A stretch of 64,000 bases of DNA, taken from assembly GCA_028284285.1 (NCBI GenBank), contig JANQSA010000032.1, positions 248,001 to 312,000 of the forward strand, read 5' to 3'. The stretch comes from Croceivirga sp. Lineage in GTDB: Bacteria > Bacteroidota > Bacteroidia > Flavobacteriales > Flavobacteriaceae. Positions within the stretch are counted from its first letter, which is position 1, and every line of letters begins with the position of its first letter. Both the position numbers and the translations under genes were made by a program. Below the pieces are notes generated by a model. The model was not told the DNA's origin. It worked only from the letters and a program-made list of their open reading frames with translations, and did not search any database. This document shows positions 1 to 64,000 of the stretch, in pieces.

Positions 1-1535
1 TCAATGACAAAGGCTTCTTCGTTGATGTTATTTACCACCAGGTCAAGATCACCGTCATTATCCAAATCGGCATAAGCCACACCATTGGAATGGGAGGGTC
101 TGTTCAGTCGCCATTGGGCGTTTACCTCTTCAAAGTCCTCACCATTTTGGTTGTGGTAGGTTTTGTTTTCAATCTTCATCTGAGGCATCAACTCAATCAG
201 CTTTTTTGTGATTACTTCGTTTTTTTGCCCCATTACGGACTGTATAGCCGCGTTGGAGGTATAGTTCAGGTAGTCCATATCATTCGGCCTTCGATAGATA
301 CCATTGGTGATGTAGAGGTCTTTGTATCCATCGTTGTCCAAATCCATAAACAGGGGTGACCAGCTCCAATCGGTGGCTTCCACGCCCATATAGGGCGCTA
401 CATCCAAGAACCTTCCGTTCTGGTTGAGTTGCATGGTATTTCTTGATAGTTGGGGGGCGTAACCTTTTTCCAATATGATTTTCCGCAGGGTATAATGGTC
501 TTCAGCCATTGATTTTTGCAGCACTTCGGGCAGTTCGGGCATCATATCCAAGGTCATTACATCCGGTAGGCCGTCATTGTTGATATCATTGACATCGCTG
601 CCCATGGAGTATTTACTGGTGTGCCCAAACCATTGGGCGTGTTGTTCGTCAAAACCACCCTTACCATTGTTCAGATACAGGTAGTCATTTTCATGAAAAT
701 CGTTCGAAACATAGAGGTCTGTCCATCCATCTCCATTGATGTCGGCTGCGGCCACTGCAAGTCCAAAACCTACAGGATTGGAATATAGTCCCGCTTCCTG
801 GGTAACATCGGTAAAAGTCGTTAGCCCCTGGTCCGCATTATTGCGCAAGAGGCGGTCGCCGCTTAGGGTATCCGGAGTATGTTTGATCCTATTCCTTGGG
901 ACGTAAGCATCAATAGTATGTATGGCGTGGTTGAGCAAGTACATGTCCAAATCCCCATCCCTATCATAATCAAAAAAGCAGGATTGCGTTGAAAAGGTGC
1001 TGAAATCCAATTGGTATTCCGCCGCCGCTTCCCTAAAGGTGCCATCGCCGTTGTTCAAAAAAAGTTCGTTCCTTCCGGTCTTGCCATCAAAATTTCCCAG
1101 GTTACAGACATAAATGTCCAAATAACCATCGGCGTTGATGTCCACCATATTGCAGCCGTTGGACCAATCATATGCCCCACCCACGTGGGAATCTTCCGTT
1201 ATGTCTTTAAATTTTAGGTCGCCTTGGTTGAGGTAAAGTCGGTTTTTTTCAAGGTTGGAGGTAAAATACACATCATCGAGGCCATCATTGTTGATGTCGC
1301 CAATAGAAACCCCGCCACCATTGTAGTAGTAGAGGTAGTTGAGGATGTTGAAGTCTGCGGATTCGGGTAGACTGTTGACAAAAGAGATTCCGGTATGAGT
1401 AGCTTCCTTATATATAAACAAGGCATCCTTATTGTCTTTCTCGCACGAAACAAAAAAGCAACCGGTAACAGTAAACAAGAGGAAACCGGTATTAAACAAA
1501 AGCTTTAAAAACCAGGGACTACTGATTGATTTCAT
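1..1535 (-). CDS. VCBS/FG-GAP repeat lipoprotein, C-terminus beyond window
   Basis: The reading frame is open from the start to the left edge of the window, so the C-terminal part is missing. The protein begins with a signal peptide and two possible lipobox cysteines (C26 after VTG, C31 after FVS, followed by EKD), so it is probably an outer-membrane lipoprotein. At least seven DxDxDGxxD calcium-loop motifs (for example DINNDGLDD, DYDRDGDLD, DLDNDGYKD) mark FG-GAP/VCBS beta-propeller blades. Proteins of this kind often accompany SusC/SusD pairs in marine Bacteroidota, sometimes with a C-terminal ASPIC/UnbV domain, which cannot be seen here. It lies downstream of susD on the same strand, separated by about 150 bases with a hairpin. 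Two other in-frame ATG codons lie just upstream (1541, 1547). The biochemical role is not established; glycan binding or assembly at the surface is inference. Confidence 0.85.
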   Translation of the reverse strand, partial: MKSISSPWFLKLLFNTGFLLFTVTGCFFVSCEKDNKDALFIYKEATHTGISFVNSLPESADFNILNYLYYYNGGGVSIGDINNDGLDDVYFTSNLEKNRLYLNQGDLKFKDITEDSHVGGAYDWSNGCNMVDINADGYLDIYVCNLGNFDGKTGRNELFLNNGDGTFREAAAEYQLDFSTFSTQSCFFDYDRDGDLDMYLLNHAIHTIDAYVPRNRIKHTPDTLSGDRLLRNNADQGLTTFTDVTQEAGLYSNPVGFGLAVAAADINGDGWTDLYVSNDFHENDYLYLNNGKGGFDEQHAQWFGHTSKYSMGSDVNDINNDGLPDVMTLDMMPELPEVLQKSMAEDHYTLRKIILEKGYAPQLSRNTMQLNQNGRFLDVAPYMGVEATDWSWSPLFMDLDNDGYKDLYITNGIYRRPNDMDYLNYTSNAAIQSVMGQKNEVITKKLIELMPQMKIENKTYHNQNGEDFEEVNAQWRLNRPSHSNGVAYADLDNDGDLDLVVNNINEEAFVI

Positions 1536-1572
1536 ATACATGACCATAAGAATCATTTATACAAAAGTAATA

Positions 1573-1597
1573 GGGGAGTAGTTTTTTACTACTCCCC
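1573..1597 (-). terminator. Perfect hairpin between susD and the VCBS gene
   Basis: The two arms GGGGAGTAGT and ACTACTCCCC are perfectly complementary (10 bp) around a five-base T loop. The hairpin lies downstream of susD in the direction of its transcription. There is no long T run after it on the minus strand, so it could be a terminator, an attenuator or an mRNA-stabilising end separating susCD from the VCBS gene. Confidence 0.45.
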
Positions 1598-1691
1598 ATA
1601 AAACCTAAACTTAAAACTAATTCAAACTATTGCTCCTCTCACTATTACTCTAACTCGTTATAGAGTTTATTCATTCGATTATTCAATGCTA

Positions 1692-3437
1692 TCAATACCC
1701 CGGGTTTTGTGTTAATGTGGGGTTGCCGTTTTCATCCCGAGTTAAATCGATTTGGCTTTCTGGAATTGGCATAAAGTTAGAAGTAAAGGTTCCATTGGCT
1801 GTTAGCAAAGGACGGTCTTCGGTTGCGAAGTATTCCAACATGGTCTGTTCGGCAATACCCCAACGCACCAAATCGTACCACCTATGGCCTTCAAGTGCTA
1901 GCTCCAATCGACGTTCAAAGCGAACCGCTTGTCTCGCAAAATCCTGACTCGGAAAACTAGTATAAGGTTCAACAATATAGTTAGCGGCAGGGCTACCGTC
2001 AGCAAATCGTACCGGTTCGCCATTTTTTGCCCGGTTTCGTATCTGGTTGACCAAATCCAGCGCCGTACCCAGATCATTCTCTTCTACAGCTACCTCAGCT
2101 CTCAACAAGAGAATATCCGCATAACGATGAATACTGTAATTTGTATTGGTAACACCGAGCCAGGAGTTTCCAGCACTAACATCCGCACTTGTAGCCTGAA
2201 ATTTTTTGGCGCGATAGGGGCCATAGGTCACCTGATCGACAATATATTCCTGTCCTGGAAAAAGACTAAGGTCGCCACCTGACCCAGGAGGTAAAAGATC
2301 TATTTCCCAATCCAAGAAAGGGATACCCCTTCTAGCAACGGTATGGTCCAATCTCGGATCTAAATTATCGGTGGGCGGTGTAAACGGCTCCGCCGTTGCA
2401 ATGCCCTGATCATTTCCCAAATCAACGTCATTAAAAGTATCCAATAACGGCAAGCCATTTGCATCGGTTTTATAAGCATTGACCAAATTCTGCGAAGCTT
2501 GGTAAAATCCACAGCAGCCATGCAGTTGCGCAATTCCATTCACCAACCTGCCATTTAATACACCTTCCCGTCCAATGGATTGAATTTGGAAAATAAACTC
2601 TGTGCCTGTGGTTACTGCCTCATTGGTACCTATAAAGTTGTCATTGTAATTATCAAAAAGAAGGTAGCGACCACTATTGATAATCGCATCCAACAAAGGT
2701 TTGGCATCTGCAAATCTACTGTCGTCTAAATACAGTTTGGCCAAGGAGGCCTGGGCCGCCGAACGGTGCGCTCTACCTACTTCGGTAGGCTCTAAAGGTA
2801 GTAAATCAATGGCACGTTGATAATCCGCTTCAATATCTGTGAAAATGTCCCTGTCATTTGGGATATTAAAGTTGGTCACTGTTTCATCGAAATAAGGTAT
2901 TCTGTCAAAATACCTACGACCATAGTGATAAAAATGGGCACGCAAAAATAAAGCTTCGCCCTCTATTCGGTTTCTATCGGCATCGTTAAGGCCTTCGGTA
3001 GCAGCCAATACCTGAAGTATCCCATTGGCCCTAGTTACACCTTCATATACCGAAGCCCATAAAGCAGGCATATACCCGCTTGCTGGCGACATTTCTCCTT
3101 GTTCAAGAATGTTCATATCCGGCTGATCTCCAATAGATGAGCCTTTAAGTGCATTATCGGAAATAACCTCACCATATAACCAATTGGTATGGTCGTTTTG
3201 CCAGCCTATATTTGTAGCCCCCCCTGTATGGCCATCCATAGCGGAGTATCCTGCCAACAAAAGGGCATCCAAACCTTCCAGATTGTTCAGAACGTCGACA
3301 CTTAAGTTTCCTTGTGGCACCAAATCCACATAATCGTCCGAGCATCCTCCAACAAAGGTTATGGCAATTGCGAAAGTAATTACCATAGTGATTCTGTATA
3401 TACTATTTATTATCTTCATTTTCTTAGAATTTTTCAA
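1692..3437 (-). CDS. SusD/RagB-family starch-binding-like outer membrane lipoprotein
   Basis: This 581-residue protein has a signal peptide ending in a lipobox (FVGGC, cysteine 32) followed by SDD, the acidic pattern of surface-exposed Bacteroidota lipoproteins. The rest has the features of SusD/RagB proteins: an N-terminal segment on choosing among several subunits, TPR-like helices with LFLRAHFYH, and a C-terminal block with FERRLELALEGHRWYDLVRWG, cited here only as a family hallmark. SusD lids the SusC channel and binds oligosaccharides at the cell surface. It starts one base after the susC stop, so the two are co-transcribed. An internal ATG at codon 7 is an alternative start. Substrate is not readable from the protein; the adjoining fucose operon suggests a fucose-containing glycan. 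Confidence 0.95.
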   Translation of the reverse strand: MKNSKKMKIINSIYRITMVITFAIAITFVGGCSDDYVDLVPQGNLSVDVLNNLEGLDALLLAGYSAMDGHTGGATNIGWQNDHTNWLYGEVISDNALKGSSIGDQPDMNILEQGEMSPASGYMPALWASVYEGVTRANGILQVLAATEGLNDADRNRIEGEALFLRAHFYHYGRRYFDRIPYFDETVTNFNIPNDRDIFTDIEADYQRAIDLLPLEPTEVGRAHRSAAQASLAKLYLDDSRFADAKPLLDAIINSGRYLLFDNYNDNFIGTNEAVTTGTEFIFQIQSIGREGVLNGRLVNGIAQLHGCCGFYQASQNLVNAYKTDANGLPLLDTFNDVDLGNDQGIATAEPFTPPTDNLDPRLDHTVARRGIPFLDWEIDLLPPGSGGDLSLFPGQEYIVDQVTYGPYRAKKFQATSADVSAGNSWLGVTNTNYSIHRYADILLLRAEVAVEENDLGTALDLVNQIRNRAKNGEPVRFADGSPAANYIVEPYTSFPSQDFARQAVRFERRLELALEGHRWYDLVRWGIAEQTMLEYFATEDRPLLTANGTFTSNFMPIPESQIDLTRDENGNPTLTQNPGY

Positions 3438-6400
3438 TTAAAGGGTTAGATCAAGTCCTAACAAAAATATTCTGGGCAAAGCATAGGCTCCACCACCATC
3501 TACACCTATTTGAATACCTGAGTTTTCACCAATCTCGGGATCCACACCGGTATAATCCGTTATTGTAAAAAGGTTCTGTCCCTGAAGGTACAATCGCAAT
3601 CTGTCAACCCCCTTTATATTGGGAAGTGTATAACCTACTTGTAAGGTCTGTAACCTTAAGAAAGAACCGTCTTCTACAAAATAAGTAGATGGCTGCGTGT
3701 TTTCGGTGACCGTATTTAGATTGTATTGCGCCAAAGTATTGGAGGGATTATCCGGCGTCCAAGCATCCAAAACCCTCGTACTTCGGTTAAAGTCCCTGAG
3801 CTGGAAATCTGTAAATACCCTTAGATAGTTCCAAATATCATTCCCTTGAGAGCCTCGAAAAAATACACTAAAGTCCCAATTTTTATAATTTGCGTTAAGA
3901 TTCAAGCTGTAGGTGAAATCCGGATGGGGACTACCTATAAAGGTAGCATCGTCCAAGGGGTTTATGGTACCGTCGTTGTTCAGGTCTCGGAAATTAAAAT
4001 TTCCTGCATTAGGGCCCTCTTGGATGACACCATCCACAATAAGGCCATAAAATGCCCCAATCTCTTGACCCACTTGGGTACGCGAGGTAATTTGGTTCGG
4101 ATTACCAAAACCGGCTGGTAAAAAGGTATCTGGATTTCCATCTATATCGATAACCTCGTTCCTGTAGGTTGAGAAAATACCTGTTACATCAAACTGAAAG
4201 TCCTCCCCGATTTGGCCATTATACGTTAAGCTCACATCAACACCCCTATTTTCTATTTCTCCGATATTTCCGAAGGGAGCGGAAGCAATACCAGCTGCTA
4301 ACGGCTGTGGAATGCGTTGAAGTAGGTCTAGGGTTTTGCGATTGTACCATTCCAAAGATCCCGTCAACTTGTAATCAAAAAGAGAAAAGTCTACCCCGAT
4401 GTTCAGAGATTCCGAGGTTTCCCATACCAAATCATTATTTCCTCTATCAGTGAGAGCGATACCATTGGCCGGGGGGTTTTGGTTGGTACCACCAATATCA
4501 TAGCCCGTACTCCTAAAAGTGGGGTCCGATTGGAAAACTGAAGCAAAAGCAAAGTCAGGGAGTGTGTTAACATTACCTGCTTGCCCCCATGCCGCCCGTA
4601 ACTTCAATTGGTTTATTAAGGCATTTTCCCTCAAGAATGATTCTTCGGAAATGACCCAAGAAGCGCCAACTGCAGGGAAGGTATCAAATCTGTTGTTTGC
4701 CCCTAATGCAGAAGCACCATCTCGCCTAATCGTAAAATCGGCATAATATCTATCCTTAAAACCATAACTCAATTTTCCAAAAACAGAGGATAACCTCCGC
4801 CCTATACCCCCATCTCCAGTAACCGTATTGATCGTACCTGCCGTAGAAACGGAAACAAAGTTGGGATCTTCGGTAAAAAAGTTGGTTCCATTAAAATTGA
4901 TGTCTCTTCCAGATAGCTCAATAGCTTCCGTACCACCAAACAAAGTTACATTATGGTCACCAAACCGTTTTGAATAGTTAAGGGTATTGGTCCAAGTCAA
5001 ACTAGACCCAAAGCCGGAGAACTCGCTCAGGCTGTTTCCAGGATTTCCACCTTCGGGAAATTCTGGGGTAAACCCGGTATTGAAATTTGTCGAATAATCA
5101 ACAGCGATATTTGATTTTAGGGTAAGTTCTGGTAAAATATCGGCTTCTATAAAGGCGTTACCAAATATTCGCATCCTTCTTTGTATGGCATCTTTCAAGC
5201 GAACTTGCACAGCCTCAGGATTTCTAAAATTTGTCCCCAGGCCCAATATCCCATTTAAGGTACCTCCAAAATTTCCGCCTTCATCCCTTCTGGGTATTAA
5301 AGGATGGAAAGTAAACCTTTGGGCAAAAGCTCCACCGGCATTTCCGTTTCCATTAACTTCTGAATAGATAACAGCTAGGTTCTCGCCTACACGAATCCTA
5401 TCGTTTAGAAAGGAAAATTGCGTGTTCGCCCTAGCGGAATAACGTTGAAAACTATTATCTATCAGTGTTCCTTGCCTATCAAGGTAACTAAATGATACTC
5501 CGTAAATTCCTTTATCTCCTCCTCCTCTTATACTTAAGTTATGACTTTGACTGAAACCTGTTCTCGTTACGGCATCATACCAATCCGTATCCGCAGATCT
5601 TAAAAGACGGTTAGTTTCCGGGTCATAGGGCACGGAAGGGTCACCATTTAGAAATTCTGGAATTACCGGATTAGCTCCGGTACCATAACTAGGGTGACTA
5701 GGTGTTGCAACCCCTGCGGCCCGCTGACCTCTCCATTCCATTTCCCCCCATTGTTGAGCATTCAACACATCCAAATTACCAGGATCGGTATCTATAGATA
5801 TGTATGCATTGTAGGTAATTTTAGCGGGCTGGTTTTTCCTTCCATTTTTTGTAGTAATTACGATGACTCCATTTGCAGCACGAGACCCATAAATGGAAGA
5901 TGCTGAAATATCTTTCAATACCGACACACTTTCAATATCATTGGGATTGATGTCTCTTAAAGTTCCTCCTGGTGATCCGTCAATAATGTACAGGGGATCT
6001 TTGTTGCCAAAGGTGGCAAAACCACGAATTCTTACCTGAGAGCCGGCAGCAGGATTTCCACTGGTCACAATATTTACCCCGGAAATTTTACCTTGCAGTT
6101 GCTGCTCCACACTATTGGCGGGGTTTTTCAATAGTTCCTCGGAATCAATTGTCTCTACAGCTCCCGTAATTGTACGCTTGGACTGGGCAGTATAGCCAGT
6201 CACAACAACCTCATCCAATTGAGCAGAATCTTCCTGAAGGGCAATCGAAATGGTGGAACGCCCGTTCAAGGGAATCTCCTGTGCAGCAAAACCAATGTAT
6301 GAAATGATCAAGGTTGCGTTTCCATTGGCCACTTGAATGGAAAAATTTCCGTCAAAATCGGTCTGGGTGCCATTGGTAGTCCCTTGCTCCAGGATAGTAG

Positions 6401-6608
6401 CCCCTGGTAAAGGGGCGCCATTGGCGTCAGTAACCGAGCCCGTCACGGTTATTTGCTGGGCCGGTAACGGCGAATATCCTTTTTCATTTGGAACGACACT
6501 CGTTGCTGAGTGCGCCCTTTCGGATACATGTAAACATAGTACCGTAGCTAAAGCCAGGATATGACTTGGTACTAGCCTACCTCTAATGAAATTTAAATTT
6601 ACTTGCAT
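3438..6608 (-). CDS. SusC/RagA-family TonB-dependent outer membrane receptor
   Basis: The 1056-residue protein has an N-terminal signal, a carboxypeptidase-D-like regulatory domain (about residues 50-130, with VTGSVTDANGAPLPGATI), the SusC-specific DEVVVTGY segment, a plug domain with KDISASSIYGSRAANGVI, and a long beta-barrel region ending in a short aromatic strand (LLGLDLTL). Length and motifs match the SusC/RagA class, which imports oligosaccharides bound by its SusD partner using TonB energy. It is the first gene of a minus-strand unit (susC, susD, perhaps the VCBS lipoprotein) and is divergent from an AraC regulator. The substrate is inferred from the neighbouring L-fucose oxidation operon, not from the receptor itself. 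Confidence 0.96.
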   Translation of the reverse strand: MQVNLNFIRGRLVPSHILALATVLCLHVSERAHSATSVVPNEKGYSPLPAQQITVTGSVTDANGAPLPGATILEQGTTNGTQTDFDGNFSIQVANGNATLIISYIGFAAQEIPLNGRSTISIALQEDSAQLDEVVVTGYTAQSKRTITGAVETIDSEELLKNPANSVEQQLQGKISGVNIVTSGNPAAGSQVRIRGFATFGNKDPLYIIDGSPGGTLRDINPNDIESVSVLKDISASSIYGSRAANGVIVITTKNGRKNQPAKITYNAYISIDTDPGNLDVLNAQQWGEMEWRGQRAAGVATPSHPSYGTGANPVIPEFLNGDPSVPYDPETNRLLRSADTDWYDAVTRTGFSQSHNLSIRGGGDKGIYGVSFSYLDRQGTLIDNSFQRYSARANTQFSFLNDRIRVGENLAVIYSEVNGNGNAGGAFAQRFTFHPLIPRRDEGGNFGGTLNGILGLGTNFRNPEAVQVRLKDAIQRRMRIFGNAFIEADILPELTLKSNIAVDYSTNFNTGFTPEFPEGGNPGNSLSEFSGFGSSLTWTNTLNYSKRFGDHNVTLFGGTEAIELSGRDINFNGTNFFTEDPNFVSVSTAGTINTVTGDGGIGRRLSSVFGKLSYGFKDRYYADFTIRRDGASALGANNRFDTFPAVGASWVISEESFLRENALINQLKLRAAWGQAGNVNTLPDFAFASVFQSDPTFRSTGYDIGGTNQNPPANGIALTDRGNNDLVWETSESLNIGVDFSLFDYKLTGSLEWYNRKTLDLLQRIPQPLAAGIASAPFGNIGEIENRGVDVSLTYNGQIGEDFQFDVTGIFSTYRNEVIDIDGNPDTFLPAGFGNPNQITSRTQVGQEIGAFYGLIVDGVIQEGPNAGNFNFRDLNNDGTINPLDDATFIGSPHPDFTYSLNLNANYKNWDFSVFFRGSQGNDIWNYLRVFTDFQLRDFNRSTRVLDAWTPDNPSNTLAQYNLNTVTENTQPSTYFVEDGSFLRLQTLQVGYTLPNIKGVDRLRLYLQGQNLFTITDYTGVDPEIGENSGIQIGVDGGGAYALPRIFLLGLDLTL

Positions 6609-6690
6609 AATCTTGTAGTTAGTTTTTAGTTACTTTAACTTCGCTAACAAGTTAGAAACTTGATTTAACGACTTCTTCGGTTGATACTGC

Positions 6691-6698
6691 CAAAATTA
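6691..6698 (-). promoter_or_regulatory. Possible -7 box of the susC promoter
   Basis: On the minus strand this reads TAATTTTG, an exact match to the Bacteroidota -7 consensus TAnnTTTG. It lies about 83 bases upstream of the susC start. The nearest TTG (-33 element) is spaced about 24 bases, slightly longer than usual, so the call is tentative. Confidence 0.3.
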
Positions 6699-6764
6699 TA
6701 TTGAAGGCTTATCCTCCACCTCCAAAAATTCAGCCATGTTTAATACTTTTTTTGCCTAAAAGTG

Positions 6765-6792
6765 TTGATGTTTTGTTAAATTCGTATTTTCG
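6765..6792 (+). promoter_or_regulatory. Possible promoter of the AraC regulator
   Basis: A TTG at 6765-6767 and TATTTTCG at 6785-6792 (one mismatch to TAnnTTTG) are separated by 17 bases, about 44 bases upstream of the AraC start codon. The spacing is slightly short for the Bacteroidota sigma factor, so confidence is limited. Confidence 0.3.
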
Positions 6793-6835
6793 GGCAATCT
6801 TTTTTAAAAGAAATGCAACTTTTTGGTAAAAAAAT

Positions 6836-7702
6836 ATGAAGCTTCATTTTTTGGACAGGAGCAGTCACGAGGACATTTCCTTTACGGTAAAAAAAAACAG
6901 CTATCCCTATTTTTTGAGGATTTGGCATTATCACCCTGAATTAGAATTGGTGTATGTGACAAAAAGCTCTGGAACCCGTTTTATTGGGGACAGTATTGAG
7001 CGGTTTCGGGAAGGGGAAGTAATATTGATCGGAAAAAACTTGCCTCATATGTGGCTGAACGACGATGAATATTTTTCCGACTCCGGTACCCTTATGGCTG
7101 AAGCAACGGCGATTCATTTTAAGCAGGATTTTTTGGGCCATGATTTTTTGGAAGCCCCTGAGGTGAAAAATATCAAAGAATTAATTGAAAAATCGCGTTA
7201 TGGTCTTAAGTTCGATAGCCTGGGAGAAAAAACCAAAAACGAAATAGAGCAGTTGGACAGAGGCTCCAGTTTTGAAAAATTGGTACGGTTCATTAACATC
7301 CTTAATGATTTGGCCAACCATCGAAGGAAAACGATTTTGAGTAGCGAAGGATACCTAAATGCCTTTAAAAGAACCAATAATAAAAATGTGGATAAGGTAT
7401 ATGAGTATATCTTCAATAATTTTGATAAGAAAATTGTACTGGGAGAAGTTGCTGAAATAGCCAACATGAACCCTTCTGCCTTTAGCCGATTTTTTAAAAG
7501 AGTCAACAGAAAGACCTTTAAGGAGTATGTTAATGAAATTAGGATTGGCTATGCCTGTAAATTGTTGTCAGAGCATCGGTACAATATCACCAGGATATGT
7601 TACGAATCGGGGTTTAACAACATATCCAATTTTAACAGGCAGTTCAAGAAAATAACCGGAAAATCCCCTTCACAGTATCTTCAGCATCACAAGAGAATAT
7701 AA
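6836..7702 (+). CDS. AraC-family transcriptional regulator
   Basis: This 288-residue protein has a cupin-like N-terminal sensor region (about residues 10-100, with WHYHPELELVYV and a conserved LPHMW) and two C-terminal helix-turn-helix motifs of the AraC/XylS type (about residues 185-285, with ICYESGFNNISNFNRQFKKI). It is a soluble, one-component sugar sensor. It is divergent from susC and lies 100 bases upstream of the L-fucose operon on the same strand, so it probably controls both; the ligand could be fucose or an oxidation intermediate, which is inference. ATG at 6836 is the first methionine and fits the family length. Confidence 0.93.
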   Translation: MKLHFLDRSSHEDISFTVKKNSYPYFLRIWHYHPELELVYVTKSSGTRFIGDSIERFREGEVILIGKNLPHMWLNDDEYFSDSGTLMAEATAIHFKQDFLGHDFLEAPEVKNIKELIEKSRYGLKFDSLGEKTKNEIEQLDRGSSFEKLVRFINILNDLANHRRKTILSSEGYLNAFKRTNNKNVDKVYEYIFNNFDKKIVLGEVAEIANMNPSAFSRFFKRVNRKTFKEYVNEIRIGYACKLLSEHRYNITRICYESGFNNISNFNRQFKKITGKSPSQYLQHHKRI

Positions 7703-7750
7703 AGTGTACCGAACATTTACGGCAAAAAAAGTACAGGAACATGTAATATA

Positions 7751-7785
7751 TTAGGAAGTGAACAACTCCCTCCTAACTATTTTTG
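7751..7785 (+). promoter_or_regulatory. Likely promoter region of the L-fucose operon
   Basis: TATTTTTG at 7778-7785 matches the TAnnTTTG -7 consensus exactly and lies 21 bases before the fuconate dehydratase ATG. Immediately upstream is an inverted repeat, TTAGGA (7751-7756) and TCCTAA (7771-7776), which could be a regulator site. No clear TTG lies at the expected -33 distance, consistent with an activator-dependent promoter; the adjacent AraC protein is the obvious candidate activator. Confidence 0.4.
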
Positions 7786-7805
7786 CCTACTAAACCTGTT
7801 TTTTG

Positions 7806-9125
7806 ATGCATGCAACCAAGATTGTAGAATTATTGGTCAAAGACATTCGCTTTCCAACCAGTGAGACTTTAGATGGTTCTGATGCCATGAACCCAGATCC
7901 CGATTACTCAGCAGCCTATGTAATTATAAAAACGGATCATCTAGAAGGTTTTGAAGGTCATGGCCTAACCTTCACCATAGGTCGCGGAAATGAGCTTTGT
8001 GTAGCCGCTATTGAAGCATTGTCCCATTTAGTCGTAGGTAAGACCCTCGAATCCTTCACCAACGATATGGGAGGGTTCTGGAAGATGATTACCGGCGACA
8101 GCCAGTTACGCTGGCTAGGACCTGAAAAAGGGGTCATTCACCTCGCCACGGGAGCGGTGGTAAATGCTGTGTGGGACTTATATGCGAAAGTCGAGGGCAA
8201 ACCCTTATGGAAGCTTTTGGCAGGCATGTCCCCTGAAGAACTTGTTTCCTGTATTGATTTTACATATATCACTGATGCCCTTACCCCAGAGGAGGCATTG
8301 GCCATGTTAAAGGAAAAAGAAGTCACCAAACAAGAACGTATTGATGAACTGCTTCAGCATGGATACCCCGCCTATACCACTTCTGCCGGCTGGCTGGGCT
8401 ATTCTGATGAAAAGATGCGAAGATTGTGCAGGGAAGCCAAGGAACAAGGTTTTATGCACATGAAAATAAAAGTGGGATCGGATCTAACGGATGATATCAG
8501 AAGGGCAGGGATCATTAGGGAAGAAATAGGATATGACCTTAAACTAATGATGGATGCCAACCAAAAATGGGACGTAGGTGAGGCAATAGACAACGTTAAA
8601 GAACTGGCACAGTTTAAGCCTTGGTTCATCGAAGAACCGACCAGCCCGGATGATATTTTAGGCCATGCCAAAATTGCCGAGGCCGTTGCACCCATTAAGG
8701 TGGCCACCGGTGAACATTGCCAGAACAGGGTCATCTTTAAACAGTTGCTACAGGCCAATGCCATAGGTATTTGTCAGATCGATAGTTGTCGTGTAGGTGG
8801 GGTCAATGAAATCCTGGCCATATTGCTGATGGCCGAAAAATTTGGCGTGCCCGTTTGTCCACATGCAGGGGGAGTGGGACTGTGTGAATACGTTCAGCAT
8901 TTGTCCATGATTGATTACATTGCCATAAGCGGGTCGCTGGAAAATAGGGTCATTGAATATGTTGACCACCTCCATGAGCATTTTTTGGATCCTGTGGTAA
9001 TCAAGAACGGGGCCTATATGCCCCCAAAACTACCCGGTTACAGTATTACCATGAAAGCAGATTCCTTAAAGAGGCACTCTTTTCCCGATGGAGAAGTTTG
9101 GCAAAAAATGGAAAAAGTCATTTGA
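7806..9125 (+). CDS. L-fuconate dehydratase (enolase superfamily)
   Basis: The enzyme removes water from L-fuconate to give 2-keto-3-deoxy-L-fuconate in the cytosol. It has the catalytic set described for the Xanthomonas L-fuconate dehydratase, shifted by two positions: KxK at K220/K222, metal ligands D250, E276 and E303, the general base H353 in CPHAGG, and E384 in VIEYVDHLHEHF. The length of 439 residues fits the family and human ENOSF1. ATG at 7806 is preferred over the in-frame TTG at 7803. It is the first gene of a seven-gene plus-strand operon whose other members cover every step from fucose to pyruvate and lactate, which supports the substrate assignment. Confidence 0.93.
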   Translation: MHATKIVELLVKDIRFPTSETLDGSDAMNPDPDYSAAYVIIKTDHLEGFEGHGLTFTIGRGNELCVAAIEALSHLVVGKTLESFTNDMGGFWKMITGDSQLRWLGPEKGVIHLATGAVVNAVWDLYAKVEGKPLWKLLAGMSPEELVSCIDFTYITDALTPEEALAMLKEKEVTKQERIDELLQHGYPAYTTSAGWLGYSDEKMRRLCREAKEQGFMHMKIKVGSDLTDDIRRAGIIREEIGYDLKLMMDANQKWDVGEAIDNVKELAQFKPWFIEEPTSPDDILGHAKIAEAVAPIKVATGEHCQNRVIFKQLLQANAIGICQIDSCRVGGVNEILAILLMAEKFGVPVCPHAGGVGLCEYVQHLSMIDYIAISGSLENRVIEYVDHLHEHFLDPVVIKNGAYMPPKLPGYSITMKADSLKRHSFPDGEVWQKMEKVI

Positions 9126-9143
9126 TTACACAATACAATATCC

Positions 9144-9914
9144 ATGTTTGATTTAACAGGAAAAACGATAGTGCTCACGGGTGGTGCCAGTGGTATTGGA
9201 AGAGCCATTTCAATTACATTGGCCCTAAGTGGTGGTCATGTCCACATCTTGGAATACGACATGGAAAAGGGTAAGAAGACCGTGGATGATATTCTATCAG
9301 CTACGGGAAAAGCTACTTTGCACCAATGTGATGTTTCCGACCAAAAAGGTGTTGCGAAATCCATAGAAGGAATTGCTTCCAAGGGTTCCATTGATATACT
9401 GGTGAACAATGCAGGCATTGCCCATGTGGGCAATATTGAGGATACCAGTGGAGCTGATATGGACAGGGTGTATAATGTAAATGTCAAAGGAGTCTACAAT
9501 TGCATGCAGGCCGTAATTCCACACATGAAGAAAAAAGGAGGGGTCATACTTAACATGGCCTCAATTGCTTCATCGGTTGGGATTTCGGACCGATTTGCCT
9601 ATTCCATGTCAAAGGGGGCGGTGCTCACCATGACGTATTCCGTGGCCAAGGATTATCTGGAGCATAATATTCGCTGCAACAGTATATCACCTGCCAGGGT
9701 ACATACCCCATTTGTAGATGGATTTATCAAAAAGAATTATCCTGGGAAAGAAAGGGAAATGTTTGAAAGACTATCAAAGACCCAGCCTATCGGTAGAATG
9801 GGAACACCCGAGGAGGTTGCCCATTTGGCGCTTTATCTGTGTTCGGATGAGGCTTCCTTTATAACCGGGACGGACTTTCCCATAGATGGCGGATTTATAA
9901 AATTAAACGGATAA
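9144..9914 (+). CDS. SDR oxidoreductase, probable 2-keto-3-deoxy-L-fuconate dehydrogenase
   Basis: A 256-residue classical short-chain dehydrogenase. The NAD-binding motif TGGASGIG is at the N-terminus, NNAG follows at about residue 89, and the catalytic YSMSK (YxxxK) lies at about residue 153. The C-terminal segment ends in GTDFPIDGGF. In the non-phosphorylating fucose route an SDR oxidises 2-keto-3-deoxy-L-fuconate to the 2,4-diketo acid. Of the two SDR genes in this operon, this one sits between the dehydratase and the FAH hydrolase and resembles the known KDF dehydrogenases more than the fucose dehydrogenases, so this step is assigned to it. The assignment between the two SDRs is inference. 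Confidence 0.85.
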   Translation: MFDLTGKTIVLTGGASGIGRAISITLALSGGHVHILEYDMEKGKKTVDDILSATGKATLHQCDVSDQKGVAKSIEGIASKGSIDILVNNAGIAHVGNIEDTSGADMDRVYNVNVKGVYNCMQAVIPHMKKKGGVILNMASIASSVGISDRFAYSMSKGAVLTMTYSVAKDYLEHNIRCNSISPARVHTPFVDGFIKKNYPGKEREMFERLSKTQPIGRMGTPEEVAHLALYLCSDEASFITGTDFPIDGGFIKLNG

Positions 9915-9921
9915 TATAAAA

Positions 9922-10779
9922 ATGAAACTAATACGATTTGGAAATCCCGGGACAGAAAAACCCGGGATAGAGTTGGAAAATGGCCAACGACTTGACGTAT
10001 CAAGTTTTTGTAATGATTACGATGAAGATTTTTTTTCCACGGGTGGAGTTGAAAAGCTGGGTTTGTGGTTGGAAAGAAATGGCCATGAGGTTCCAATCCT
10101 TACAAAGAATGAACGATTGGGCTGTCCAGTGGCCAATCCATCAAAAATAGTCTGTGTTGGCCTTAATTATGCCAAACATGCAGAGGAAAGCGGGATGCCT
10201 GTTCCGGAGGAACCCGTATTGTTCTTTAAAGCCACTACGGCCATAGTAGGACCATTTGACAATGTAATGCTTCCCAAAAACAGTCAAAAAAGCGATTGGG
10301 AAGTAGAACTGGCGGTAGTCATCGGTAAAAAAGCGTCCTATGTTGCCAAAGAGGAGGCTATGGACCACGTAGCTGGATATGTTTTGCACAACGACATCAG
10401 TGAGCGCGAATACCAACTGGAACGTCAGGGTCAATGGGTCAAAGGCAAGAGTTGTGACACCTTTGCCCCTTTGGGCCCCTATTTGGTGACTCCTAATGAG
10501 GTAGGAGATCCTCACAATCTTGATTTGTGGTTAAAGCTGAACGGCGAAACTATGCAAAGTAGTAATACCTCGGACCTGGTTTTTGACATTCCTACCTTGG
10601 TCTGTTACATCAGTGAATTTATGACCTTGCTCCCTGGGGATATTATTTCAACGGGCACCCCTTTTGGGGTGGGATTAGGTCTTACCCCCCCGGTATATTT
10701 AAAGGAAGACGATGTTATGGAATTGGGCATAGATAAATTGGGGGTTTCTCGCCAAAAAGTAATAGCATTTTCGAAATGA
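9922..10779 (+). CDS. FAH-family hydrolase, probable 2,4-diketo-3-deoxy-L-fuconate hydrolase
   Basis: This 285-residue protein belongs to the fumarylacetoacetate hydrolase family: GLNYAKHAEE near residue 79, the metal-binding DWEVELAVVIG near 123, HNDISERE, and KSCDTFAPLGP near 173 followed by the C-terminal STGTPFGVG. In this pathway the family cleaves 2,4-diketo-3-deoxy-L-fuconate to pyruvate and L-lactate. It starts 7 bases after the preceding SDR gene, and its stop overlaps the next start (ATGA), so translation is probably coupled. The L-lactate dehydrogenase at the end of the operon fits the proposed products. Confidence 0.9.
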   Translation: MKLIRFGNPGTEKPGIELENGQRLDVSSFCNDYDEDFFSTGGVEKLGLWLERNGHEVPILTKNERLGCPVANPSKIVCVGLNYAKHAEESGMPVPEEPVLFFKATTAIVGPFDNVMLPKNSQKSDWEVELAVVIGKKASYVAKEEAMDHVAGYVLHNDISEREYQLERQGQWVKGKSCDTFAPLGPYLVTPNEVGDPHNLDLWLKLNGETMQSSNTSDLVFDIPTLVCYISEFMTLLPGDIISTGTPFGVGLGLTPPVYLKEDDVMELGIDKLGVSRQKVIAFSK

Positions 10780-11609
10780 TAATTATTGATGCCCATCAGC
10801 ATTTTTGGCAATATGATCCTATACGTGATACTTGGATCGACGAAACTATGGGTGTACTCAAAAAGGACTTTTTCCCAATGGATTTAAAACCTGTTCTTGA
10901 CAAGAACAGGGTGAGCGGCTGCGTGGCCGTACAGGCCGATCAGTCGGAAAACGAAACTGACTTTTTGCTCGACATCGCCCATCGGAATCCCTTCGTAAAA
11001 GGGGTGGTCGGATGGGTAGATCTTTTGTCTGAAAATGTGGATGAAAGACTATCCCATTTCTCAAATAACCCTTTGTTTAAAGGTGTTCGCCATATTGTTC
11101 AGGCCGAACCCGAAGGGTTTATGCTACGATCCGATTTTCAACGCGGCTTAGCGCAGTTGCGTACTCATAATCTGACTTATGATATCTTGATACATTCCCA
11201 CCAATTACAAGAGGCAAGGGAACTTGTGGCTACTTTTGACGAACAGCCCTTTATTCTTGATCATTTGGCCAAGCCGAATATCAAAGAAGGACATTGGGAT
11301 ACATGGAATAAGAATATTACCGAACTGGCCAAATTCCCCAATGTATATTGTAAGCTTTCCGGAATGGTTACCGAAGCGGTGTGGAATCATTGGGCTATTG
11401 ACGATTTTAAGCCCTATATTGAAACTATTTTTGAATGTTTTGGGCCGGATAGGGTCATCTTTGGCTCGGATTGGCCGGTATGCTTGCTTTCTGGCAGTTA
11501 CCTTGAGACATTGACCATTGTGGATTTTTATACACGACTGCTTTCGGACTGGGAAAAGGCAAAGATTATGGGGGGAAATGCCATTCGGGTTTACAATTTA
11601 GAAGCATGA
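10776..11609 (+). CDS. Amidohydrolase-family L-fucono-1,5-lactonase (probable)
   Basis: The 277-residue protein is a metal-dependent hydrolase of the amidohydrolase_2 (COG3618) type. It opens with IDAHQHFW (HxH metal motif at the N-terminus), has HSHQL near residue 140 and LDHLAKP near 165, and ends with the FGSDWPVC signature carrying the metal-binding aspartate. COG3618 members in fucose and rhamnose oxidation clusters hydrolyse the sugar lactone to the aldonate. Here it would hydrolyse L-fucono-lactone to L-fuconate. Its ATG overlaps the stop of the FAH gene by four bases. Confidence 0.88.
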   Translation: MIIIDAHQHFWQYDPIRDTWIDETMGVLKKDFFPMDLKPVLDKNRVSGCVAVQADQSENETDFLLDIAHRNPFVKGVVGWVDLLSENVDERLSHFSNNPLFKGVRHIVQAEPEGFMLRSDFQRGLAQLRTHNLTYDILIHSHQLQEARELVATFDEQPFILDHLAKPNIKEGHWDTWNKNITELAKFPNVYCKLSGMVTEAVWNHWAIDDFKPYIETIFECFGPDRVIFGSDWPVCLLSGSYLETLTIVDFYTRLLSDWEKAKIMGGNAIRVYNLEA

Positions 11610-11613
11610 ATTT

Positions 11614-12396
11614 ATGGATTTAGAACTTAGGGATAGGGTAATTATTGTAACTGGTGGCTCCCAAGGTATAGGTAATGCCATAGCCAGGGCTTTGGCCAAC
11701 GAGGGAGCTATTCCAATAATCGTAGGGAGGAATAAAGAAAATGTCCTGGAAGCAGTGGCGTTCATCAAACAAAATGGGGGTAGGGCTTCCTATGCCTTTG
11801 CAGAGTTAACGGAACCCGATCAGTGTAAAGCATCAGTTGATAAAACTTTTGAAGAATATGGAAGAATAGATGGATTGGTCAATAACGCCGGACTCAATGA
11901 TGGGGTCGGTCTGGAAAAAGGTAATTATGGTGACTTTATAAAATCGCTTAGCAGAAATTTGGTCCACTATTATATGATGGCTCATTATGCATTACCACAT
12001 CTGAAGACAAGTAAGGGCTCCATTGTAAATATTGGTTCCAAAACATCATTTACAGGTCAGGGAGGTACTTCGGGGTATGCCAGCGCTAATGGGGGCCGGG
12101 TAGCCCTTACTAGGGAGTGGGCGGTAGAACTGTTGCCGTATGGTATTCGTACCAATATGGTTGTTGTGGCGGAGTGTCTCACACCCCAATATAAGCGATG
12201 GATCAATATTTTTGAACATCCGGAGGAGCAGTTAAAGCATATAGAAGATAGGATACCATTAGGAAAACGTATGACATCTATGGATGAAATAGCAAATACC
12301 GTGGCCTTTTTGATTTCTGAAAAGTCCAGCCACACTACTGGACAAATCATTTTTGTAGATGGTGGCTATACCCATTTGGATCGTGCCATTACTTAA
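11614..12396 (+). CDS. SDR oxidoreductase, probable L-fucose dehydrogenase with YxxxN active site
   Basis: The 260-residue SDR has TGGSQGIG at the N-terminus and NNAG near residue 90. Its central block (GYASANGGRVALTREWAVEL) and the later VVVAECLTPQY resemble bacterial L-fucose dehydrogenases. This would oxidise L-fucose to L-fucono-1,5-lactone, the first dehydrogenation of the pathway. An oddity is that the canonical YxxxK reads Y155-A-S-A-N159: the lysine that lowers the tyrosine pKa and binds the nicotinamide ribose is replaced by asparagine. The surrounding frame is intact, so this is not a frameshift. Either this subfamily works without the lysine, or the enzyme has another role. Confidence 0.85.
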   Translation: MDLELRDRVIIVTGGSQGIGNAIARALANEGAIPIIVGRNKENVLEAVAFIKQNGGRASYAFAELTEPDQCKASVDKTFEEYGRIDGLVNNAGLNDGVGLEKGNYGDFIKSLSRNLVHYYMMAHYALPHLKTSKGSIVNIGSKTSFTGQGGTSGYASANGGRVALTREWAVELLPYGIRTNMVVVAECLTPQYKRWINIFEHPEEQLKHIEDRIPLGKRMTSMDEIANTVAFLISEKSSHTTGQIIFVDGGYTHLDRAIT

Positions 12397-12512
12397 GGGA
12401 TCTGGATATAGAATGATGGTTTGGATTGCTCAAATTGCAAATACAGGCGGCATTAAAGCATATACCACTTGAGACGAAAGCCTATACTTGAGTTTTATTT
12501 TGAATTTGAAAA

Positions 12513-12842
12513 ATGACCCGACATTGCTTAGCCATTGATTTAAAGGATGATGAAAAACTCATTCAAGAATATGAGGCCTATCACCAAACGGTTTGGCCTG
12601 AAATAACGGAAAGCATAAGAGATAGTGGCATAGTGGACATGCAGATATACCGGATCCATAACCGTCTGTTTATGATCATGGAAGTGGAAGACGGCTTTTC
12701 CTTTGAACAAAAAGGGAAAATGGATGCTGAAAACCCAAAAGTCCAGGAGTGGGAAGCCTTGATGTGGAAGTACCAGCAGGCTCTGCCCAACGCCCAACCC
12801 GGTGAAAAATGGCAGCTGATGGAGAAAATATTTCAATTATAA
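12513..12842 (+). CDS. L-rhamnose/L-fucose mutarotase family protein (DUF718)
   Basis: A 109-residue cytosolic protein of the RhaM-like mutarotase family, recognisable from the YHQTVWPEI segment near residue 24, the RIHNRLFMIMEV strand and the C-terminal WEALMWKYQQALP. It interconverts the alpha and beta anomers of a 6-deoxy-sugar and would supply the anomer used by the fucose dehydrogenase. A homolog accompanies the same set of enzymes in the Xanthomonas fucose cluster. A 116-base gap precedes it, with no recognisable promoter, so it probably belongs to the same operon. Confidence 0.9.
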   Translation: MTRHCLAIDLKDDEKLIQEYEAYHQTVWPEITESIRDSGIVDMQIYRIHNRLFMIMEVEDGFSFEQKGKMDAENPKVQEWEALMWKYQQALPNAQPGEKWQLMEKIFQL

Positions 12843-12854
12843 ATCCTGTTCAAC

Positions 12855-14012
12855 ATGTCCGCACCAATTGTATTCGATACTCATTACCCCTCAGTTGATG
12901 ATTTAAGGGAAAAAGCCAAAAAACGTATTCCTAAATTCGCTTTCGAATATTTGGATGGGGGTTGTAATGAAGATGTGAATCTGCATAAGAATACCAAAGA
13001 GATTCGTGATGTGGAGTTGGTGCCCCGATACCTTAAACACCATATCCAAAGCAGCCAAAAAACCAAGCTGTTCGGGCATGAGTACGACGCGCCATTTGGT
13101 ATTGCCCCTGTGGGCCTTCAGGGGCTCATGTGGCCCAATGCTCCCGAGATTTTGGCCCAAGCAGCCTTTGATCACAACATTCCCTTTATCTTGAGTACGG
13201 TAACCACCAGCCCTATTGAGCGTATTGGCGAACTGACCGAGGGCAAGGCTTGGTTTCAATTGTACCATCCAGCCAGGGACGAAATACGTGATGATATCAT
13301 CAATAGGGCCGCTGCAGCCGGATATACAGTATTGGTTATCCTTTGTGATGTGCCCACTTTTGGTTACCGCCCCAAGGACATCCGTAACGGACTGGCCATG
13401 CCCCCAAAAATGTCCTTGACGAACATTCTTCAAATTTTGGGTAAGCCCAACTGGGCTATGAGGACCTTGGTGCACGGACAGCCCAATTTTGAAACCTTAA
13501 AGCCTTATATGCCTAAAAATCTGGACTTAAAACAGTTGGGCAAGTTCATGGATGAAACTTTCTCAGGTCGACTTTTTGAGGAAAAAATAAAGCCCATTCG
13601 CGATATGTGGAAGGGTAAACTGGTACTCAAAGGGGTGGCTAGCTTGGCTGATGCAGAACTGGCGATAAAATTGGGATTGGATGGAATTATCGTCTCCAAT
13701 CATGGTGGACGCCAGTTGGATGCAGGGGAATCCTCTATAAAACCTATGTCCCGCATTGCAAAAAAATACGGTGACCAAATTACTGTAATGGTGGACAGTG
13801 GTATGCGTTCCGGTCCGGATATCGCCCGTTGTTTAGCAAGCGGTGCCCGGTTTACTTTTATGGGACGCTCTTTTATGTATGGTGTCGCTGCATTGGGTAA
13901 AAAAGGTGGAAATCACACCATTTCCATCATAAAAAGACAATTGCAACAAGTAATGGAGCAAATTTGTTGTGAGCGTATTGAAGACTTTCCCAATTATTTG
14001 GCAAAGCAGTAG
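12855..14012 (+). CDS. lldD: FMN-dependent L-lactate dehydrogenase / alpha-hydroxyacid oxidase family
   Basis: The 385-residue protein is an FMN-binding TIM-barrel alpha-hydroxyacid dehydrogenase: N-terminal FAFEYLDGGCNED, PVGLQGLMWP, WFQLY, the KGV strand near residue 258, and the active-site SNHGGRQLD near 280 containing the catalytic histidine and arginine. It oxidises L-lactate to pyruvate and passes electrons to the quinone pool. L-lactate is one of the two products expected from the FAH hydrolase upstream, so it completes the pathway. It starts 12 bases after the mutarotase stop and is the last intact gene of the operon. Confidence 0.92.
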   Translation: MSAPIVFDTHYPSVDDLREKAKKRIPKFAFEYLDGGCNEDVNLHKNTKEIRDVELVPRYLKHHIQSSQKTKLFGHEYDAPFGIAPVGLQGLMWPNAPEILAQAAFDHNIPFILSTVTTSPIERIGELTEGKAWFQLYHPARDEIRDDIINRAAAAGYTVLVILCDVPTFGYRPKDIRNGLAMPPKMSLTNILQILGKPNWAMRTLVHGQPNFETLKPYMPKNLDLKQLGKFMDETFSGRLFEEKIKPIRDMWKGKLVLKGVASLADAELAIKLGLDGIIVSNHGGRQLDAGESSIKPMSRIAKKYGDQITVMVDSGMRSGPDIARCLASGARFTFMGRSFMYGVAALGKKGGNHTISIIKRQLQQVMEQICCERIEDFPNYLAKQ

Positions 14013-14206
14013 TTGATTCCCAGTATGCTAATGCAATCATTCTGGAAAACACCTCATTATTGCAAAAAAAGTATTGCTTCAGGTTCAGTTTTTAGAGGCC
14101 AGATAAGAAACATTGCATTATTTTGGCATACAATCCATATTGAATAAACAAGAAAAAACGTATGGAGTGTTGAATTAGATTCTAACAAATCAACACATCA
14201 TCTATC

Positions 14207-14705
14207 TCAGACCATGGTGAAATGCTCGGAGAACGTTATTATCGCTACAACAAATACAATCTATACGAAGCTGGTGTGCGGGTTCCTATGATAATTTCAG
14301 GGGATGTTATTTCCGAAACTATGAAGGGCACGATCAATAGTTCGCCTGTTGAGAATATTGATGTTTTACCCACTTTGCTCAAAGCTGCGAATATTAGCCC
14401 GGATGAAGCGTTGCCCGGCCAAAACCTGTTGAAACCGATAAAACGAAATGCCAGCTTTTCTGCCCTGCACGAGCGTGATGGCGAGGCCGCTTTTATGTGG
14501 CGAACAAAGGAATACAAATTAATCCTGGTTTTTGAACGTCAGGAACAGGTCAAAGACTATAAAAACGGAGCATATTCTTGCCGGCGAGTTGTATGATCTC
14601 AGTAAAGACCCTCAGGAATGGGATGACCTTTATGGAAAAGAGATCATCCAGGACGTCCGGGATAGGTTTACCAAACAGCTTATAAAACATCTAAAAGGAC
14701 AATAA
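14207..14705 (+). pseudogene. C-terminal remnant of an S1-family sulfatase, frameshifted
   Basis: The frame starting around 14207 reads SDHGEMLGERYY and then YEAGVRVPMI, the C-terminal half of a type I sulfatase. The catalytic N-terminal half with CxPSR is absent, and a stop codon lies just upstream (14183-14185). Near 14561-14568, in a run of A residues, the frame shifts by one base: the original frame runs into a stop at 14588, whereas the next frame continues with ELYDLSKDPQEWDDLY and ends at 14705, as sulfatases usually do. Two separate lesions (5' loss and frameshift) argue for true decay. It directly follows the fucose operon, which fits a former role on sulfated fucan. Confidence 0.85.
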
Positions 14706-14971
14706 TTGGTCAGTTCGTTGGGTATTGTATTCCTAGTAGGATGGATAAAGTACGCCCAATAGCATAGCAAGTATTTTAAACTGTAGCATTACTAAGAAAT
14801 ACGAGTAGAAGGGATAGTTGTTTTACGGATACTCCTATCTTTCAGAAGTATATAGGCGAGTTATCGGCAACCTAAAAAGGAGGAAGACAAAAAAACTTTG
14901 AATTTTAGTTCACACTTTCTGTTTGAATTGTGTCAAAGGTTTAAAAGAATCGATTTATCCCATTAAAAGCA

Positions 14972-15322
14972 ATGAACAATTTCAAAGAAAACAACGAACA
15001 ACTCAATAAGATGCTTGAACAAGGTGAAGCCATGGAAGCGTTTGAACGCTTTTATTCCGAAAAAGTTGTAATGCAGGAAAATGAGACCGAACCGCGAATT
15101 GGCAAAGATTTCAATCGTGAACAATGTGGCGGTTTTGTAAAAGCATTTCCGGACTTAAACTTAAGTATTTTAACTGTAGCTTACGGTGAGAATTTAAGTA
15201 TGCAGGAAGTTCTATTTAGGTATACCAACCAGGAAGGTGAAAAAGTCATTTATCCCGAGGTGGCGGTAAGGCAATGGAAAAACGGTTGGGTTATCAATGA
15301 GAAATTCTATTATTCATCCTGA
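14972..15322 (+). CDS. SnoaL-like (NTF2-fold) small protein
   Basis: A 116-residue protein with the pattern of SnoaL-like/NTF2-fold proteins: an N-terminal helix with FERFYSEKVVMQENE, a central FVKAFPDLNLSIL, and C-terminal strands with VAVRQWKNGWVINEKFYY. Such folds bind small hydrophobic ligands or act as modulator domains; no enzyme activity can be assigned. It lies 31 bases upstream of an ECF sigma factor gene on the same strand, and some ECF sigma groups carry a fused SnoaL-like regulatory domain, so a link between the two is possible but unproven. Confidence 0.75.
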   Translation: MNNFKENNEQLNKMLEQGEAMEAFERFYSEKVVMQENETEPRIGKDFNREQCGGFVKAFPDLNLSILTVAYGENLSMQEVLFRYTNQEGEKVIYPEVAVRQWKNGWVINEKFYYSS

Positions 15323-15353
15323 ATTTGAGAAATTCCGATGTAATGATCACCAA

Positions 15354-16172
15354 ATGAAAAAGATGAATTACCCTGAAATCATCACAAAGTGTCTAAACGG
15401 GGACAAAAAATCTGTAAATACCTTGATGGAAGGTATTCAAGGAAAGGTGTATAACTTATCGGTACGCTATTTATGGAATCCCATGGATGCAGAAGATGCA
15501 ACACAGGAAATTCTTCTGAAGATACTCACCAATCTTTCCAAATTCAGGGGAGAAAGCAGCTTTACAACCTGGGTCTATCGTGTAGCCACAAACTATCTTC
15601 TCAATATGAAAAGAACCGAAAGTGAGAACCTTACTTTTGAAGAAGGTGAATACCATCTTAAAAAGGGGGCTACATATCCTGCTTATGAGAATGCCGATTC
15701 CTATTTGTTGGAAGAAGAGGTAAAGATTGCCTGCAGTTTAAGTGTGTTGATCTGCGTTTCCCGTCCTTTGCGGCTGGCCTATTTGGTTGGTGAAATCCTG
15801 GAATTTGACAGCAAAGAAGGCGCCTATATCCTGGACATAAAACCGGCAACATTTAGAAAAAGGTTGTCGCTTGCAAGACAGCGGATCAGAGCATTTATGG
15901 CAAGGCAATGCGGAATCTATGATCCCCAAAACTCCTGTCGTTGTTCACAACATATTACGTATTGTATCAAGGTGGATTGGTTCAAACCGGACAAGCTTAA
16001 CTTTGCCGATAAAGGTCAGGTTGGACAGGTAAAACAAGAGATAGAGACCATTATGGATGATGCTGCCATATTTAAAAGCCATCCGAATTATTCGGTACCG
16101 AAAAGAGTCCTGAACAACATTAGATCTTTGGTCAACAACGGAAAATTTACTTTGTTAACCAATGATAACTAA
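15354..16172 (+). CDS. ECF-type RNA polymerase sigma factor with cysteine-rich tail
   Basis: The 272-residue protein has sigma region 2 (about residues 10-85, with DAEDATQEILLKI and FTTWVYRVATNYLLN) and region 4 (about 125-185, with ATFRKRLSLARQRIRAFM). Beyond this it has a C-terminal extension of about 85 residues with CGIYDPQNSCRC, three cysteines that could bind zinc. It would direct RNA polymerase to a small regulon; no anti-sigma gene is adjacent. The ATG at 15354 is chosen because the longer frame starts inside the preceding gene. Region 4 begins in a somewhat unusual way (VLICVSRPLRLAY). Confidence 0.85.
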   Translation: MKKMNYPEIITKCLNGDKKSVNTLMEGIQGKVYNLSVRYLWNPMDAEDATQEILLKILTNLSKFRGESSFTTWVYRVATNYLLNMKRTESENLTFEEGEYHLKKGATYPAYENADSYLLEEEVKIACSLSVLICVSRPLRLAYLVGEILEFDSKEGAYILDIKPATFRKRLSLARQRIRAFMARQCGIYDPQNSCRCSQHITYCIKVDWFKPDKLNFADKGQVGQVKQEIETIMDDAAIFKSHPNYSVPKRVLNNIRSLVNNGKFTLLTNDN

Positions 16173-16281
16173 AGGGTAACGCCTATATGGGTCATGGTGG
16201 CAAAAAAAGCTTTACATCTAAATGGAACTTTTGAAAAACTGGTCTAATCAATTAGGGAATATTCATCCATGGTTGTTTCCC

Positions 16282-18630
16282 TTATTCGTTCCGGAGAGAA
16301 TCAATTGGATTGACATTTATGGATTTGATGATATGATACAGTAAAGTCAAACAGCTCATAAGCAAAACAAGGCTGGCAGAATAAACAAAAATCAATGGAT
16401 TCATATCAATCCTGTAACTAAAGTCCCCTAGCCAATTATTCATAAAATACCACGAAATTGGGATGGCAGTACCGATAGCCAATACTACAATTATGATGTA
16501 ATTTTTTGTTGCTGCATTTATGAGGTTAGCGGCACCTGCCCCTAAAACCTTTCTAATGCTCAACTCTTTGGTTTTGTGTAGTATATGTAACGAGAAGATT
16601 GCGAAAAGTCCCATGCAGCATAAGCCTAAAGACACCAGAGAAAAGAATGAGAGCAGTTTGGACAAGTAATCTTCTTTGGAATACATTGTTGCTATAAACT
16701 CATCAAAATACCTAAGCTCAAAAGGCGTATCGGGAAAGAAGTCGGCCCATAATGCTTTTATATTTTCGATATCTGACAATTGTGCTTTTACAAGCAGGTT
16801 GGACGAAAAATTCTCGTCATATAAAAAGACAATCGGTTCTATTACATTATGAAGGGATGTATTGTGGAAATTTTGAACTACCCCTATTACTTTCCTGGGT
16901 TCGCCACCGTAGTGAATTGTCTTACCCAGGGGGTCGTCCCAGTTCAACGAATTCGCCAGTGCTTGGTTTATCAATACCGCGTCTGTTTTATCACTTGCCC
17001 TATGGGTCTCAAAATTTCGCCCAGCGTCAAAATTAATGTTCAACAGATTGCAATAATTTTCATCAATACGGTAGAAGTTGTATACTTTTTCAACTTCATT
17101 ACCGTCAATAGCCACCTGGAATATCTCTTTTCCATTATCCTCTCCGGGTAAAGCTCCCCCACCTATCAAAGAAGCATGTTCTATTGTGGAAAAGTCTTTG
17201 ATCCGTTCTCTAAATTGAATCAGTTTACTCTTAAGTTCATCATTACCTGGTACACTAATAATCAAAACGTGTTCTTTTGAGAAACCCAAATCTTTGTTCT
17301 TCATAAAATCAATTTGCTCAGTCATGGTAATGGTGGCCATTATTATGACAGAAGCTACTGCAAATTGAAATCCCAGCAAAATCCTTTTGAAAGTACTGGT
17401 TGATTTTTTCTCCGTATTCATGGGGGCACTCGAAAACGACAAATACATTCCGGAATAGCCATTCCCAATTAGACCAAATACAAATGTTACGAACAAGACA
17501 ATTATCAAAATATACCCGTTAGACATTAGGTCAAGCGCGCTAAATCCGGAATACTTGAAATAGACATTGTCAAAAGCAGCTATCAGTATTCCCGAAATAA
17601 CCATGGCCAGTAAGGTCATTATGGATGATTCAGCAGCACTTTGAAAAAAGAGCTGTTTTCTTGATATCCCAAGTAGTTTTTTTAGTCGTATTTCATTTGA
17701 ACGTTTTGTAGATTGGGTTAAAGACAGATTAATGTAATTAAGTCCGGCAATGAGCAGGACCAATAGCCCGGCCATTCCCAGTGCAATGATGTATCTGGGA
17801 TTACCCTTTGGGATATCACTTAGCAGAGCGGGTTCAAAATAGATACCTTTTAATGGTTGGGATTGAAATGCTACATCAACTCCAGAACCTTGCAAACCAG
17901 GTACTAAATAGTCCACCCTTAACTGCCCCAGATTTTCATTTAGCTTTTTTTGGTCGGTTGATGGATCAAGAAGGACATAGGTATAGTTCTCCATATCAAA
18001 CCAATCCTGTATTTCGTAATTTGATGTGGGTGACTCTGAATAGACGAGGGCGGTTGGCTTTAGGTGGGAGTTCTCGGGCCAATCCTCAAAAACCCCCTTG
18101 ATCGAATACTGATTTCCACCTATCCATAGCTGTTGGTCAACGACATTTACACTATTGAAATATTTTTCTGCCAAAGATCTTGAAAGTACGATTGAATTAG
18201 GACGTGATAATGATGTACTTTCATTTCCGGAGATAAAATCAAAGTTAAAGACCTCCAGGGTTCCAGGGTTAGCAGCAAAAAAACCAGTCTCGCTAAAAAG
18301 TGCTGTGTTTATCTTAACCACCACATTTCCCCAAGAGTTTAATCTCGCAAAGGCATTTATACCAGTGTAATTTTCACTTAAAGTACTTCCCAATGGTTTT
18401 CCACTTGTGGCATAGTGCTCAGTTTCCCCTCCGGCAGTAATTTCGGTGGTTACTCTGTATATTCTTTCGGCGTTAGTCTGAAAGTTGTCGTATTCATTGG
18501 ATTTTTTGACGAAGCTTGCGATAAACCAAAAAGAAGCGATTGCAATTCCCAACCCCAGGAGGCTTATCCCCGTATATAAACGATGCTTAAACAAAACACG
18601 AAGACTAATCTTAAATCCATTGTCTGTCAT
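16282..18630 (-). CDS. FtsX/MacB-type ABC transporter permease
   Basis: A 782-residue membrane protein with the duplicated permease design common in Bacteroidota: an N-terminal transmembrane helix (LYTGISLLGLGIAIASFW) followed by a large periplasmic MacB-PCD domain, three helices around residues 280-400, a second half starting with a helix near 425 and a second periplasmic domain, and three final helices with the FtsX signature LSIRKVLGAG. Such permeases work with an ATPase in lipoprotein or antimicrobial-peptide handling or in signalling; no ATPase gene is nearby. The ATG at 18630 is preferred over an upstream in-frame TTG. It is downstream of the DinB-like gene on the same strand. Confidence 0.88.
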   Translation of the reverse strand: MTDNGFKISLRVLFKHRLYTGISLLGLGIAIASFWFIASFVKKSNEYDNFQTNAERIYRVTTEITAGGETEHYATSGKPLGSTLSENYTGINAFARLNSWGNVVVKINTALFSETGFFAANPGTLEVFNFDFISGNESTSLSRPNSIVLSRSLAEKYFNSVNVVDQQLWIGGNQYSIKGVFEDWPENSHLKPTALVYSESPTSNYEIQDWFDMENYTYVLLDPSTDQKKLNENLGQLRVDYLVPGLQGSGVDVAFQSQPLKGIYFEPALLSDIPKGNPRYIIALGMAGLLVLLIAGLNYINLSLTQSTKRSNEIRLKKLLGISRKQLFFQSAAESSIMTLLAMVISGILIAAFDNVYFKYSGFSALDLMSNGYILIIVLFVTFVFGLIGNGYSGMYLSFSSAPMNTEKKSTSTFKRILLGFQFAVASVIIMATITMTEQIDFMKNKDLGFSKEHVLIISVPGNDELKSKLIQFRERIKDFSTIEHASLIGGGALPGEDNGKEIFQVAIDGNEVEKVYNFYRIDENYCNLLNINFDAGRNFETHRASDKTDAVLINQALANSLNWDDPLGKTIHYGGEPRKVIGVVQNFHNTSLHNVIEPIVFLYDENFSSNLLVKAQLSDIENIKALWADFFPDTPFELRYFDEFIATMYSKEDYLSKLLSFFSLVSLGLCCMGLFAIFSLHILHKTKELSIRKVLGAGAANLINAATKNYIIIVVLAIGTAIPISWYFMNNWLGDFSYRIDMNPLIFVYSASLVLLMSCLTLLYHIIKSINVNPIDSLRNE

Positions 18631-18759
18631 AGATTTCAGGTTTTTTAAAATACGGTATTGGTAGCTCAAAATTTTGAACCGGACATAGGAAGCTTCTTCA
18701 AATCATTTATTGAAACATTACCATTCATTAGTGTAAATCCTGTTGATTGTGGTATGCTT

Positions 18760-19323
18760 TTATCTTTTCAATCGGTTCTTTACGGTTGCTATCTGGCCCA
18801 TATGATTGGCAGAATGTTCCATCACATGATACCAGATATAATGGTAGTTGATACCCTCTTCGGGAACAGAGGCGAACCACTCGTCATCTTTGGTTTTGAG
18901 CCCTTTTAGGGTTTTTTCACGAACTTCATCCCACAAGTTGAGATAATGTGTAATCGGTTTGCCTTTAAGGCTGTTTTTTATTTCTTCGTCAAGTTCACCC
19001 GCCACGCCAAATTTCGTGAACTCAGCTTCTGTCCATTGTCGCCCCTCTAATGTCTCTACCTGGTAATACGATTCCGTGGATACCAAATGCATGATCAATG
19101 CCCCTATACTGTTGGCATTGGCATCGTACAGGAAATCCGTTTGCGATTGGTCCAGGTCTTTGACTTGTTGGGTAATTCTATCTTTTAAGTCCTCCAACAT
19201 ATAGACCATTAATCCAATCCGGGGGGAATAGCCCTCAACCGATTTCAGTTCCCCCTGGGCGTGCAACAGCGTTATCGGTAGTAATAGTAGTAGTAATGTT
19301 GTTTTTTTCTTAAGGGATTTCAT
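18760..19323 (-). CDS. DinB-like four-helix protein with signal peptide
   Basis: From the ATG at 19323 the protein has 187 residues. It starts with a hydrophobic signal (LLLLLLPITLLHAQG) and continues with a DinB/YfiT-like four-helix bundle: NSIGALIMHLVSTESYY carries one metal-binding histidine, and the C-terminal YHVMEHSANHMGQI the others. DinB-fold proteins include metal-dependent thiol transferases and hydrolases, but this one seems to be exported and its substrate is unknown. An upstream in-frame start at 19425 would add 34 residues before the signal and is less likely. Confidence 0.8.
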   Translation of the reverse strand: MKSLKKKTTLLLLLLPITLLHAQGELKSVEGYSPRIGLMVYMLEDLKDRITQQVKDLDQSQTDFLYDANANSIGALIMHLVSTESYYQVETLEGRQWTEAEFTKFGVAGELDEEIKNSLKGKPITHYLNLWDEVREKTLKGLKTKDDEWFASVPEEGINYHYIWYHVMEHSANHMGQIATVKNRLKR

Positions 19324-19455
19324 TGTACCATATTTAGATTGTTCTTTCTCGATTTCATGAACTTCAGTCCGCAAAGGACAAATTGTATGTATGTTATGTC
19401 CGGTCCTAAAATTTCGTAGCACCAATTATCTGTTTTTTTTTCATTATTGGAAATA

Positions 19456-20682
19456 TCATTGTTCACCTCCTCCTACGAAAAGAAATTCCTTTTTAATTGA
19501 GGACTGAACGCTTTTACCGTTTGCCTGGGCAGGTATCCAATTCGGCATATTTTGAATCGTTTCTATTAAAAGACTACTCGCGTATTCATTTATGGTGTTT
19601 TCATTACCCGGTTTAGGATTTCGACTTTCTTCGCTTACTTTAATCACCCGTCCTTTGTCATCAATGACTATATTCAAAGAAAGCTGGAGATAGAAATCCT
19701 TATTTATGTTATCAAATCTATTGCCAAGTCTTTTTTGAATTACAGAATCTATATAATGTTCAAAACCCCTGGGTGAAAATTTAGGTTCAGAAAGAAGTTC
19801 TGAATTTTGGGTCCTGGCCTTTGGTAAAAAACTGGCCTTGGATAAAACCGTAGCTGTTAAAAGAAGTGTGAATGTTACCAGTAAGGTCAAATTGGACCTC
19901 AACTTATTTATTACAGGAATTTTTCGCAATCTTTTTATTCGAAGGTAAATGTTGGATGTATTGAACATTGGATAAATTCCAATTTTGCCCAGATCAGATG
20001 TGAAGGTGGAGCTTAATAAATGTTCACAATATTCATCCTTCTGAATAGTTTTGACCATATGGCCATCGGTGTCATATTCCAGATTAAGCGCCTGCTTTTT
20101 CCTAAGTAAATGGATAAACGGATCGAACCAAAAAACGATACGCAAAAGCCCCCATAGTAGCATATCAATACTGTGCATTTGACGCACATGGTAGCGTTCA
20201 TGTTCATAAACAGAACTGTAAAGATCTTTCGGGATCTTTCTTGGAATTAAAATGTAATTGAAGAAGGTAAATGGCTGAAAGTTGGAAACGTGTACCCATC
20301 TCACATACTGTTGATTTCCCGGAGAAGACCTTTTTATCAATCGAATCACCTTAACAATTCCCGTCGTCATCCTGGCCAACCCAAAAAAGACAACGATCAG
20401 GTAAATTGTGATAACTATTTTTTTCAGGTGAAAAGTACGCTTTCCAGAGGGCTTTACGGAGTCAGTAAATTCCCCCAGGTTTAGCATAATCCCATTTCCT
20501 GAGAAGTTGAGCTGTGTAATAAAATGGGGCCTTGACAAGGCCAGGACAAGAAGAAAAAAGATGAAATAGAAAAATAGTCTGTTGCCCTTTGTTGATACGT
20601 GTTTCCTTATCAAGAATTCATGGATAAGAACGCTCGATCCCGAAACAACGAAAACGACAAGTATTGAATAAATGTCAAACAT
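19456..20682 (-). CDS. BlaR1-like M56 membrane metallopeptidase with TonB-type C-terminus
   Basis: The 408-residue protein has several N-terminal transmembrane helices, a zinc-protease motif HERYH at residues 161-165 (HExxH), a further helix near 275, and a C-terminal domain of about 90 residues resembling TonB_C (LNIVIDDKGRVIKV ... MPNWIPAQANGK). M56 peptidases sense a signal across the membrane and inactivate a BlaI-type repressor. It overlaps the upstream blaI-like gene by 8 bases, the classical arrangement. The C-terminal part is not a penicillin-binding domain, so beta-lactam sensing is not implied. Confidence 0.9.
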   Translation of the reverse strand: MFDIYSILVVFVVSGSSVLIHEFLIRKHVSTKGNRLFFYFIFFLLVLALSRPHFITQLNFSGNGIMLNLGEFTDSVKPSGKRTFHLKKIVITIYLIVVFFGLARMTTGIVKVIRLIKRSSPGNQQYVRWVHVSNFQPFTFFNYILIPRKIPKDLYSSVYEHERYHVRQMHSIDMLLWGLLRIVFWFDPFIHLLRKKQALNLEYDTDGHMVKTIQKDEYCEHLLSSTFTSDLGKIGIYPMFNTSNIYLRIKRLRKIPVINKLRSNLTLLVTFTLLLTATVLSKASFLPKARTQNSELLSEPKFSPRGFEHYIDSVIQKRLGNRFDNINKDFYLQLSLNIVIDDKGRVIKVSEESRNPKPGNENTINEYASSLLIETIQNMPNWIPAQANGKSVQSSIKKEFLFVGGGEQ

Positions 20683-21046
20683 TATTTTTTTTCTTCAGTT
20701 CTGTTAGAATTTCATCCAGTTCGGAGATAGAGATATTGTTTGAGCGCGACATAAAGCTCACAATATCCCTGAAATCACCTTTGAAATAAGTGTTCATAAT
20801 ATGGGAAAGCACCCCTTTGGTATAGTCTTCCTTCCTGATCAAAGGAAAGTATCTGTGACTATTTCCAAAACTTTCATGAGAAACGTAACCTTTCCGTTCA
20901 AGGATTCTCATGATAGTGGATACGGTGGAATAGGCGGGTTTCTTACCCGGCATTTCAGCAATCACTTCCTTAATAAAGGCCTTTTCCTTTTCCCAGAGAA
21001 TTTTGAGGATGGTTTCTTCCGCTTTGGTTAAACTAATATCCTTCAT
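20675..21046 (-). CDS. BlaI/MecI/CopY-family transcriptional repressor
   Basis: A 123-residue winged-helix repressor: LTKAEETILKILWEKEKAF at the N-terminus, the recognition helix region KPAYSTVSTIMRILERKGYV near residues 31-50, and a C-terminal dimerisation helix. The family represses its own operon and is cleaved after activation of the M56 peptidase partner encoded next to it. A large palindrome lies 11-45 bases upstream of its ATG. The DinB-like protein and the permease downstream on the same strand could be additional targets. Confidence 0.93.
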   Translation of the reverse strand: MKDISLTKAEETILKILWEKEKAFIKEVIAEMPGKKPAYSTVSTIMRILERKGYVSHESFGNSHRYFPLIRKEDYTKGVLSHIMNTYFKGDFRDIVSFMSRSNNISISELDEILTELKKKNNV

Positions 21047-21057
21047 GAATCAAATTT

Positions 21058-21091
21058 AACTAATTTATTAGTTGGCAGAACTAATAAATTA
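21058..21091. promoter_or_regulatory. Palindromic operator upstream of the BlaI-like gene
   Basis: Two 13-base arms (21061-21073 TAATTTATTAGTT and 21079-21091 AACTAATAAATTA) are perfect reverse complements with a five-base spacer. A second nested palindrome, AACTAATTTATTAGTT, spans 21058-21073. The region thus holds three AACTAA/TTAGTT half-sites just upstream of the repressor start at 21046. Position, symmetry and neighbour make it the probable autoregulatory BlaI-type operator. Confidence 0.75.
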
Positions 21092-21249
21092 AAATATCTC
21101 TTGTATTACGTAATTTTATTTTAAGAAACTTTGTTAAAGTCTGGAATGGTTTTCCCGGAATGTATTCACTTCAACAGTACTAATTGTCTCTAAAAACCGT
21201 CTGTTTTTAAGATTTGAATCGGGATAAAACTTGAGTTCATCTTACCCTT

Positions 21250-21292
21250 GTATCCTGGATACGGTCCTAAAAAACCTTCGTTTTACAGGACC
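21250..21292. repeat. Two adjacent inverted repeats downstream of the alpha/beta hydrolase gene
   Basis: GTATCC-T-GGATAC (21250-21262) is directly followed by GGTCCT (21263-21268) pairing with AGGACC (21287-21292). They lie after the stop of the minus-strand hydrolase gene at 21434. No T run follows, so a terminator or RNA-processing structure is only a suggestion. The rest of the 387-base gap 21047-21433 shows only the operator already described. Confidence 0.35.
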
Positions 21293-21433
21293 ATTAAAAA
21301 GTGATGATTCAATGTAATTATCTGGGATTATTTAGATGTTTTAAGCACGCTGGAAATGTATGGAAAGTCTTCTGCAAGGGTTTTCTTAAATAGGTTATAC
21401 AGGGCAATTGTATTTAGGCAATGGTGTACATTG

Positions 21434-22576
21434 TTATTCTTGTTTTAATTGCATCAATATTTTCTTTCCGTTTTCATTTTCAGGATTCAATTCAATCGAT
21501 CTCTCATACATTTCAATTGCTTCTGCTTTTCGATTTGATTTCAATAAAGCTTCGCCATAACTATCATATGCATTAGAACTATCCGGAAACAAAATTGTAG
21601 TTAATCTGAAAACTTCCAAAGCCTTATCTAATTCATCATTTCCCAAAAATGAATATCCTAATGTATTCAAATCTTGTTCTGAACGATTGTTCATCTTAGC
21701 TTCAATAGATAATTCTATGGCATTATCTAAAGCCTTTTGTAACAGCTCATTTTGTTGCTTTTCATCCAGTGTTTTTGAGTACGCTTTTATAATTGCATTG
21801 ATGATTAACGCAGGGTTATCCTGAAATACAGCATGACCACTTCCTTTGGCGATAATGTTTGTTGTACTATCCTTACGGAGACCAAGCTCCTCGTGAAGTT
21901 TTCGCCATCTATTTGAAAGTACCTCAGGAAAACCCGGGAAGGAGTTTTCAGGAAAAATATTTATAATTGGGATGTTTTCCGGGAAATCCATGTTTCTTAC
22001 ATGTCGCATGGTTTCATTGAAATTTATATTTAAATAATAGTCGCCCGAAGGCTTCGGTATAGCACTTATATCTACATTTTGATCTCTCATTGTCAGTAAT
22101 TCCTCATTCCAGAAATCAGGAGGAGTAGCATCGATTAAAATGACCGATTTCACTTTTTCAGGATGTTTATCCGCGTACAATAGATTATACAACCCGCCGT
22201 ACGAGTGGGAAACCAGAATAATGTCATTGTCAAAACCCAATTTTGAAAGGCCTGTCTCGAGTTCTTTAATTCCATTTACGATGCCAAAATCCGATTCATT
22301 TTTCAGATTGGGGTTTAATTCACTTTTTCCAAATCCAGACCGGTCATAGGTGATTAATGTTGTACCCGTAACCTTATGTATTTTTTCCAATATGTCGTTC
22401 CAAATAGAACCATCATTGCCTCCACCGGCTTCAAAAAGAATTGGAGTTCCTGTCCCTCTAACTACGGTAAAGTGCATTTTATAACCACCAATGTCTACCA
22501 GCGTATCCAGGGTTTGAGAATGCATCGAAATAGATGAGAAGAAAACTATTGAGAATTTTAAAAAGAAATGTCGCAT
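21434..22576 (-). CDS. Alpha/beta hydrolase with C-terminal TPR repeats
   Basis: A 380-residue exported protein: signal peptide ending near SMHSQ, an alpha/beta hydrolase domain (about residues 25-265) with oxyanion-side FEAGGGNDGSIW, the nucleophile S125 in SHSYGG, and a histidine in GSGHAVFQ near 265, followed by two TPR-like repeats at 300-380 (SNAYDSYGEALLKSNRKAEA). It is probably a periplasmic esterase or related hydrolase; the TPR tail suggests protein contacts. Substrate cannot be read. It is a single gene, with a 237-base featureless gap upstream. Confidence 0.85.
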   Translation of the reverse strand: MRHFFLKFSIVFFSSISMHSQTLDTLVDIGGYKMHFTVVRGTGTPILFEAGGGNDGSIWNDILEKIHKVTGTTLITYDRSGFGKSELNPNLKNESDFGIVNGIKELETGLSKLGFDNDIILVSHSYGGLYNLLYADKHPEKVKSVILIDATPPDFWNEELLTMRDQNVDISAIPKPSGDYYLNINFNETMRHVRNMDFPENIPIINIFPENSFPGFPEVLSNRWRKLHEELGLRKDSTTNIIAKGSGHAVFQDNPALIINAIIKAYSKTLDEKQQNELLQKALDNAIELSIEAKMNNRSEQDLNTLGYSFLGNDELDKALEVFRLTTILFPDSSNAYDSYGEALLKSNRKAEAIEMYERSIELNPENENGKKILMQLKQE

Positions 22577-22813
22577 TTGGTCTTTGGGTTATAGTTTAAA
22601 AGCATAGGGAATTTTCATAAAAAATTGGAATATCATCCAAATTCAAAATGGTTTCATTACTACACATTTTTACCAAAAATAAAGCCAAGTGTCATAAATT
22701 GAATACAACAAATTGAACTTTAGAATTTACTCCAGGATCATCTTGCAAATGATCATAAATTACAAAGCGCTTAATTTATGAAAAAGAAAGCAGGCTATTT
22801 TGTGGCGAAATGA

Positions 22814-23659
22814 CTAGATTTTGGGACTAGTAGATAAGTAGTTTTTGACTGAAGGATAGTACGATTTGGAAACCGGAATTGAAACATTTACATCTTTAAG
22901 AGAAATTGTGGCTTTATTGGAGTTGCCTGTTAAACTCTCCACTTTATATGGATTCACAGCGAAAGATCGATGTACTTTAAGGAGAAAAGCGAAGTCCTTT
23001 AGCACTTTCTTCAATGTACTTCGCATTAAATGTTTGGTTGGACCATCATCTTTTAAATAATGTATCTCGATATAATTATCCTGAGATTGGATATACAAAA
23101 GGTGTTTTAATTTTACGCTAAACCCAACTGATCCATTATCTTCTTTAATGCCTACTACATTTTCCTCTTCCGATACATACTCTTTAGCGATGGGTGGATA
23201 GATTTGAATAGGAAATACCGACATTTTTAAAAAATGGAAAATAAAAAGAATAATGGGGTAAAAAGGTAAAGCTATTATTAAAATATACTCTAACAGGAAG
23301 CCAAAAGTAACATGACCATCTTTTACAACGATTAAACGGTCATAAAGAAAAATAAGAACAACACTTATCAGGGCTAGAAAGACATCAAAAAGAATCAGTT
23401 TTGCATAATTGAATCTGATGTTTTTAAACCACTTAAGTAAAACTTCATAACCAATGATGTATACCACCGTACAGATGAAGCCAACACCAATTCTAACCAG
23501 TGTTATGTAGGGATGATCTATTATATTTTTTTCGTACGGCCTAAGTCCTATTAATATTATAGCGACAAAGAAGCCCAAAAAAAATGCCGCATACCAATAT
23601 TTCTTTCGGTCGCCACTTAAATAAAAACTCCGTTTATGGTTTTGCAAAAGATTGGCCAT
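22814..23659 (-). CDS. Membrane-anchored LytTR-family transcriptional regulator
   Basis: The 281-residue protein has four hydrophobic segments in the first 150 residues (for example YAAFFLGFFVAIILIGL and ILIIALPFYPIILFIFHF) and a C-terminal LytTR DNA-binding domain at about 180-275, with LLYIQSQDNYIEIHYL and FLLKVHRSFAVNP. It resembles Bacteroidota LytTR proteins that lack a receiver domain and respond to membrane signals. No partner kinase is adjacent and targets are unknown. The ATG at 23659 gives the usual length. Confidence 0.88.
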   Translation of the reverse strand: MANLLQNHKRSFYLSGDRKKYWYAAFFLGFFVAIILIGLRPYEKNIIDHPYITLVRIGVGFICTVVYIIGYEVLLKWFKNIRFNYAKLILFDVFLALISVVLIFLYDRLIVVKDGHVTFGFLLEYILIIALPFYPIILFIFHFLKMSVFPIQIYPPIAKEYVSEEENVVGIKEDNGSVGFSVKLKHLLYIQSQDNYIEIHYLKDDGPTKHLMRSTLKKVLKDFAFLLKVHRSFAVNPYKVESLTGNSNKATISLKDVNVSIPVSKSYYPSVKNYLSTSPKI

Positions 23660-24020
23660 TGAACATTTTAAAATAAACTATCTTTTACAGATATCCTATT
23701 TTGTTTTTCTCTTTTCCTTTAACCACTCAAAAGCAAAATTACATCACAACAGCTATTGAGATTTAGGACTGTAAGAAAGTCCATCAACCTAGCAACTAAA
23801 TCCGAGATAGGTGGAGGTATCCATGAAAAGCGGTAAGTGCAGAATCTTTAAAATAAAACAGAGATTTAAGGATATGAATACATAAATTACCGGAGTATTG
23901 AAGTTATAGATTGTTCTTTTTAACTTGCGATAACCAGGGGAAATACATCTATTCTCCATAGGCAGTTCCTGGTAATTTCCCGCATTCAAGAAAAGAAACC
24001 TTACCATGCCGAACCGCCTT
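23660..24020. other. Intergenic region without recognisable gene
   Basis: This stretch separates the LytTR gene from the acetyltransferase-like gene. Short frames in it have no recognisable domain. Nothing beyond the presumed leader of the LytTR gene was found. Confidence 0.5.
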
Positions 24021-25220
24021 TCATACCCTGAGGCGAATATTTCTTTTTTCCAACATCCTTACGAATACTATGATAGCTAGCGAGAAAAGTAGTGATCTTG
24101 TGATACCTACCAAACCGTTGGAGAAAAAATCGGACCATTGGATACCCAACAAGACCATGGCGGGATATACAAAATAAGGCATAACATAGCAGGTAAGCGT
24201 ACTTGTACCTGCCGCCATTATGGGTTTGGCCCATTTGTAAAGTCCTCCTTTATCAATAATGGAATAGAGTAATGCGTACGACAACAGACTTATACCAATG
24301 CAAATGGCGTTCCAGGAAGGTGTTGCCAAAATTTTGGAAATGGGAAATACAGGGCGGATCAAGAAACCGTAGATGACAAGAAGTATGCCGGCAAGCACAA
24401 CGGACATCAAAAACGTATGTATACGCTTTCCCTCTTTTTTAAATTTTAGATAAAAGACGGTACACAACATACCCGCCATTACAAGTACATGATTTGAGGC
24501 ACTGATGATTATTTTAAAACGGGGCATCCACTCAAAATAACCATTTTCCTGTACGTTCATAAGAAGGAGTATAAAAAAGATTGGAAGCAGATGCCAAAGT
24601 CTTTTTTTTGAAAACAGGTATACCAGGGCGTTTAGCAAATATGCCCAGCCAATGAGGCCCAATATGCCCCACCAATGCGGTTGCATCCAATGGATGTCTT
24701 CCAAGGTCCCGCCTTTATAGATCCAGGCCAAATACATTAAGATCATCAGGCCGGAGACCTTTAATACCAGCACCAACCCTTTGCCTAAATTTGGCAAGCG
24801 CTTGTAATCCATCCAAATTAAAAAGAGGGCCGTTGCCATCAGCATCTGCCAAATGTTTTTATTCAATCCTGTAGCCTCTTGGTTAATGACTTCATAATTA
24901 ACCATGTAGAAACCCATCACCACCAGTGCAATGGTTCTTGTAATGACATGGCCGAGGATTACCCAATGCGACTCCTTTCTTTTGGATCTGATATCTATGG
25001 CCAGGGGGATAGACAAGCCAACAATAAAGAGAAAAAGCGGGAATATCACATCTGAGAACCCCATGCCATCTTCCTGGGCCAAAGTATGCCCGAGCCATTT
25101 GGGAACTCCGGTCAACGACCAAAGGTCGTTGACAAAAATCATCAGGAACATTGTGAGCGCACGCATTATATCAATAGTCTTAATTCTAGCACCGGATGAT
25201 ATTGTGCCGCTCTTTACCAT
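24021..25220 (-). CDS. DUF5009 / heparan-alpha-glucosaminide N-acetyltransferase-like membrane protein
   Basis: A 399-residue protein with about ten transmembrane helices. Its N-terminal RIKTIDIMRALTMFLMIFVND and the following FSDVIFPLFLFIVGLSIPL are typical of the DUF5009/HGSNAT-like acyltransferases, which move acetyl groups across a membrane onto amino sugars. It starts 44 bases after the stop of the GH9-deacetylase fusion on the same strand and is probably co-transcribed. That pairing suggests handling of amino-sugar glycans in the periplasm, which is inference. The catalytic histidine of the human enzyme cannot be placed with certainty here. Confidence 0.85.
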   Translation of the reverse strand: MVKSGTISSGARIKTIDIMRALTMFLMIFVNDLWSLTGVPKWLGHTLAQEDGMGFSDVIFPLFLFIVGLSIPLAIDIRSKRKESHWVILGHVITRTIALVVMGFYMVNYEVINQEATGLNKNIWQMLMATALFLIWMDYKRLPNLGKGLVLVLKVSGLMILMYLAWIYKGGTLEDIHWMQPHWWGILGLIGWAYLLNALVYLFSKKRLWHLLPIFFILLLMNVQENGYFEWMPRFKIIISASNHVLVMAGMLCTVFYLKFKKEGKRIHTFLMSVVLAGILLVIYGFLIRPVFPISKILATPSWNAICIGISLLSYALLYSIIDKGGLYKWAKPIMAAGTSTLTCYVMPYFVYPAMVLLGIQWSDFFSNGLVGITRSLLFSLAIIVFVRMLEKRNIRLRV

Positions 25221-25264
25221 TCTCAGATTTTTGTTTTGGTTTCCTTATATGAGTACATTTATTT

Positions 25265-27781
25265 TCAGTCTTTTACATCTAAAATACCCTCTAATGACTC
25301 AAATTCATATCCCTTTTCTTTTAAGATTGAGATCAGTTCGTCAAGTTTGGAATAAAATTTATCGGTACGATCTGACCCCGTACCGATATGTGAGAGTAGC
25401 ATAAAACCGTTCAGACCTTCTTTTTGTTCATGAGAAAAGATAGATTGTATGATATCATCGGTACTTTTATAATTTTGCATTTCCGGAGTGGTATAGTCTG
25501 CATGGGATAATGTTCCCGGAGTATAATTGATCAGGGTAATATCCATTTGGTCCGCCCATTGTGTAATTATTTCGTCGTTCCATTCATAGGGGGGCAAGAA
25601 ATAGGCAGCTTGACTTTTAGCGATACCGAATTTTTCCATTTCGGCGTAGTTGGCGTTTAGGTCAGCTTTGAATTCCTGCTGACTTACCAAGCGCTTTTTC
25701 TCTGTCCAATCATTATAGAGTAAGTGCCTATCAGAATGTGCACCGAGGTAGTGCCCTTGCTTTATAGTATTTCTTATAAAAGGCTCAAACTTTTCATTTC
25801 TATAGAAATTACCGGTAAAAAAGAAGGAAGCCTTGATGTCATTTTTTTCCAGTGTGCCAAGAATTTCCGCTGCCCCATCTGCGTATGTGTCTCCCGAGAA
25901 CATTAGATGCATTTTCTTTTCGGATGTATCGCCCCGGATAATGGCACCGCTTTCATCGTAGGTATACTTTTTCTTGTGGCGGCCTGTTGCGAGACTTTCC
26001 TCTTCCATTGCCGAAAGATAGTAGACCAGACATGCGGTACCATCCATGGTGGGCTCATTGGTGGAATAACTTCCAATGTCGTCTTGATAGACCACCAGAT
26101 CGGATTGAAATTCGGCATATTCATCCTGGTCGTGGAGTTTCACCCCGATCAGACTATTGGCTATTGAGGCATAAACCGGACCGTCCACAAGGCCACCATT
26201 GGTCTGATACTTTTTAAGTACCCAGAGGGAGGAGTGGGGATCTTGTGGGAAGTCACCATTTTCGGGAAGGCCCACAACCATAGAGGTGCCCCATATATTA
26301 CAACCAAAAAGCCAGTCGCGTAAGGCGGCCTCCATTTCAAGATAAGTTTCGTCGCCCGTCAGACGATGATATAATCTACTTTGTGTAACGGCAGCTGTCA
26401 CGAGATTATTTGAGCACCATACAAATGGAACTCCTATATAGAATGGGTTGTCTTTACCGCGTTCATGCAACAACTTTAACCCCATATTATAATAGGAGGC
26501 AACAAGGTTCTTTTCTTCCGATTTCAGGGCCGAGGACAATTCGTAGTGCCCCACGTTCAAAAAAGGATAGTACTGATAATGGAGCACGGTATCACGCCCT
26601 ATCCAGGGCGTAATTTTTTCCTCAGCAGCGTATTGCAATGCTTTTGTCCTGTATTTTTTATCCTGGGTTAGTTGGTACAAACTGCTTGCGGCCAATTCCA
26701 TATCATCCACCCAATTGTCTTCTTCATAAAAATAGGGTGCCCTTCCGGGTGCGGTTTGACTCACCCCCGGATGCTGCTCCCCGTATTGATAGGCATCTAC
26801 GGCACGTTTCAACAGGTCATCGGTATATCCCGGATAAAAATCATTTAAGGTCATTGCTCCAAGCGCAAAGGCCGAGGCATATTTTCCCGCAGTTGATGCG
26901 ACACCGGTAGATCGGTTCTTGTATTTAAACATTCCCTGCCTTTCGCTGCTTGCCAGATATACAGGCCTGCCTTTGCGTTCAGGGTCATATACCACGGAGT
27001 CCCTATTGGGTAAACGATACCCTGCGTGGTCACGGTCATCTGCGATTTGATTGTAATATTCATTTGGGGAAGGGTTCATTTTTTTTAGCCAGTCCATTCC
27101 CCACTTGGCTTCATCAATGACGTCCGGGATACCATTCGGGCCAGGTAATCCGTTTGCGCTGTGGGCATCGCCAAAAGCCTTCGGATTATCGCGATAGGCC
27201 AACAACAATTGCAAGACAGCATTGGCAGAGGTGGCCGTGTATTGTAGGTAGTCGCTTGCATCGTGCCACCCTCCGGTAACGTCAATTCGTTTTCCTTCTT
27301 TGGAGGGGTTATAGAGGATGTAGCCATCATCCAAATGGCATGAATCGGCTAAGTAAGGATTATACCCGCAGCGCTGCTGGCGCATATATTCCAAAAGGAA
27401 ATCCGCAGTGTGGTCATAGACATCCTTGTTAATACGGAATACCGGTGATCTAACACCATTGGCCTTAAGATAGTAGGCCCCCGGAGTTGTATACTCGCTA
27501 AAGTTTAAGCGGTAGGAAGAGGTGAAAGGGCCGTAAGGCCCCTTTGATTCAGGCTGAGCCGATCGGTAAACTTCCTTATCCGAGGAGGCGTCATGTAGCG
27601 AGAACGAATCAACTGTGGAAGAACTCTTTGCTCCGAACACCGCAACTTTGATACTTTCAGGAAAATAACCAAGTTGGTTAATACGGATAACCGCAACTCC
27701 CGAAACCTCGTCGGAAACTTTGTCCGAACAGGCCCATAAAAAAAGCGTCCCAAGAAGCAATAAAGCGTTTTTCATAATCAT
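25265..27781 (-). CDS. GH9 glycoside hydrolase fused to a CE4 polysaccharide deacetylase, lipoprotein
   Basis: The 838-residue protein begins with a lipoprotein signal (LFLWAC, cysteine 18). An Ig-like CelD-N domain (about residues 28-115) precedes a GH9 (alpha/alpha)6 domain (about 125-600) with GGWHDASDY (D174, D177) and the acid in STNEPTMDG (E576). The C-terminal part (about 620-838) is a CE4-type deacetylase with FSGDTYADG, the HSDRH zinc motif (H682, H686) and FLPPYEWND. GH9 enzymes include endoglucanases and exo-beta-glucosaminidases; joined to a deacetylase and beside an acetyltransferase-like gene, an amino-sugar substrate is more likely than cellulose. A second ATG two codons in (27775) is equally possible. 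Confidence 0.9.
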   Translation of the reverse strand: MIMKNALLLLGTLFLWACSDKVSDEVSGVAVIRINQLGYFPESIKVAVFGAKSSSTVDSFSLHDASSDKEVYRSAQPESKGPYGPFTSSYRLNFSEYTTPGAYYLKANGVRSPVFRINKDVYDHTADFLLEYMRQQRCGYNPYLADSCHLDDGYILYNPSKEGKRIDVTGGWHDASDYLQYTATSANAVLQLLLAYRDNPKAFGDAHSANGLPGPNGIPDVIDEAKWGMDWLKKMNPSPNEYYNQIADDRDHAGYRLPNRDSVVYDPERKGRPVYLASSERQGMFKYKNRSTGVASTAGKYASAFALGAMTLNDFYPGYTDDLLKRAVDAYQYGEQHPGVSQTAPGRAPYFYEEDNWVDDMELAASSLYQLTQDKKYRTKALQYAAEEKITPWIGRDTVLHYQYYPFLNVGHYELSSALKSEEKNLVASYYNMGLKLLHERGKDNPFYIGVPFVWCSNNLVTAAVTQSRLYHRLTGDETYLEMEAALRDWLFGCNIWGTSMVVGLPENGDFPQDPHSSLWVLKKYQTNGGLVDGPVYASIANSLIGVKLHDQDEYAEFQSDLVVYQDDIGSYSTNEPTMDGTACLVYYLSAMEEESLATGRHKKKYTYDESGAIIRGDTSEKKMHLMFSGDTYADGAAEILGTLEKNDIKASFFFTGNFYRNEKFEPFIRNTIKQGHYLGAHSDRHLLYNDWTEKKRLVSQQEFKADLNANYAEMEKFGIAKSQAAYFLPPYEWNDEIITQWADQMDITLINYTPGTLSHADYTTPEMQNYKSTDDIIQSIFSHEQKEGLNGFMLLSHIGTGSDRTDKFYSKLDELISILKEKGYEFESLEGILDVKD

Positions 27782-28026
27782 TCCTGGTTAATCGGTAGCT
27801 AACCCCTTTGGAATATGGGAAGTTCTTAAAGTATTGAAATTAATCCGCATTATCCGATATTCTTTCAAGTTGCCATAGATGTGTTAAATATCGTCCAAAT
27901 CCCATTCACCTCCCAAACTACTTCAGTCTTAGTTGTAAAACACAAAATGATCCATCCCTGAGCAGTATCTTTATAGCATCAGGAAAAGGTGCACTCGCGT
28001 CCGTAATTTGTATTTTTATTTTAAGC

Positions 28027-29082
28027 TTGGATACGCAATATCAAATATTATTTTTCTTTGCAGTACTTGGGGCCTTTAATGCTCTTTTTTTGAGTAGCTA
28101 TTTTGCTTTCTTCCTCAAACACAGGCGCAATGCAAATTACTTTCTTTCTGCCCTTCTACTGGCAATTGGTGTCAAAATAATAACTTCGGTTTTTCTGTAT
28201 TTTGATGCTGGCCTCTCCGAAGCAATAGTTGAAACAGGGTTTTCCGCAAATGCTGTGATCGGACCCTTTTTTTATTTGTATGTGAGGTCATCCATACATG
28301 ACAACACGAAGGTAAAAACCTATTGGTGGCTCCATATTATCCCCGCAGCTATTGCGATTCCTGTTATAGGTTTATTCTATCCATCAACCTTCAGTTACGT
28401 GAATGGCCCTACTGTACTCTCCCAATACGTAGTGGCCTTAATATACTTCCAATGGTTTGTGTATTTGGTTCTGGCCGCTATTATTCTTAAAAGAAGTTTT
28501 GGGAAAGTATTTCAAAACAGATTCAGGTCGAATGATGAAGAAACCTGGCTGGTGAGTCTCTTTTGGGGAATTGGTGTTTTTTGGATTGGACCTATTGTAA
28601 CTTCGCATACTACCTACATGGTCGGCGCCTTATCGTTTTCCATTATTTTCTATGGCTTACTCTTTCTTTGGATTTTCAAGTTCCGAAGAACATCAGGATT
28701 TTTTGAACCTCATGTTAAGTATGCCACAAAAAAAATTGATATTTCTGAAGCGGAGACCCTTTCCATACAATTGGATCAGCTATTTAAAAAAGAAGAATTG
28801 TTTAGAAATCCTGATTTGAAAATTGCTGATCTGGCATATAAACTGCATATACCTTCACAACGTTTATCCCAATTTTTAAACGATAATATGGGTAAAAGCT
28901 TTTCGCGCTTCATTAATGAATACAGAATTAATGCCGCTAAAGAAATGTTACTTCAGGAGGACCAATACACAGCGGAAACCATCGGGTATGAATGTGGTTT
29001 TAATTCAAAATCCACCTTTTTTACAACTTTCAAGAAGCTCACCGGCCATACTCCGGCAAATTTTAAAGCGCGTACAAAATAA
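28027..29082 (+). CDS. Membrane-bound AraC-family regulator, TTG start
   Basis: The 351-residue protein has about seven hydrophobic segments in its first 220 residues (for example FFFAVLGAFNALFLSSYFAF and FSIIFYGLLFLWIF) and an AraC helix-turn-helix domain at about 250-350 (IGYECGFNSKSTFFTTFKKL). This design is frequent in Bacteroidota. No ATG exists before the hydrophobic segments and the frame opens with TTG, which is taken as the start. It lies 109 bases upstream of a receptor gene on the same strand and is divergent from the GH9 fusion, so either could be its target. Confidence 0.85.
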   Translation: MDTQYQILFFFAVLGAFNALFLSSYFAFFLKHRRNANYFLSALLLAIGVKIITSVFLYFDAGLSEAIVETGFSANAVIGPFFYLYVRSSIHDNTKVKTYWWLHIIPAAIAIPVIGLFYPSTFSYVNGPTVLSQYVVALIYFQWFVYLVLAAIILKRSFGKVFQNRFRSNDEETWLVSLFWGIGVFWIGPIVTSHTTYMVGALSFSIIFYGLLFLWIFKFRRTSGFFEPHVKYATKKIDISEAETLSIQLDQLFKKEELFRNPDLKIADLAYKLHIPSQRLSQFLNDNMGKSFSRFINEYRINAAKEMLLQEDQYTAETIGYECGFNSKSTFFTTFKKLTGHTPANFKARTK

Positions 29083-29191
29083 CTTTTGTGGAGTTCGGAA
29101 ATACATAATAGAACTTCGGTTATATATCCTACAACCTAATTTTGAACCTTATATATCAACTTGCCTTTGAAACAAGTAAGGCGAGTAAGGT

Positions 29192-31624
29192 ATGTTTAAA
29201 GGCAGAAGTTTTTTTGGGTTACCCCCGGTTAAAGAACTGAAAACAGTGCTATTGACTGTATTGGCCCTACTGTGTTTGGCACAGCCCAATTCTGCGCAAT
29301 CCATTGAATCTATATCAGGAAATGTAGTTAATTCCAGTGGGGAGGTTTTGACGGGGAACGCACTAATACTATCTCCCCAAGACTCCACAATCATGGCCGG
29401 AACGAGTTTCTTTGAAGGAAAGTTTGAACTGGAAAACCTGAATGCACAACGTGTTCTGTTACAACTTACTTCCTTAGAATTTCGGGATACTTACTTTAAT
29501 TTGGAATTTGAAGGCCAGACAGCAATTGATTTGGGTGATATAGTGGTGGAAGAAGCATCAACGGAATTGGAAGAAGTAGTTGTGGTCTCCAAAACCCCTC
29601 TGGTACAACAAAGGCCTGATGGTTCTATAGAGGTAAAAGTTGCGAATACCACCTTGGCTACCAGCACTTCCGCACAGGAAATACTTAGCAAATCACCCAG
29701 TATTTTAGTCGATGAGAATAACGGTATAAGCATTTTTGGAAAGGGTGATGCAGTCCTGTTTGTAAATGGGATTAAGGTGAGCAATGAGCGTTTGTCCACT
29801 ATATCCCCCTCTACTATCGATAAGATTGAAATTATTACTAATCCTGGTCCCCGGTATGATGCCGAAGGTAATGCGGTTATCAATATTAAGACCAAACGCA
29901 ACACAGAAGAGGGTTCAAAAGGGATGCTCAAAAACTATTATAGCTTCAGTGATTTTGCCGGGTATGACAATAGAACTAACCTCGATTTTAGCTTTAAAGA
30001 AGGTAGTTGGTCAGTAAATGCCACCTACGGATTGCTCATAGGAAATGATAGATGGCTAAAAACAACAACACGAACAAGGGATGAAGTAGGGGACTTTTTT
30101 AGCTCTGATATAGTGTTGGATTGGCTGTACGAGCAGCATAACTTTTCCAATTATAGCCTTGGAGGACAATATGACATTTCCGACGATTCCTATATCTCCT
30201 TAGAATACAACGGGGCTTACGAAGCTATGGGAGGAGACCAACTGAGTGACAATACCATAATTGATGATGAAACGGGTAGCTACAATAGTATTTTGAAAAT
30301 GGATGATTTGAATCGTAAAAACATTTTGAATATCAACTATTCAACTCAAATAGATAGCCTGGGCACTACTCTGTTTATTGGAGGTCAGTACGCCTCGTAT
30401 AAGAACGACTTTGATAACGAGATAAACGAGTCGAGTACAATCGATGGGACAGACACCTCTTCAAGGATACAAAATACCGGGGAGGGGGATATTCAGATTG
30501 TTAGCGCCCAATTGGATTACACCAAGGTTTACCATACTAGCAGTTTGGAAATGGGAGGAAAGTTCTCTTATGTAAACAATAGATCCTTTACTGATTTTTT
30601 CGATTTGGAGGATGATGGAACACCCATTATCGACACTGAGCTATCCAATAACTTTCAATATGATGAAAGGGTACCGGCAGCTTATCTAAATTTTAGCAAA
30701 CGTTTAAATGAAAATACCAATTACAGTTTTGGGTTTAGAATGGAATTGACAGATTATACCTTATTCACCAGCGTGGACGGGGGTGCGGTCATAGAGGATA
30801 ATTATCTAAACGTCTTTCCCAATGCTTCTTTTGACACGAAGTTATCGGACAAGACAAACATTTTCTTCACCTACTCTTCCAGAATACGAAGACCTTCCTA
30901 TGAATCCTTAAATCCTTTTGTGATTTATCAGGATGAGTTTACCTCGATCAGAGGAAATCCCAATTTGCAACCTTCCAGAATACATAGCTTTGAAATAGGG
31001 GGTACTCACATCAATTGGAATCTAAAAATGGGCTATACCTACACCATTGACCGGATGACCCGAGCAGCGTTCCAGTTGGAAAACGAATCAAGGGAATACG
31101 TTTTACAAAGCATTAATTTTGATAGGGAACATGCCTTTTTTGCCACTTTGTCCAAAAACATCAATTTAAAATGGTGGCAATCCATCAATACCATTAGCGT
31201 TAGCTATAACGATTTAATTGACAATACTGGCGTTTTTGAAATCAGGGAAAATGAACCGAGTTTTTATTTCTATTCCCAAAATAGCTTTGCCCTTCGTGAT
31301 GGATTCACGATTTACTTAACCGGTTGGTATTTAAGTGATCTGCAAGATGGGATCTATTTACGGAAAAACCAGTCCACCCTTAACTTAGGGATTGAAAAAA
31401 AGTTTTGGGGAGACACCTTAAAATGCAATCTTGATTTCAACGATATTTTTCAAGGTATCCGGGCCGACGGTAATTACCGGTCCGGAACAACGGATATTGT
31501 ATATGGCAACAGGTTTAACACGAATTACATCAGATTTTCCGTTTCCTATAATTTTGGCCGACTCAAAAAATCAAATTACACCAATAAAAAGGTAGGGGAA
31601 TCCGAAAATCAAAGAACCCAGTAA
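29192..31624 (+). CDS. TonB-dependent receptor-like outer membrane beta-barrel protein (OMP_b-brl_3 type)
   Basis: The 810-residue protein has a signal peptide (LLTVLALLCLAQPNSAQ), a carboxypeptidase-like regulatory domain (about 35-115), a short plug region with LEEVVVVSKTP and DKIEIITNPGPRYDAEG, and a beta-barrel region ending in FSVSYNFG. It belongs to the shorter receptor type that pairs with no SusD. Substrates of this type are often unknown; peptides, metals or glycans are possible. The membrane AraC regulator immediately upstream probably controls it. Confidence 0.88.
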   Translation: MFKGRSFFGLPPVKELKTVLLTVLALLCLAQPNSAQSIESISGNVVNSSGEVLTGNALILSPQDSTIMAGTSFFEGKFELENLNAQRVLLQLTSLEFRDTYFNLEFEGQTAIDLGDIVVEEASTELEEVVVVSKTPLVQQRPDGSIEVKVANTTLATSTSAQEILSKSPSILVDENNGISIFGKGDAVLFVNGIKVSNERLSTISPSTIDKIEIITNPGPRYDAEGNAVINIKTKRNTEEGSKGMLKNYYSFSDFAGYDNRTNLDFSFKEGSWSVNATYGLLIGNDRWLKTTTRTRDEVGDFFSSDIVLDWLYEQHNFSNYSLGGQYDISDDSYISLEYNGAYEAMGGDQLSDNTIIDDETGSYNSILKMDDLNRKNILNINYSTQIDSLGTTLFIGGQYASYKNDFDNEINESSTIDGTDTSSRIQNTGEGDIQIVSAQLDYTKVYHTSSLEMGGKFSYVNNRSFTDFFDLEDDGTPIIDTELSNNFQYDERVPAAYLNFSKRLNENTNYSFGFRMELTDYTLFTSVDGGAVIEDNYLNVFPNASFDTKLSDKTNIFFTYSSRIRRPSYESLNPFVIYQDEFTSIRGNPNLQPSRIHSFEIGGTHINWNLKMGYTYTIDRMTRAAFQLENESREYVLQSINFDREHAFFATLSKNINLKWWQSINTISVSYNDLIDNTGVFEIRENEPSFYFYSQNSFALRDGFTIYLTGWYLSDLQDGIYLRKNQSTLNLGIEKKFWGDTLKCNLDFNDIFQGIRADGNYRSGTTDIVYGNRFNTNYIRFSVSYNFGRLKKSNYTNKKVGESENQRTQ

Positions 31625-31678
31625 GTTGAATATGATTTCTGAAGCGGTTGGCCAGGAGGAAAAGCGATACAATGGTGG

Positions 31679-31794
31679 GCGGCACGCTGTGTAAGTATAG
31701 ATACCATACGGAGTCATATCAAAAACATTACAGGCTTTTTGAGATCAATAGTAAGGCCGAACTTATACGAAAATCATACAACAATGAATTCTAA
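31679..31794 (+). pseudogene. Remnant of a LuxR-type helix-turn-helix domain, frameshifted
   Basis: Frame one reads VSIDTIRSHIKNI, the second half of a LuxR/GerE helix-turn-helix. After a one-base shift near 31730 the next frame continues as RLFEINSKAELIRKSYNN and stops at 31794, exactly like the end of a LuxR domain. Deleting a single T would restore HIKNIY. The N-terminal part of the regulator is not recognisable. Bacteroidota carry such domains in NarL-type and triple-tyrosine regulators. The remaining gap (31625-32105) shows only the motif listed at 32022. Confidence 0.75.
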
Positions 31795-32021
31795 AATTCA
31801 TGCCTAAATAAAGGCAGCAGAATGAAAGAATCATAAGAAAAATCGTTTTTCTTTTTCAAAAAGAGCTGACAAAAAAATGATCCTATCGTGATGTAAAGCA
31901 TTTTCACGAATTAGACCACTTCAATGTAACCATTTTACCCCTTGATTGTAACCAATGATGGGTTAGTTCACCCCTTATTTTAAAGAACTTGGTCCTAAGT
32001 ACCATTTAAGAATGAATCATG

Positions 32022-32036
32022 GTGCTAAATTAATTT
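32022..32036 (+). promoter_or_regulatory. 15-bp motif upstream of the first SusD-less receptor
   Basis: GTGCTAAATTAATTT lies 69 bases before the receptor start and recurs exactly at 41135-41149, upstream of the hybrid two-component regulator. Flanks are also similar (AATGAA about 10 bases before, GGAA shortly after). The core AAATTAATTT is a perfect palindrome, and TTAATTTG at 32030-32037 is one mismatch from the -7 consensus, so motif and promoter may overlap. Confidence 0.5.
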
Positions 32037-32105
32037 GGGAAAGGAAACTATCTATGGGGAATTGATATAGGATATTGACTTCCCCAGGGAGTTTCCTAAT
32101 CTCTA

Positions 32106-34964
32106 ATGCGTTTCAAATCGGGGTACATGCATTACCGGCCATTTTTTTTCTTAATAGTGTTTTTTTCGATTGGTGCTCATGCACAAGAATTCCAGGTATC
32201 CGGAAGAATATTCGATGATGAACAAAACCTTCCGCTCCTGGGGGCATCTGTGATTCTTAAATCACCGGGTGGGGCTACTGTTGCCGGAGTTGTAAGTGAT
32301 GAGTTCGGTTATTTTGAGATTCACACCTATGATGTGGCCAATCATTCATTGGAAATAAGTTATTTGGGGTTTGACACACAGACTTTTGAATTTTCCGATG
32401 TATATGAAAACATAGATTTGGGTACCATTAAGTTGGTCACGATCACATCTCGGCTCGATGAAATAATCGTCTCAGGAAGTCTCGAAGGAAAAACAAGGGC
32501 CTTAAATCTACAAAAGACCTCAGATAATATTAAGAATGTAGTTTCGGCCGACCTGATTGGAAGATTTCCTGATTTAAATGTGGCGGAAGCACTGCAACGT
32601 GTACCTGGGGTCAACATTTCTCGCGACAAAGGAGAAGGTTCAACGGTTAACATTAGGGGCACGCCCTTAAATTTCACAACCGTACAGATAAACGGAGAGC
32701 AACTCCCCAGTGTACAACAGAACGGCGCGAGAACAGAGTCGCTTGATCTTATACCCGCAGATCAATTGGCGTTTATGGAAGTTACCAAAGTGCCAACACC
32801 GGATATGGATGGAGATGCTGTAGGGGGCACGGTCAACTTAAAAACCCCCATTGCAAGATCAAAGGATTTTAGAATAAAGGCCGAATCCGGTTTTGGATAC
32901 AACGATATTTCAGACGGGCTGAATGGGATCAATAAATTACGGTTTGGGAAACGTTTTTGGTCTACTGACAAAGTTCCTGAGGGAAAATTTGGGGTCATTG
33001 CCAGTGGTAGTGTTTTCAATTCCAATAATTCCGAGCATAGTACCGAAGCGGCCTGGCGTGGTATAGAAGATCCTGAACTAGGGGTGGTTCCCATGGACCA
33101 ATATCAATATCTACTCACGGAGAATGAAAGACAACGATTGGGTGCCGTACTTACGCTGGACTACAAATTCAACAGAAATCACAGTATTGTCTTCAACTAT
33201 ATGTACAACGAAAGGCAAGACGTTGACACCAGAAACAGACTTCGCTTTGATATCGATAGTGACCGTGGGGCGAATTATGTTACCATAGATTCCATCATTG
33301 ACGGCAGATCCCGAAGGGATATTAGTATACTGGATGAATTAAAGCAGAACCAAAGCTTCAATCTTGAGGGGTATCACAAACTCGGATCCTGGATTCTGGA
33401 TTGGAGAGCTTTTTATTCCTTTTCAGAGCGAACCTTTTTTGGTGAAAGGGGTGATTTTGGAAGCCCGGACCGGGAGACAGTTATCATTGCAGACAATCCG
33501 CAGGGTATTCTTGGTGAAGACCCGAACTTCAGAACCGCCTCCTTCGAGCAAAGTATTTATGATCCCTTTCTCTATGACAATTTTAGAAGGTACGAAGAAG
33601 ACAGTGAAACGACCGATGCCACCAATTTGGTGGGTAAACTCGATATAACAAAAGGCATCACCGTAGGCAATGCGGAAGGATTTATCAAATTTGGAGGAAA
33701 GTACCGTACTCAAACCAATGAAAAAAACAGGGACAATATCATATTTGTGATAAATGATCCCAATAATGCATTTGACGAAGAGAATTCATTTTTACGTTCC
33801 ATTTCGGGAATAGAACCTACCCACTTTTTATACGGGGATTACAGATTTGGTCCACTTATAGGTAAGGACGAGTTTAGACAGGAAATACGAAATGCCAGAA
33901 GGTTTTTAAACAGTGAGTTCAGGGATTGGAACTCACGGCAGATTTCGCTCAACGATACCTATGAGGCGCAGGAGGATATTTATGCAGCCTATGCCATGGG
34001 AAGAATTGAATTCAACAAATGGATGGTATTGGCGGGAGTGCGCATGGAGTACAATGAGGTCAACTACGACGCTTTTGATGTATTTCGATTTGGCAATAAT
34101 ATTGAGGCAGAACCTATTTCAGGGGGCAACAATTATGTTTTTTGGCTTCCCAACTTGCACGTGAAGTATAGTTTAGACGACTACACCGCTTTGCGCTTTT
34201 CCACCGCCTTCAATTACGCACGACCGAATTTTGTGGATGTTGTGCCTTTTGTGGATTTGGACCAGGATGCTTTTCGCCTGAGCCTGGGTAATCCTGATCT
34301 GAGACCTGCAGAAGCACTGAATGTGGATGTAATGTTTGAGCATTATTTCAAGAATGTAGGGGTTATTTCAATAGGGGCATTTTATAAGCGCATTGACAAT
34401 TTTCAGTTTACCCGTTTCAGTCCATCATTGACAAGTGATTTTCCGGGTTTCCCCGCAACCACTGGTTTTCAGTTCAATCAGGAACAAAATGGAGATATCG
34501 CTGAAGTTGCCGGTCTGGAGTTCAACTTTTTTCGTTCGTTGGGGTTTTTACCCGGATTTTTCAGGAATTTCAATCTTGAGGGAAATTACACCTATGCCTA
34601 TTCTGATGCATCCACCCAGGATCGCGAAGGGGTCGCCTTACCGGGTCAGGCAGAGCATACTTTTAATACCGCGCTGGCTTTTGATTATAAGAACTTCACG
34701 GCAAGGGTATCGGCAAACTATAATGGAAGCTTTTTGAATTCACTCGCCGATGATCCGGAAAGTTCCAATGATGAAATCCAGGAAGAACGTTTGCAAATTG
34801 ATGCCAATGCCTCCTTGAGATTTGGGAAAAACTTCAGGTTTTATGTAGAAGGCATCAACTTAACCAATGAACCTACCATACGGTTCCAGGGCAATCGTAA
34901 CCAGGTTTCAAGAAGGGCATTTTTTGGTTGGATTATGAGGATGGGAGTGAGCTATACACTTTAA
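32106..34964 (+). CDS. TonB-dependent receptor, SusD-less type (TIGR01782-like)
   Basis: A 952-residue receptor with a signal peptide ending near GAHAQ, a carboxypeptidase-like domain (about 28-115, VSGRIFDDEQNLPLLGASVI), a plug with VAEALQRVPGVNISRD and RTESLDLIPADQ, DMDGDAVGGTVNLKTP, and a barrel ending in MRMGVSYTL. These features match the Xanthomonas/Caulobacter-type carbohydrate receptors rather than SusC. There is no susD gene; instead two beta-helix lipoproteins follow within 13 and 31 bases. It is clearly related to the receptor at 50099. An internal ATG (32127) is an alternative start. Confidence 0.92.
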   Translation: MRFKSGYMHYRPFFFLIVFFSIGAHAQEFQVSGRIFDDEQNLPLLGASVILKSPGGATVAGVVSDEFGYFEIHTYDVANHSLEISYLGFDTQTFEFSDVYENIDLGTIKLVTITSRLDEIIVSGSLEGKTRALNLQKTSDNIKNVVSADLIGRFPDLNVAEALQRVPGVNISRDKGEGSTVNIRGTPLNFTTVQINGEQLPSVQQNGARTESLDLIPADQLAFMEVTKVPTPDMDGDAVGGTVNLKTPIARSKDFRIKAESGFGYNDISDGLNGINKLRFGKRFWSTDKVPEGKFGVIASGSVFNSNNSEHSTEAAWRGIEDPELGVVPMDQYQYLLTENERQRLGAVLTLDYKFNRNHSIVFNYMYNERQDVDTRNRLRFDIDSDRGANYVTIDSIIDGRSRRDISILDELKQNQSFNLEGYHKLGSWILDWRAFYSFSERTFFGERGDFGSPDRETVIIADNPQGILGEDPNFRTASFEQSIYDPFLYDNFRRYEEDSETTDATNLVGKLDITKGITVGNAEGFIKFGGKYRTQTNEKNRDNIIFVINDPNNAFDEENSFLRSISGIEPTHFLYGDYRFGPLIGKDEFRQEIRNARRFLNSEFRDWNSRQISLNDTYEAQEDIYAAYAMGRIEFNKWMVLAGVRMEYNEVNYDAFDVFRFGNNIEAEPISGGNNYVFWLPNLHVKYSLDDYTALRFSTAFNYARPNFVDVVPFVDLDQDAFRLSLGNPDLRPAEALNVDVMFEHYFKNVGVISIGAFYKRIDNFQFTRFSPSLTSDFPGFPATTGFQFNQEQNGDIAEVAGLEFNFFRSLGFLPGFFRNFNLEGNYTYAYSDASTQDREGVALPGQAEHTFNTALAFDYKNFTARVSANYNGSFLNSLADDPESSNDEIQEERLQIDANASLRFGKNFRFYVEGINLTNEPTIRFQGNRNQVSRRAFFGWIMRMGVSYTL

Positions 34965-34977
34965 AAAGAAAAAGAAG

Positions 34978-36600
34978 ATGATTCGTTATTACCGGTTATT
35001 ATGTGTTACGGTTACCATAGCATTTTTGGGGTGTACCCGGAACGAAATCGAATTTGAACTTCCCGGACCCTCACTGACCATTTCTACTCAACTACCTGAT
35101 GAAATTCTCCAGGAGGCCGGAAATGATATCTTTCAAGACTTTAAACTGCAATCGGCCAAGGGATTACAGCGGTTTGAGGTTTTTTTGGACGATCGACCAT
35201 TTGAAAGTATAAGCTATGACGGTGAGATAAATGTGGAATACAGTTTTCTGTACACCATACCCTCAGACACACCCAATGGTACCCGGTCAAAGTTTGAGTT
35301 TGTCTTGTCTGATATTACCGGAGAACAAGTAAGATATGAGATCAATTTTAGGGTCAATACTACCTTTTTTGAACAACCGGACACCATTGGAGATACCCCT
35401 GTTGTACGTCTTAAAGGAAGATTGAACCGGGATTACGTTTTGGAAGCCCAAAACACCTATGTAGTAGACAGTGTTCTTTCCGTTGAAAACAATAGTGTGC
35501 TCACGGTTGAGGCGGGAAGTACGGTGTATTTCACAGCAACCGGTGATCCCAATAACCAATCCAAGTTGGTCATAACCCGGGGCTCAAAGATCACGGCGGA
35601 GGGCACAGCAGAAAACCCGATTGTGTTTACGAGTGAAAGGATTTTGAGAAGTGAAGAACCATCACCTGCAGATTGGGACGGTCTGGTAGTATACGGTTTT
35701 GCGCCCAACAATGAGGCGGCCGTGGTACTTGATGAAGGTTTTAGATATGGTGGTGATCAGCCCAATGACAATTCCGGGGTTTTGCGTTATTTACGGATCG
35801 AATATGCCGGCAACGTCAATGACAATAGCCAGCACGCTTTGAGATTATACGGGGTAGGTGCGGCAACCCAGGTAGATCATATACACATTTTTAGAAACTA
35901 CAATATCGGGATCCGCCTGCGGGGAGGACGGGTGAACCTTAAATATATAGCTGCTATCGGGCATGGAGGCTATGGCCTTTGGGCTGACCGGGGTTGGCAG
36001 GGAAAAGGCCAGTTTTGGCTTTTCCAGACGGATGTGCAGGCTACCCTGGTACCCGTTAACTACTGGAACATCGCCCGCTCGGTAGAAATGCGAAACGACG
36101 CCGATAACTTTCTGAAAAATCCGAGGACCACCTTTACGATCAGCAATGTAACCTGTATCGGCAACGGTTATCAGGAAGGTATTGACACAGGCACAAGAAG
36201 AGGCGTACGTCTTCGGACGGGTGCCATCGGTTCTTTCCAAAATGCCATCATTACCGGTTTTCCCAATGATGCCGCCCGTGTGGAGGATCTGGATATTGAG
36301 GTACTGGGTGTCGATATGATATTTGACAACATCCGGTCTTTTGACAATGCGAACAACTATGAGCAAGAAGCCAGGACCGTATTTTTTGAGGATCCCAATG
36401 ATGAATACAACGTAACGGATGACCCCGTTGCAGGGATCTCGCTTACCAACTTTATAGGCTCGGAACCCTCACCTTTTGACCCGGCCACCATGGACAACTT
36501 TTTTACCAGTGCGCCCTATATAGGTGCCGTTGAGAATGCATCGAACGATTGGACAAGTGATGGGAATTGGTTCAAAGATATCGATGGCAATATTAGGTGA
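34978..36600 (+). CDS. Beta-helix surface lipoprotein, copy 1
   Basis: A 540-residue lipoprotein (FLGC, cysteine 19). An Ig-like region (about 30-130, with FLYTIPSDTPNG) precedes a right-handed parallel beta-helix (about 150-430), recognisable from LTVEAGSTVYF, ITAEGTAENPIVFTS, ADWDGLVVYG, and GVLRYLRIEYAG. The C-terminus has APYIGAVENASNDW and ends KDIDGNIR. Two paralogs share this layout (36632 and 52973). No lyase or hydrolase catalytic residues are evident, so a glycan-binding role next to the receptor is inferred. It starts 13 bases after the receptor stop. Confidence 0.85.
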   Translation: MIRYYRLLCVTVTIAFLGCTRNEIEFELPGPSLTISTQLPDEILQEAGNDIFQDFKLQSAKGLQRFEVFLDDRPFESISYDGEINVEYSFLYTIPSDTPNGTRSKFEFVLSDITGEQVRYEINFRVNTTFFEQPDTIGDTPVVRLKGRLNRDYVLEAQNTYVVDSVLSVENNSVLTVEAGSTVYFTATGDPNNQSKLVITRGSKITAEGTAENPIVFTSERILRSEEPSPADWDGLVVYGFAPNNEAAVVLDEGFRYGGDQPNDNSGVLRYLRIEYAGNVNDNSQHALRLYGVGAATQVDHIHIFRNYNIGIRLRGGRVNLKYIAAIGHGGYGLWADRGWQGKGQFWLFQTDVQATLVPVNYWNIARSVEMRNDADNFLKNPRTTFTISNVTCIGNGYQEGIDTGTRRGVRLRTGAIGSFQNAIITGFPNDAARVEDLDIEVLGVDMIFDNIRSFDNANNYEQEARTVFFEDPNDEYNVTDDPVAGISLTNFIGSEPSPFDPATMDNFFTSAPYIGAVENASNDWTSDGNWFKDIDGNIR

Positions 36601-36631
36601 ATGAAACTAAGTATAACTGATAAATTATAAA

Positions 36632-38245
36632 ATGATGAAAACAATGATTGACTATTTAAGAAACAGCAAATGGCTTTTGGGCATTTTTGCACTGATACTG
36701 GTAGTCTCCTGCAGTAGTGACGATGACGGGGATGATGAGCCGACACCACCTCAGACAGCGGCCCCTACCATAAGTATTGACGGGGAAACATCTATCAACG
36801 CAAAAGCGGGAGAGACTTTTTCGGTTACCTTAAACCTGGATGCCGAAGCGGGGAACAAAGAGCTGGTGGTTTCTACCAACGGGGGCGTTTTGGAAGTGGT
36901 TACCCTGACAGCAGATGCTACCTCTTTTGAGTACAATACCCAATCCGTACCCGCTGAATCCACTGAAGGGCAAGAATACCAATATCAATTTGTTTTAGTT
37001 GACAGTGAAGATCGGGAGTCGAGTTCAGTAACGCTTACCATAAGCGCAGAATTGTACGATCAGTTGGCAGTGGGTACAGAAACCCTTTATAATGTAACCA
37101 TTCCTCAAGATGGGATAGTGACAGGGGATATACTTTTTACATCAGGAAGGAACTATTTGGTCGCCGAACCTCTTTTGTTCGATATAGGAAGTTCCCTTAC
37201 CATTCAGGAAGGGGTTGCTGTCTACATGGAAGTACCCACGGAAGTGGATGAGCCAAGAGTGGAAATCTCATTGGTACCTGGTGCCACATTGACTATTACC
37301 GGATCCGCCACAAGCCCGGTGGTAATGACACCCACTTCTGTACTAACCGGCGATCCTTCCCCTGGAGACTGGAATAGATTGAAAGTTGGCGAAACCAATG
37401 CGCCTCTTACAAATAGCACTATTCGATATCTTAGGACCGAATATGCAGATGACGGCCTGCGATTGGTTAATCTGGACAACAGCAATACCGTAGAGTTCAT
37501 TCAGACCTTCAAATCGGATGACGAGGGATTCTATATTACCGATGGTACTGTAAATGCTAAATATCTTGTCGCGACTGATAGCAAGACAAATGGGTTTAGG
37601 TTAGGTGACGCCTATGAAGGAAAACTGCAATTTGGCATCACCCATTTGTCAGAAGTATTGGAAGCTGAAGAATACGCTATAGAAATTCGTGAAGACTCAA
37701 AGGCTCTATTGGCCAACTTCACCCTTTTAGGTGCCGGTCAGGACACGGAAGACGAAATGTACGGTCTTAGGTTAAGGGCTGCTAGCGATGCCCGAGTTTA
37801 TAATACCGCTGTGGCCAGCTTTACGCGAAGAGGTGTTCGTGTTAATGAAGAAACACCTATTGGCGGTACCCTGGAGGGTCCTACCGTGTTTGCGTACAGT
37901 TATGTATTTGATATCAGAGAACAACACTACAGGGACGCGCCCTTCGGCGGTACAAGAAACCCCGATGATGGTAGTGTGGTAAACCCCTTCTTCAACAATA
38001 CCACAGGTTTTAACGAAGTTGATGATGGAATGGGCGGCACCGTATTTGAACCCATATATGAAGTAATTGCAGGTATTGGAGTTAATGACTTTATCCCGGA
38101 TGCTACGGTTACAGCATTGGAAAATCATGATCCTTCTTCGGTTGATGCATTCTTTGAATCGGTAACTTTTGTAGGAGCCATTGAAAATGAGGGCAGCGAT
38201 TGGACCACCGGTTGGGTCAAAAACACAGATGGATCTATTAGATAA
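36632..38245 (+). CDS. Beta-helix surface lipoprotein, copy 2
   Basis: A 537-residue paralog of the preceding gene. The signal ends in LVVSC (cysteine 27) followed by SSDDDGDDE, a strong acidic export signal for surface exposure. An Ig-like domain (about 45-140) is followed by a beta-helix (about 155-430) with LTIQEGVAVYM, PSPGDWNRLKVG and STIRYLRTEYADDG. The C-terminus FVGAIENEGSDWTTGWV and NTDGSIR repeats the family end motif. It starts 31 bases after copy 1, has no receptor of its own, and is the last gene before a strong terminator. Confidence 0.85.
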   Translation: MMKTMIDYLRNSKWLLGIFALILVVSCSSDDDGDDEPTPPQTAAPTISIDGETSINAKAGETFSVTLNLDAEAGNKELVVSTNGGVLEVVTLTADATSFEYNTQSVPAESTEGQEYQYQFVLVDSEDRESSSVTLTISAELYDQLAVGTETLYNVTIPQDGIVTGDILFTSGRNYLVAEPLLFDIGSSLTIQEGVAVYMEVPTEVDEPRVEISLVPGATLTITGSATSPVVMTPTSVLTGDPSPGDWNRLKVGETNAPLTNSTIRYLRTEYADDGLRLVNLDNSNTVEFIQTFKSDDEGFYITDGTVNAKYLVATDSKTNGFRLGDAYEGKLQFGITHLSEVLEAEEYAIEIREDSKALLANFTLLGAGQDTEDEMYGLRLRAASDARVYNTAVASFTRRGVRVNEETPIGGTLEGPTVFAYSYVFDIREQHYRDAPFGGTRNPDDGSVVNPFFNNTTGFNEVDDGMGGTVFEPIYEVIAGIGVNDFIPDATVTALENHDPSSVDAFFESVTFVGAIENEGSDWTTGWVKNTDGSIR

Positions 38246-38270
38246 GTGGTTTGAGTTGAGTTAGTTAGTA

Positions 38271-38310
38271 TGAAGCCGAAAAAAATCGTTTTTTTCGGCT
38301 TCATTTTTTT
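38271..38310 (+). terminator. Strong Rho-independent terminator after the receptor/lipoprotein operon
   Basis: A perfect 15-bp stem (arms 38271-38285 and 38289-38303; TGAAGCCG followed by seven A, and its complement) closes on a TCG loop and is followed by seven T residues on the plus strand. It ends the operon 32106-38245. The remaining bases up to the convergent GH2 gene show no further feature. Confidence 0.92.
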
Positions 38311-38471
38311 ACCAGAAGATCTGTCCTATCGGGGGCCAAAGGACGAAAGGACAAACCCCTTAGGGTAAGTTTCGATACACCCCGGCAATTTGTATTGATT
38401 AAAACTAAAGAGCCGTAGATTTCAGGTCGGTTGGCTACTACATCCAAATTTCAAGGATCATAATACCTCCA

Positions 38472-41087
38472 TTAGTGTAAACTTCTAATGGCAATAGCGC
38501 TCAATACGGTTTTTCCCTTTACAGCATTTAAGGAGACAAGAACACCTTTATCCCCTACAGCTTTGACTATGGTTTTTTTGCGCAAAGGATAGTTGTAGCC
38601 ATATGCTTGGATCAGGTCCAGATCCTGGAGTAGTGGTTCTTCATTAATAAAAACATCAAAAACACGAATACCTCCCGGGTGTTCCGGCGATTCAATGCCT
38701 TCCACAAACCGGCGCGATTTCGGATAGGGCTCTACAAAGAGCAACGCTACCTCGTACCAACCATCGGGCACATCAAAGCGATAGGCTGCTATATCTTCCC
38801 GCATGGTTTGATACAATGGGGTAAAGGCTTCAATGGTCTGAATATCCTCTTTTGTCCCAATCTTCTTACCGACATAAAGTGGTTTTCCGCCAACATGGCC
38901 CCAACTCTGGTCTTCATAAGGTTTATCGGCAACCCAGGTCATATCTCCGGTCATATCATAAAAAGAATGATTGCTCCCAACATTGACGGCCACGGCCACG
39001 GCCACGGGTTCGTTCTTCTTAAATGTTTTTGGTACGATCTTATTTTGTATTTCAAGACGGTCAGCGGTGTTTTCGGATCGTGCCTCTACAACATTGTTTC
39101 CTGTTTTCAATACCACTTTAAAACTTGTCTTGTACGCATTTACCTTTTGGGTGGCTACTTTTACATCGTTCAGGAATAGACTTATTTTTTCTTGATTTGA
39201 ATACACATCTATTGTGTTTTTGGTACTGTCGCCTACGGTAGTTCTGTGGGTATGGTTGGTTTCAGCGATTTTCACGAAAGGGCGATCCAAAAGGTTCGCC
39301 TGAAACCGGAAAAACGGATCTTTGGGTCTTCTATCTGCGGTAAGCAGCCCTTTCTGGTTCAGGTGCGGTTTGGTATCCACTCTCCGCTCTGAGCTAAAAT
39401 CGATAAGGTTCCAGACCGTTGCCCCGGCAACAAAGGGCCGGGCCATGATCTGTTCAAGATAGCTTTCCAATAGCGCTTTGTGTCCTTCCATGGTAAAATC
39501 AAAGCGTTCGGGGTTTTCACTGTGCAGTCTGGGATCACTCCCTGCTCCAAATTCACTGATTACATGAATTCTGTTGGGATACTTTTTGTGTTGAGCATCC
39601 AGGAATTTTCCAAAATCCTCAAACGTATCGTAGTACCATCCATGATAGAGATTCCACCCCACCACTTGTGGTATTTCTGCTATTCCTGACGTTTCATACA
39701 AAGGATAATTATGAAGTGCCATCGCGGTATAACGTGTCGGGTCTTCCTCTCTGGCAATGGCCTCGAGCCTTTTGCTCAATCTCAGCGTCGCTTCCGTATG
39801 ACGGTTTACAACAGCTTCGTCCAAAAACCGATGGGCCCAGTATATCTCGTTCATATACCCCCAAAGAATGATAGAGGGATGGTTGTAGTGCTGCCGTATC
39901 ATTTCCCGAAGCATTATTTCAGAAGTGTCATCATGGGCTTCACTCACGGTTACCTCATTGACGAGCGGGGTTTCTTCCCAAACCAAGAGACCCAGACGAT
40001 CTGCTTCTTCCAAAACCGCCGGATCCTGGGGGTAGTGGGCCAGACGGACAAAATTACCCCCCATTTCTTTTATGAGACGAAGATCGTTTCGATGTATATC
40101 ATCTGCAAGGGCATTGCCCAGACCTTGATAGTCCTGGTGCCTGTTGGCACCTATCAACTTCAGGGGCTTACCATTAAGGAAAAAACCACTATCTGCATCA
40201 AACCTGAAGGTACGGACTCCAAAATTGCTCCAGGCTTCATCTACGATAGTACCATTCTTTTCCAGCGCCAGTTCCATGGTGTACAGATAAGGAGTATCCG
40301 GGGACCATAGCCGGGGATCCTGAAGTTGCAGGCTAAGCTCAAAGGGAATGGTTTCTTCCTTTAATCTAAGCCTGGTGCGTTGTCTGGCGACAACCTCACC
40401 GGTCCGGTCGCGTATTTCCGCTAGTAAAGCTACTGTATGGGAGGCACTTGCTTGATTGGTAAGGCTTCCCTTTATTTTGACGGTTGCCGTTTCATTTCCA
40501 ATGGTGGGTGTACTGACAAAGAAGCCTTTTGACCCGTAATCCAAAAGGTTGATGTGTACGTTGCCGGTCTCTATGAGGAAAGCATCCCGATAAATACCGC
40601 CGAAAAAGGTAAAATCTGCAGAAAGCGGAGGAATGTCCGGATGGTGGGCGTTGTTCACTTTTACGGCAAGGGTATTTTGACCTTGTTTCAAAAATCCGGT
40701 AACCTCAAATGTAAATGCGGAATATCCCCCTTTATGGGTGCCCACTTCCCTTCCATTGACATAAAGCACAGCCAGTTGATTGGCTCCCTCAAAATTAAGA
40801 AAATACTTCTTTTCATTATTTGGCGTAATGCGAATTTCCTTGAAGTACCATCCGTCCCCTCTGTAGTACCCTCTTTTCCCATCTGCAAGTACGTCCCTGG
40901 CATTCCATGTGTGCGGTAGATTTACGACTGCTGTGTTCACTTCCGGGATCTTGGGGGTTTCAAGGCTTCCTTTATAAAAAACCCAATGTGCATTGATGGA
41001 GGTTTTTTTTCTCACCTGGGCAAAAGAAACCGCAAATACGGTCAGAAAAACAAATAGTAATGAAAATCGTGAAGGACAAGATTTCAT
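38472..41087 (-). CDS. GH2 glycoside hydrolase with malectin-like C-terminal region
   Basis: An 871-residue exported GH2 enzyme: signal peptide (VFLTVFAVSFAQ), jelly-roll domain (about 25-180, with NLPHTWNARD), Ig-like domain, TIM barrel from about 300 with acid/base E414 in WGYMNE and nucleophile E512 in VISEFG, then extra Ig-like and malectin-like regions up to the end. GH2 covers beta-galactosidase, beta-glucuronidase and beta-mannosidase; the exact activity is not decided here. It is divergent from the hybrid two-component regulator and probably part of that regulon. Confidence 0.9.
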   Translation of the reverse strand: MKSCPSRFSLLFVFLTVFAVSFAQVRKKTSINAHWVFYKGSLETPKIPEVNTAVVNLPHTWNARDVLADGKRGYYRGDGWYFKEIRITPNNEKKYFLNFEGANQLAVLYVNGREVGTHKGGYSAFTFEVTGFLKQGQNTLAVKVNNAHHPDIPPLSADFTFFGGIYRDAFLIETGNVHINLLDYGSKGFFVSTPTIGNETATVKIKGSLTNQASASHTVALLAEIRDRTGEVVARQRTRLRLKEETIPFELSLQLQDPRLWSPDTPYLYTMELALEKNGTIVDEAWSNFGVRTFRFDADSGFFLNGKPLKLIGANRHQDYQGLGNALADDIHRNDLRLIKEMGGNFVRLAHYPQDPAVLEEADRLGLLVWEETPLVNEVTVSEAHDDTSEIMLREMIRQHYNHPSIILWGYMNEIYWAHRFLDEAVVNRHTEATLRLSKRLEAIAREEDPTRYTAMALHNYPLYETSGIAEIPQVVGWNLYHGWYYDTFEDFGKFLDAQHKKYPNRIHVISEFGAGSDPRLHSENPERFDFTMEGHKALLESYLEQIMARPFVAGATVWNLIDFSSERRVDTKPHLNQKGLLTADRRPKDPFFRFQANLLDRPFVKIAETNHTHRTTVGDSTKNTIDVYSNQEKISLFLNDVKVATQKVNAYKTSFKVVLKTGNNVVEARSENTADRLEIQNKIVPKTFKKNEPVAVAVAVNVGSNHSFYDMTGDMTWVADKPYEDQSWGHVGGKPLYVGKKIGTKEDIQTIEAFTPLYQTMREDIAAYRFDVPDGWYEVALLFVEPYPKSRRFVEGIESPEHPGGIRVFDVFINEEPLLQDLDLIQAYGYNYPLRKKTIVKAVGDKGVLVSLNAVKGKTVLSAIAIRSLH

Positions 41088-41134
41088 AAAAATGGAGTTT
41101 ATTGGTGTTCAACAAACCATCCAATGAAATCGCA

Positions 41135-41149
41135 GTGCTAAATTAATTT
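41135..41149. promoter_or_regulatory. 15-bp motif between the GH2 gene and the hybrid regulator
   Basis: GTGCTAAATTAATTT, identical to 32022-32036, lies in the 160-base divergent region between the GH2 gene and the hybrid two-component regulator. It could be a binding site of that regulator or a shared promoter element. Confidence 0.5.
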
Positions 41150-41249
41150 TAGGAAGTTAAATATAATATATTTTTAATGTGTAGATGCATAAATAAGTAG
41201 TATTTTCAAGGTGTTGCGACATCTTTTAAAGCTTAAATCGATTCGTTGG

Positions 41250-44200
41250 ATGCATTGGAAATACTATTGGATAACACTCTTTTTCCTCCTTGCGGAAATC
41301 CTTACCGGACAGGAAAGGACAATAGCAACCTCAACACTGAGCTTTGATCATTTAGGAGTACAGGATGGTCTTTCTCAAAGTTCGGTGCTCAGTATCCATC
41401 AGGATAATTATGGGTTTATGTGGTTTGGGACCCGGGATGGCTTAAACCGTTATGATGGTTACTCCTTTGAAGTCTACAAACATCTGATCGCGGATTCATT
41501 ATCCATAGGGGGGAATATCGTTCATGATATCGAAGAAGACCATGATGGTACGCTTTGGATGATCACGGAAAAAGGGTTGAGTGTTTTTGATAGAAATCGG
41601 AATAACTTCGTCAGTTATAATTATCTGGATCCCAAAACCCCTATAGGAAAGATCAATGCGCTTTTTATAGACAGTAAGAACAGGATATGGATCGGGGGCG
41701 TCTTTGGGTTGTACATATTCGAAAGAGAATCAAGTTCTTTTGTCAAACCCAATATTGTTTCAGGGGTTCTTTCAAAAAACAAAAATTTTAACGTCAATGC
41801 CATAGCTGAGGATGAGGCAGGAAACCTTTGGATAGGTACCGGTAATTTTGGTCTTTACCAGATGGACTCCAATTTGGAAGCCGGGAGAAAGATCCCATTC
41901 CCTGAACATGCAGCGGTCTCTTCAAGAATTGAGGTATTAGAGGTTTCAGGGAAAGAGGGTATTTGGTTGGGAACTTATGGGGATGGCCTTTTCTTTTATG
42001 ATTTTTCCGGTAAGATCACGCTCCATTACAGTGCGGATGCCCGGATATCACGACAAATTGCCGATGATAACATCCGGGCGCTGCTTGAGGATAACCAAGA
42101 TCGTCTTTGGGTAGGTACTTTCGAAGGATTAACAATTCTGGATAGTATTGGTAATCCCTTTATGGTTCCATTTGAAAAGGAATTCAGCAAAGGGCTTGCC
42201 CATAACAGTATACGGTCGCTGACTATGGATGACAAAAAATCCGTTTGGGTAGGCACCTATTTTGGTGGGATCAATATCTATGATAAAGACAATCAGCGCT
42301 TTCTTCATTTCCAACATTCGGTAAAAAACCCTTCTTCATTAAGCTTTGATGTTGTGGGTGCCTTTGCTGAAGACAAAAGCGGAAACCTTTTTATTGGTAC
42401 GGAACGCGGGGGGGTCAATTTTGTGCGCAAAGAGGCTCAGAAACATCAGGTACTGGACGCTGAAAATCATTCAAAAAGTACCATTAAGGCCCTATACAGT
42501 GATGGCGAAGGAAGGAAATGGGCGGGGATATTCAAACAAGGACTTCATCAGTACGATCCCGAAACAGATCGATGGAGGCAGTTCCCTGGTGAACATGTCA
42601 CCAAATACGCCTACCTGCGCAGAGCCATCATAAACCGTATCGCAGAAGACGATGACGGCTTTTTTTGGTTGGCAACGGATGCTATGGGAGGGCTACAACG
42701 ATTTGATCCGTCAAGAGGAAAATATGTTGACTTTCCTTTCCAAGAGCAATTGGCAACCACGTTGGACCATAGCGTGGTAAAGGATGTACTACTAAAAGAA
42801 GACAGGAAGATCGTATTGGCGACAAAGGGTAACGGTATCGTGGAATTTAACACAGAAAATGGCATGTTGGCCGTTATTAAGGATTTTGATACCAAAGAGG
42901 GGAAAATAAAGATCGATCATTTCAATTCGGTTTTTTTGGACAGTCAAAACAGGCAGTGGTATTCCTCAAATGGAGGCGGACTTCTCATGCGGGAAAATGA
43001 GGGGAGTGAATATGTTCGGTTTGGTACCGAAAACGGGCTTTCAAACGATGTGGTCTATGGTTGCCTTGAATCGAAAAAAGGAGTAATATGGGCCATAACC
43101 CTTAATGGCATATCCAGGATTGACACGGAGAACAGGGCTGTTGACAAGAGCTATACCAGCTATTCGGGCTTTCCGTTGGATGAAATAAACGAAGGGGCGT
43201 ATTATAAAACCAATGATAATCGATTCATCATTGGTGGAAATAATGGGTATACCATTTTTAACCCCGATAATCTTGTAGATAATGACTATGTACCCAAGAT
43301 GGTGTTCACGGGGATTAAAGTGATGAACAAACCCATAAGCCCGGAAGATGGCTCAAAAGTCCTGGACACTGAGATAAATACCGTAGAACAGATAACCCTT
43401 AGGCACTTTCAATCGGTGCTCACACTGGAATTTGCCGCCCTGAGCTACCTTAAACCCGAGAACAACCAGTATCGCTATAAGCTGGAAGGATTTGATGAAG
43501 ACTGGATTGATTCGGGCAACAAACAAAGTGTCACCTATACCAATCTAAAAAGTGGAGAATATACTTTTTTGGTAAAGGGATCTAATAATGATGGTATATG
43601 GACCAGTGACCCTATGGCATTGCAAATTAGCGTGCTACCTCCTCCCTGGAGAACCTGGTGGGCGTATCTCTTTTACGCATTGGCTGTTATTGGAGTTGCG
43701 TTTTTGATAAGGGGGTATACCTTGAAAAGTGAACGTTTAAAACAGAATTTGAGAATTGAACAGCTCGAAAAAGACAAGTGGAAAGAAATACATGACCTCA
43801 AACTAGAATACTTCACAGATGTCTCACACGAGTTTAGAACTCCGTTGACCCTTATCCTAAACCCACTTGAAGAGATCATGTCCGTAGAAAATAAAGAATT
43901 AAAGTTCAAGGGCCTGATCAAGAACATGTATTTGCATGCCAAAAGGCTGCAGTTACTGATTGACCAAATATTGGAAATCAGGGAAATAGAGACCGGACAC
44001 TTAAAGTTGAAAAATGAAGCCCTTCATTTGAACGGGCATATTGAGGAAATTTTTAATTCTTTCACTACCATAGCTGATAAGCAACATATTAAGCTGACCT
44101 TAATTCAGAATGACATTCCCGAAATTCCAGTGCTGTTTGATCGGGACAAAATCGAAAAAATATTTTACAACCTCTTATCCAATGCATTCAAATTTACCAA

Positions 44201-45389
44201 AAGAGGAGGGGAGATTTCCCTTACAATCAGAGCCTTACAAAAGGGTAAATGCATGAATTATCATTTTCAACTGGAAGATACCGGCATAGGAATTCCTTCC
44301 GAAAAATTACCGCATATTTTTGAAAGGTTTCAAAAAAATCAAGATCAGTCAGGGGGTGCCGGAATAGGCCTTGCACTTACAAAATCATTGGTTGAGTTAA
44401 TGAAGGGTTCAATATCCGTAAGAAGTGAAGTTGACAAAGGAACCGTATTTGACCTTTATCTCACGTTTGAAATCGTGGACGGTATTATGGAAGAGGAAAT
44501 AAGCAAAAGCAACTATAACCACCCTGTCCCTTTGGAATACGGTATGCCACAGCACAAAGTGGATGAAGAGGTTCTCACAGACCGGAAAAGTGGACCATCT
44601 ATACTTATTGTAGAAGATAACCATGAGATGATGGCCTATTTGAAAAATCAGCTGGGGAAAGCGTATCATGTACTTACTGCAGAGAACGGTAAAAGTGCCT
44701 ATGCATTAATTGAAAAATACGGTCCCGAACTGGTAATCAGCGACGTAATGATGCCTGAGATGAACGGCTTGGAACTCTGCAATAAAGTAAAAACTTCAAA
44801 GGCATTTAGCCATATTCCAATAATACTGCTTACGGCAAGAAATGCACAGTACAACAGGATAGAGGGGCTGGAGCAGGGTGCGGATGACTATATCGCCAAG
44901 CCTTTTAGCCTGACTGAACTAAAACTGAAGGTAAAAAACCTCTTAAAAAACAAATTATCCCTGCAAAAGCGATTTCAGGAGTTATCCACACCAATGCTTC
45001 CAAAAGAAAAACTGCTGCATCCTTTTGACGAAAAACTGATGAAATCGGTAATAAACATTATTGAAAAAAATATAGACCAACCCAATTTTACAGTGGAAAC
45101 CCTTGGTAAAGAAGTTGGTCTCAGTAGAGTACACCTTTTTCGAAAACTAAAATCCCTAACAGGAAGGACACCGTCAGACTTTATAAGAAATATACGGATG
45201 AAAAACGCATGTGAGTTATTGGAATTAGGGTCTTATCGTACCGCTGAGGTTGCCTATATGGTAGGTTTTCAAGACGTAAAATACTTTAGTAAATGCTTTA
45301 AAAAATTTACCAGAATGAGTCCTAAGCAGTACAGGCAAAGCATGGAAGACAAAAAAAGGTTGGAAGTGGTATCCGATCCCTCTAAGTAG
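41250..45389 (+). CDS. Hybrid two-component system regulator (HTCS)
   Basis: A one-protein sensor and transcription factor of 1379 residues. Order: signal peptide (ITLFFLLAEILTG), about 14 two-component propeller repeats forming two periplasmic beta-propellers (roughly 25-710; DGLSQSSV, FGTRDGLNRYDG), a Y_Y_Y domain (about 740-795), a transmembrane helix near 805-825, a histidine kinase with SHEFRTPL (His 860) and NLLSNAFKFT, a receiver domain with phospho-acceptor Asp 1165 in ISDVMMPEMNG, and an AraC helix-turn-helix at the end. ATG 41250 is preferred over GTG 41211 because it gives a cleaner signal peptide. HTCS proteins bind oligosaccharides in the periplasm and switch on the local glycan locus. 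Confidence 0.95.
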   Translation: MHWKYYWITLFFLLAEILTGQERTIATSTLSFDHLGVQDGLSQSSVLSIHQDNYGFMWFGTRDGLNRYDGYSFEVYKHLIADSLSIGGNIVHDIEEDHDGTLWMITEKGLSVFDRNRNNFVSYNYLDPKTPIGKINALFIDSKNRIWIGGVFGLYIFERESSSFVKPNIVSGVLSKNKNFNVNAIAEDEAGNLWIGTGNFGLYQMDSNLEAGRKIPFPEHAAVSSRIEVLEVSGKEGIWLGTYGDGLFFYDFSGKITLHYSADARISRQIADDNIRALLEDNQDRLWVGTFEGLTILDSIGNPFMVPFEKEFSKGLAHNSIRSLTMDDKKSVWVGTYFGGINIYDKDNQRFLHFQHSVKNPSSLSFDVVGAFAEDKSGNLFIGTERGGVNFVRKEAQKHQVLDAENHSKSTIKALYSDGEGRKWAGIFKQGLHQYDPETDRWRQFPGEHVTKYAYLRRAIINRIAEDDDGFFWLATDAMGGLQRFDPSRGKYVDFPFQEQLATTLDHSVVKDVLLKEDRKIVLATKGNGIVEFNTENGMLAVIKDFDTKEGKIKIDHFNSVFLDSQNRQWYSSNGGGLLMRENEGSEYVRFGTENGLSNDVVYGCLESKKGVIWAITLNGISRIDTENRAVDKSYTSYSGFPLDEINEGAYYKTNDNRFIIGGNNGYTIFNPDNLVDNDYVPKMVFTGIKVMNKPISPEDGSKVLDTEINTVEQITLRHFQSVLTLEFAALSYLKPENNQYRYKLEGFDEDWIDSGNKQSVTYTNLKSGEYTFLVKGSNNDGIWTSDPMALQISVLPPPWRTWWAYLFYALAVIGVAFLIRGYTLKSERLKQNLRIEQLEKDKWKEIHDLKLEYFTDVSHEFRTPLTLILNPLEEIMSVENKELKFKGLIKNMYLHAKRLQLLIDQILEIREIETGHLKLKNEALHLNGHIEEIFNSFTTIADKQHIKLTLIQNDIPEIPVLFDRDKIEKIFYNLLSNAFKFTKRGGEISLTIRALQKGKCMNYHFQLEDTGIGIPSEKLPHIFERFQKNQDQSGGAGIGLALTKSLVELMKGSISVRSEVDKGTVFDLYLTFEIVDGIMEEEISKSNYNHPVPLEYGMPQHKVDEEVLTDRKSGPSILIVEDNHEMMAYLKNQLGKAYHVLTAENGKSAYALIEKYGPELVISDVMMPEMNGLELCNKVKTSKAFSHIPIILLTARNAQYNRIEGLEQGADDYIAKPFSLTELKLKVKNLLKNKLSLQKRFQELSTPMLPKEKLLHPFDEKLMKSVINIIEKNIDQPNFTVETLGKEVGLSRVHLFRKLKSLTGRTPSDFIRNIRMKNACELLELGSYRTAEVAYMVGFQDVKYFSKCFKKFTRMSPKQYRQSMEDKKRLEVVSDPSK

Positions 45390-45819
45390 AGTTTGAAGCT
45401 AAATCCTATACCTTGACTGTAGCATATTTAAAATTTTAAAACCTTGTTTTCCAGGGATTTATTATTTTAAAAATTAAAAAAACCAAGAATATTCCTTTTA
45501 GTTACCTATTCAGTTACTTTTTTTGTGATTTGACAAGGCTCATGTTCTTTGGTGCTTTAGTGATTTGGATACCGAGTAGATGGGTTGCTATAAATTTAAC
45601 GTACTTTAAACTACTATGTTTAGAGCCATTTCAGAGGAGTTAAATGTAGGATTTTATCCGATTGCCATTTTTATGAGTTGTTTATAACAATTTGGGTATG
45701 ATTCCTTTGTGTGAGAAAATCGATAGATTTTCGAATGAAGAAATCCGGTTAATGAAAAGGTAACATTTTTCATTTTAGGGAATAGGGGACACCACTGTTA
45801 ATTGAATTGTAGAGGGTAG
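45390..45819. other. Gap between convergent genes, with one small inverted repeat
   Basis: The region between the HTCS gene and uxaB is AT-rich. GAAAATC-GATA-GATTTTC (45715-45732) is a perfect inverted repeat with seven-base arms, but no T run follows and no gene or promoter was recognised. Confidence 0.5.
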
Positions 45820-47217
45820 TCAAAGAGTCGTTATTTTTTCTTTTAAAAAATCGGACAACTTCACTTGTTGATTTAAGTTCACCCCCCATAGCGCTTCATT
45901 GGATAAAATGGTAGTCACCGTCAGTGCTATATCCTCCATATCCCATGCTGTTTTAAAGAAAGCAATAATCGCTTCATCGTCCTTGATCGGAATACTTTCG
46001 GAACCATATTCGCCCCTGTAAAAAACAATTAAATAGGCAAGAGCTGTGGCTAATCCTTCCGGGACTTTCCCATAGCGTTCCATGTAGGTCAGGATGCTGG
46101 GCAGGACCCTAACCCTGAATTTTGAAATGGAATTCAGGGCAATATCCAATAATGCATGTTTGATAAAAGGATTCCGGAACCTATCCAATACTTCATAGGC
46201 GTACCTTTCCAATGCTGCTTTGGGCATATCTATGGTGGGAATGATCTCGTCAAATAGTATTTGCTTCAGAAACGCCCCCATTTTTTCGTCTTCTACCACC
46301 TCTCTGACTTCCGTAAATCCATGTAGATACGCTATCGGTACCATAGCCGTATGGGCACCATTGAGTATTCTGACCTTTCGGGTGCGGTAAGACCTCAGAT
46401 CATCAGTGAAAATAACATTGAGTCCGGTTTCTTGAAAATTCAGTCTTTTCCTGATGTCTTCCGGAGCTTCGATAACCCATAGATTAAAAGGTTCCGCTTT
46501 AACCACCAGATTATCTTCAAACCCGATCCGTTGCTGAATCTCATGAATTTGATTCTTTGGGAATCCGGGAACAATACGATCGACCAGACTATTGCAAAAA
46601 AAAACATCCCTTAGTATCCATTCTCTGAATCCCTGCGGAAGTTCCCAATGGTCAGCATATTGTAGGATACATTCTTTAAGCTTTTCTGCGTTTTTATCAA
46701 TTAACTCACAGGGAATAATGGTTAATTTTCCCGGCGGAGTACCTTCAAAATATTGAAACCGGTGGAAGAGCAGGGCAGACAGCTTTCCGGGAAAAGAATT
46801 GGGAAGGATCTTAAAATCCGTATCGCTTTTGTCAAACGCTATTCCCGCTTCGGTGGTGTTCGAAAAAATAAACTCCAACTGGGGATTTTCCGCCAACCGA
46901 AGAAATCCTTCGTAATCTTCATAGGGGTTTAGCACTCCTTTGACCGAAGTAATCTGCCTGGTTTTTTGAACCTTTTTACCATTTTCTATGCCCTCCAGGA
47001 GTACATAATACAATCCGTCTTGTGCATTTATGGCTTCGCCCATTCCAAGGGGCAGGGGTTGGATTATTTGGATGTTTCCTTCAAAATCCGTTTGCTCATT
47101 CAAAATGTCTATCATCCAGTCTACAAAACCGCGAAGAAAGTTACCTTCCCCAAATTGTAAGATCTTGACAGGTCTTTCGGGTGTCTCCCGTACCGTATTT
47201 CTATTCAATGGTTTCAC
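45820..47217 (-). CDS. uxaB: Tagaturonate reductase (altronate oxidoreductase)
   Basis: A 465-residue member of the mannitol dehydrogenase family: N-terminal NAD-binding ILQFGEGNFLRGFVDWMID, the central FCNSLVDRIVPGFP, and the C-terminal catalytic RKVRILNGAHTAMVP containing the lysine/asparagine/histidine set. UxaB reduces D-tagaturonate to D-altronate with NADH in galacturonate breakdown. It follows uxaC by 12 bases on the same strand. Fructuronate reductase (UxuB) is a related family, but the pairing with uxaC and the GH28 enzymes nearby favours UxaB. Altronate dehydratase and the later steps are not in the window. Confidence 0.9.
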   Translation of the reverse strand: MKPLNRNTVRETPERPVKILQFGEGNFLRGFVDWMIDILNEQTDFEGNIQIIQPLPLGMGEAINAQDGLYYVLLEGIENGKKVQKTRQITSVKGVLNPYEDYEGFLRLAENPQLEFIFSNTTEAGIAFDKSDTDFKILPNSFPGKLSALLFHRFQYFEGTPPGKLTIIPCELIDKNAEKLKECILQYADHWELPQGFREWILRDVFFCNSLVDRIVPGFPKNQIHEIQQRIGFEDNLVVKAEPFNLWVIEAPEDIRKRLNFQETGLNVIFTDDLRSYRTRKVRILNGAHTAMVPIAYLHGFTEVREVVEDEKMGAFLKQILFDEIIPTIDMPKAALERYAYEVLDRFRNPFIKHALLDIALNSISKFRVRVLPSILTYMERYGKVPEGLATALAYLIVFYRGEYGSESIPIKDDEAIIAFFKTAWDMEDIALTVTTILSNEALWGVNLNQQVKLSDFLKEKITTL

Positions 47218-47229
47218 AATACAACGGGC

Positions 47230-48678
47230 TTAAAATCCAAAATAGTCTTTGGCGTTATGATAACAGATATCACTAATAATTTTGCCTAACCACTTTTCAT
47301 CGGCGGGCAGTTCGCCTTTTTGCACATCGGTTCCTAAAAGGTTACACAGGATCCTGCGGAAATACTCATGGCGTGGAAAGGACAAAAAACTTCTGGAGTC
47401 GGTAAGCATGCCTATAAAACAGCTTAACAATCCAAGATTGGAGAGACTGTTCAATTGCTTTTCCATACCGTCTTTTTGATCCAAAAACCACCAGGCTGAA
47501 CCAAACTGCATTTTTCCTTTGATGGTACCATCGTTGAAATTTCCTATCATGGAAGCAAATACTTCGTTATCGGAGGGGTTGAGATTATAGATAATGGTTT
47601 TGGTCAATTGGTCGGTGCTGTCCAAAAGATTAAGGAAACGGGCTAAAGGCATGGCCTGTTCAAAATCGCCAATACTATCAAACCCGGTATCCGGCCCCAG
47701 CTTTTTCAACATGCGCTCATTGGTGTTACGCAATGCGCCAAGATGAAATTGTTGCACCCAGCCCAACCGATGATAACTTCGGCACAGGTGGACCAGGGTC
47801 TCGAACTTGAAGTACCTTATTTCTTCTGACGTCAGCGGTTTGCCCTCCAAAAGCTGTTGGAAAAGACGGGATATGTCAAAATCCCCTAAATTGAAGTGAT
47901 ACAGTTGCTCCAGTCCGTGATCAGCACTCTTGCAACCCAGTTGGTCAAAGAACGCCATCCTTTGATTCAAGGCAAGCATCAAATCAGTATACGTGCTTAT
48001 TTCGAAGTCCACAGTTTTTCCCAGGGTAATTAGGTACCGGGAGTATTCTCCGGGATTTTCTACAGCAAACGCCTTATCCGGCCGAAAAGAGGGGATAAGC
48101 TTTAAATTTTGGCCCTCCTTGTGAAATTCATCATGATATTTCAAATCGTCAGTCGGGTCATCTGTAGTGGCCACTACCTGAACCTTCATTTTCTCCAATA
48201 ATCCCCGTGTTCGATATGCCTCTTCTTTCAGGAGGTCCCGGGTGGTGTTGTAAATGCGTTCGGAACTGTCCTTGTTTAAAGGCTCCGAAATATCAAAATA
48301 ACGTTGAAGCTCCAGATGGGTCCAGTGGTAGAGCGGATTTCTGAGTGTATAGGGTACGGTCTCTGCCCATTTGTTGAACTTTTCTGCATCCGAGGCATTA
48401 CCGGTGATGAAGGCCTCCTCTATACCAAGCGTTCGCATAGCCCGCCATTTGTAATGATCCCCTTTTAACCAGACCTCCGTGCAGTTGGCGTATTGATGAT
48501 TCAACGCAATTTCTTTAGGAGGAAGATGATTGTGATAATCGATTATGGGTAAATCCTTCGCATACTCATGATACAGTATTTTGGCAAAATCGTTCTGCAA
48601 GAGAAAGTCTTCGTCCAGAAAGGAATGCTTTGATTTGTGCAATCGATTGTACGCGGTGTTCTTGTCGGTTAGTGCCAT
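47230..48678 (-). CDS. uxaC: Uronate isomerase (glucuronate/galacturonate isomerase)
   Basis: A 482-residue protein of the UxaC family in the amidohydrolase superfamily: LPIIDYHNHLPP with the HxH-type motif near residue 50, WLKGDHYKWRAMR near 90, VVATTDDPTDD near 170, and the C-terminal DSRSFLSFPRHEYFRR. It isomerises D-galacturonate to D-tagaturonate and D-glucuronate to D-fructuronate. It lies between lacI (23 bases upstream) and uxaB (12 bases downstream), all on the minus strand. A LacI-type palindrome lies inside its codons 10-14. Confidence 0.95.
   Translation of the reverse strand: MALTDKNTAYNRLHKSKHSFLDEDFLLQNDFAKILYHEYAKDLPIIDYHNHLPPKEIALNHQYANCTEVWLKGDHYKWRAMRTLGIEEAFITGNASDAEKFNKWAETVPYTLRNPLYHWTHLELQRYFDISEPLNKDSSERIYNTTRDLLKEEAYRTRGLLEKMKVQVVATTDDPTDDLKYHDEFHKEGQNLKLIPSFRPDKAFAVENPGEYSRYLITLGKTVDFEISTYTDLMLALNQRMAFFDQLGCKSADHGLEQLYHFNLGDFDISRLFQQLLEGKPLTSEEIRYFKFETLVHLCRSYHRLGWVQQFHLGALRNTNERMLKKLGPDTGFDSIGDFEQAMPLARFLNLLDSTDQLTKTIIYNLNPSDNEVFASMIGNFNDGTIKGKMQFGSAWWFLDQKDGMEKQLNSLSNLGLLSCFIGMLTDSRSFLSFPRHEYFRRILCNLLGTDVQKGELPADEKWLGKIISDICYHNAKDYFGF
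48638..48651. promoter_or_regulatory. LacI-type palindrome inside the uxaC 5' coding region
   Basis: TGCAATCGATTGTA differs from the perfect palindrome at 49936 by one base. It lies 27-40 bases inside uxaC, where it encodes part of NRLHK. It might act as an intragenic operator or transcription roadblock, or be chance. Confidence 0.45.
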
Positions 48679-48701
48679 GTACTTTTATTAAAAATGCAGG
48701 G

Positions 48702-49733
48702 TTATGGTTTCTTTTTTAAAGAGGAAGCTCTTATGATCAACTCGGGCTGTATCACGGTCTTTTTGGGAACGATTTTCTTTTTTTCTGCGTTTAATGCATG
48801 GAAAAAGAGGTTGGCTGCCGTATGGCCCATTTCTATGGGGAACTGATTTACTGTGGTTAAAGGGGGGTCAGTGAAGGAGGTGAACGGTTCATTCAAAAAG
48901 CCTACCAATGCCACATCTTCAGGGATTTTCAATCCATTTTCCTTCAATACCTGCATGGCGCCCATAGCGGCATAATCACTGGCGGAAAAGATCCCATCAA
49001 AAGCCTCTCCTTTCCTTAACAACGCTTTGGTGTGGGCTCTTCCATCTTCCAATTGCAGGTTACCGCTAAACACCAGCGCCTCGTTAGGTTTAACCTGGTA
49101 ATCCTGTAAGGCGTTTAAATAGCCCCTGTAGCGTTCTTTGTATATATCAATCTTTCGTTCCGTGGTAAAATGGGCAATCTTTCTACAACCTTGTTCTAAT
49201 AAATGTGTTGTAGCAAGATACGCACCCTGATAGTCGTCAATCACCACTTGGCCGGTTTGCAGGTGGGGTGTAGTTCGGTCAAAAAGGATCAAAGGAAGGC
49301 CACGCTCCAGAACTTGCTTGTAATGGTCAAATTGCTGGGTATTCTTTCCAATTGAGGCAATGATTCCGTCCACCCGGGCATTTAGGAACGCCTTTACGGC
49401 ATTTTCCTCATTGTCCAAAACCTCGTTGGATTGACTCACTATGACCCTGTAATCCAGGGAATTGGCTACTTCTTCCACTCCGCGAATGATGGAGGAAAAG
49501 AAAGACCGATTGATCGTGGGGACCAACATCCCGATAAGCTGTGTTCGCCCGCTCCGTAAGGCGGAGGCAATGTGGTTGGGTTCGTAATTCAACTCCCGGG
49601 CCGTTTTAAGAACAGCTTTCTTTGTGCTATCACTTATCCTGGGATTTCCTTTCAGCGCACGGGAAACTGTAGAGGCTGTAACATTCAGCTTCTCGGCAAT
49701 ATCATGTATGGTGGTCTTCTTCGTATTTTCCAT
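48702..49733 (-). CDS. LacI-family transcriptional regulator
   Basis: A 343-residue LacI/GalR protein: helix-turn-helix TIHDIAEKLNVTASTVSRAL at the N-terminus, the hinge helix PNHIASALRSG near residue 53, and a periplasmic-binding-protein-like effector domain (about 65-340). It is first in the lacI-uxaC-uxaB unit and divergent from the receptor operon at 50099. Three palindromes of the LacI type lie nearby, so it probably represses both directions until a uronate or its product binds. The effector is not known. Confidence 0.93.
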   Translation of the reverse strand: MENTKKTTIHDIAEKLNVTASTVSRALKGNPRISDSTKKAVLKTARELNYEPNHIASALRSGRTQLIGMLVPTINRSFFSSIIRGVEEVANSLDYRVIVSQSNEVLDNEENAVKAFLNARVDGIIASIGKNTQQFDHYKQVLERGLPLILFDRTTPHLQTGQVVIDDYQGAYLATTHLLEQGCRKIAHFTTERKIDIYKERYRGYLNALQDYQVKPNEALVFSGNLQLEDGRAHTKALLRKGEAFDGIFSASDYAAMGAMQVLKENGLKIPEDVALVGFLNEPFTSFTDPPLTTVNQFPIEMGHTAANLFFHALNAEKKKIVPKKTVIQPELIIRASSLKKKP

Positions 49734-49787
49734 GCTGTTTCAACTATCCTTTTTCAAAGATAATCGGTAAAATAAAAGGAATGGATA

Positions 49788-49801
49788 TGTAATCGATTGC
49801 G
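49788..49801. promoter_or_regulatory. LacI-type operator near the lacI start
   Basis: TGTAATCGATTGCG shares the AATCGATT core with the palindrome at 49936-49949, with most flanking positions conserved. It lies 55 bases upstream of the lacI start codon and could mediate autoregulation. The centre-to-centre distance to the other site is 148 bp, close to 14 helical turns. Confidence 0.6.
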
Positions 49802-49905
49802 CAATTTAGTATAATTATGTGACTGTGTAAAATTTAATCCCAGAAATGGAGATACAAAAAAAATGACCATTTTTATTGGCATAGCACTATTTTTTACACA
49901 CAATA

Positions 49906-49937
49906 TTTGCGAATTTAATATTTCTTTAGTATTTATG
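49906..49937 (+). promoter_or_regulatory. Probable promoter of the receptor/GH28/sulfatase operon
   Basis: TTTG at 49906-49909 (-33) and TATTTATG at 49930-49937 (-7, one mismatch to TAnnTTTG) are 20 bases apart, the usual Bacteroidota spacing. The operator palindrome begins at 49936, so it would cover the transcription start. The leader to the receptor ATG is about 150 bases; the rest of the region 49734-50098 holds the two operators and no convincing gene. Confidence 0.5.
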
Positions 49938-49949
49938 CAATCGATTGCA
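49936..49949. promoter_or_regulatory. LacI-type operator, perfect palindrome
   Basis: TGCAATCGATTGCA is a perfect 14-base palindrome with the central CG typical of LacI/GalR operators. It overlaps the 3' end of the putative -7 box and the expected transcription start of the plus-strand operon, a classical repression position. Confidence 0.75.
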
Positions 49950-50098
49950 CAAACTATTTTACTAACAACTCAAAAAAGGTTTATGTCCCGAAATGCAAAG
50001 GATTATAAAGTAGAGGAAAGTGAGTTGCCTGCTACAGGACCAGCTTTGCTCTCATTCCTTGTATCTCACCAGTCATAAAGCTTTGAAAACACTTTGAA

Positions 50099-52969
50099 AT
50101 GAAAATACTAACGAAAACCGCCACGATTGCCATTTGTCTCAATATGTTTTGGTTTTGTATTGTCTCCGCATCTTCGGGTAATGAAGAATCCGGTCTTATC
50201 GCTTATCAGGAACAGACGGTGACAATATCAGGTAGGGTAAATGGCTCAGAGGGAGAGGTTCTTCCGGGGGCTTCTGTCTTTATCAGGAGCTTAAATTTAG
50301 GAGTTACCTCTGACATCAACGGACTGTTCAGTCTTTCACAGGTTCCTGTTGGAACGCATGTTTTTGAGATTTCCTACATAGGATACGAAGCCTACAGCAG
50401 GGAAATAACGGTAGATGGCATGGCCAATATAGATCTCGGACGAATTGTCTTAAATCCGAGTGCTAACCAATTGGGTGAAGTTATCATTACCGGGAGTATC
50501 GAAGGGCAGCAGCGAGCGTACAATCAGCAGAAAAATGCCGATCAAATTAAGACCATTGTGTCAGCGGATCTTATCAATCAATTTCCTGACATTAATGTTG
50601 GTGAGGCACTTCAAAGGGTGGCTGGAGTAAATATTGAACGCGATAATGGAGAAGGTGCCAATATCCGGATCCGGGGTACGCCAAATAACTTTGTCAATGT
50701 TACTTTAGACGGTGCACAGCTCCCAACAACTGATGGCGACAACAGAACAGAATCCCTTGACCTGATTCCGGCAGAACTTTTGGCAAGCATGGAAATCACC
50801 AAAGCATTGATCCCGGAACAAGACGGTGATGCAATTGGTGGATCCGTTAACTTACAAACCCCTACGGCCAGAAGCCAAAAAGGAAGATTAAGTGGAACTG
50901 TAGCCGGTGGTTATGCTGATATTTTTCAGCGGGGGAGCTTTAGAAGCAAATTGAAATACGAAAAACGGTTTGCGGATGATAAGTTTGGAATGGTGGTCAG
51001 TGGAAGTTATTATGAAACCGTAAATGGAGAAGAACGTTTTGAAGGTGATTGGCGAAAAAGACGCGTTGGGGAGGAAGATAACGTGACCGTACTTGACGAA
51101 TTGACACTTCGACCGCTTTTAAATCTTAGGCAACGAATTGGGGTGGGTATCACATTTGACTATAAATTCAACCAAAATTCCATGTTTTACACCTCCGTAA
51201 AATACAATAGCCTTAATGACGAGAATGAGCGGTATCGCATCCGGTTAAGGACCAGGGGTGCTTTTAACGAAACGGGAAACCCTTTTGTTGCAGGTATAAC
51301 GGACCCTGATGGGAGTATTGAAAATGGAAGCAGTACCAGGTTCCGCAGGGATATGAGAGATGATAGACAGACCCGTGAGAACATTACCTTTAATGTCGGC
51401 GGTGAGCATTTGATCGCCAATAGCCTGAAAGTAGATTATGGGTATAACCTTTCCCGTTCAGAGCGGGAAAGCTTTGAGGAAAGGGCGGTTTTCCGAGCGG
51501 AAAACTTAATTTACGATATTGACCTTTCCGATCCGGATTTCCCACAATTCATCCCCCGAAACTTTGACACCAGTGATTATTCCCAATATCAATTTGGTGC
51601 GTACCAAAGAAATTTGCCCAGTATTTTTGGCGGATTCAATCAAACGCTTTTTGCCAACGCGGCATTGCCCTTTCGATTGGGTTCAAAAGTCAACGGGGAG
51701 ATTAAGTCGGGTGCCAAGCTAAGGCTGCAAGAAACTTTCAGAACTGAGAACAACATTCAATATGCTGAGTTTGACGGCCTCTACACTATGGACCAGGTGG
51801 TGGGCGATGAGCAGGGAACGATCTTTGACGGCCGGTACGATATGGGAGCCTTTCCTTCCCCTTCAAGAGCTTTGACCCATTTTAGAGACAATTTTGATCT
51901 GTATATTTTTCAACCCGGGGAATCTCTTATCAATACGGCTTCCAATACGTACGTGGCAAACGAGGACGTTAGAGCCTGGTATAGCCAGTTCAAGCTTGAT
52001 TTCGGCAAATTGAGCATGGTTGGGGGAGTAAGATTTGAGGAAACCTACGCAGATTATGAAGCAAATATTATTGAACTTAGAGATGGGTCAGAAGCTGCCA
52101 TACCCACTGAGGGTGAGCAGTACTATAGCTTTTGGCTGCCAAGTTTGAGCTTAAAATATGAGGTACAGCGCAATTTTAACTTAAGAGCGTCTTATTTCCG
52201 TTCCTTCGCACGTCCCAATTTTATAGATATTGTACCGCGAGAGCAACGTAATTTTGCGGATGCCGAGCTTTTTAGAGGTAATCCCAACTTGCTCCCCGCC
52301 TCCGCAGACAATTTTGACGTTCTTGGCGAATACTATTTTTCAACCGATGGTACCATAAGTCTTGGAGCGTATTACAAACGTATCGAAAATTTTATCTTCG
52401 AACAGACCTCAATTATTGAGGATGACCCTATTTTCGAGAATTTTAACCTGATTCAACCTGTCAATGGTGATGTTGCCGATGTTTTTGGAGCGGAATTTAC
52501 TTTTGCCAAGAAATTTACTTTTTTACCCGGTTGGCTCTCAGGGTTTGGCTTCTATGGTAACTATACCTATACCCACAGCTCCAGCTCTTTTGTGCGCGAA
52601 CGTGAAATTGACGGGGAGATCGTAGTTCAAAGAAGGGACGATGTTCCTTTGGTAGGGCAGGCAGACCATACATGGAACGCCGCCTTGTATTATGATTATA
52701 AAAAATTTACGATTCGGGGTGCCCTAAACTACAATGACCGATTTATTCAGACTTTTGATGTTGATCCGTTCTTTGACAGGTTCAGGGAAGAAAGATATCA
52801 GCTGGATGCCAACGCTTCTTACAGAATAAATGATAATCTAACGGTTTTTATTGAAGCACAAAACCTTTTAGACAATCCCGTAGTAGAGTTTCAGGAAAGA
52901 CGCTCTCAAGTAACCAACAGAGAAATCTACGGTTGGACCGCACGTTTTGGAGTAAACTTTAAATTTTAA
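50099..52969 (+). CDS. TonB-dependent receptor, SusD-less type, second copy
   Basis: A 956-residue receptor closely related in layout to the one at 32106: regulatory domain (about 40-120, ISGRVNGSEGEVLPGASVFI), plug with VGEALQRVAGVNIERD, RIRGTPNNFVNVTLDG, RTESLDLIPAE and EQDGDAIGGSVNLQTP, and a barrel ending in ARFGVNFKF. It would import oligosaccharides released from the substrate by the downstream enzymes. A beta-helix lipoprotein gene follows after only 3 bases. Control by the LacI-family protein is suggested by the operator at its promoter. Confidence 0.93.
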   Translation: MKILTKTATIAICLNMFWFCIVSASSGNEESGLIAYQEQTVTISGRVNGSEGEVLPGASVFIRSLNLGVTSDINGLFSLSQVPVGTHVFEISYIGYEAYSREITVDGMANIDLGRIVLNPSANQLGEVIITGSIEGQQRAYNQQKNADQIKTIVSADLINQFPDINVGEALQRVAGVNIERDNGEGANIRIRGTPNNFVNVTLDGAQLPTTDGDNRTESLDLIPAELLASMEITKALIPEQDGDAIGGSVNLQTPTARSQKGRLSGTVAGGYADIFQRGSFRSKLKYEKRFADDKFGMVVSGSYYETVNGEERFEGDWRKRRVGEEDNVTVLDELTLRPLLNLRQRIGVGITFDYKFNQNSMFYTSVKYNSLNDENERYRIRLRTRGAFNETGNPFVAGITDPDGSIENGSSTRFRRDMRDDRQTRENITFNVGGEHLIANSLKVDYGYNLSRSERESFEERAVFRAENLIYDIDLSDPDFPQFIPRNFDTSDYSQYQFGAYQRNLPSIFGGFNQTLFANAALPFRLGSKVNGEIKSGAKLRLQETFRTENNIQYAEFDGLYTMDQVVGDEQGTIFDGRYDMGAFPSPSRALTHFRDNFDLYIFQPGESLINTASNTYVANEDVRAWYSQFKLDFGKLSMVGGVRFEETYADYEANIIELRDGSEAAIPTEGEQYYSFWLPSLSLKYEVQRNFNLRASYFRSFARPNFIDIVPREQRNFADAELFRGNPNLLPASADNFDVLGEYYFSTDGTISLGAYYKRIENFIFEQTSIIEDDPIFENFNLIQPVNGDVADVFGAEFTFAKKFTFLPGWLSGFGFYGNYTYTHSSSSFVREREIDGEIVVQRRDDVPLVGQADHTWNAALYYDYKKFTIRGALNYNDRFIQTFDVDPFFDRFREERYQLDANASYRINDNLTVFIEAQNLLDNPVVEFQERRSQVTNREIYGWTARFGVNFKF

Positions 52970-52972
52970 AAG

Positions 52973-54493
52973 ATGAAAAGAGTTATAAACACGAGCTTAA
53001 AATTCTTTTTGCTTACATTACTAATTGTAATCAGCTCTTGCGAGCTAAATGATGACGAGAGTTTTCCAGGGCCTGACTACCCCGATCCCCAGGTTAGTTT
53101 TGATGGTCCTTCCGACCTATCCCTGGGTGTTGGGCAATTTCTGATTATCCCTGGTATATCCTATTCCGCTGGAGTTTCATTATCCTCTTTTGTAATCTCG
53201 GAAAGTGGCAATGAACTGTTCCGAAGAAGCTTTAATACAGATGCAGGTACCTTCAGTGAGGGAATTTTTCAGCTACGGATTCCTGAGGAGTGGTTCGACA
53301 CTTCCCGTGAAATTTTGCTGTCAGCAACAGATATTAACGGAAGAGTAGGGACTACAAGCCTGAATCTGACCGTTGTGAATATTTTTCCGCAATATGAGTT
53401 TACACCCACCTCAGTTAATGGTGAAGAATTCATCTTTATAACCGGCAACATCAATTTCGATGAAACGCTAAGTTCGGATAATCGCTATGTAATTTCAGGT
53501 GAGGTGACCGTTTCGCAGCAAATCACGCTTACCATTGAACCGGGTACTACTATTTATGGAGAGAATGAAGAGGCGAGACTTGAGATCAATCAACTCGGTC
53601 AGATAGATGCCCAGGGAACTCTGGATGATCCCATAGTGTTCACCTCCTTCAACGGAGCGCCGGGACAGTCCGGTGAAGCGGAGGCCGGTGATTGGAGCGG
53701 GATTGGTATCAATGGAAACAATGATAACTCCGGGGTAATGCGATATGTACGAATTGAGTACCCGGGCAGTAATGATGATGCCTTTCAACTGACCAACGTA
53801 GGAGCCGAGACTGTTATTGAATTTATTCAAATTTTCCGCTCGCCTGATAATGCTTTCCGAATCAACGAAGGTACCGTCAATCTCAGATACCTGATTGCAA
53901 CCGATTGTGAAGATTCGGGTATGAGGGTAGATGACGGATGGATTGGTGCAGGTCAGTTTTGGGTAGTGAATACCACCTTTAATGATAATGCCATCGAAGG
54001 TCGTGATATGGCGGACTTGTTGGTGAGTAATGTCACCATAACAGGGGTTGGCTTCAATGAACCGGGCGAAGCATCCGAAGGAGGTGGATTTAGAATTCGA
54101 AACAATGCCACCGCAAGAATGTACAACTGCCTTATTACAGGTGTTGACCGTTCGCTTCGTTTCAGTGATGGTTCGGAGCAGGGTGTCGCCCAGGAAGTTA
54201 GCTTTTTGGCCAATTCCATTTCTTTTGGAAACGACGAAGATGATGGAACAGGATTTCATAGTTCCGCAGATTTCTTTAATCCTACGGATAATGACTATAT
54301 ACCAGAGTTCAATAATTCTGTAGACCCCATCACCATAGTGAACGGATATGTGGGTGTAGGTACGGAGAATTCAAGGGCAGCGGGTGCGCTATCCCCATTT
54401 TTCGAAGACGTGAACTATGTTGGCGCCGTACCTGCGGATAATGATTGGACCCTGGGATGGGTGCTGAACATTGACGGAAGCCTGAGAGAATAG
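52973..54493 (+). CDS. Beta-helix surface lipoprotein, copy 3
   Basis: A 506-residue paralog of the lipoproteins at 34978 and 36632. Lipobox ISSC (cysteine 23) followed by ELNDDE indicates surface export. Ig-like domain (about 40-135), then beta-helix (about 150-420) with LTIEPGTTIYG, IDAQGTLDDPIVFTS, GDWSGIGING and GVMRYVRIEYPG. The C-terminus NYVGAVPADNDWTLGWV and NIDGSLR matches the other two. It is in tight operon with the receptor at 50099 (3-base gap), in the position where SusD would sit. Binding of the substrate glycan is inferred. Confidence 0.86.
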   Translation: MKRVINTSLKFFLLTLLIVISSCELNDDESFPGPDYPDPQVSFDGPSDLSLGVGQFLIIPGISYSAGVSLSSFVISESGNELFRRSFNTDAGTFSEGIFQLRIPEEWFDTSREILLSATDINGRVGTTSLNLTVVNIFPQYEFTPTSVNGEEFIFITGNINFDETLSSDNRYVISGEVTVSQQITLTIEPGTTIYGENEEARLEINQLGQIDAQGTLDDPIVFTSFNGAPGQSGEAEAGDWSGIGINGNNDNSGVMRYVRIEYPGSNDDAFQLTNVGAETVIEFIQIFRSPDNAFRINEGTVNLRYLIATDCEDSGMRVDDGWIGAGQFWVVNTTFNDNAIEGRDMADLLVSNVTITGVGFNEPGEASEGGGFRIRNNATARMYNCLITGVDRSLRFSDGSEQGVAQEVSFLANSISFGNDEDDGTGFHSSADFFNPTDNDYIPEFNNSVDPITIVNGYVGVGTENSRAAGALSPFFEDVNYVGAVPADNDWTLGWVLNIDGSLRE

Positions 54494-54528
54494 TTTAAGT
54501 TAGTTAGTTTTAATTCAAGAAATTGTAA

Positions 54529-55755
54529 GTGAATAGATTAGAATTCATTCAAACGATTTCATCGGCAACCCTCTCAGCAGGGTTGCCTTTTTCCATATGG
54601 GCATCCAAACCTTCGGGCAACTCCTTTTTGGCGGGTTATCAGGATATGGCCAAAGATGATGATTTTGTCATCAGGGACATTGACACTTTTATGCTTAAAA
54701 AGGCCTTGTTTGTTTCCGTTGAGCTCAATAACGGTATAAAGGGATGGGCAGAAGCTATGCCCAATGATAAGCGAAGTTCAAGGACTTTGATCGAAAAAAC
54801 CCTGAAAAACTATTTTGAGGGTACTAACATTTTTGATGTAGAAAAAACCTGGGACTACTGTATTAAATCAGAATACGATCTGGGACCAGGTGGACTCCTC
54901 ACATACTCCATTTCCGGTATTGATTGCGCTATTTACGATGCCATGGGAAAGGCGACACAAAAACCCGTTTATGAACTCCTGGGAGGAAAAGTCCGGGACT
55001 CAGTGGAAATCTATGCCAGTTTTACCCGGGATGTCTACCCTACACCTGAGCAAGCCGCTACCAAAGCCAAAGCCCTGGTGAAAGAGGGGTATACCACCCT
55101 GAAATTCCGAATGCGGTGGGGCCTGGAAAACCAGGATCCTCCAAATGACAACACGGTTGATTTTGCCAGGGCATTGCGAGCCGCAGTTGGCCCTGATATC
55201 CTATTAGCTATGGATGCCAATATGGGCCACTCCCAAAAGAGGGCAATTGAACTGGGCAAGGAACTCGAAGCTTTCCAGCTGGCATGGTGGGAAGAACCCA
55301 CTGCACCGTATGACTATGAAGCCATTAGAGCCATTGTGGATCAGGTGGATATTCCCATAGTTTTTGGGGAACATGCCTATACCCTTGAGCAGATCCGACA
55401 TTTATTGACCTATGGAGGTTCCTGGGCGGTAAATCCGGATTTACTCAAATGCGGGGGCTTTACCGGAGGAAAAAGAATTGGCGATTATATCGAAGAAAAA
55501 AATGTAAAACTCGTGGCCCATAATTCCAGACCTTCCTTAAGCACGGTCTGCATGTTACATTGGGTATGTGCCACAAAAATGGCAACGCTGCCGCAGGAAT
55601 TTGCACTTCGGGAAAAAGCTCCCGGAGCTTTTGATTGTTTGACGGGTTTTCCGGAGTTTAAAAAAGGCCGTTTGTACATTAGCGACAGGCCCGGATTAGG
55701 GGTCGAGGTGGATGAAGAACAGGTAAAGGTATTTGATAAAAAGTATACCAAATGA
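54529..55755 (+). CDS. Mandelate racemase/muconate lactonizing-type enolase superfamily enzyme, GTG start
   Basis: A 408-residue enolase-superfamily enzyme: K192-F-R194 in the position of KxK, metal ligands D229 (LAMDANMG), E255 (WWEEP) and E281 (FGEH), and H331 in VAHNSRP. This is the mandelate racemase subgroup, which includes many sugar-acid dehydratases. The frame opens with GTG and no early ATG exists. The N-terminus (EFIQTISSATLSAGLPFSIWA) resembles a Tat-type leader lacking the second arginine, so export is possible. In this locus it might dehydrate an aldonate or aldarate from the pectin-like substrate; the substrate is not decided. Its stop overlaps the next start (ATGA). Confidence 0.85.
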   Translation: MNRLEFIQTISSATLSAGLPFSIWASKPSGNSFLAGYQDMAKDDDFVIRDIDTFMLKKALFVSVELNNGIKGWAEAMPNDKRSSRTLIEKTLKNYFEGTNIFDVEKTWDYCIKSEYDLGPGGLLTYSISGIDCAIYDAMGKATQKPVYELLGGKVRDSVEIYASFTRDVYPTPEQAATKAKALVKEGYTTLKFRMRWGLENQDPPNDNTVDFARALRAAVGPDILLAMDANMGHSQKRAIELGKELEAFQLAWWEEPTAPYDYEAIRAIVDQVDIPIVFGEHAYTLEQIRHLLTYGGSWAVNPDLLKCGGFTGGKRIGDYIEEKNVKLVAHNSRPSLSTVCMLHWVCATKMATLPQEFALREKAPGAFDCLTGFPEFKKGRLYISDRPGLGVEVDEEQVKVFDKKYTK

Positions 55756-57089
55756 TGAAACCTTTTCAATCCATTTTGGTTCTGCTTTTACTGAGTTTAA
55801 AGATTTCATGCCACAGTTCCCAAATCAGGGAATTCAACGTTGTCAATTTCGGAGCGGTGCCGGATGGTAAAACACTTTCTACCCAGGCCATTCAAAAAGC
55901 AATTGACAAAGCCGTTGAAACAAAGGGTACCGTTGTTTTTCCCAAGGGCACATTTTACTCCGGTTCTTTGATCTTAGGACCTGATATCACGATTGTTTTG
56001 GAAGAGGGGGCTACCTTGCTTGCAAGTAATGATATGGCGGATTACAGGCAAAAAGAGTTTATTCTTGCCCCATTTGCTGATAATCTTGTAGTCAGGGGTA
56101 AGGGAACCATTGATGGCAACGGCCTAAGTTTTTTTGATGATGACTGGAATTTTAAAGAACGCCCTGAACCCTGGATAAACATTCAGGATGCCAAAAACGT
56201 ACGTGTTGAAGGCATCACGTTGAAAAATAGTCCCTCCCATACGCTCAATTTTAGCTATTGCAAAGGTGTTGAAGCAAAAGACATCACCATAAAAAACCAT
56301 CCCAGATCCCGAAATACGGATGGGATTGACATCCGTAACTCGGTCAACGTCCTTATCTCAGGATGCGACATCCGGACGGGTGATGATGCGATCTGTATAA
56401 AGAACGGGCGTTCCATGAAGAAACTGATAAATCCAAATGGCGGGCAGCGGTTTAAAGTAACCGAAAAAGTAAGCGTCCGCGATTGCTACCTGGAAAGTGA
56501 TGATGCCGCTCTCAAACTGGGTACAAGCAGTGGCTTCCTAATACGGGATATCTCATTTGATAGCATTGTGATACGGAATACGCGGTACGCCATTGCACTT
56601 TTCAACATGGATGGCGGCACATATGAAGACATAAAGTTCAGTGATATTGATGCAATTACAGGAGGAGACAGAAATCAGGAATACGGGGTTTTTATGGACG
56701 TACACCAAAGAGAAGAGAATGGACCTTTGGGGACCTTTAGAAATATCACCATTGAGAATTCGACGATTACCACAAACGGGATCAATTATATCTCCGGCCA
56801 TCCGCAAAAAGAAGCCGGCCCTGTGATTTTAAAAAACGTAATCTTCTCCTTTCCGGATAATATGAATAATTCAACCTGGAAAAAACCAAAAGGAAACCGC
56901 AAAGTGAAACATTGGCCCTCCACCTCAGATTATGTCCGGTATGATGCGGCCTTTATCCTTGCCCATCTCGAGGACCTCAAGATGAAAGATGTTCAGATCT
57001 ATAAAGGCACGGTGCGGTCAGACAGTACCTTAATAAAGTCAATTGAGGCTGATATAGATACTACTAATCTTAAAATAACAATGAGATGA
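55752..57089 (+). CDS. GH28-family polygalacturonase-like enzyme, first copy
   Basis: A 445-residue exported beta-helix enzyme: signal peptide (ILVLLLLSLKISC, possibly lipidated), pectin-lyase-fold start NVVNFGAVPDG, and the GH28 acidic residues D190 in RNTDGIDI and D211/D212 in TGDDAIC. The GHG histidine expected next is absent: the region reads LGTSSG (257-261). GH28 enzymes hydrolyse galacturonic acid or rhamnogalacturonan linkages. The gene overlaps its upstream neighbour (ATGA) and the following gene by four bases, so translation is coupled. Confidence 0.88.
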   Translation: MMKPFQSILVLLLLSLKISCHSSQIREFNVVNFGAVPDGKTLSTQAIQKAIDKAVETKGTVVFPKGTFYSGSLILGPDITIVLEEGATLLASNDMADYRQKEFILAPFADNLVVRGKGTIDGNGLSFFDDDWNFKERPEPWINIQDAKNVRVEGITLKNSPSHTLNFSYCKGVEAKDITIKNHPRSRNTDGIDIRNSVNVLISGCDIRTGDDAICIKNGRSMKKLINPNGGQRFKVTEKVSVRDCYLESDDAALKLGTSSGFLIRDISFDSIVIRNTRYAIALFNMDGGTYEDIKFSDIDAITGGDRNQEYGVFMDVHQREENGPLGTFRNITIENSTITTNGINYISGHPQKEAGPVILKNVIFSFPDNMNNSTWKKPKGNRKVKHWPSTSDYVRYDAAFILAHLEDLKMKDVQIYKGTVRSDSTLIKSIEADIDTTNLKITMR

Positions 57090-58339
57090 GGCAAAGCATA
57101 ATGGGCGTATTCATCTTGTTTTTATCCATACAGGCTTGCGCCCAACCCCCAAAGTTCGAGTTGGACAAATCGTATGATAACCAAATAAAAGCATCACTGG
57201 AACAAGCCATTCAACATACGTCCAAGGCCATGTTGGACAACAAAGGCATGGCAAAGGGCAACTATCGGTGGTTAGAGGGTACATGGGAATCTTATGAAGC
57301 AGCCTGGCATACCGGGCAAGCTATTTATGGGTTGCTGGATGCCTATAAGATCACCGGGAACAAATTGGCACTCAGCGAGGCTATACGAGCCGGAGATTGG
57401 TGGATCAGCCTTCAATTTCCGAAAGGGCATCCCTTAGAAGGTTACCTCAACGCGCAACACGGCAACAAATTGGGGAATCTTATCAATACCACTACGATAA
57501 CGGATGGTACCCCCGGATTATTTAATCTTACCGATGTTACGGGTGATGCAACCTATGCTGATGTAGCTACCTCTGCCGGAGCATGGATTTTGGAGAACCT
57601 GTATATCCCGGAAGAACGTTTGAGCTACAACATTGTAGATTCTCAAACCGGGGAAATTTGGAAAGACCGTAGTCCACACGATATACACCAGGGTCTTGCT
57701 TTTAGCATCAATCATGTGGCCAGGCCTAATGCCGAGGGCTACTTATGGCTGGACATGTTCTATCATACCGGTGAGGAACGCTATAAAAAAGCATTTTTAG
57801 AAATATGCGATAAGTTGGTCGATAGCCAATCCGATAGCGGTTGGTGGATGGATTTTGAACCTAACGACCACAAAACCGGAAAAGTGCACGGCCGTTTCAA
57901 CACCTGGAATGCCGAAGCACTGGTGGAAGCCTATAAGCTCACTAAAAACAAGACGTATTTGGACGCTGCCGTCAAAACCGGGAAAGCCCTGGCAAAAGTG
58001 CAGGACAAAACAGGCGTCATTTGGTATAGCAGCTATTTAGATGGTAATCACGATAAGCGTAGTCCCTGCGGAAGCGCCGCCAGCTATGCGGGTATACTGT
58101 GGCTGTATTTGAGCGATTTTGGCGTAAAGGACTTTGATAAAAACATTAAAAAAGCATTGGATTTTACCTTAAAAAATCAGTATCCTATAGATCACCCTGA
58201 CCCCAATCTTGCGGGGGCCTATTATGGCATAAGACAACGCAGTAAAAAAGACGGCACGTTTCAATTGTATTATCGCGATATCACCACAGCATTTGGCATG
58301 CGTTTTTTAAGTGAAGTACATCAACGCGCATTTGAATAA
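57086..58339 (+). CDS. Exported (alpha/alpha)6-barrel protein, probable glycan-active enzyme
   Basis: A 417-residue protein with a signal peptide ending near IQACAQ. The repeated helical pattern with aromatic and acidic residues (ESYEAAWHTGQAIYGLLDAY, TWNAEALVEAYKLT) indicates a six-hairpin (alpha/alpha)6 barrel as in GH88/GH105 hydrolases and N-acylglucosamine epimerases. I do not recognise the exact family. Conserved tryptophan, histidine and acidic residues (WHTG, SPHDIHQG, GRFNTWNAE) may form the active site. Position between two GH28 genes suggests a role on galacturonate-containing oligosaccharides. It overlaps the preceding GH28 gene by four bases. Confidence 0.8.
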   Translation: MRQSIMGVFILFLSIQACAQPPKFELDKSYDNQIKASLEQAIQHTSKAMLDNKGMAKGNYRWLEGTWESYEAAWHTGQAIYGLLDAYKITGNKLALSEAIRAGDWWISLQFPKGHPLEGYLNAQHGNKLGNLINTTTITDGTPGLFNLTDVTGDATYADVATSAGAWILENLYIPEERLSYNIVDSQTGEIWKDRSPHDIHQGLAFSINHVARPNAEGYLWLDMFYHTGEERYKKAFLEICDKLVDSQSDSGWWMDFEPNDHKTGKVHGRFNTWNAEALVEAYKLTKNKTYLDAAVKTGKALAKVQDKTGVIWYSSYLDGNHDKRSPCGSAASYAGILWLYLSDFGVKDFDKNIKKALDFTLKNQYPIDHPDPNLAGAYYGIRQRSKKDGTFQLYYRDITTAFGMRFLSEVHQRAFE

Positions 58340-58345
58340 TACCAC

Positions 58346-59755
58346 ATGAGAAAACACTTTAGCATTTTACTAATTGCCTTAGCAATAGGGTCTTCTTGTA
58401 AAAAGGAAGCAAAAAAAGACAATGGATTCTCCATAGACTATGCACAGGCCAAAATAGATTCGGCCTGGAATACCACCTATCCCGCAATCCTTAAGCAGAT
58501 TGTACCGCCTGCGTTCCAACCGGATACAGTTGTGGTACAGGATAAGCAGCGTTTTCGCAATAGCCTGCACAAGGCTATGAAAAGCTTGTCCGAGAAAGGT
58601 GGCGGCGTCGTCCATGTTCCGGCCGGAACTTATGAGGTTAATGGCCCTATCGTATTTGAGTCCAACATTAACTTAAACCTTGCAGAGGGTGCGGTTTTAG
58701 AGTTTTCCAACGATCCCATGGATTATCTGCCAGTAGTAAAAGGCCGTTGGGAGGGGACCTTTGCCATGAACTATTCCCCACAGATATACGCGTATGAAAA
58801 GGAGAATCTCGCCATCACCGGTAAAGGGGAAATCGATGGGAATTGTGAGGATACCTGGGGGCAATGGAAACCCGTTCAGGATACAGACAAGAAAATCATC
58901 CGGCAGATGGGGAATGATCAGGTTCCTATTGAAGAACGGGTCTTTGGCGAAGGGCACTATCTGCGTCCTACAGGAATTGAATTCATAAAATGCAGGAACA
59001 TTTTGCTGGAGGACTTTACCATTCATCATACCCCGTTCTGGACCATTCACCCGGTACTATCGGAAAACATTACGGGACGGCGCCTTAACATTCAGATCGG
59101 TGTGCGCAATGACGATGGTTTTGATCCGGAAAACTGCAAAAATGTCCTGATTGAAAATTGTGTCATCAATACCTGGGATGACTGTATAGCTATAAAAGCA
59201 GGTCGCGACCAGGACGGATGGGACTACCCGCCTTCAGAAAATATTATTGTACGCCATAATGATTTTAACAATGTGGTGGGAAGTGGCTTCTGTATCGGTT
59301 CGGAGATGAGTGGTGGCGTACGTAATGTATTTGTGCACGATAACACCTTACGCGGAAGTGATAAGCACGCCTTTCAGTTTAAATCCAACCCTGACAGAGG
59401 CGGTTTTATTGAAGAGGTGTATATGAAGGATATGAAAGTGCTTCATCCGGTAGCTTTTGCATTCGAGTTTACCACGGACTACAAGGGATGGCGGGGTAAC
59501 GAATATTTTGTAAAGTATACTGATTTTTATTTTCAAAATATCGAAGTGGCCAAAGCCACCGATATTTCCATAAAGATCAATGGCCGCCCGGAGGAAAATA
59601 TTCAAAAGGTATATCTTGAAAATATTAGTATTGAGGACTCACCGGCCCCTTTTATTGCAAACCATACCCAGGATATATTATTGAATAATGTAGTCATAAA
59701 CGGTAAGGAAATCACTAAAGCTGAAGTGACCACGACCACAGATAAAAAGAAGTAA
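58346..59755 (+). CDS. GH28-family polygalacturonase-like enzyme, second copy
   Basis: A 469-residue lipoprotein (signal ending in GSSC followed by KKEAKKD). The beta-helix carries GH28 motifs: GKGEIDGNCEDTWGQW, the catalytic region VRNDDGFDPENC, WDDCIAIKAGRDQDG and IGSEMSGGVRNV, as in bacterial exo-polygalacturonases. The GHG segment that normally precedes IGSEMSGG reads GSGFC here, with serine 313 in place of the histidine. It is probably surface or periplasmic and acts on galacturonan-type chains. It starts 6 bases after the preceding gene. Confidence 0.88.
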   Translation: MRKHFSILLIALAIGSSCKKEAKKDNGFSIDYAQAKIDSAWNTTYPAILKQIVPPAFQPDTVVVQDKQRFRNSLHKAMKSLSEKGGGVVHVPAGTYEVNGPIVFESNINLNLAEGAVLEFSNDPMDYLPVVKGRWEGTFAMNYSPQIYAYEKENLAITGKGEIDGNCEDTWGQWKPVQDTDKKIIRQMGNDQVPIEERVFGEGHYLRPTGIEFIKCRNILLEDFTIHHTPFWTIHPVLSENITGRRLNIQIGVRNDDGFDPENCKNVLIENCVINTWDDCIAIKAGRDQDGWDYPPSENIIVRHNDFNNVVGSGFCIGSEMSGGVRNVFVHDNTLRGSDKHAFQFKSNPDRGGFIEEVYMKDMKVLHPVAFAFEFTTDYKGWRGNEYFVKYTDFYFQNIEVAKATDISIKINGRPEENIQKVYLENISIEDSPAPFIANHTQDILLNNVVINGKEITKAEVTTTTDKKK

Positions 59756-59760
59756 CCTCC

Positions 59761-59913
59761 ATGTTTGACCGGAAGATTCCTCATAGCAACCATAGCCGCT
59801 GGTGCAGGTTTGGGACCTTGACCATTTTTGAAAAACCTGAGTTAGGGATTGTGTACGATCCGGACCTGTGGAAAAAAGAAACCTTGTATTGGACCTCAAA
59901 AAAAAATAGCTAA
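59761..59913 (+). CDS. Small open reading frame of 50 residues, hypothetical
   Basis: Between the second GH28 gene and the GH2 gene a frame of 50 codons opens with ATG and ends with TAA at 59911-59913, one base before the GH2 ATG. It is rich in aromatic and charged residues (RWCRFGTLTIFEKPELG, VYDPDLWKKETLYW). The composition looks like a protein fragment rather than noise; it might be a remnant of a larger enzyme or a short real gene. No family was recognised. Confidence 0.35.
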   Translation: MFDRKIPHSNHSRWCRFGTLTIFEKPELGIVYDPDLWKKETLYWTSKKNS

Positions 59914-59914
59914 C

Positions 59915-61831
59915 ATGAAAAAGAACCATAAATCCCCCCTTGAGGGGGGAGTAAGGGGGGTGTTTTTACTAACTATAGCATTAACTTTAATTAGTAACGT
60001 AAACCTTACCGCCCAAAGTTTACCTGCCGAAAAGACAGGCACCCCTCTGCTTCAAAACGCATATAACCGGGAAGCCACCTTGCTCAACGGCAACTGGAAA
60101 TATGTGGTAGACCCTTACGAAACAGGCTATCGCAATCACCGTAACTGGATACCCTTTGACCAAAAGGAGAGCACAAAGAAATCGGCTAAACCTTACTACA
60201 CGGACAAACAAATGGAAAACCGTTGGGACAGGGTAGAATACAATTTTGAGTTATCTGATGAAATAAAAGTCCCGGGAGATTGGAATAGCCAGTACGATAA
60301 GCTGTTGTATTATGAAGGCAGTATCTGGTATCGCACCCTTTTTGATTATAAGCTTACTGCAGGTAATAGGTTACTGCTCTACTTTGGTGCGGCCAACTAC
60401 CAGACCGATGTGTATTTGAATGGCGAAAAAGTAGGCCAGCATCTGGGTGGATTTGACCCGTTTAATTTTGATATCACCGCAAAGCTAAAACCAACAGGCA
60501 ATTCACTGGTCGTACGTGTGGATAATCGCAGGGAAAAGGACCGCGTTCCCAATAATACTACAGACTGGTGGAACTATGGCGGTATCACCCGTGATGTAAA
60601 GCTTATTGAGCTTCCCACCACTTATGTGCAGGACTATAGGATCCAATTGGATAAAAACAATCCCGATAGGATCAAAGGATATGTACAACTTTCTTCAGCT
60701 TCGGAAGGGCAAACCATTCATGTTACTATTCCGGAAGCGAGATTGGATTTTTCCGGGAAGACCGATGGAACCGGTAGGATTTCTTTTTCGTTTCCCTCGA
60801 AAAAAATTAAAAGATGGTACCCCAGGCGCCCCAAGTTGTATGAAGTTGTGATTTCAACTGAAGAAGACAAAATCAAAGACCAGGTGGGTTTTAGAACAAT
60901 TGAGGCCAAAGGAGATGATATCCTGCTCAACGGAAAGTCTGTTTTTTTAAGGGGCATCAGCTTACATGAAGAAAATCCGATGCGGGGCGGAAGAGCCCGC
61001 ACCGTGGAAGACGCCAAAGTACTTATGGGATGGGCACAGGAATTGAACTGTAATTTTATCCGTTTAGCACACTATCCGCACAATGAAAGTATGCCGCGAT
61101 TAGCAGATAAACTTGGTATTTTACTTTGGGAAGAAATCCCTGTGTATTGGGGTATTGACTATGAAAACCCCGTGGCCTATGCCCAGGCGGAAAACCAGTT
61201 AAAAGCTTTGATACATCGCGATAAAAACAGGGCAAGTGTTATCGTGTGGAGTGTGGCAAATGAAACGCCGGACACGCCATCACGATTAACATTTCTTAAA
61301 AAACTGAAAGCGGTAGCCACTGCCATAGACGATACCAGATTCATCAGTGCAGCTTTAGAGCGCGATGAAAAAAGCAAAGCGCTGGCGGTACAAATTCCCG
61401 ACCCTTTTGCTCAGGAGGTGGACATGTTGGCCTGTAACGAATACATAGGGTGGTATTCGGGCTTACCGGAACGTTGCGCAAAAACCACCTGGATATTACC
61501 CGATGACAAGCCCTTTTTTGTAAGTGAATTTGGTGGTGGCGCCCTGTACAATTACCACGGAGATAAACTCACCCGTTGGACGGAAGAATACCAGGAGGAT
61601 CTGTATAAAGAGCAGATTGCCATGCTCAGGAAGATTCCAACACTGCGTGGCATGACCCCCTGGATTTTAGTCGATTTCCGTTCCCCAAGACGTAATTTGC
61701 CTATCATTCAAGAGGGTTGGAACAGAAAGGGGCTGATTGCTGACGGTGGCGAAAAAAAGAAAGCGTTTTATGTGCTCAAAGCGTATTACGATGAGATGGA
61801 AAAGAAATATGACTACAAAATAAAGGATTGA
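59915..61831 (+). CDS. GH2 glycoside hydrolase, probable beta-glucuronidase or beta-galactosidase
   Basis: A 638-residue exported GH2 enzyme from the ATG at 59915 (a start at 59849 would overlap a small upstream frame and precede the signal). Signal: [19 protein letters not shown]. Sugar-binding jelly roll (about 45-200, with [12 protein letters not shown]), Ig-like domain, TIM barrel from about 290 with [11 protein letters not shown], acid/base E450 in SVANE, the [10 protein letters not shown] loop often seen in beta-glucuronidases, and nucleophile E538 in VSEFGGGA. It is probably an exo-enzyme of the pectin-like locus. Its stop and the sulfatase start overlap (TGATG). Confidence 0.9.
59934..59960. 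repeat. G/C-run palindromic repeat inside the GH2 signal region
   Basis: CCCCCCTTGAGGGGGG is followed by AGTAAGGGGGG, a striking GC block in AT-rich surroundings. It encodes SPLEGGVRG in the N-terminal part of the GH2 signal peptide. Similar runs occur as dispersed repeats in many flavobacterial genomes, so this looks like a repeat that has become part of a coding region. Confidence 0.55.
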
Positions 61832-63390
61832 TGCGTTCAATTTGCTTTGTTATTATATTGGTGTTGTCGGTGCTTTCCTGTAAGAAAAAAAGCAATGATC
61901 AAGCGTCTGTTTTAGCAACAAATCCTCCCAATATCATTCTTATTCTTGCAGACGATTTGGGCTTTAGCGACCTGGGATGTTATGGCAGCAGTATTGACAC
62001 TCCTGTCCTGGATAGTCTGGCATCAACCGGAATCCGGTTTACGCAATTTTACAATACTTCAAAATGTTTTCCTTCGCGCGCAGCCTTGCTAACAGGATTG
62101 TATGCACAGCAGGTAGGTGCGGGAAGTACCTGGAAGAATTCCTGGCAAAACAGCACCACTATTGCCAGGCAACTAAAAGCCAAAGGCTACACCACCCTAA
62201 TGAGCGGGAAACATCATGGCGTAGACATTCCTACGGATACCATATTAGGATTTGACCGCTATTACGGATTACTCAGCGGGGCAGCCAATCATTTTAACCC
62301 GGGAAATCAAAGGGAGGGAGAGATCGCACCGGCCAGGAAGAGAATCCGGCCATGGTATATTGATGGAAAGCGTTATGAACCCTATACACCGCAGGATCCC
62401 GGCTTTTATTCAACCATTGCGTTTACCGATGCTGCGATAACCTGGTTAAAAGAAGACAGTAAAACGCCTTTCTTCTTGTATCTAAGCTACACCGCTCCGC
62501 ATGACCCCTTAATGGCGTTCCCTGAGGATATCGTCAAGTACAGAGGTAAATACAAAGATGGGTACGAGGCCGAACGCCAGCGGCGCTTTACCAAACAAAA
62601 GGAATTGGGCATCATTCCGGCAGATTTTAAAATGGCAGCGCCTACCTATCAGGACTGGGATAAACTTTCAGAACAAGAAAAAGATGATGAAGACCTAAAA
62701 ATGGCAATTTATTCCGCCATGGTAGACCGTATGGATACCGAAATAGGGCGTGTGATGCATCTGTTAAGAGCTCAAAACCGACTGGAGAATACTATTGTAC
62801 TATTTGTATCCGACAATGGTTCCAGTGCTGAAACCGTGAATGTACAGGGCGATGGCAAAGTGGGTAGTATGGGTAATTGGACCATGCTGGGACACAGCTG
62901 GGCCAACGTAAACAATACCCCGTTTCGACTGTATAAAAATTATAGCTATGAGGGCGGTATTAAAACACCTGCAATTGTGAGTTGGGCAAAAATGAACCGG
63001 AAAAATGAGATTAATACTCAGCTGTACGCTCACTTTATAGATGTTTTTCCCACGCTGTTATCGCTGGCAGGGTATTCGTATGAAGTACCGGAAGGGGTAT
63101 ATGATGCCGAAGGCATTTCGCTGGTTGGGAATAGGAGCCAGGGACAAGATACATTGGTAAGTATCCTGGAGGAATCGTCAGACCGCCCGCTGTTTTTTCA
63201 ATGGAAGGATGGTGCCGCGGTGAGGGAGGGGGATTGGAAACTGGTAAGGGATGGCAAAGAATGGGAGCTATATCATCTGGGGAATGACCCTGGGGAAACC
63301 ACTGACCTCAGTGATGTTCAGGAAGACAAAGCCCTGGCCTTACAACAAAAGTTTGAGCAATGGCAGGGACGCGTAGGGGCAAATAATTAA
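61831..63390 (+). CDS. S1-family sulfatase (formylglycine type), lipoprotein
   Basis: A 519-residue sulfatase. The signal ends in VLSC followed by [22 protein letters not shown] holds two metal-binding aspartates, and the formylglycine motif C79-F-P-S-R-A is intact, so this is a cysteine-type sulfatase that needs a maturase encoded elsewhere. VSDNGSS and the C-terminal [15 protein letters not shown] complete the family pattern. It removes sulfate esters from the substrate before or during cleavage by GH28 and GH2. The ATG at 61831 is preferred over the in-frame TTG at 61828. It shares the operon with the GH2 enzyme. Confidence 0.93.
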
Positions 63391-63427
63391 CATCCATTCA
63401 TTGGATAAGGCAAAAAATACGATAAAA

Positions 63428-64000
63428 ATGAACAACCTTTCTAAATACATCATCACGGTTTGCCTCATTAGCTGCGGCTCGCTATTAGCACAAAACAAGA
63501 GCACACCGACTTTTAAGACCAAAGCGGAGACGGCGTATTTTTCTACCCTGGAAGTACTGTCAGAAGCCTTGCTCAAACAACAAAACATCGACAAGAAAAG
63601 CGAGGAATACGGTGGTTTGTTGGATCCTGAGAACGCTATTTATTATACCCGTGCTGCAGAAGCTTTGTATCCTTTTACGGTGATGTATCGCTACACGAAA
63701 GACAGGACATACTTAAAAGCAGCTATACATTTGGGCAATTGGCTCATCACCAAGCAGGAACCAACGGGTGAATGGATCGAAAACCCCTGGAGTTGGACCG
63801 GTACTACTGCCGACCAACTGTTGATGATGGCGGCAGCCTACCCGGAATTGAAATCGCACTTGAGCAAAAAAGAACGTAACACCTGGGAACAATCCATGTA
63901 CGATGCCGGAATTTACCTCGTGCGTAACATGGAACCTGACTTTGCCAGTATCAATTACGTACCGACCACGGCAGGAACCATGGCGATGCTTTGGCAAAAT
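63428..64000 (+). CDS. Exported alpha-helical barrel protein, truncated by the window end
   Basis: The first 191 residues are visible; the frame is open to the right edge. A signal peptide (YIITVCLISCGSLLAQ) is followed by helical hairpins with EYGGLLDPENAIYYTRAAEA, AAIHLGNWLITKQEPTGEW and WSWTGTTADQLLMMAAAY. The pattern suggests an (alpha/alpha)n barrel of a glycoside hydrolase or polysaccharide lyase; a GH154-like beta-glucuronidase is one candidate, but I cannot confirm it. It starts 37 bases after the sulfatase stop and is probably in the same operon. Confidence 0.7.
   Translation, partial: MNNLSKYIITVCLISCGSLLAQNKSTPTFKTKAETAYFSTLEVLSEALLKQQNIDKKSEEYGGLLDPENAIYYTRAAEALYPFTVMYRYTKDRTYLKAAIHLGNWLITKQEPTGEWIENPWSWTGTTADQLLMMAAAYPELKSHLSKKERNTWEQSMYDAGIYLVRNMEPDFASINYVPTTAGTMAMLWQN

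Follow-up and report, generated by a model that had tools for sequence, protein, structure and literature searches.

Two gene units in the window, the 64,000-nucleotide stretch of Croceivirga sp. DNA analyzed here, pair a TonB receptor (TBDT) outside the SusC class with Ig-like and beta-helix lipoproteins encoded directly downstream. We consider it reasonably probable, at roughly 60%, that the lipoprotein is the substrate-capture partner, probably the lid, of a TBDT that works without SusD.

Two receptor-lipoprotein units without SusD

In system A, a TBDT gene (32106–34964, forward strand; 952 aa, with Plug and CarbopepD_reg_2 domains) is followed after 13 bp by the gene for BHL1 (BHL34; 34978–36600, forward; 540 aa), a candidate SusD equivalent, and after a further 31 bp by that for BHL2 (BHL36; 36632–38245, forward; 537 aa), a homologous, less conserved lipoprotein and candidate auxiliary binder. 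A terminator-like hairpin of 16 pairs with a T run follows BHL2 (38270–38304, forward); it is a consensus match only, of a kind found at 12 sites against 7.1 expected. Pfam matches identified a GH2 enzyme with a malectin domain (38472–41087, reverse; in 11 of 15 system A relatives) and a hybrid two-component regulator, HTCS (41211–45389, forward; in 12 of 15, one weakly). The relatives also carry a phosphatase and a GH36-like gene; no homologue of the latter was found in the window genome at E ≤ 0.001. BHL1 was the first lipoprotein gene and preceded BHL2 in all 15 relatives, and the TBDT preceded both in 14, the remaining locus beginning at a contig end.

System B comprises a TBDT (50099–52969, forward; 956 aa) and, 3 bp downstream, a single Ig and beta-helix lipoprotein (BHL52; 52973–54493, forward; 506 aa), a pair present in 6/6 relatives. 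On the reverse strand lie the genes for UxaB tagaturonate reductase (45820–47217; NF002969, 623 bits, cut-off 359), UxaC uronate isomerase (47230–48678) and a LacI-family regulator (48702–49733). An enolase-superfamily (MR/MLE) sugar-acid dehydratase-like gene (54529–55755, forward) starts 35 bp after the lipoprotein gene, and GH28, GH105/GH88-like and GH28 genes follow (55752–59755, forward; gaps of −4, −4 and 6).

The two receptors are 40% identical. Both scored above the 310-bit cut-off of TIGR01782 (471.6 bits for receptor 32106 and 500.0 for receptor 50099). On the SusC profile TIGR04056 (cut-off 368.25 bits), receptor 50099 reached 75.9 bits and receptor 32106 gave no match, while the window's own SusC, the positive control, scored 863.9 bits; SusC identity is thereby ruled out for both. 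The sole match in a PDB search with receptor 50099 was the plug region of the colicin I receptor.

The first-pass annotation had placed lipoproteins immediately after these receptors, where SusD would be expected, and the open reading frames, with gaps of 3–31 bp, bear this out. PF07980 (SusD) had no match in the interval or in the three lipoproteins; the nearest of 22 matches in the genome lies about 28.7 kb away (window 1692–3437). A SusD diverged past recognition would be ruled out by the predicted beta-helix fold. The annotation had also described the module as present twice. There are indeed two receptor-lipoprotein modules, but each is a conserved unit of its own kind, with two lipoproteins in system A and one in system B. 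A recent duplication is ruled out, as A and B form separate clades in both the receptor and the lipoprotein trees, and both systems are conserved over several families.

Fold and C-terminal motif of the lipoproteins

The other two lipoproteins are 28 and 32% identical to BHL1. Each of the three carries a lipobox Cys and, in the several positions after it, acidic residues, as expected from the annotated lipoprotein features; the Cys is kept in every orthologue group. Predicted models of BHL1 (pLDDT 90.4, pTM 0.88) and BHL52 (pLDDT 78.7) consist of an Ig-like beta-sandwich and a right-handed beta-helix, the architecture previously assigned to all three; BHL2 can be aligned along its length. The family is large and includes a TBDT-less subfamily of ~440 aa. 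The members tested had no Pfam or NCBIfam match above cut-off, and we found no solved structure of any member. The best match in a PDB profile search was a partial pectate lyase (E 0.001), and whole-chain Foldseek gave low TM-scores for beta-helix targets, the nearest such folds being pectate lyases and GH87.

The shared C-terminal motif noted earlier proved real. The pattern [DN]WT-x(1-4)-W...DG[STN]xR was present in 12/14 BHL1, 12/14 BHL2 and 6/6 system B orthologues, counts that take in the window copies. Its W-x(2-6)-W part also occurred in 46/59 and 17/33 other family members, and its DG..R tail in 1/59 and 0/33. Two relatives without a TBDT, L155 and L159, retain the domain and the motif and have a T9SS-type tail at the end (profile TIGR04183 for L155, judged by eye for L159); since both carry the motif, it does not have to serve for docking.

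With net charges of −31 to −55, the lipoproteins are strongly acidic, which makes direct polyuronate binding awkward. An anionic-ligand theme (phosphate, uronate) drawn from conserved arginines was dropped for this reason.

Pairing with the receptor and published relatives

Co-occurrence of receptor and lipoprotein, proposed as a check in the first-pass annotation, was confirmed in three samples of the best-scoring lipoprotein relatives, where a TBDT adjoined on the same strand in 73/80, 70/79 and 25/28 loci. For two of the three misses in the 28-locus sample, both genes still lay in one locus. With 62 plug matches in the window genome and an estimated ~4,200 genes, chance alone would place a TBDT beside very roughly 1–2% of genes. 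The censuses rule out orphan lipoproteins; a majority of lipoproteins lacking a receptor was one outcome that the first-pass annotation had named as refuting its idea. The pairs were found in Bacteroidota, Pseudomonadota, Acidobacteriota, Poribacteria and others. Receptor and lipoprotein distances were correlated (Mantel r = 0.86, n = 99 pairs, 0/2000 shuffles; r = 0.96 within system A), and every orthologue group formed one clade in its tree. Co-inheritance in one operon can also produce such a correlation. TIGR01782 receptors need not have a beta-helix partner, since some sister receptors adjoin a phytase-like gene in the lipoprotein's position and two in the same genome (L012 and L013) have no lipoprotein gene directly after them.

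The pairing of a TBDT with a beta-helix lipoprotein is not itself new. Excerpts of a 2010 report on Caulobacter crescentus describe the gene for the lipoprotein ElpS (CC0170) adjoining the TBDT gene CC0171, a co-occurrence that its authors took as probably reflecting functional interaction; unlike the window units, that pair has a phosphate-starvation setting, T2SS-dependent release and the lipoprotein gene first (PMC2996285). Brevundimonas and Henriciella loci had the gene order BHL-TBDT-T2SS. In Flavobacterium johnsoniae, the portions available of a 2020 report likewise place polygalacturonase-like lipoproteins, FI (Fjoh_3856) and FII (Fjoh_0546), beside TBDTs (Fjoh_3857 and Fjoh_0545; PUSIII/IV). 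FII lies in a PhoBR cluster, as do two relatives here (L071 and L073), and FI and FII are Pi-regulated (PMC8115612), a difference from the window loci as judged by their gene context. By locus analogy only, FI and FII would be the ~400 aa form without an Ig domain, as opposed to the Ig-bearing window lipoproteins. Deletion of Fjoh_3856 or Fjoh_0546 left colony expansion unaffected in the excerpted study, where uptake was not the question (PMC7807042); we counted this result against a partner role.

The window lipoproteins share the family trait of ElpS and FI–FIII, an adjacent TBDT gene. With the three as a profile, lipoproteins of ~400 aa from Pho-like loci were recovered at E ~1e-40; ElpS, FI and FII themselves were likened by description only. 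Pho-type receptors are ~20% identical to the window receptors. By gene context, the window modules lie among uronate and GH genes, not in a Pho locus. We found no description of a sugar-locus version of the pair in the literature, and searches with beta-helix terms returned nothing; the published pairs that we found belong to phosphate starvation, and for none of them did we find a structure or a tested mechanism. The suggestion that a beta-helix lipoprotein replaces SusD holds in part: gene order, trees and lipoprotein features back a SusD-like partner role. The pairing was already in print, though not as a stand-in for SusD in sugar loci.

Lipoprotein function and its wider meaning

In the broad sense, these are polysaccharide utilization loci: a TBDT is co-located with HTCS, LacI, GH2, GH28 and GH105-like genes, and this is conserved in relatives. 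SusCD glycan importers likewise combine a TBDT with a lipoprotein, in sugar loci that also contain HTCS/LacI and glycoside hydrolase genes, but the window receptors are TIGR01782, not TIGR04056, and the partner is a beta-helix, not SusD. That TBDT lids can be lipoproteins of non-SusD fold is established for BtuBG and XusAB, according to excerpts of the reports (PMC10404256, PMC13142918). BtuG is a beta-propeller, not the fold of our modelled lipoproteins, and the ligands there are B12 and siderophores; those complexes have been solved, unlike the window pairs.

We propose that each unit would serve for uptake across the outer membrane without SusD. Its TBDT would form a TonB-driven pore, and the lipoprotein from the next gene would sit next to the TBDT, anchored at the cell surface, bind substrate and pass it to the pore, most likely acting as a lid as SusD, BtuG or XusB do. 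In system A, BHL1 would be the likely lid and BHL2 a SusE-like extra binder. We place this in a sugar-uptake setting because uronate genes, GH28 genes and an HTCS regulator are nearby. The substrates of system B are most likely pectic (galacturonate-containing) oligosaccharides, and system A may take up some galactose-type, perhaps phosphorylated, glycan.

The lipoproteins might instead bind glycans at the surface as free, SusE/F-like proteins, expressed together with a TBDT class that works lidless. The receptors L012 and L013, the two lipoproteins per receptor in system A and the TBDT-less copies fit such a role, but immediate adjacency, correlated distances, constant gene order and the near-equal conservation of BHL1 and its receptor (51.7% versus 54.6%) make it unlikely. 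A more doubtful idea is that they are enzymes (lyase, hydrolase or esterase) with a pectinase-like beta-helix fold, cleaving substrate at the mouth of the receptor, as the nearest beta-helix folds, the phytase-like gene beside sister receptors and the many invariant polar residues of BHL1 (among them H329, within a GHG string) could suggest. An ordered N.D-DD is the catalytic motif of GH28. A loose form of it occurs in BHL2, BHL52 and 4/6 system B orthologues, but is absent from the window's own BHL1 (BHL34) and found in only 2/14 BHL1 and 4/14 BHL2 orthologues. It also occurs in both GH28 controls and in 22/59 and 17/33 other family members; being scattered through the wider family, it does not discriminate. 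PF00295 (GH28) matched both neighboring GH28 genes and none of the three lipoproteins, and it is Pfam only that disfavors a GH28 reading. With no enzyme family above cut-off and dedicated GH28 genes already in the system B operon, catalytic activity is not favored by sequence comparison.

It is highly improbable that the pair serves phosphate acquisition in every case, with incidental sugar neighbors and system A scavenging phosphate together with its phosphatase. Many wider-family members do lie in Pho-like loci (by eye), and a purple-acid-phosphatase-like gene is present in 13/15 system A relative loci. Against this, the phosphatase homologue of the window genome is on another contig with no TBDT or BHL beside it, system B carries uronate and pectin genes, and a separate Pho-locus pair lies elsewhere in the genome beside PhoB (L073; by eye).

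SusD is a common marker for Bacteroidota sugar-uptake loci, and SusD-less units such as systems A and B can escape locus finding based on it. The two conserved gene sets, with a lipoprotein family for which we found no solved member, are ready targets for receptor-lid structures. More tentatively, beta-helix lipoproteins could be a further TBDT-lid fold beside SusD and beta-propellers, perhaps the most widespread; lidded TBDTs might then not be confined to Bacteroidota, the T2SS genes next to some alphaproteobacterial pairs would bring the lid to the cell surface, and partners may be exchangeable modules, with receptors of one class adjoined, depending on substrate, by a gene for a beta-helix lipoprotein, by a phytase-like gene or by neither of the two. 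If the lipoproteins are indeed lids, lipoprotein-capped TBDTs would extend beyond Bacteroidota, because the pairs occur in several phyla; this would bear on the view, in the part of the published report available, that such TBDTs seem exclusive to Bacteroidetes (PMC10404256).

The receptor–lipoprotein pairs of the window

The first-pass annotation proposed two TonB-dependent receptors (TBDTs) followed by three lipoproteins with an Ig-like domain and a right-handed beta-helix (BHLs), and all five open reading frames were found: a receptor (32106–34964), BHL1 (34978–36600), and BHL2 (36632–38245) in system A, and a receptor (50099–52969) with one BHL (52973–54493) in system B. The window lies on contig C40 of a 4.8-Mb genome placed, like genome G119, in the Flavobacteriaceae. 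Both receptors passed the TIGR01782 cut-off of 310 bits (471.6 in system A and 500.0 in system B). Neither reached the SusC family TIGR04056 (cut-off 368.25 bits), with no row for the system A receptor and 75.9 bits for that of system B; the window's SusC at 3438–6608 scored 863.9. No Pfam or NCBIfam family matched the three lipoproteins above cut-off, the best Pfam entry being Beta_helix at E 0.52. Their lipobox cysteine is followed by acidic residues, and such residues resemble the surface-export signals of Bacteroidota lipoproteins. A terminator-like hairpin of 16 pairs lies at 38270, 3' of module 1 (system A), and module 2 (system B) continues, with gaps of at most 35 bp, into an enolase-like gene and GH28, GH105/88-like, and GH28 genes. 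Closely upstream of system A, alongside an AraC-type regulator, 29192–31624 encodes a third TBDT-like protein (OMP_b-brl_3, 258.9 bits) for which NCBIfam returned no row up to E 1; the 838-residue product of 25265–27781 appears by eye to be a glycoside hydrolase fused with a polysaccharide-deacetylase-like C-terminal part.

AlphaFold2 models of two of the three lipoproteins, 34978–36600 (pLDDT 90.4, pTM 0.88, 30-row alignment) and 52973–54493 (pLDDT 78.7, 16-row alignment), both contain a beta-sandwich of ∼100 residues and then many short strands like a parallel beta-helix. Foldseek placed the sandwich near CARDB, PKD, and FN3 domains and the helix, with low TM-scores, weakly near the pectate lyases PelI and Pel3 and, for the 52973–54493 model, also GH87. 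A profile search of the PDB found no solved family member; its best match was a partial pectate lyase (E = 0.001).

Adjacency of receptor and lipoprotein in relatives

The co-occurrence of receptor and lipoprotein suggested by the first-pass annotation was borne out by a search in which a TBDT was adjacent in 73/80, 70/79, and 25/28 loci of three samples, all consisting of best-scoring relatives and including related species; the chance rate, estimated from 62 plug hits per genome, is ∼1–2%. Sample 1 comprised the best 80 of 97 confirmed stretches. By script, 70 of the 80 had a same-strand TBDT within 300 bp (43 upstream, 27 downstream), and the count of 73 includes L125, L141, and L154, which overlap their TBDT by 136–157 bp and were read as having over-extended starts. 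Contig ends account for the position of four of the seven misses, the 5' end for L098 and L157 and the 3' end for L120 and L164; upstream of the latter two, where the sequence is intact, the neighboring gene is not a TBDT. The TBDT closest to L132 is 5.3 kb away, and no TBDT was found in ∼10 kb on either side of L155 and L159.

The profile matched 185 of the 199 Flavobacteriaceae genomes at E ≤ 0.001. Sample 2 consisted of 79 distinct loci among the matches listed (29 best-per-genome, plus hand-picked sets of 10 and 40, without the six re-fetched duplicates L067–L072), and a TBDT was adjacent in 70 (61 upstream and 9 downstream, the picked stretches extending only ∼1.5 kb 3' of the match). Six of its nine misses belong by eye to a ∼440-residue subfamily without a lipobox. 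Members of this beta-helix subfamily (L085, L189, L190, L192, L196, and L201) adjoin, also by eye, a secreted protein of unknown type in place of a TBDT.

Across the phylum, the window-type profile matched 49 of 395 genomes at E ≤ 1e-45, and loci from 30 of these, minus genomes G000 and G119, gave the 28 of sample 3. The TBDT was upstream in 25, and in two of the three misses it is separated from the lipoprotein by two genes within one gene run. At that threshold, only 4/395 genomes (G000, G119, G471, and G245) gave near-full-profile matches including the Ig part, so the window type is uncommon.

Conservation and phylogeny of systems A and B

The systems were defined by comparing neighbors with the proteins encoded in the window and with two from Aureibaculum. 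System A was found in 15 distinct relatives (Fulvivirga, Aquimarina, Aureibaculum, Winogradskyella, Parapedobacter, Proteiniphilum, a Tannerella MAG, Capnocytophaga, Anditalea, and other MAGs, one labelled Thalassobius and perhaps misbinned). The order BHL1 to BHL2 was kept in 15/15 and the TBDT in 14/15, with an HTCS gene in 12/15 (one weak, 23%) and GH2 in 11/15, on either side, a purple-acid-phosphatase-like gene in 13/15, and a GH36/melibiase-like gene in 12/15, some loci being cut by contig ends. The last two genes are absent beside the window's module; a phosphatase homologue lies on contig C50 of the same genome with no TBDT or BHL near, and no GH36-like match was found in that genome at E ≤ 0.001. 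System B was found in six relatives (L101, L111, L113, L114, L116, and L149), with the TBDT-BHL pair in 6/6, LacI, GH28, and GH105-like genes in 5/6 each, UxaB in 4/6, and UxaC in 3/6. At one uronate-type locus, a 573-residue protein with a T9SS sorting tail (L268:9344–11062) is encoded between TBDT and BHL; Pfam shows nothing further in it at E ≤ 1e-5.

All trees were built with FastTree only. Removal of 12 near-duplicates and one row omitted by the tree program left 99 of 112 TBDT-BHL pairs. The receptors of A and of B each formed one clade, as did the A first, A second, and B lipoproteins, which jointly formed one clade (34 rows, 100*). Receptor and lipoprotein distances were correlated (r = 0.86, 0/2000 permutations as high), also within A (0.96, 0/2000) and B (0.92, n = 6, 5/2000); operon co-inheritance alone could yield such a correlation. 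In a further receptor tree of 69 chosen rows with a SusC outgroup, BHL-paired receptors fell into a TIGR01782 superclade and a superclade of the Pho/ElpS type.

Within the TIGR01782 superclade, A and B are separate from a clade of receptors followed by a phytase-like gene. Among 100 sampled Flavobacteriaceae genomes, of which 24 matched at E ≤ 1e-90, 26 TIGR01782 receptors of other genomes were inspected; a phytase-like gene directly followed 20 (by eye; L241 was checked as PF02333), and neither SusD nor a BHL was seen by eye among the 26 adjoining genes. This arrangement, observed at L241–L261 and at L009 in the window's own genome (C56:6604–9153), is perhaps another pair with an enzyme as partner. 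The own-genome receptors L012 and L013, neighbors of A and B in the tree, have no lipoprotein gene next to them. The next genes in the TIGR01782 class are varied; therefore, partners differ and the pore does not require a beta-helix partner.

Proposed role and published relatives

The odds of the readings were weighed from the adjacency censuses and Pfam; they are unaffected by the GH28-motif test, which does not discriminate, and by the lipoprotein-first count of 28. Best supported is substrate capture, in which a surface-anchored BHL would serve the neighboring TBDT pore; SusD, BtuG, and XusB, as described in the available parts of PMC10404256 and PMC13142918, would be analogues of this putative role. 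Counted against a partner role is the strongly acidic character of the lipoproteins. L155:9881–11329 and L159:9815–11329 combine a B-type beta-helix domain and C-terminal motif with a T9SS-type tail (TIGR04183 for L155, by eye for L159) and lack a TBDT, lying instead beside TRAP-transporter and PfkB-type sugar-kinase genes (Pfam for L155). A W-x(2-6)-W pattern is missing from 13/59 and 16/33 of other family members. Colonies expanded as before when Fjoh_3856 or Fjoh_0546 was deleted, according to the accessible text of PMC7807042.

If BHLs do capture substrate, BHL1 may be the lid and BHL2 an extra binder in system A, which fits because mean conservation of BHL1 (51.7%) exceeds that of BHL2 (44.3%) and is close to that of the receptor (54.6%). 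GH2, together with the GH36-like and phosphatase genes of relatives, provides candidate substrate clues for system A; the substrate of system B is probably pectic, judging from UxaB, UxaC, and GH28.

A TBDT with a non-SusD lipoprotein, even a beta-helix one, is already known. Excerpts of PMC2996285 locate ElpS beside TBDT and T2SS genes, its authors suggesting an interaction, and those of PMC8115612 describe FI and FII as lipoproteins that are abundant at low phosphate and adjoin TBDTs. The lipoprotein came first in 28 loci of sample 1 (best 80 of 97); the fetched flank included GspD/E relatives at 6 of these loci, and at 11, largely from Pseudoalteromonas, it included an ExbB relative. At L137 and other Pseudoalteromonas loci, a gene run with the ExbB relative precedes the lipoprotein-TBDT pair, which suggests a dedicated TonB energizer. 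The own genome's Pho-type pair is L073 (C20:32000–47000), with a PhoB-like gene, a TBDT, and a 1008-residue lipoprotein with three tandem beta-helix matches. A 402-residue Flavobacterium beta-helix lipoprotein, termed antifreeze-like in the available part of PMC13413566, may belong to the Pho-type family. As far as their accessible sections go, PMC11208175 contributes regulation only, PMC5306329 describes a pectin locus containing SusCD, and PMC12611786 makes no mention of a TBDT-beta-helix lipoprotein pair. No description of the sugar-locus version appeared among the papers listed by searches of one open-access library, subscription papers being largely outside this coverage. The sugar-locus Ig and beta-helix systems A and B are a new form of a known kind, and the TBDT-BHL pairing is real, conserved, and under-described.
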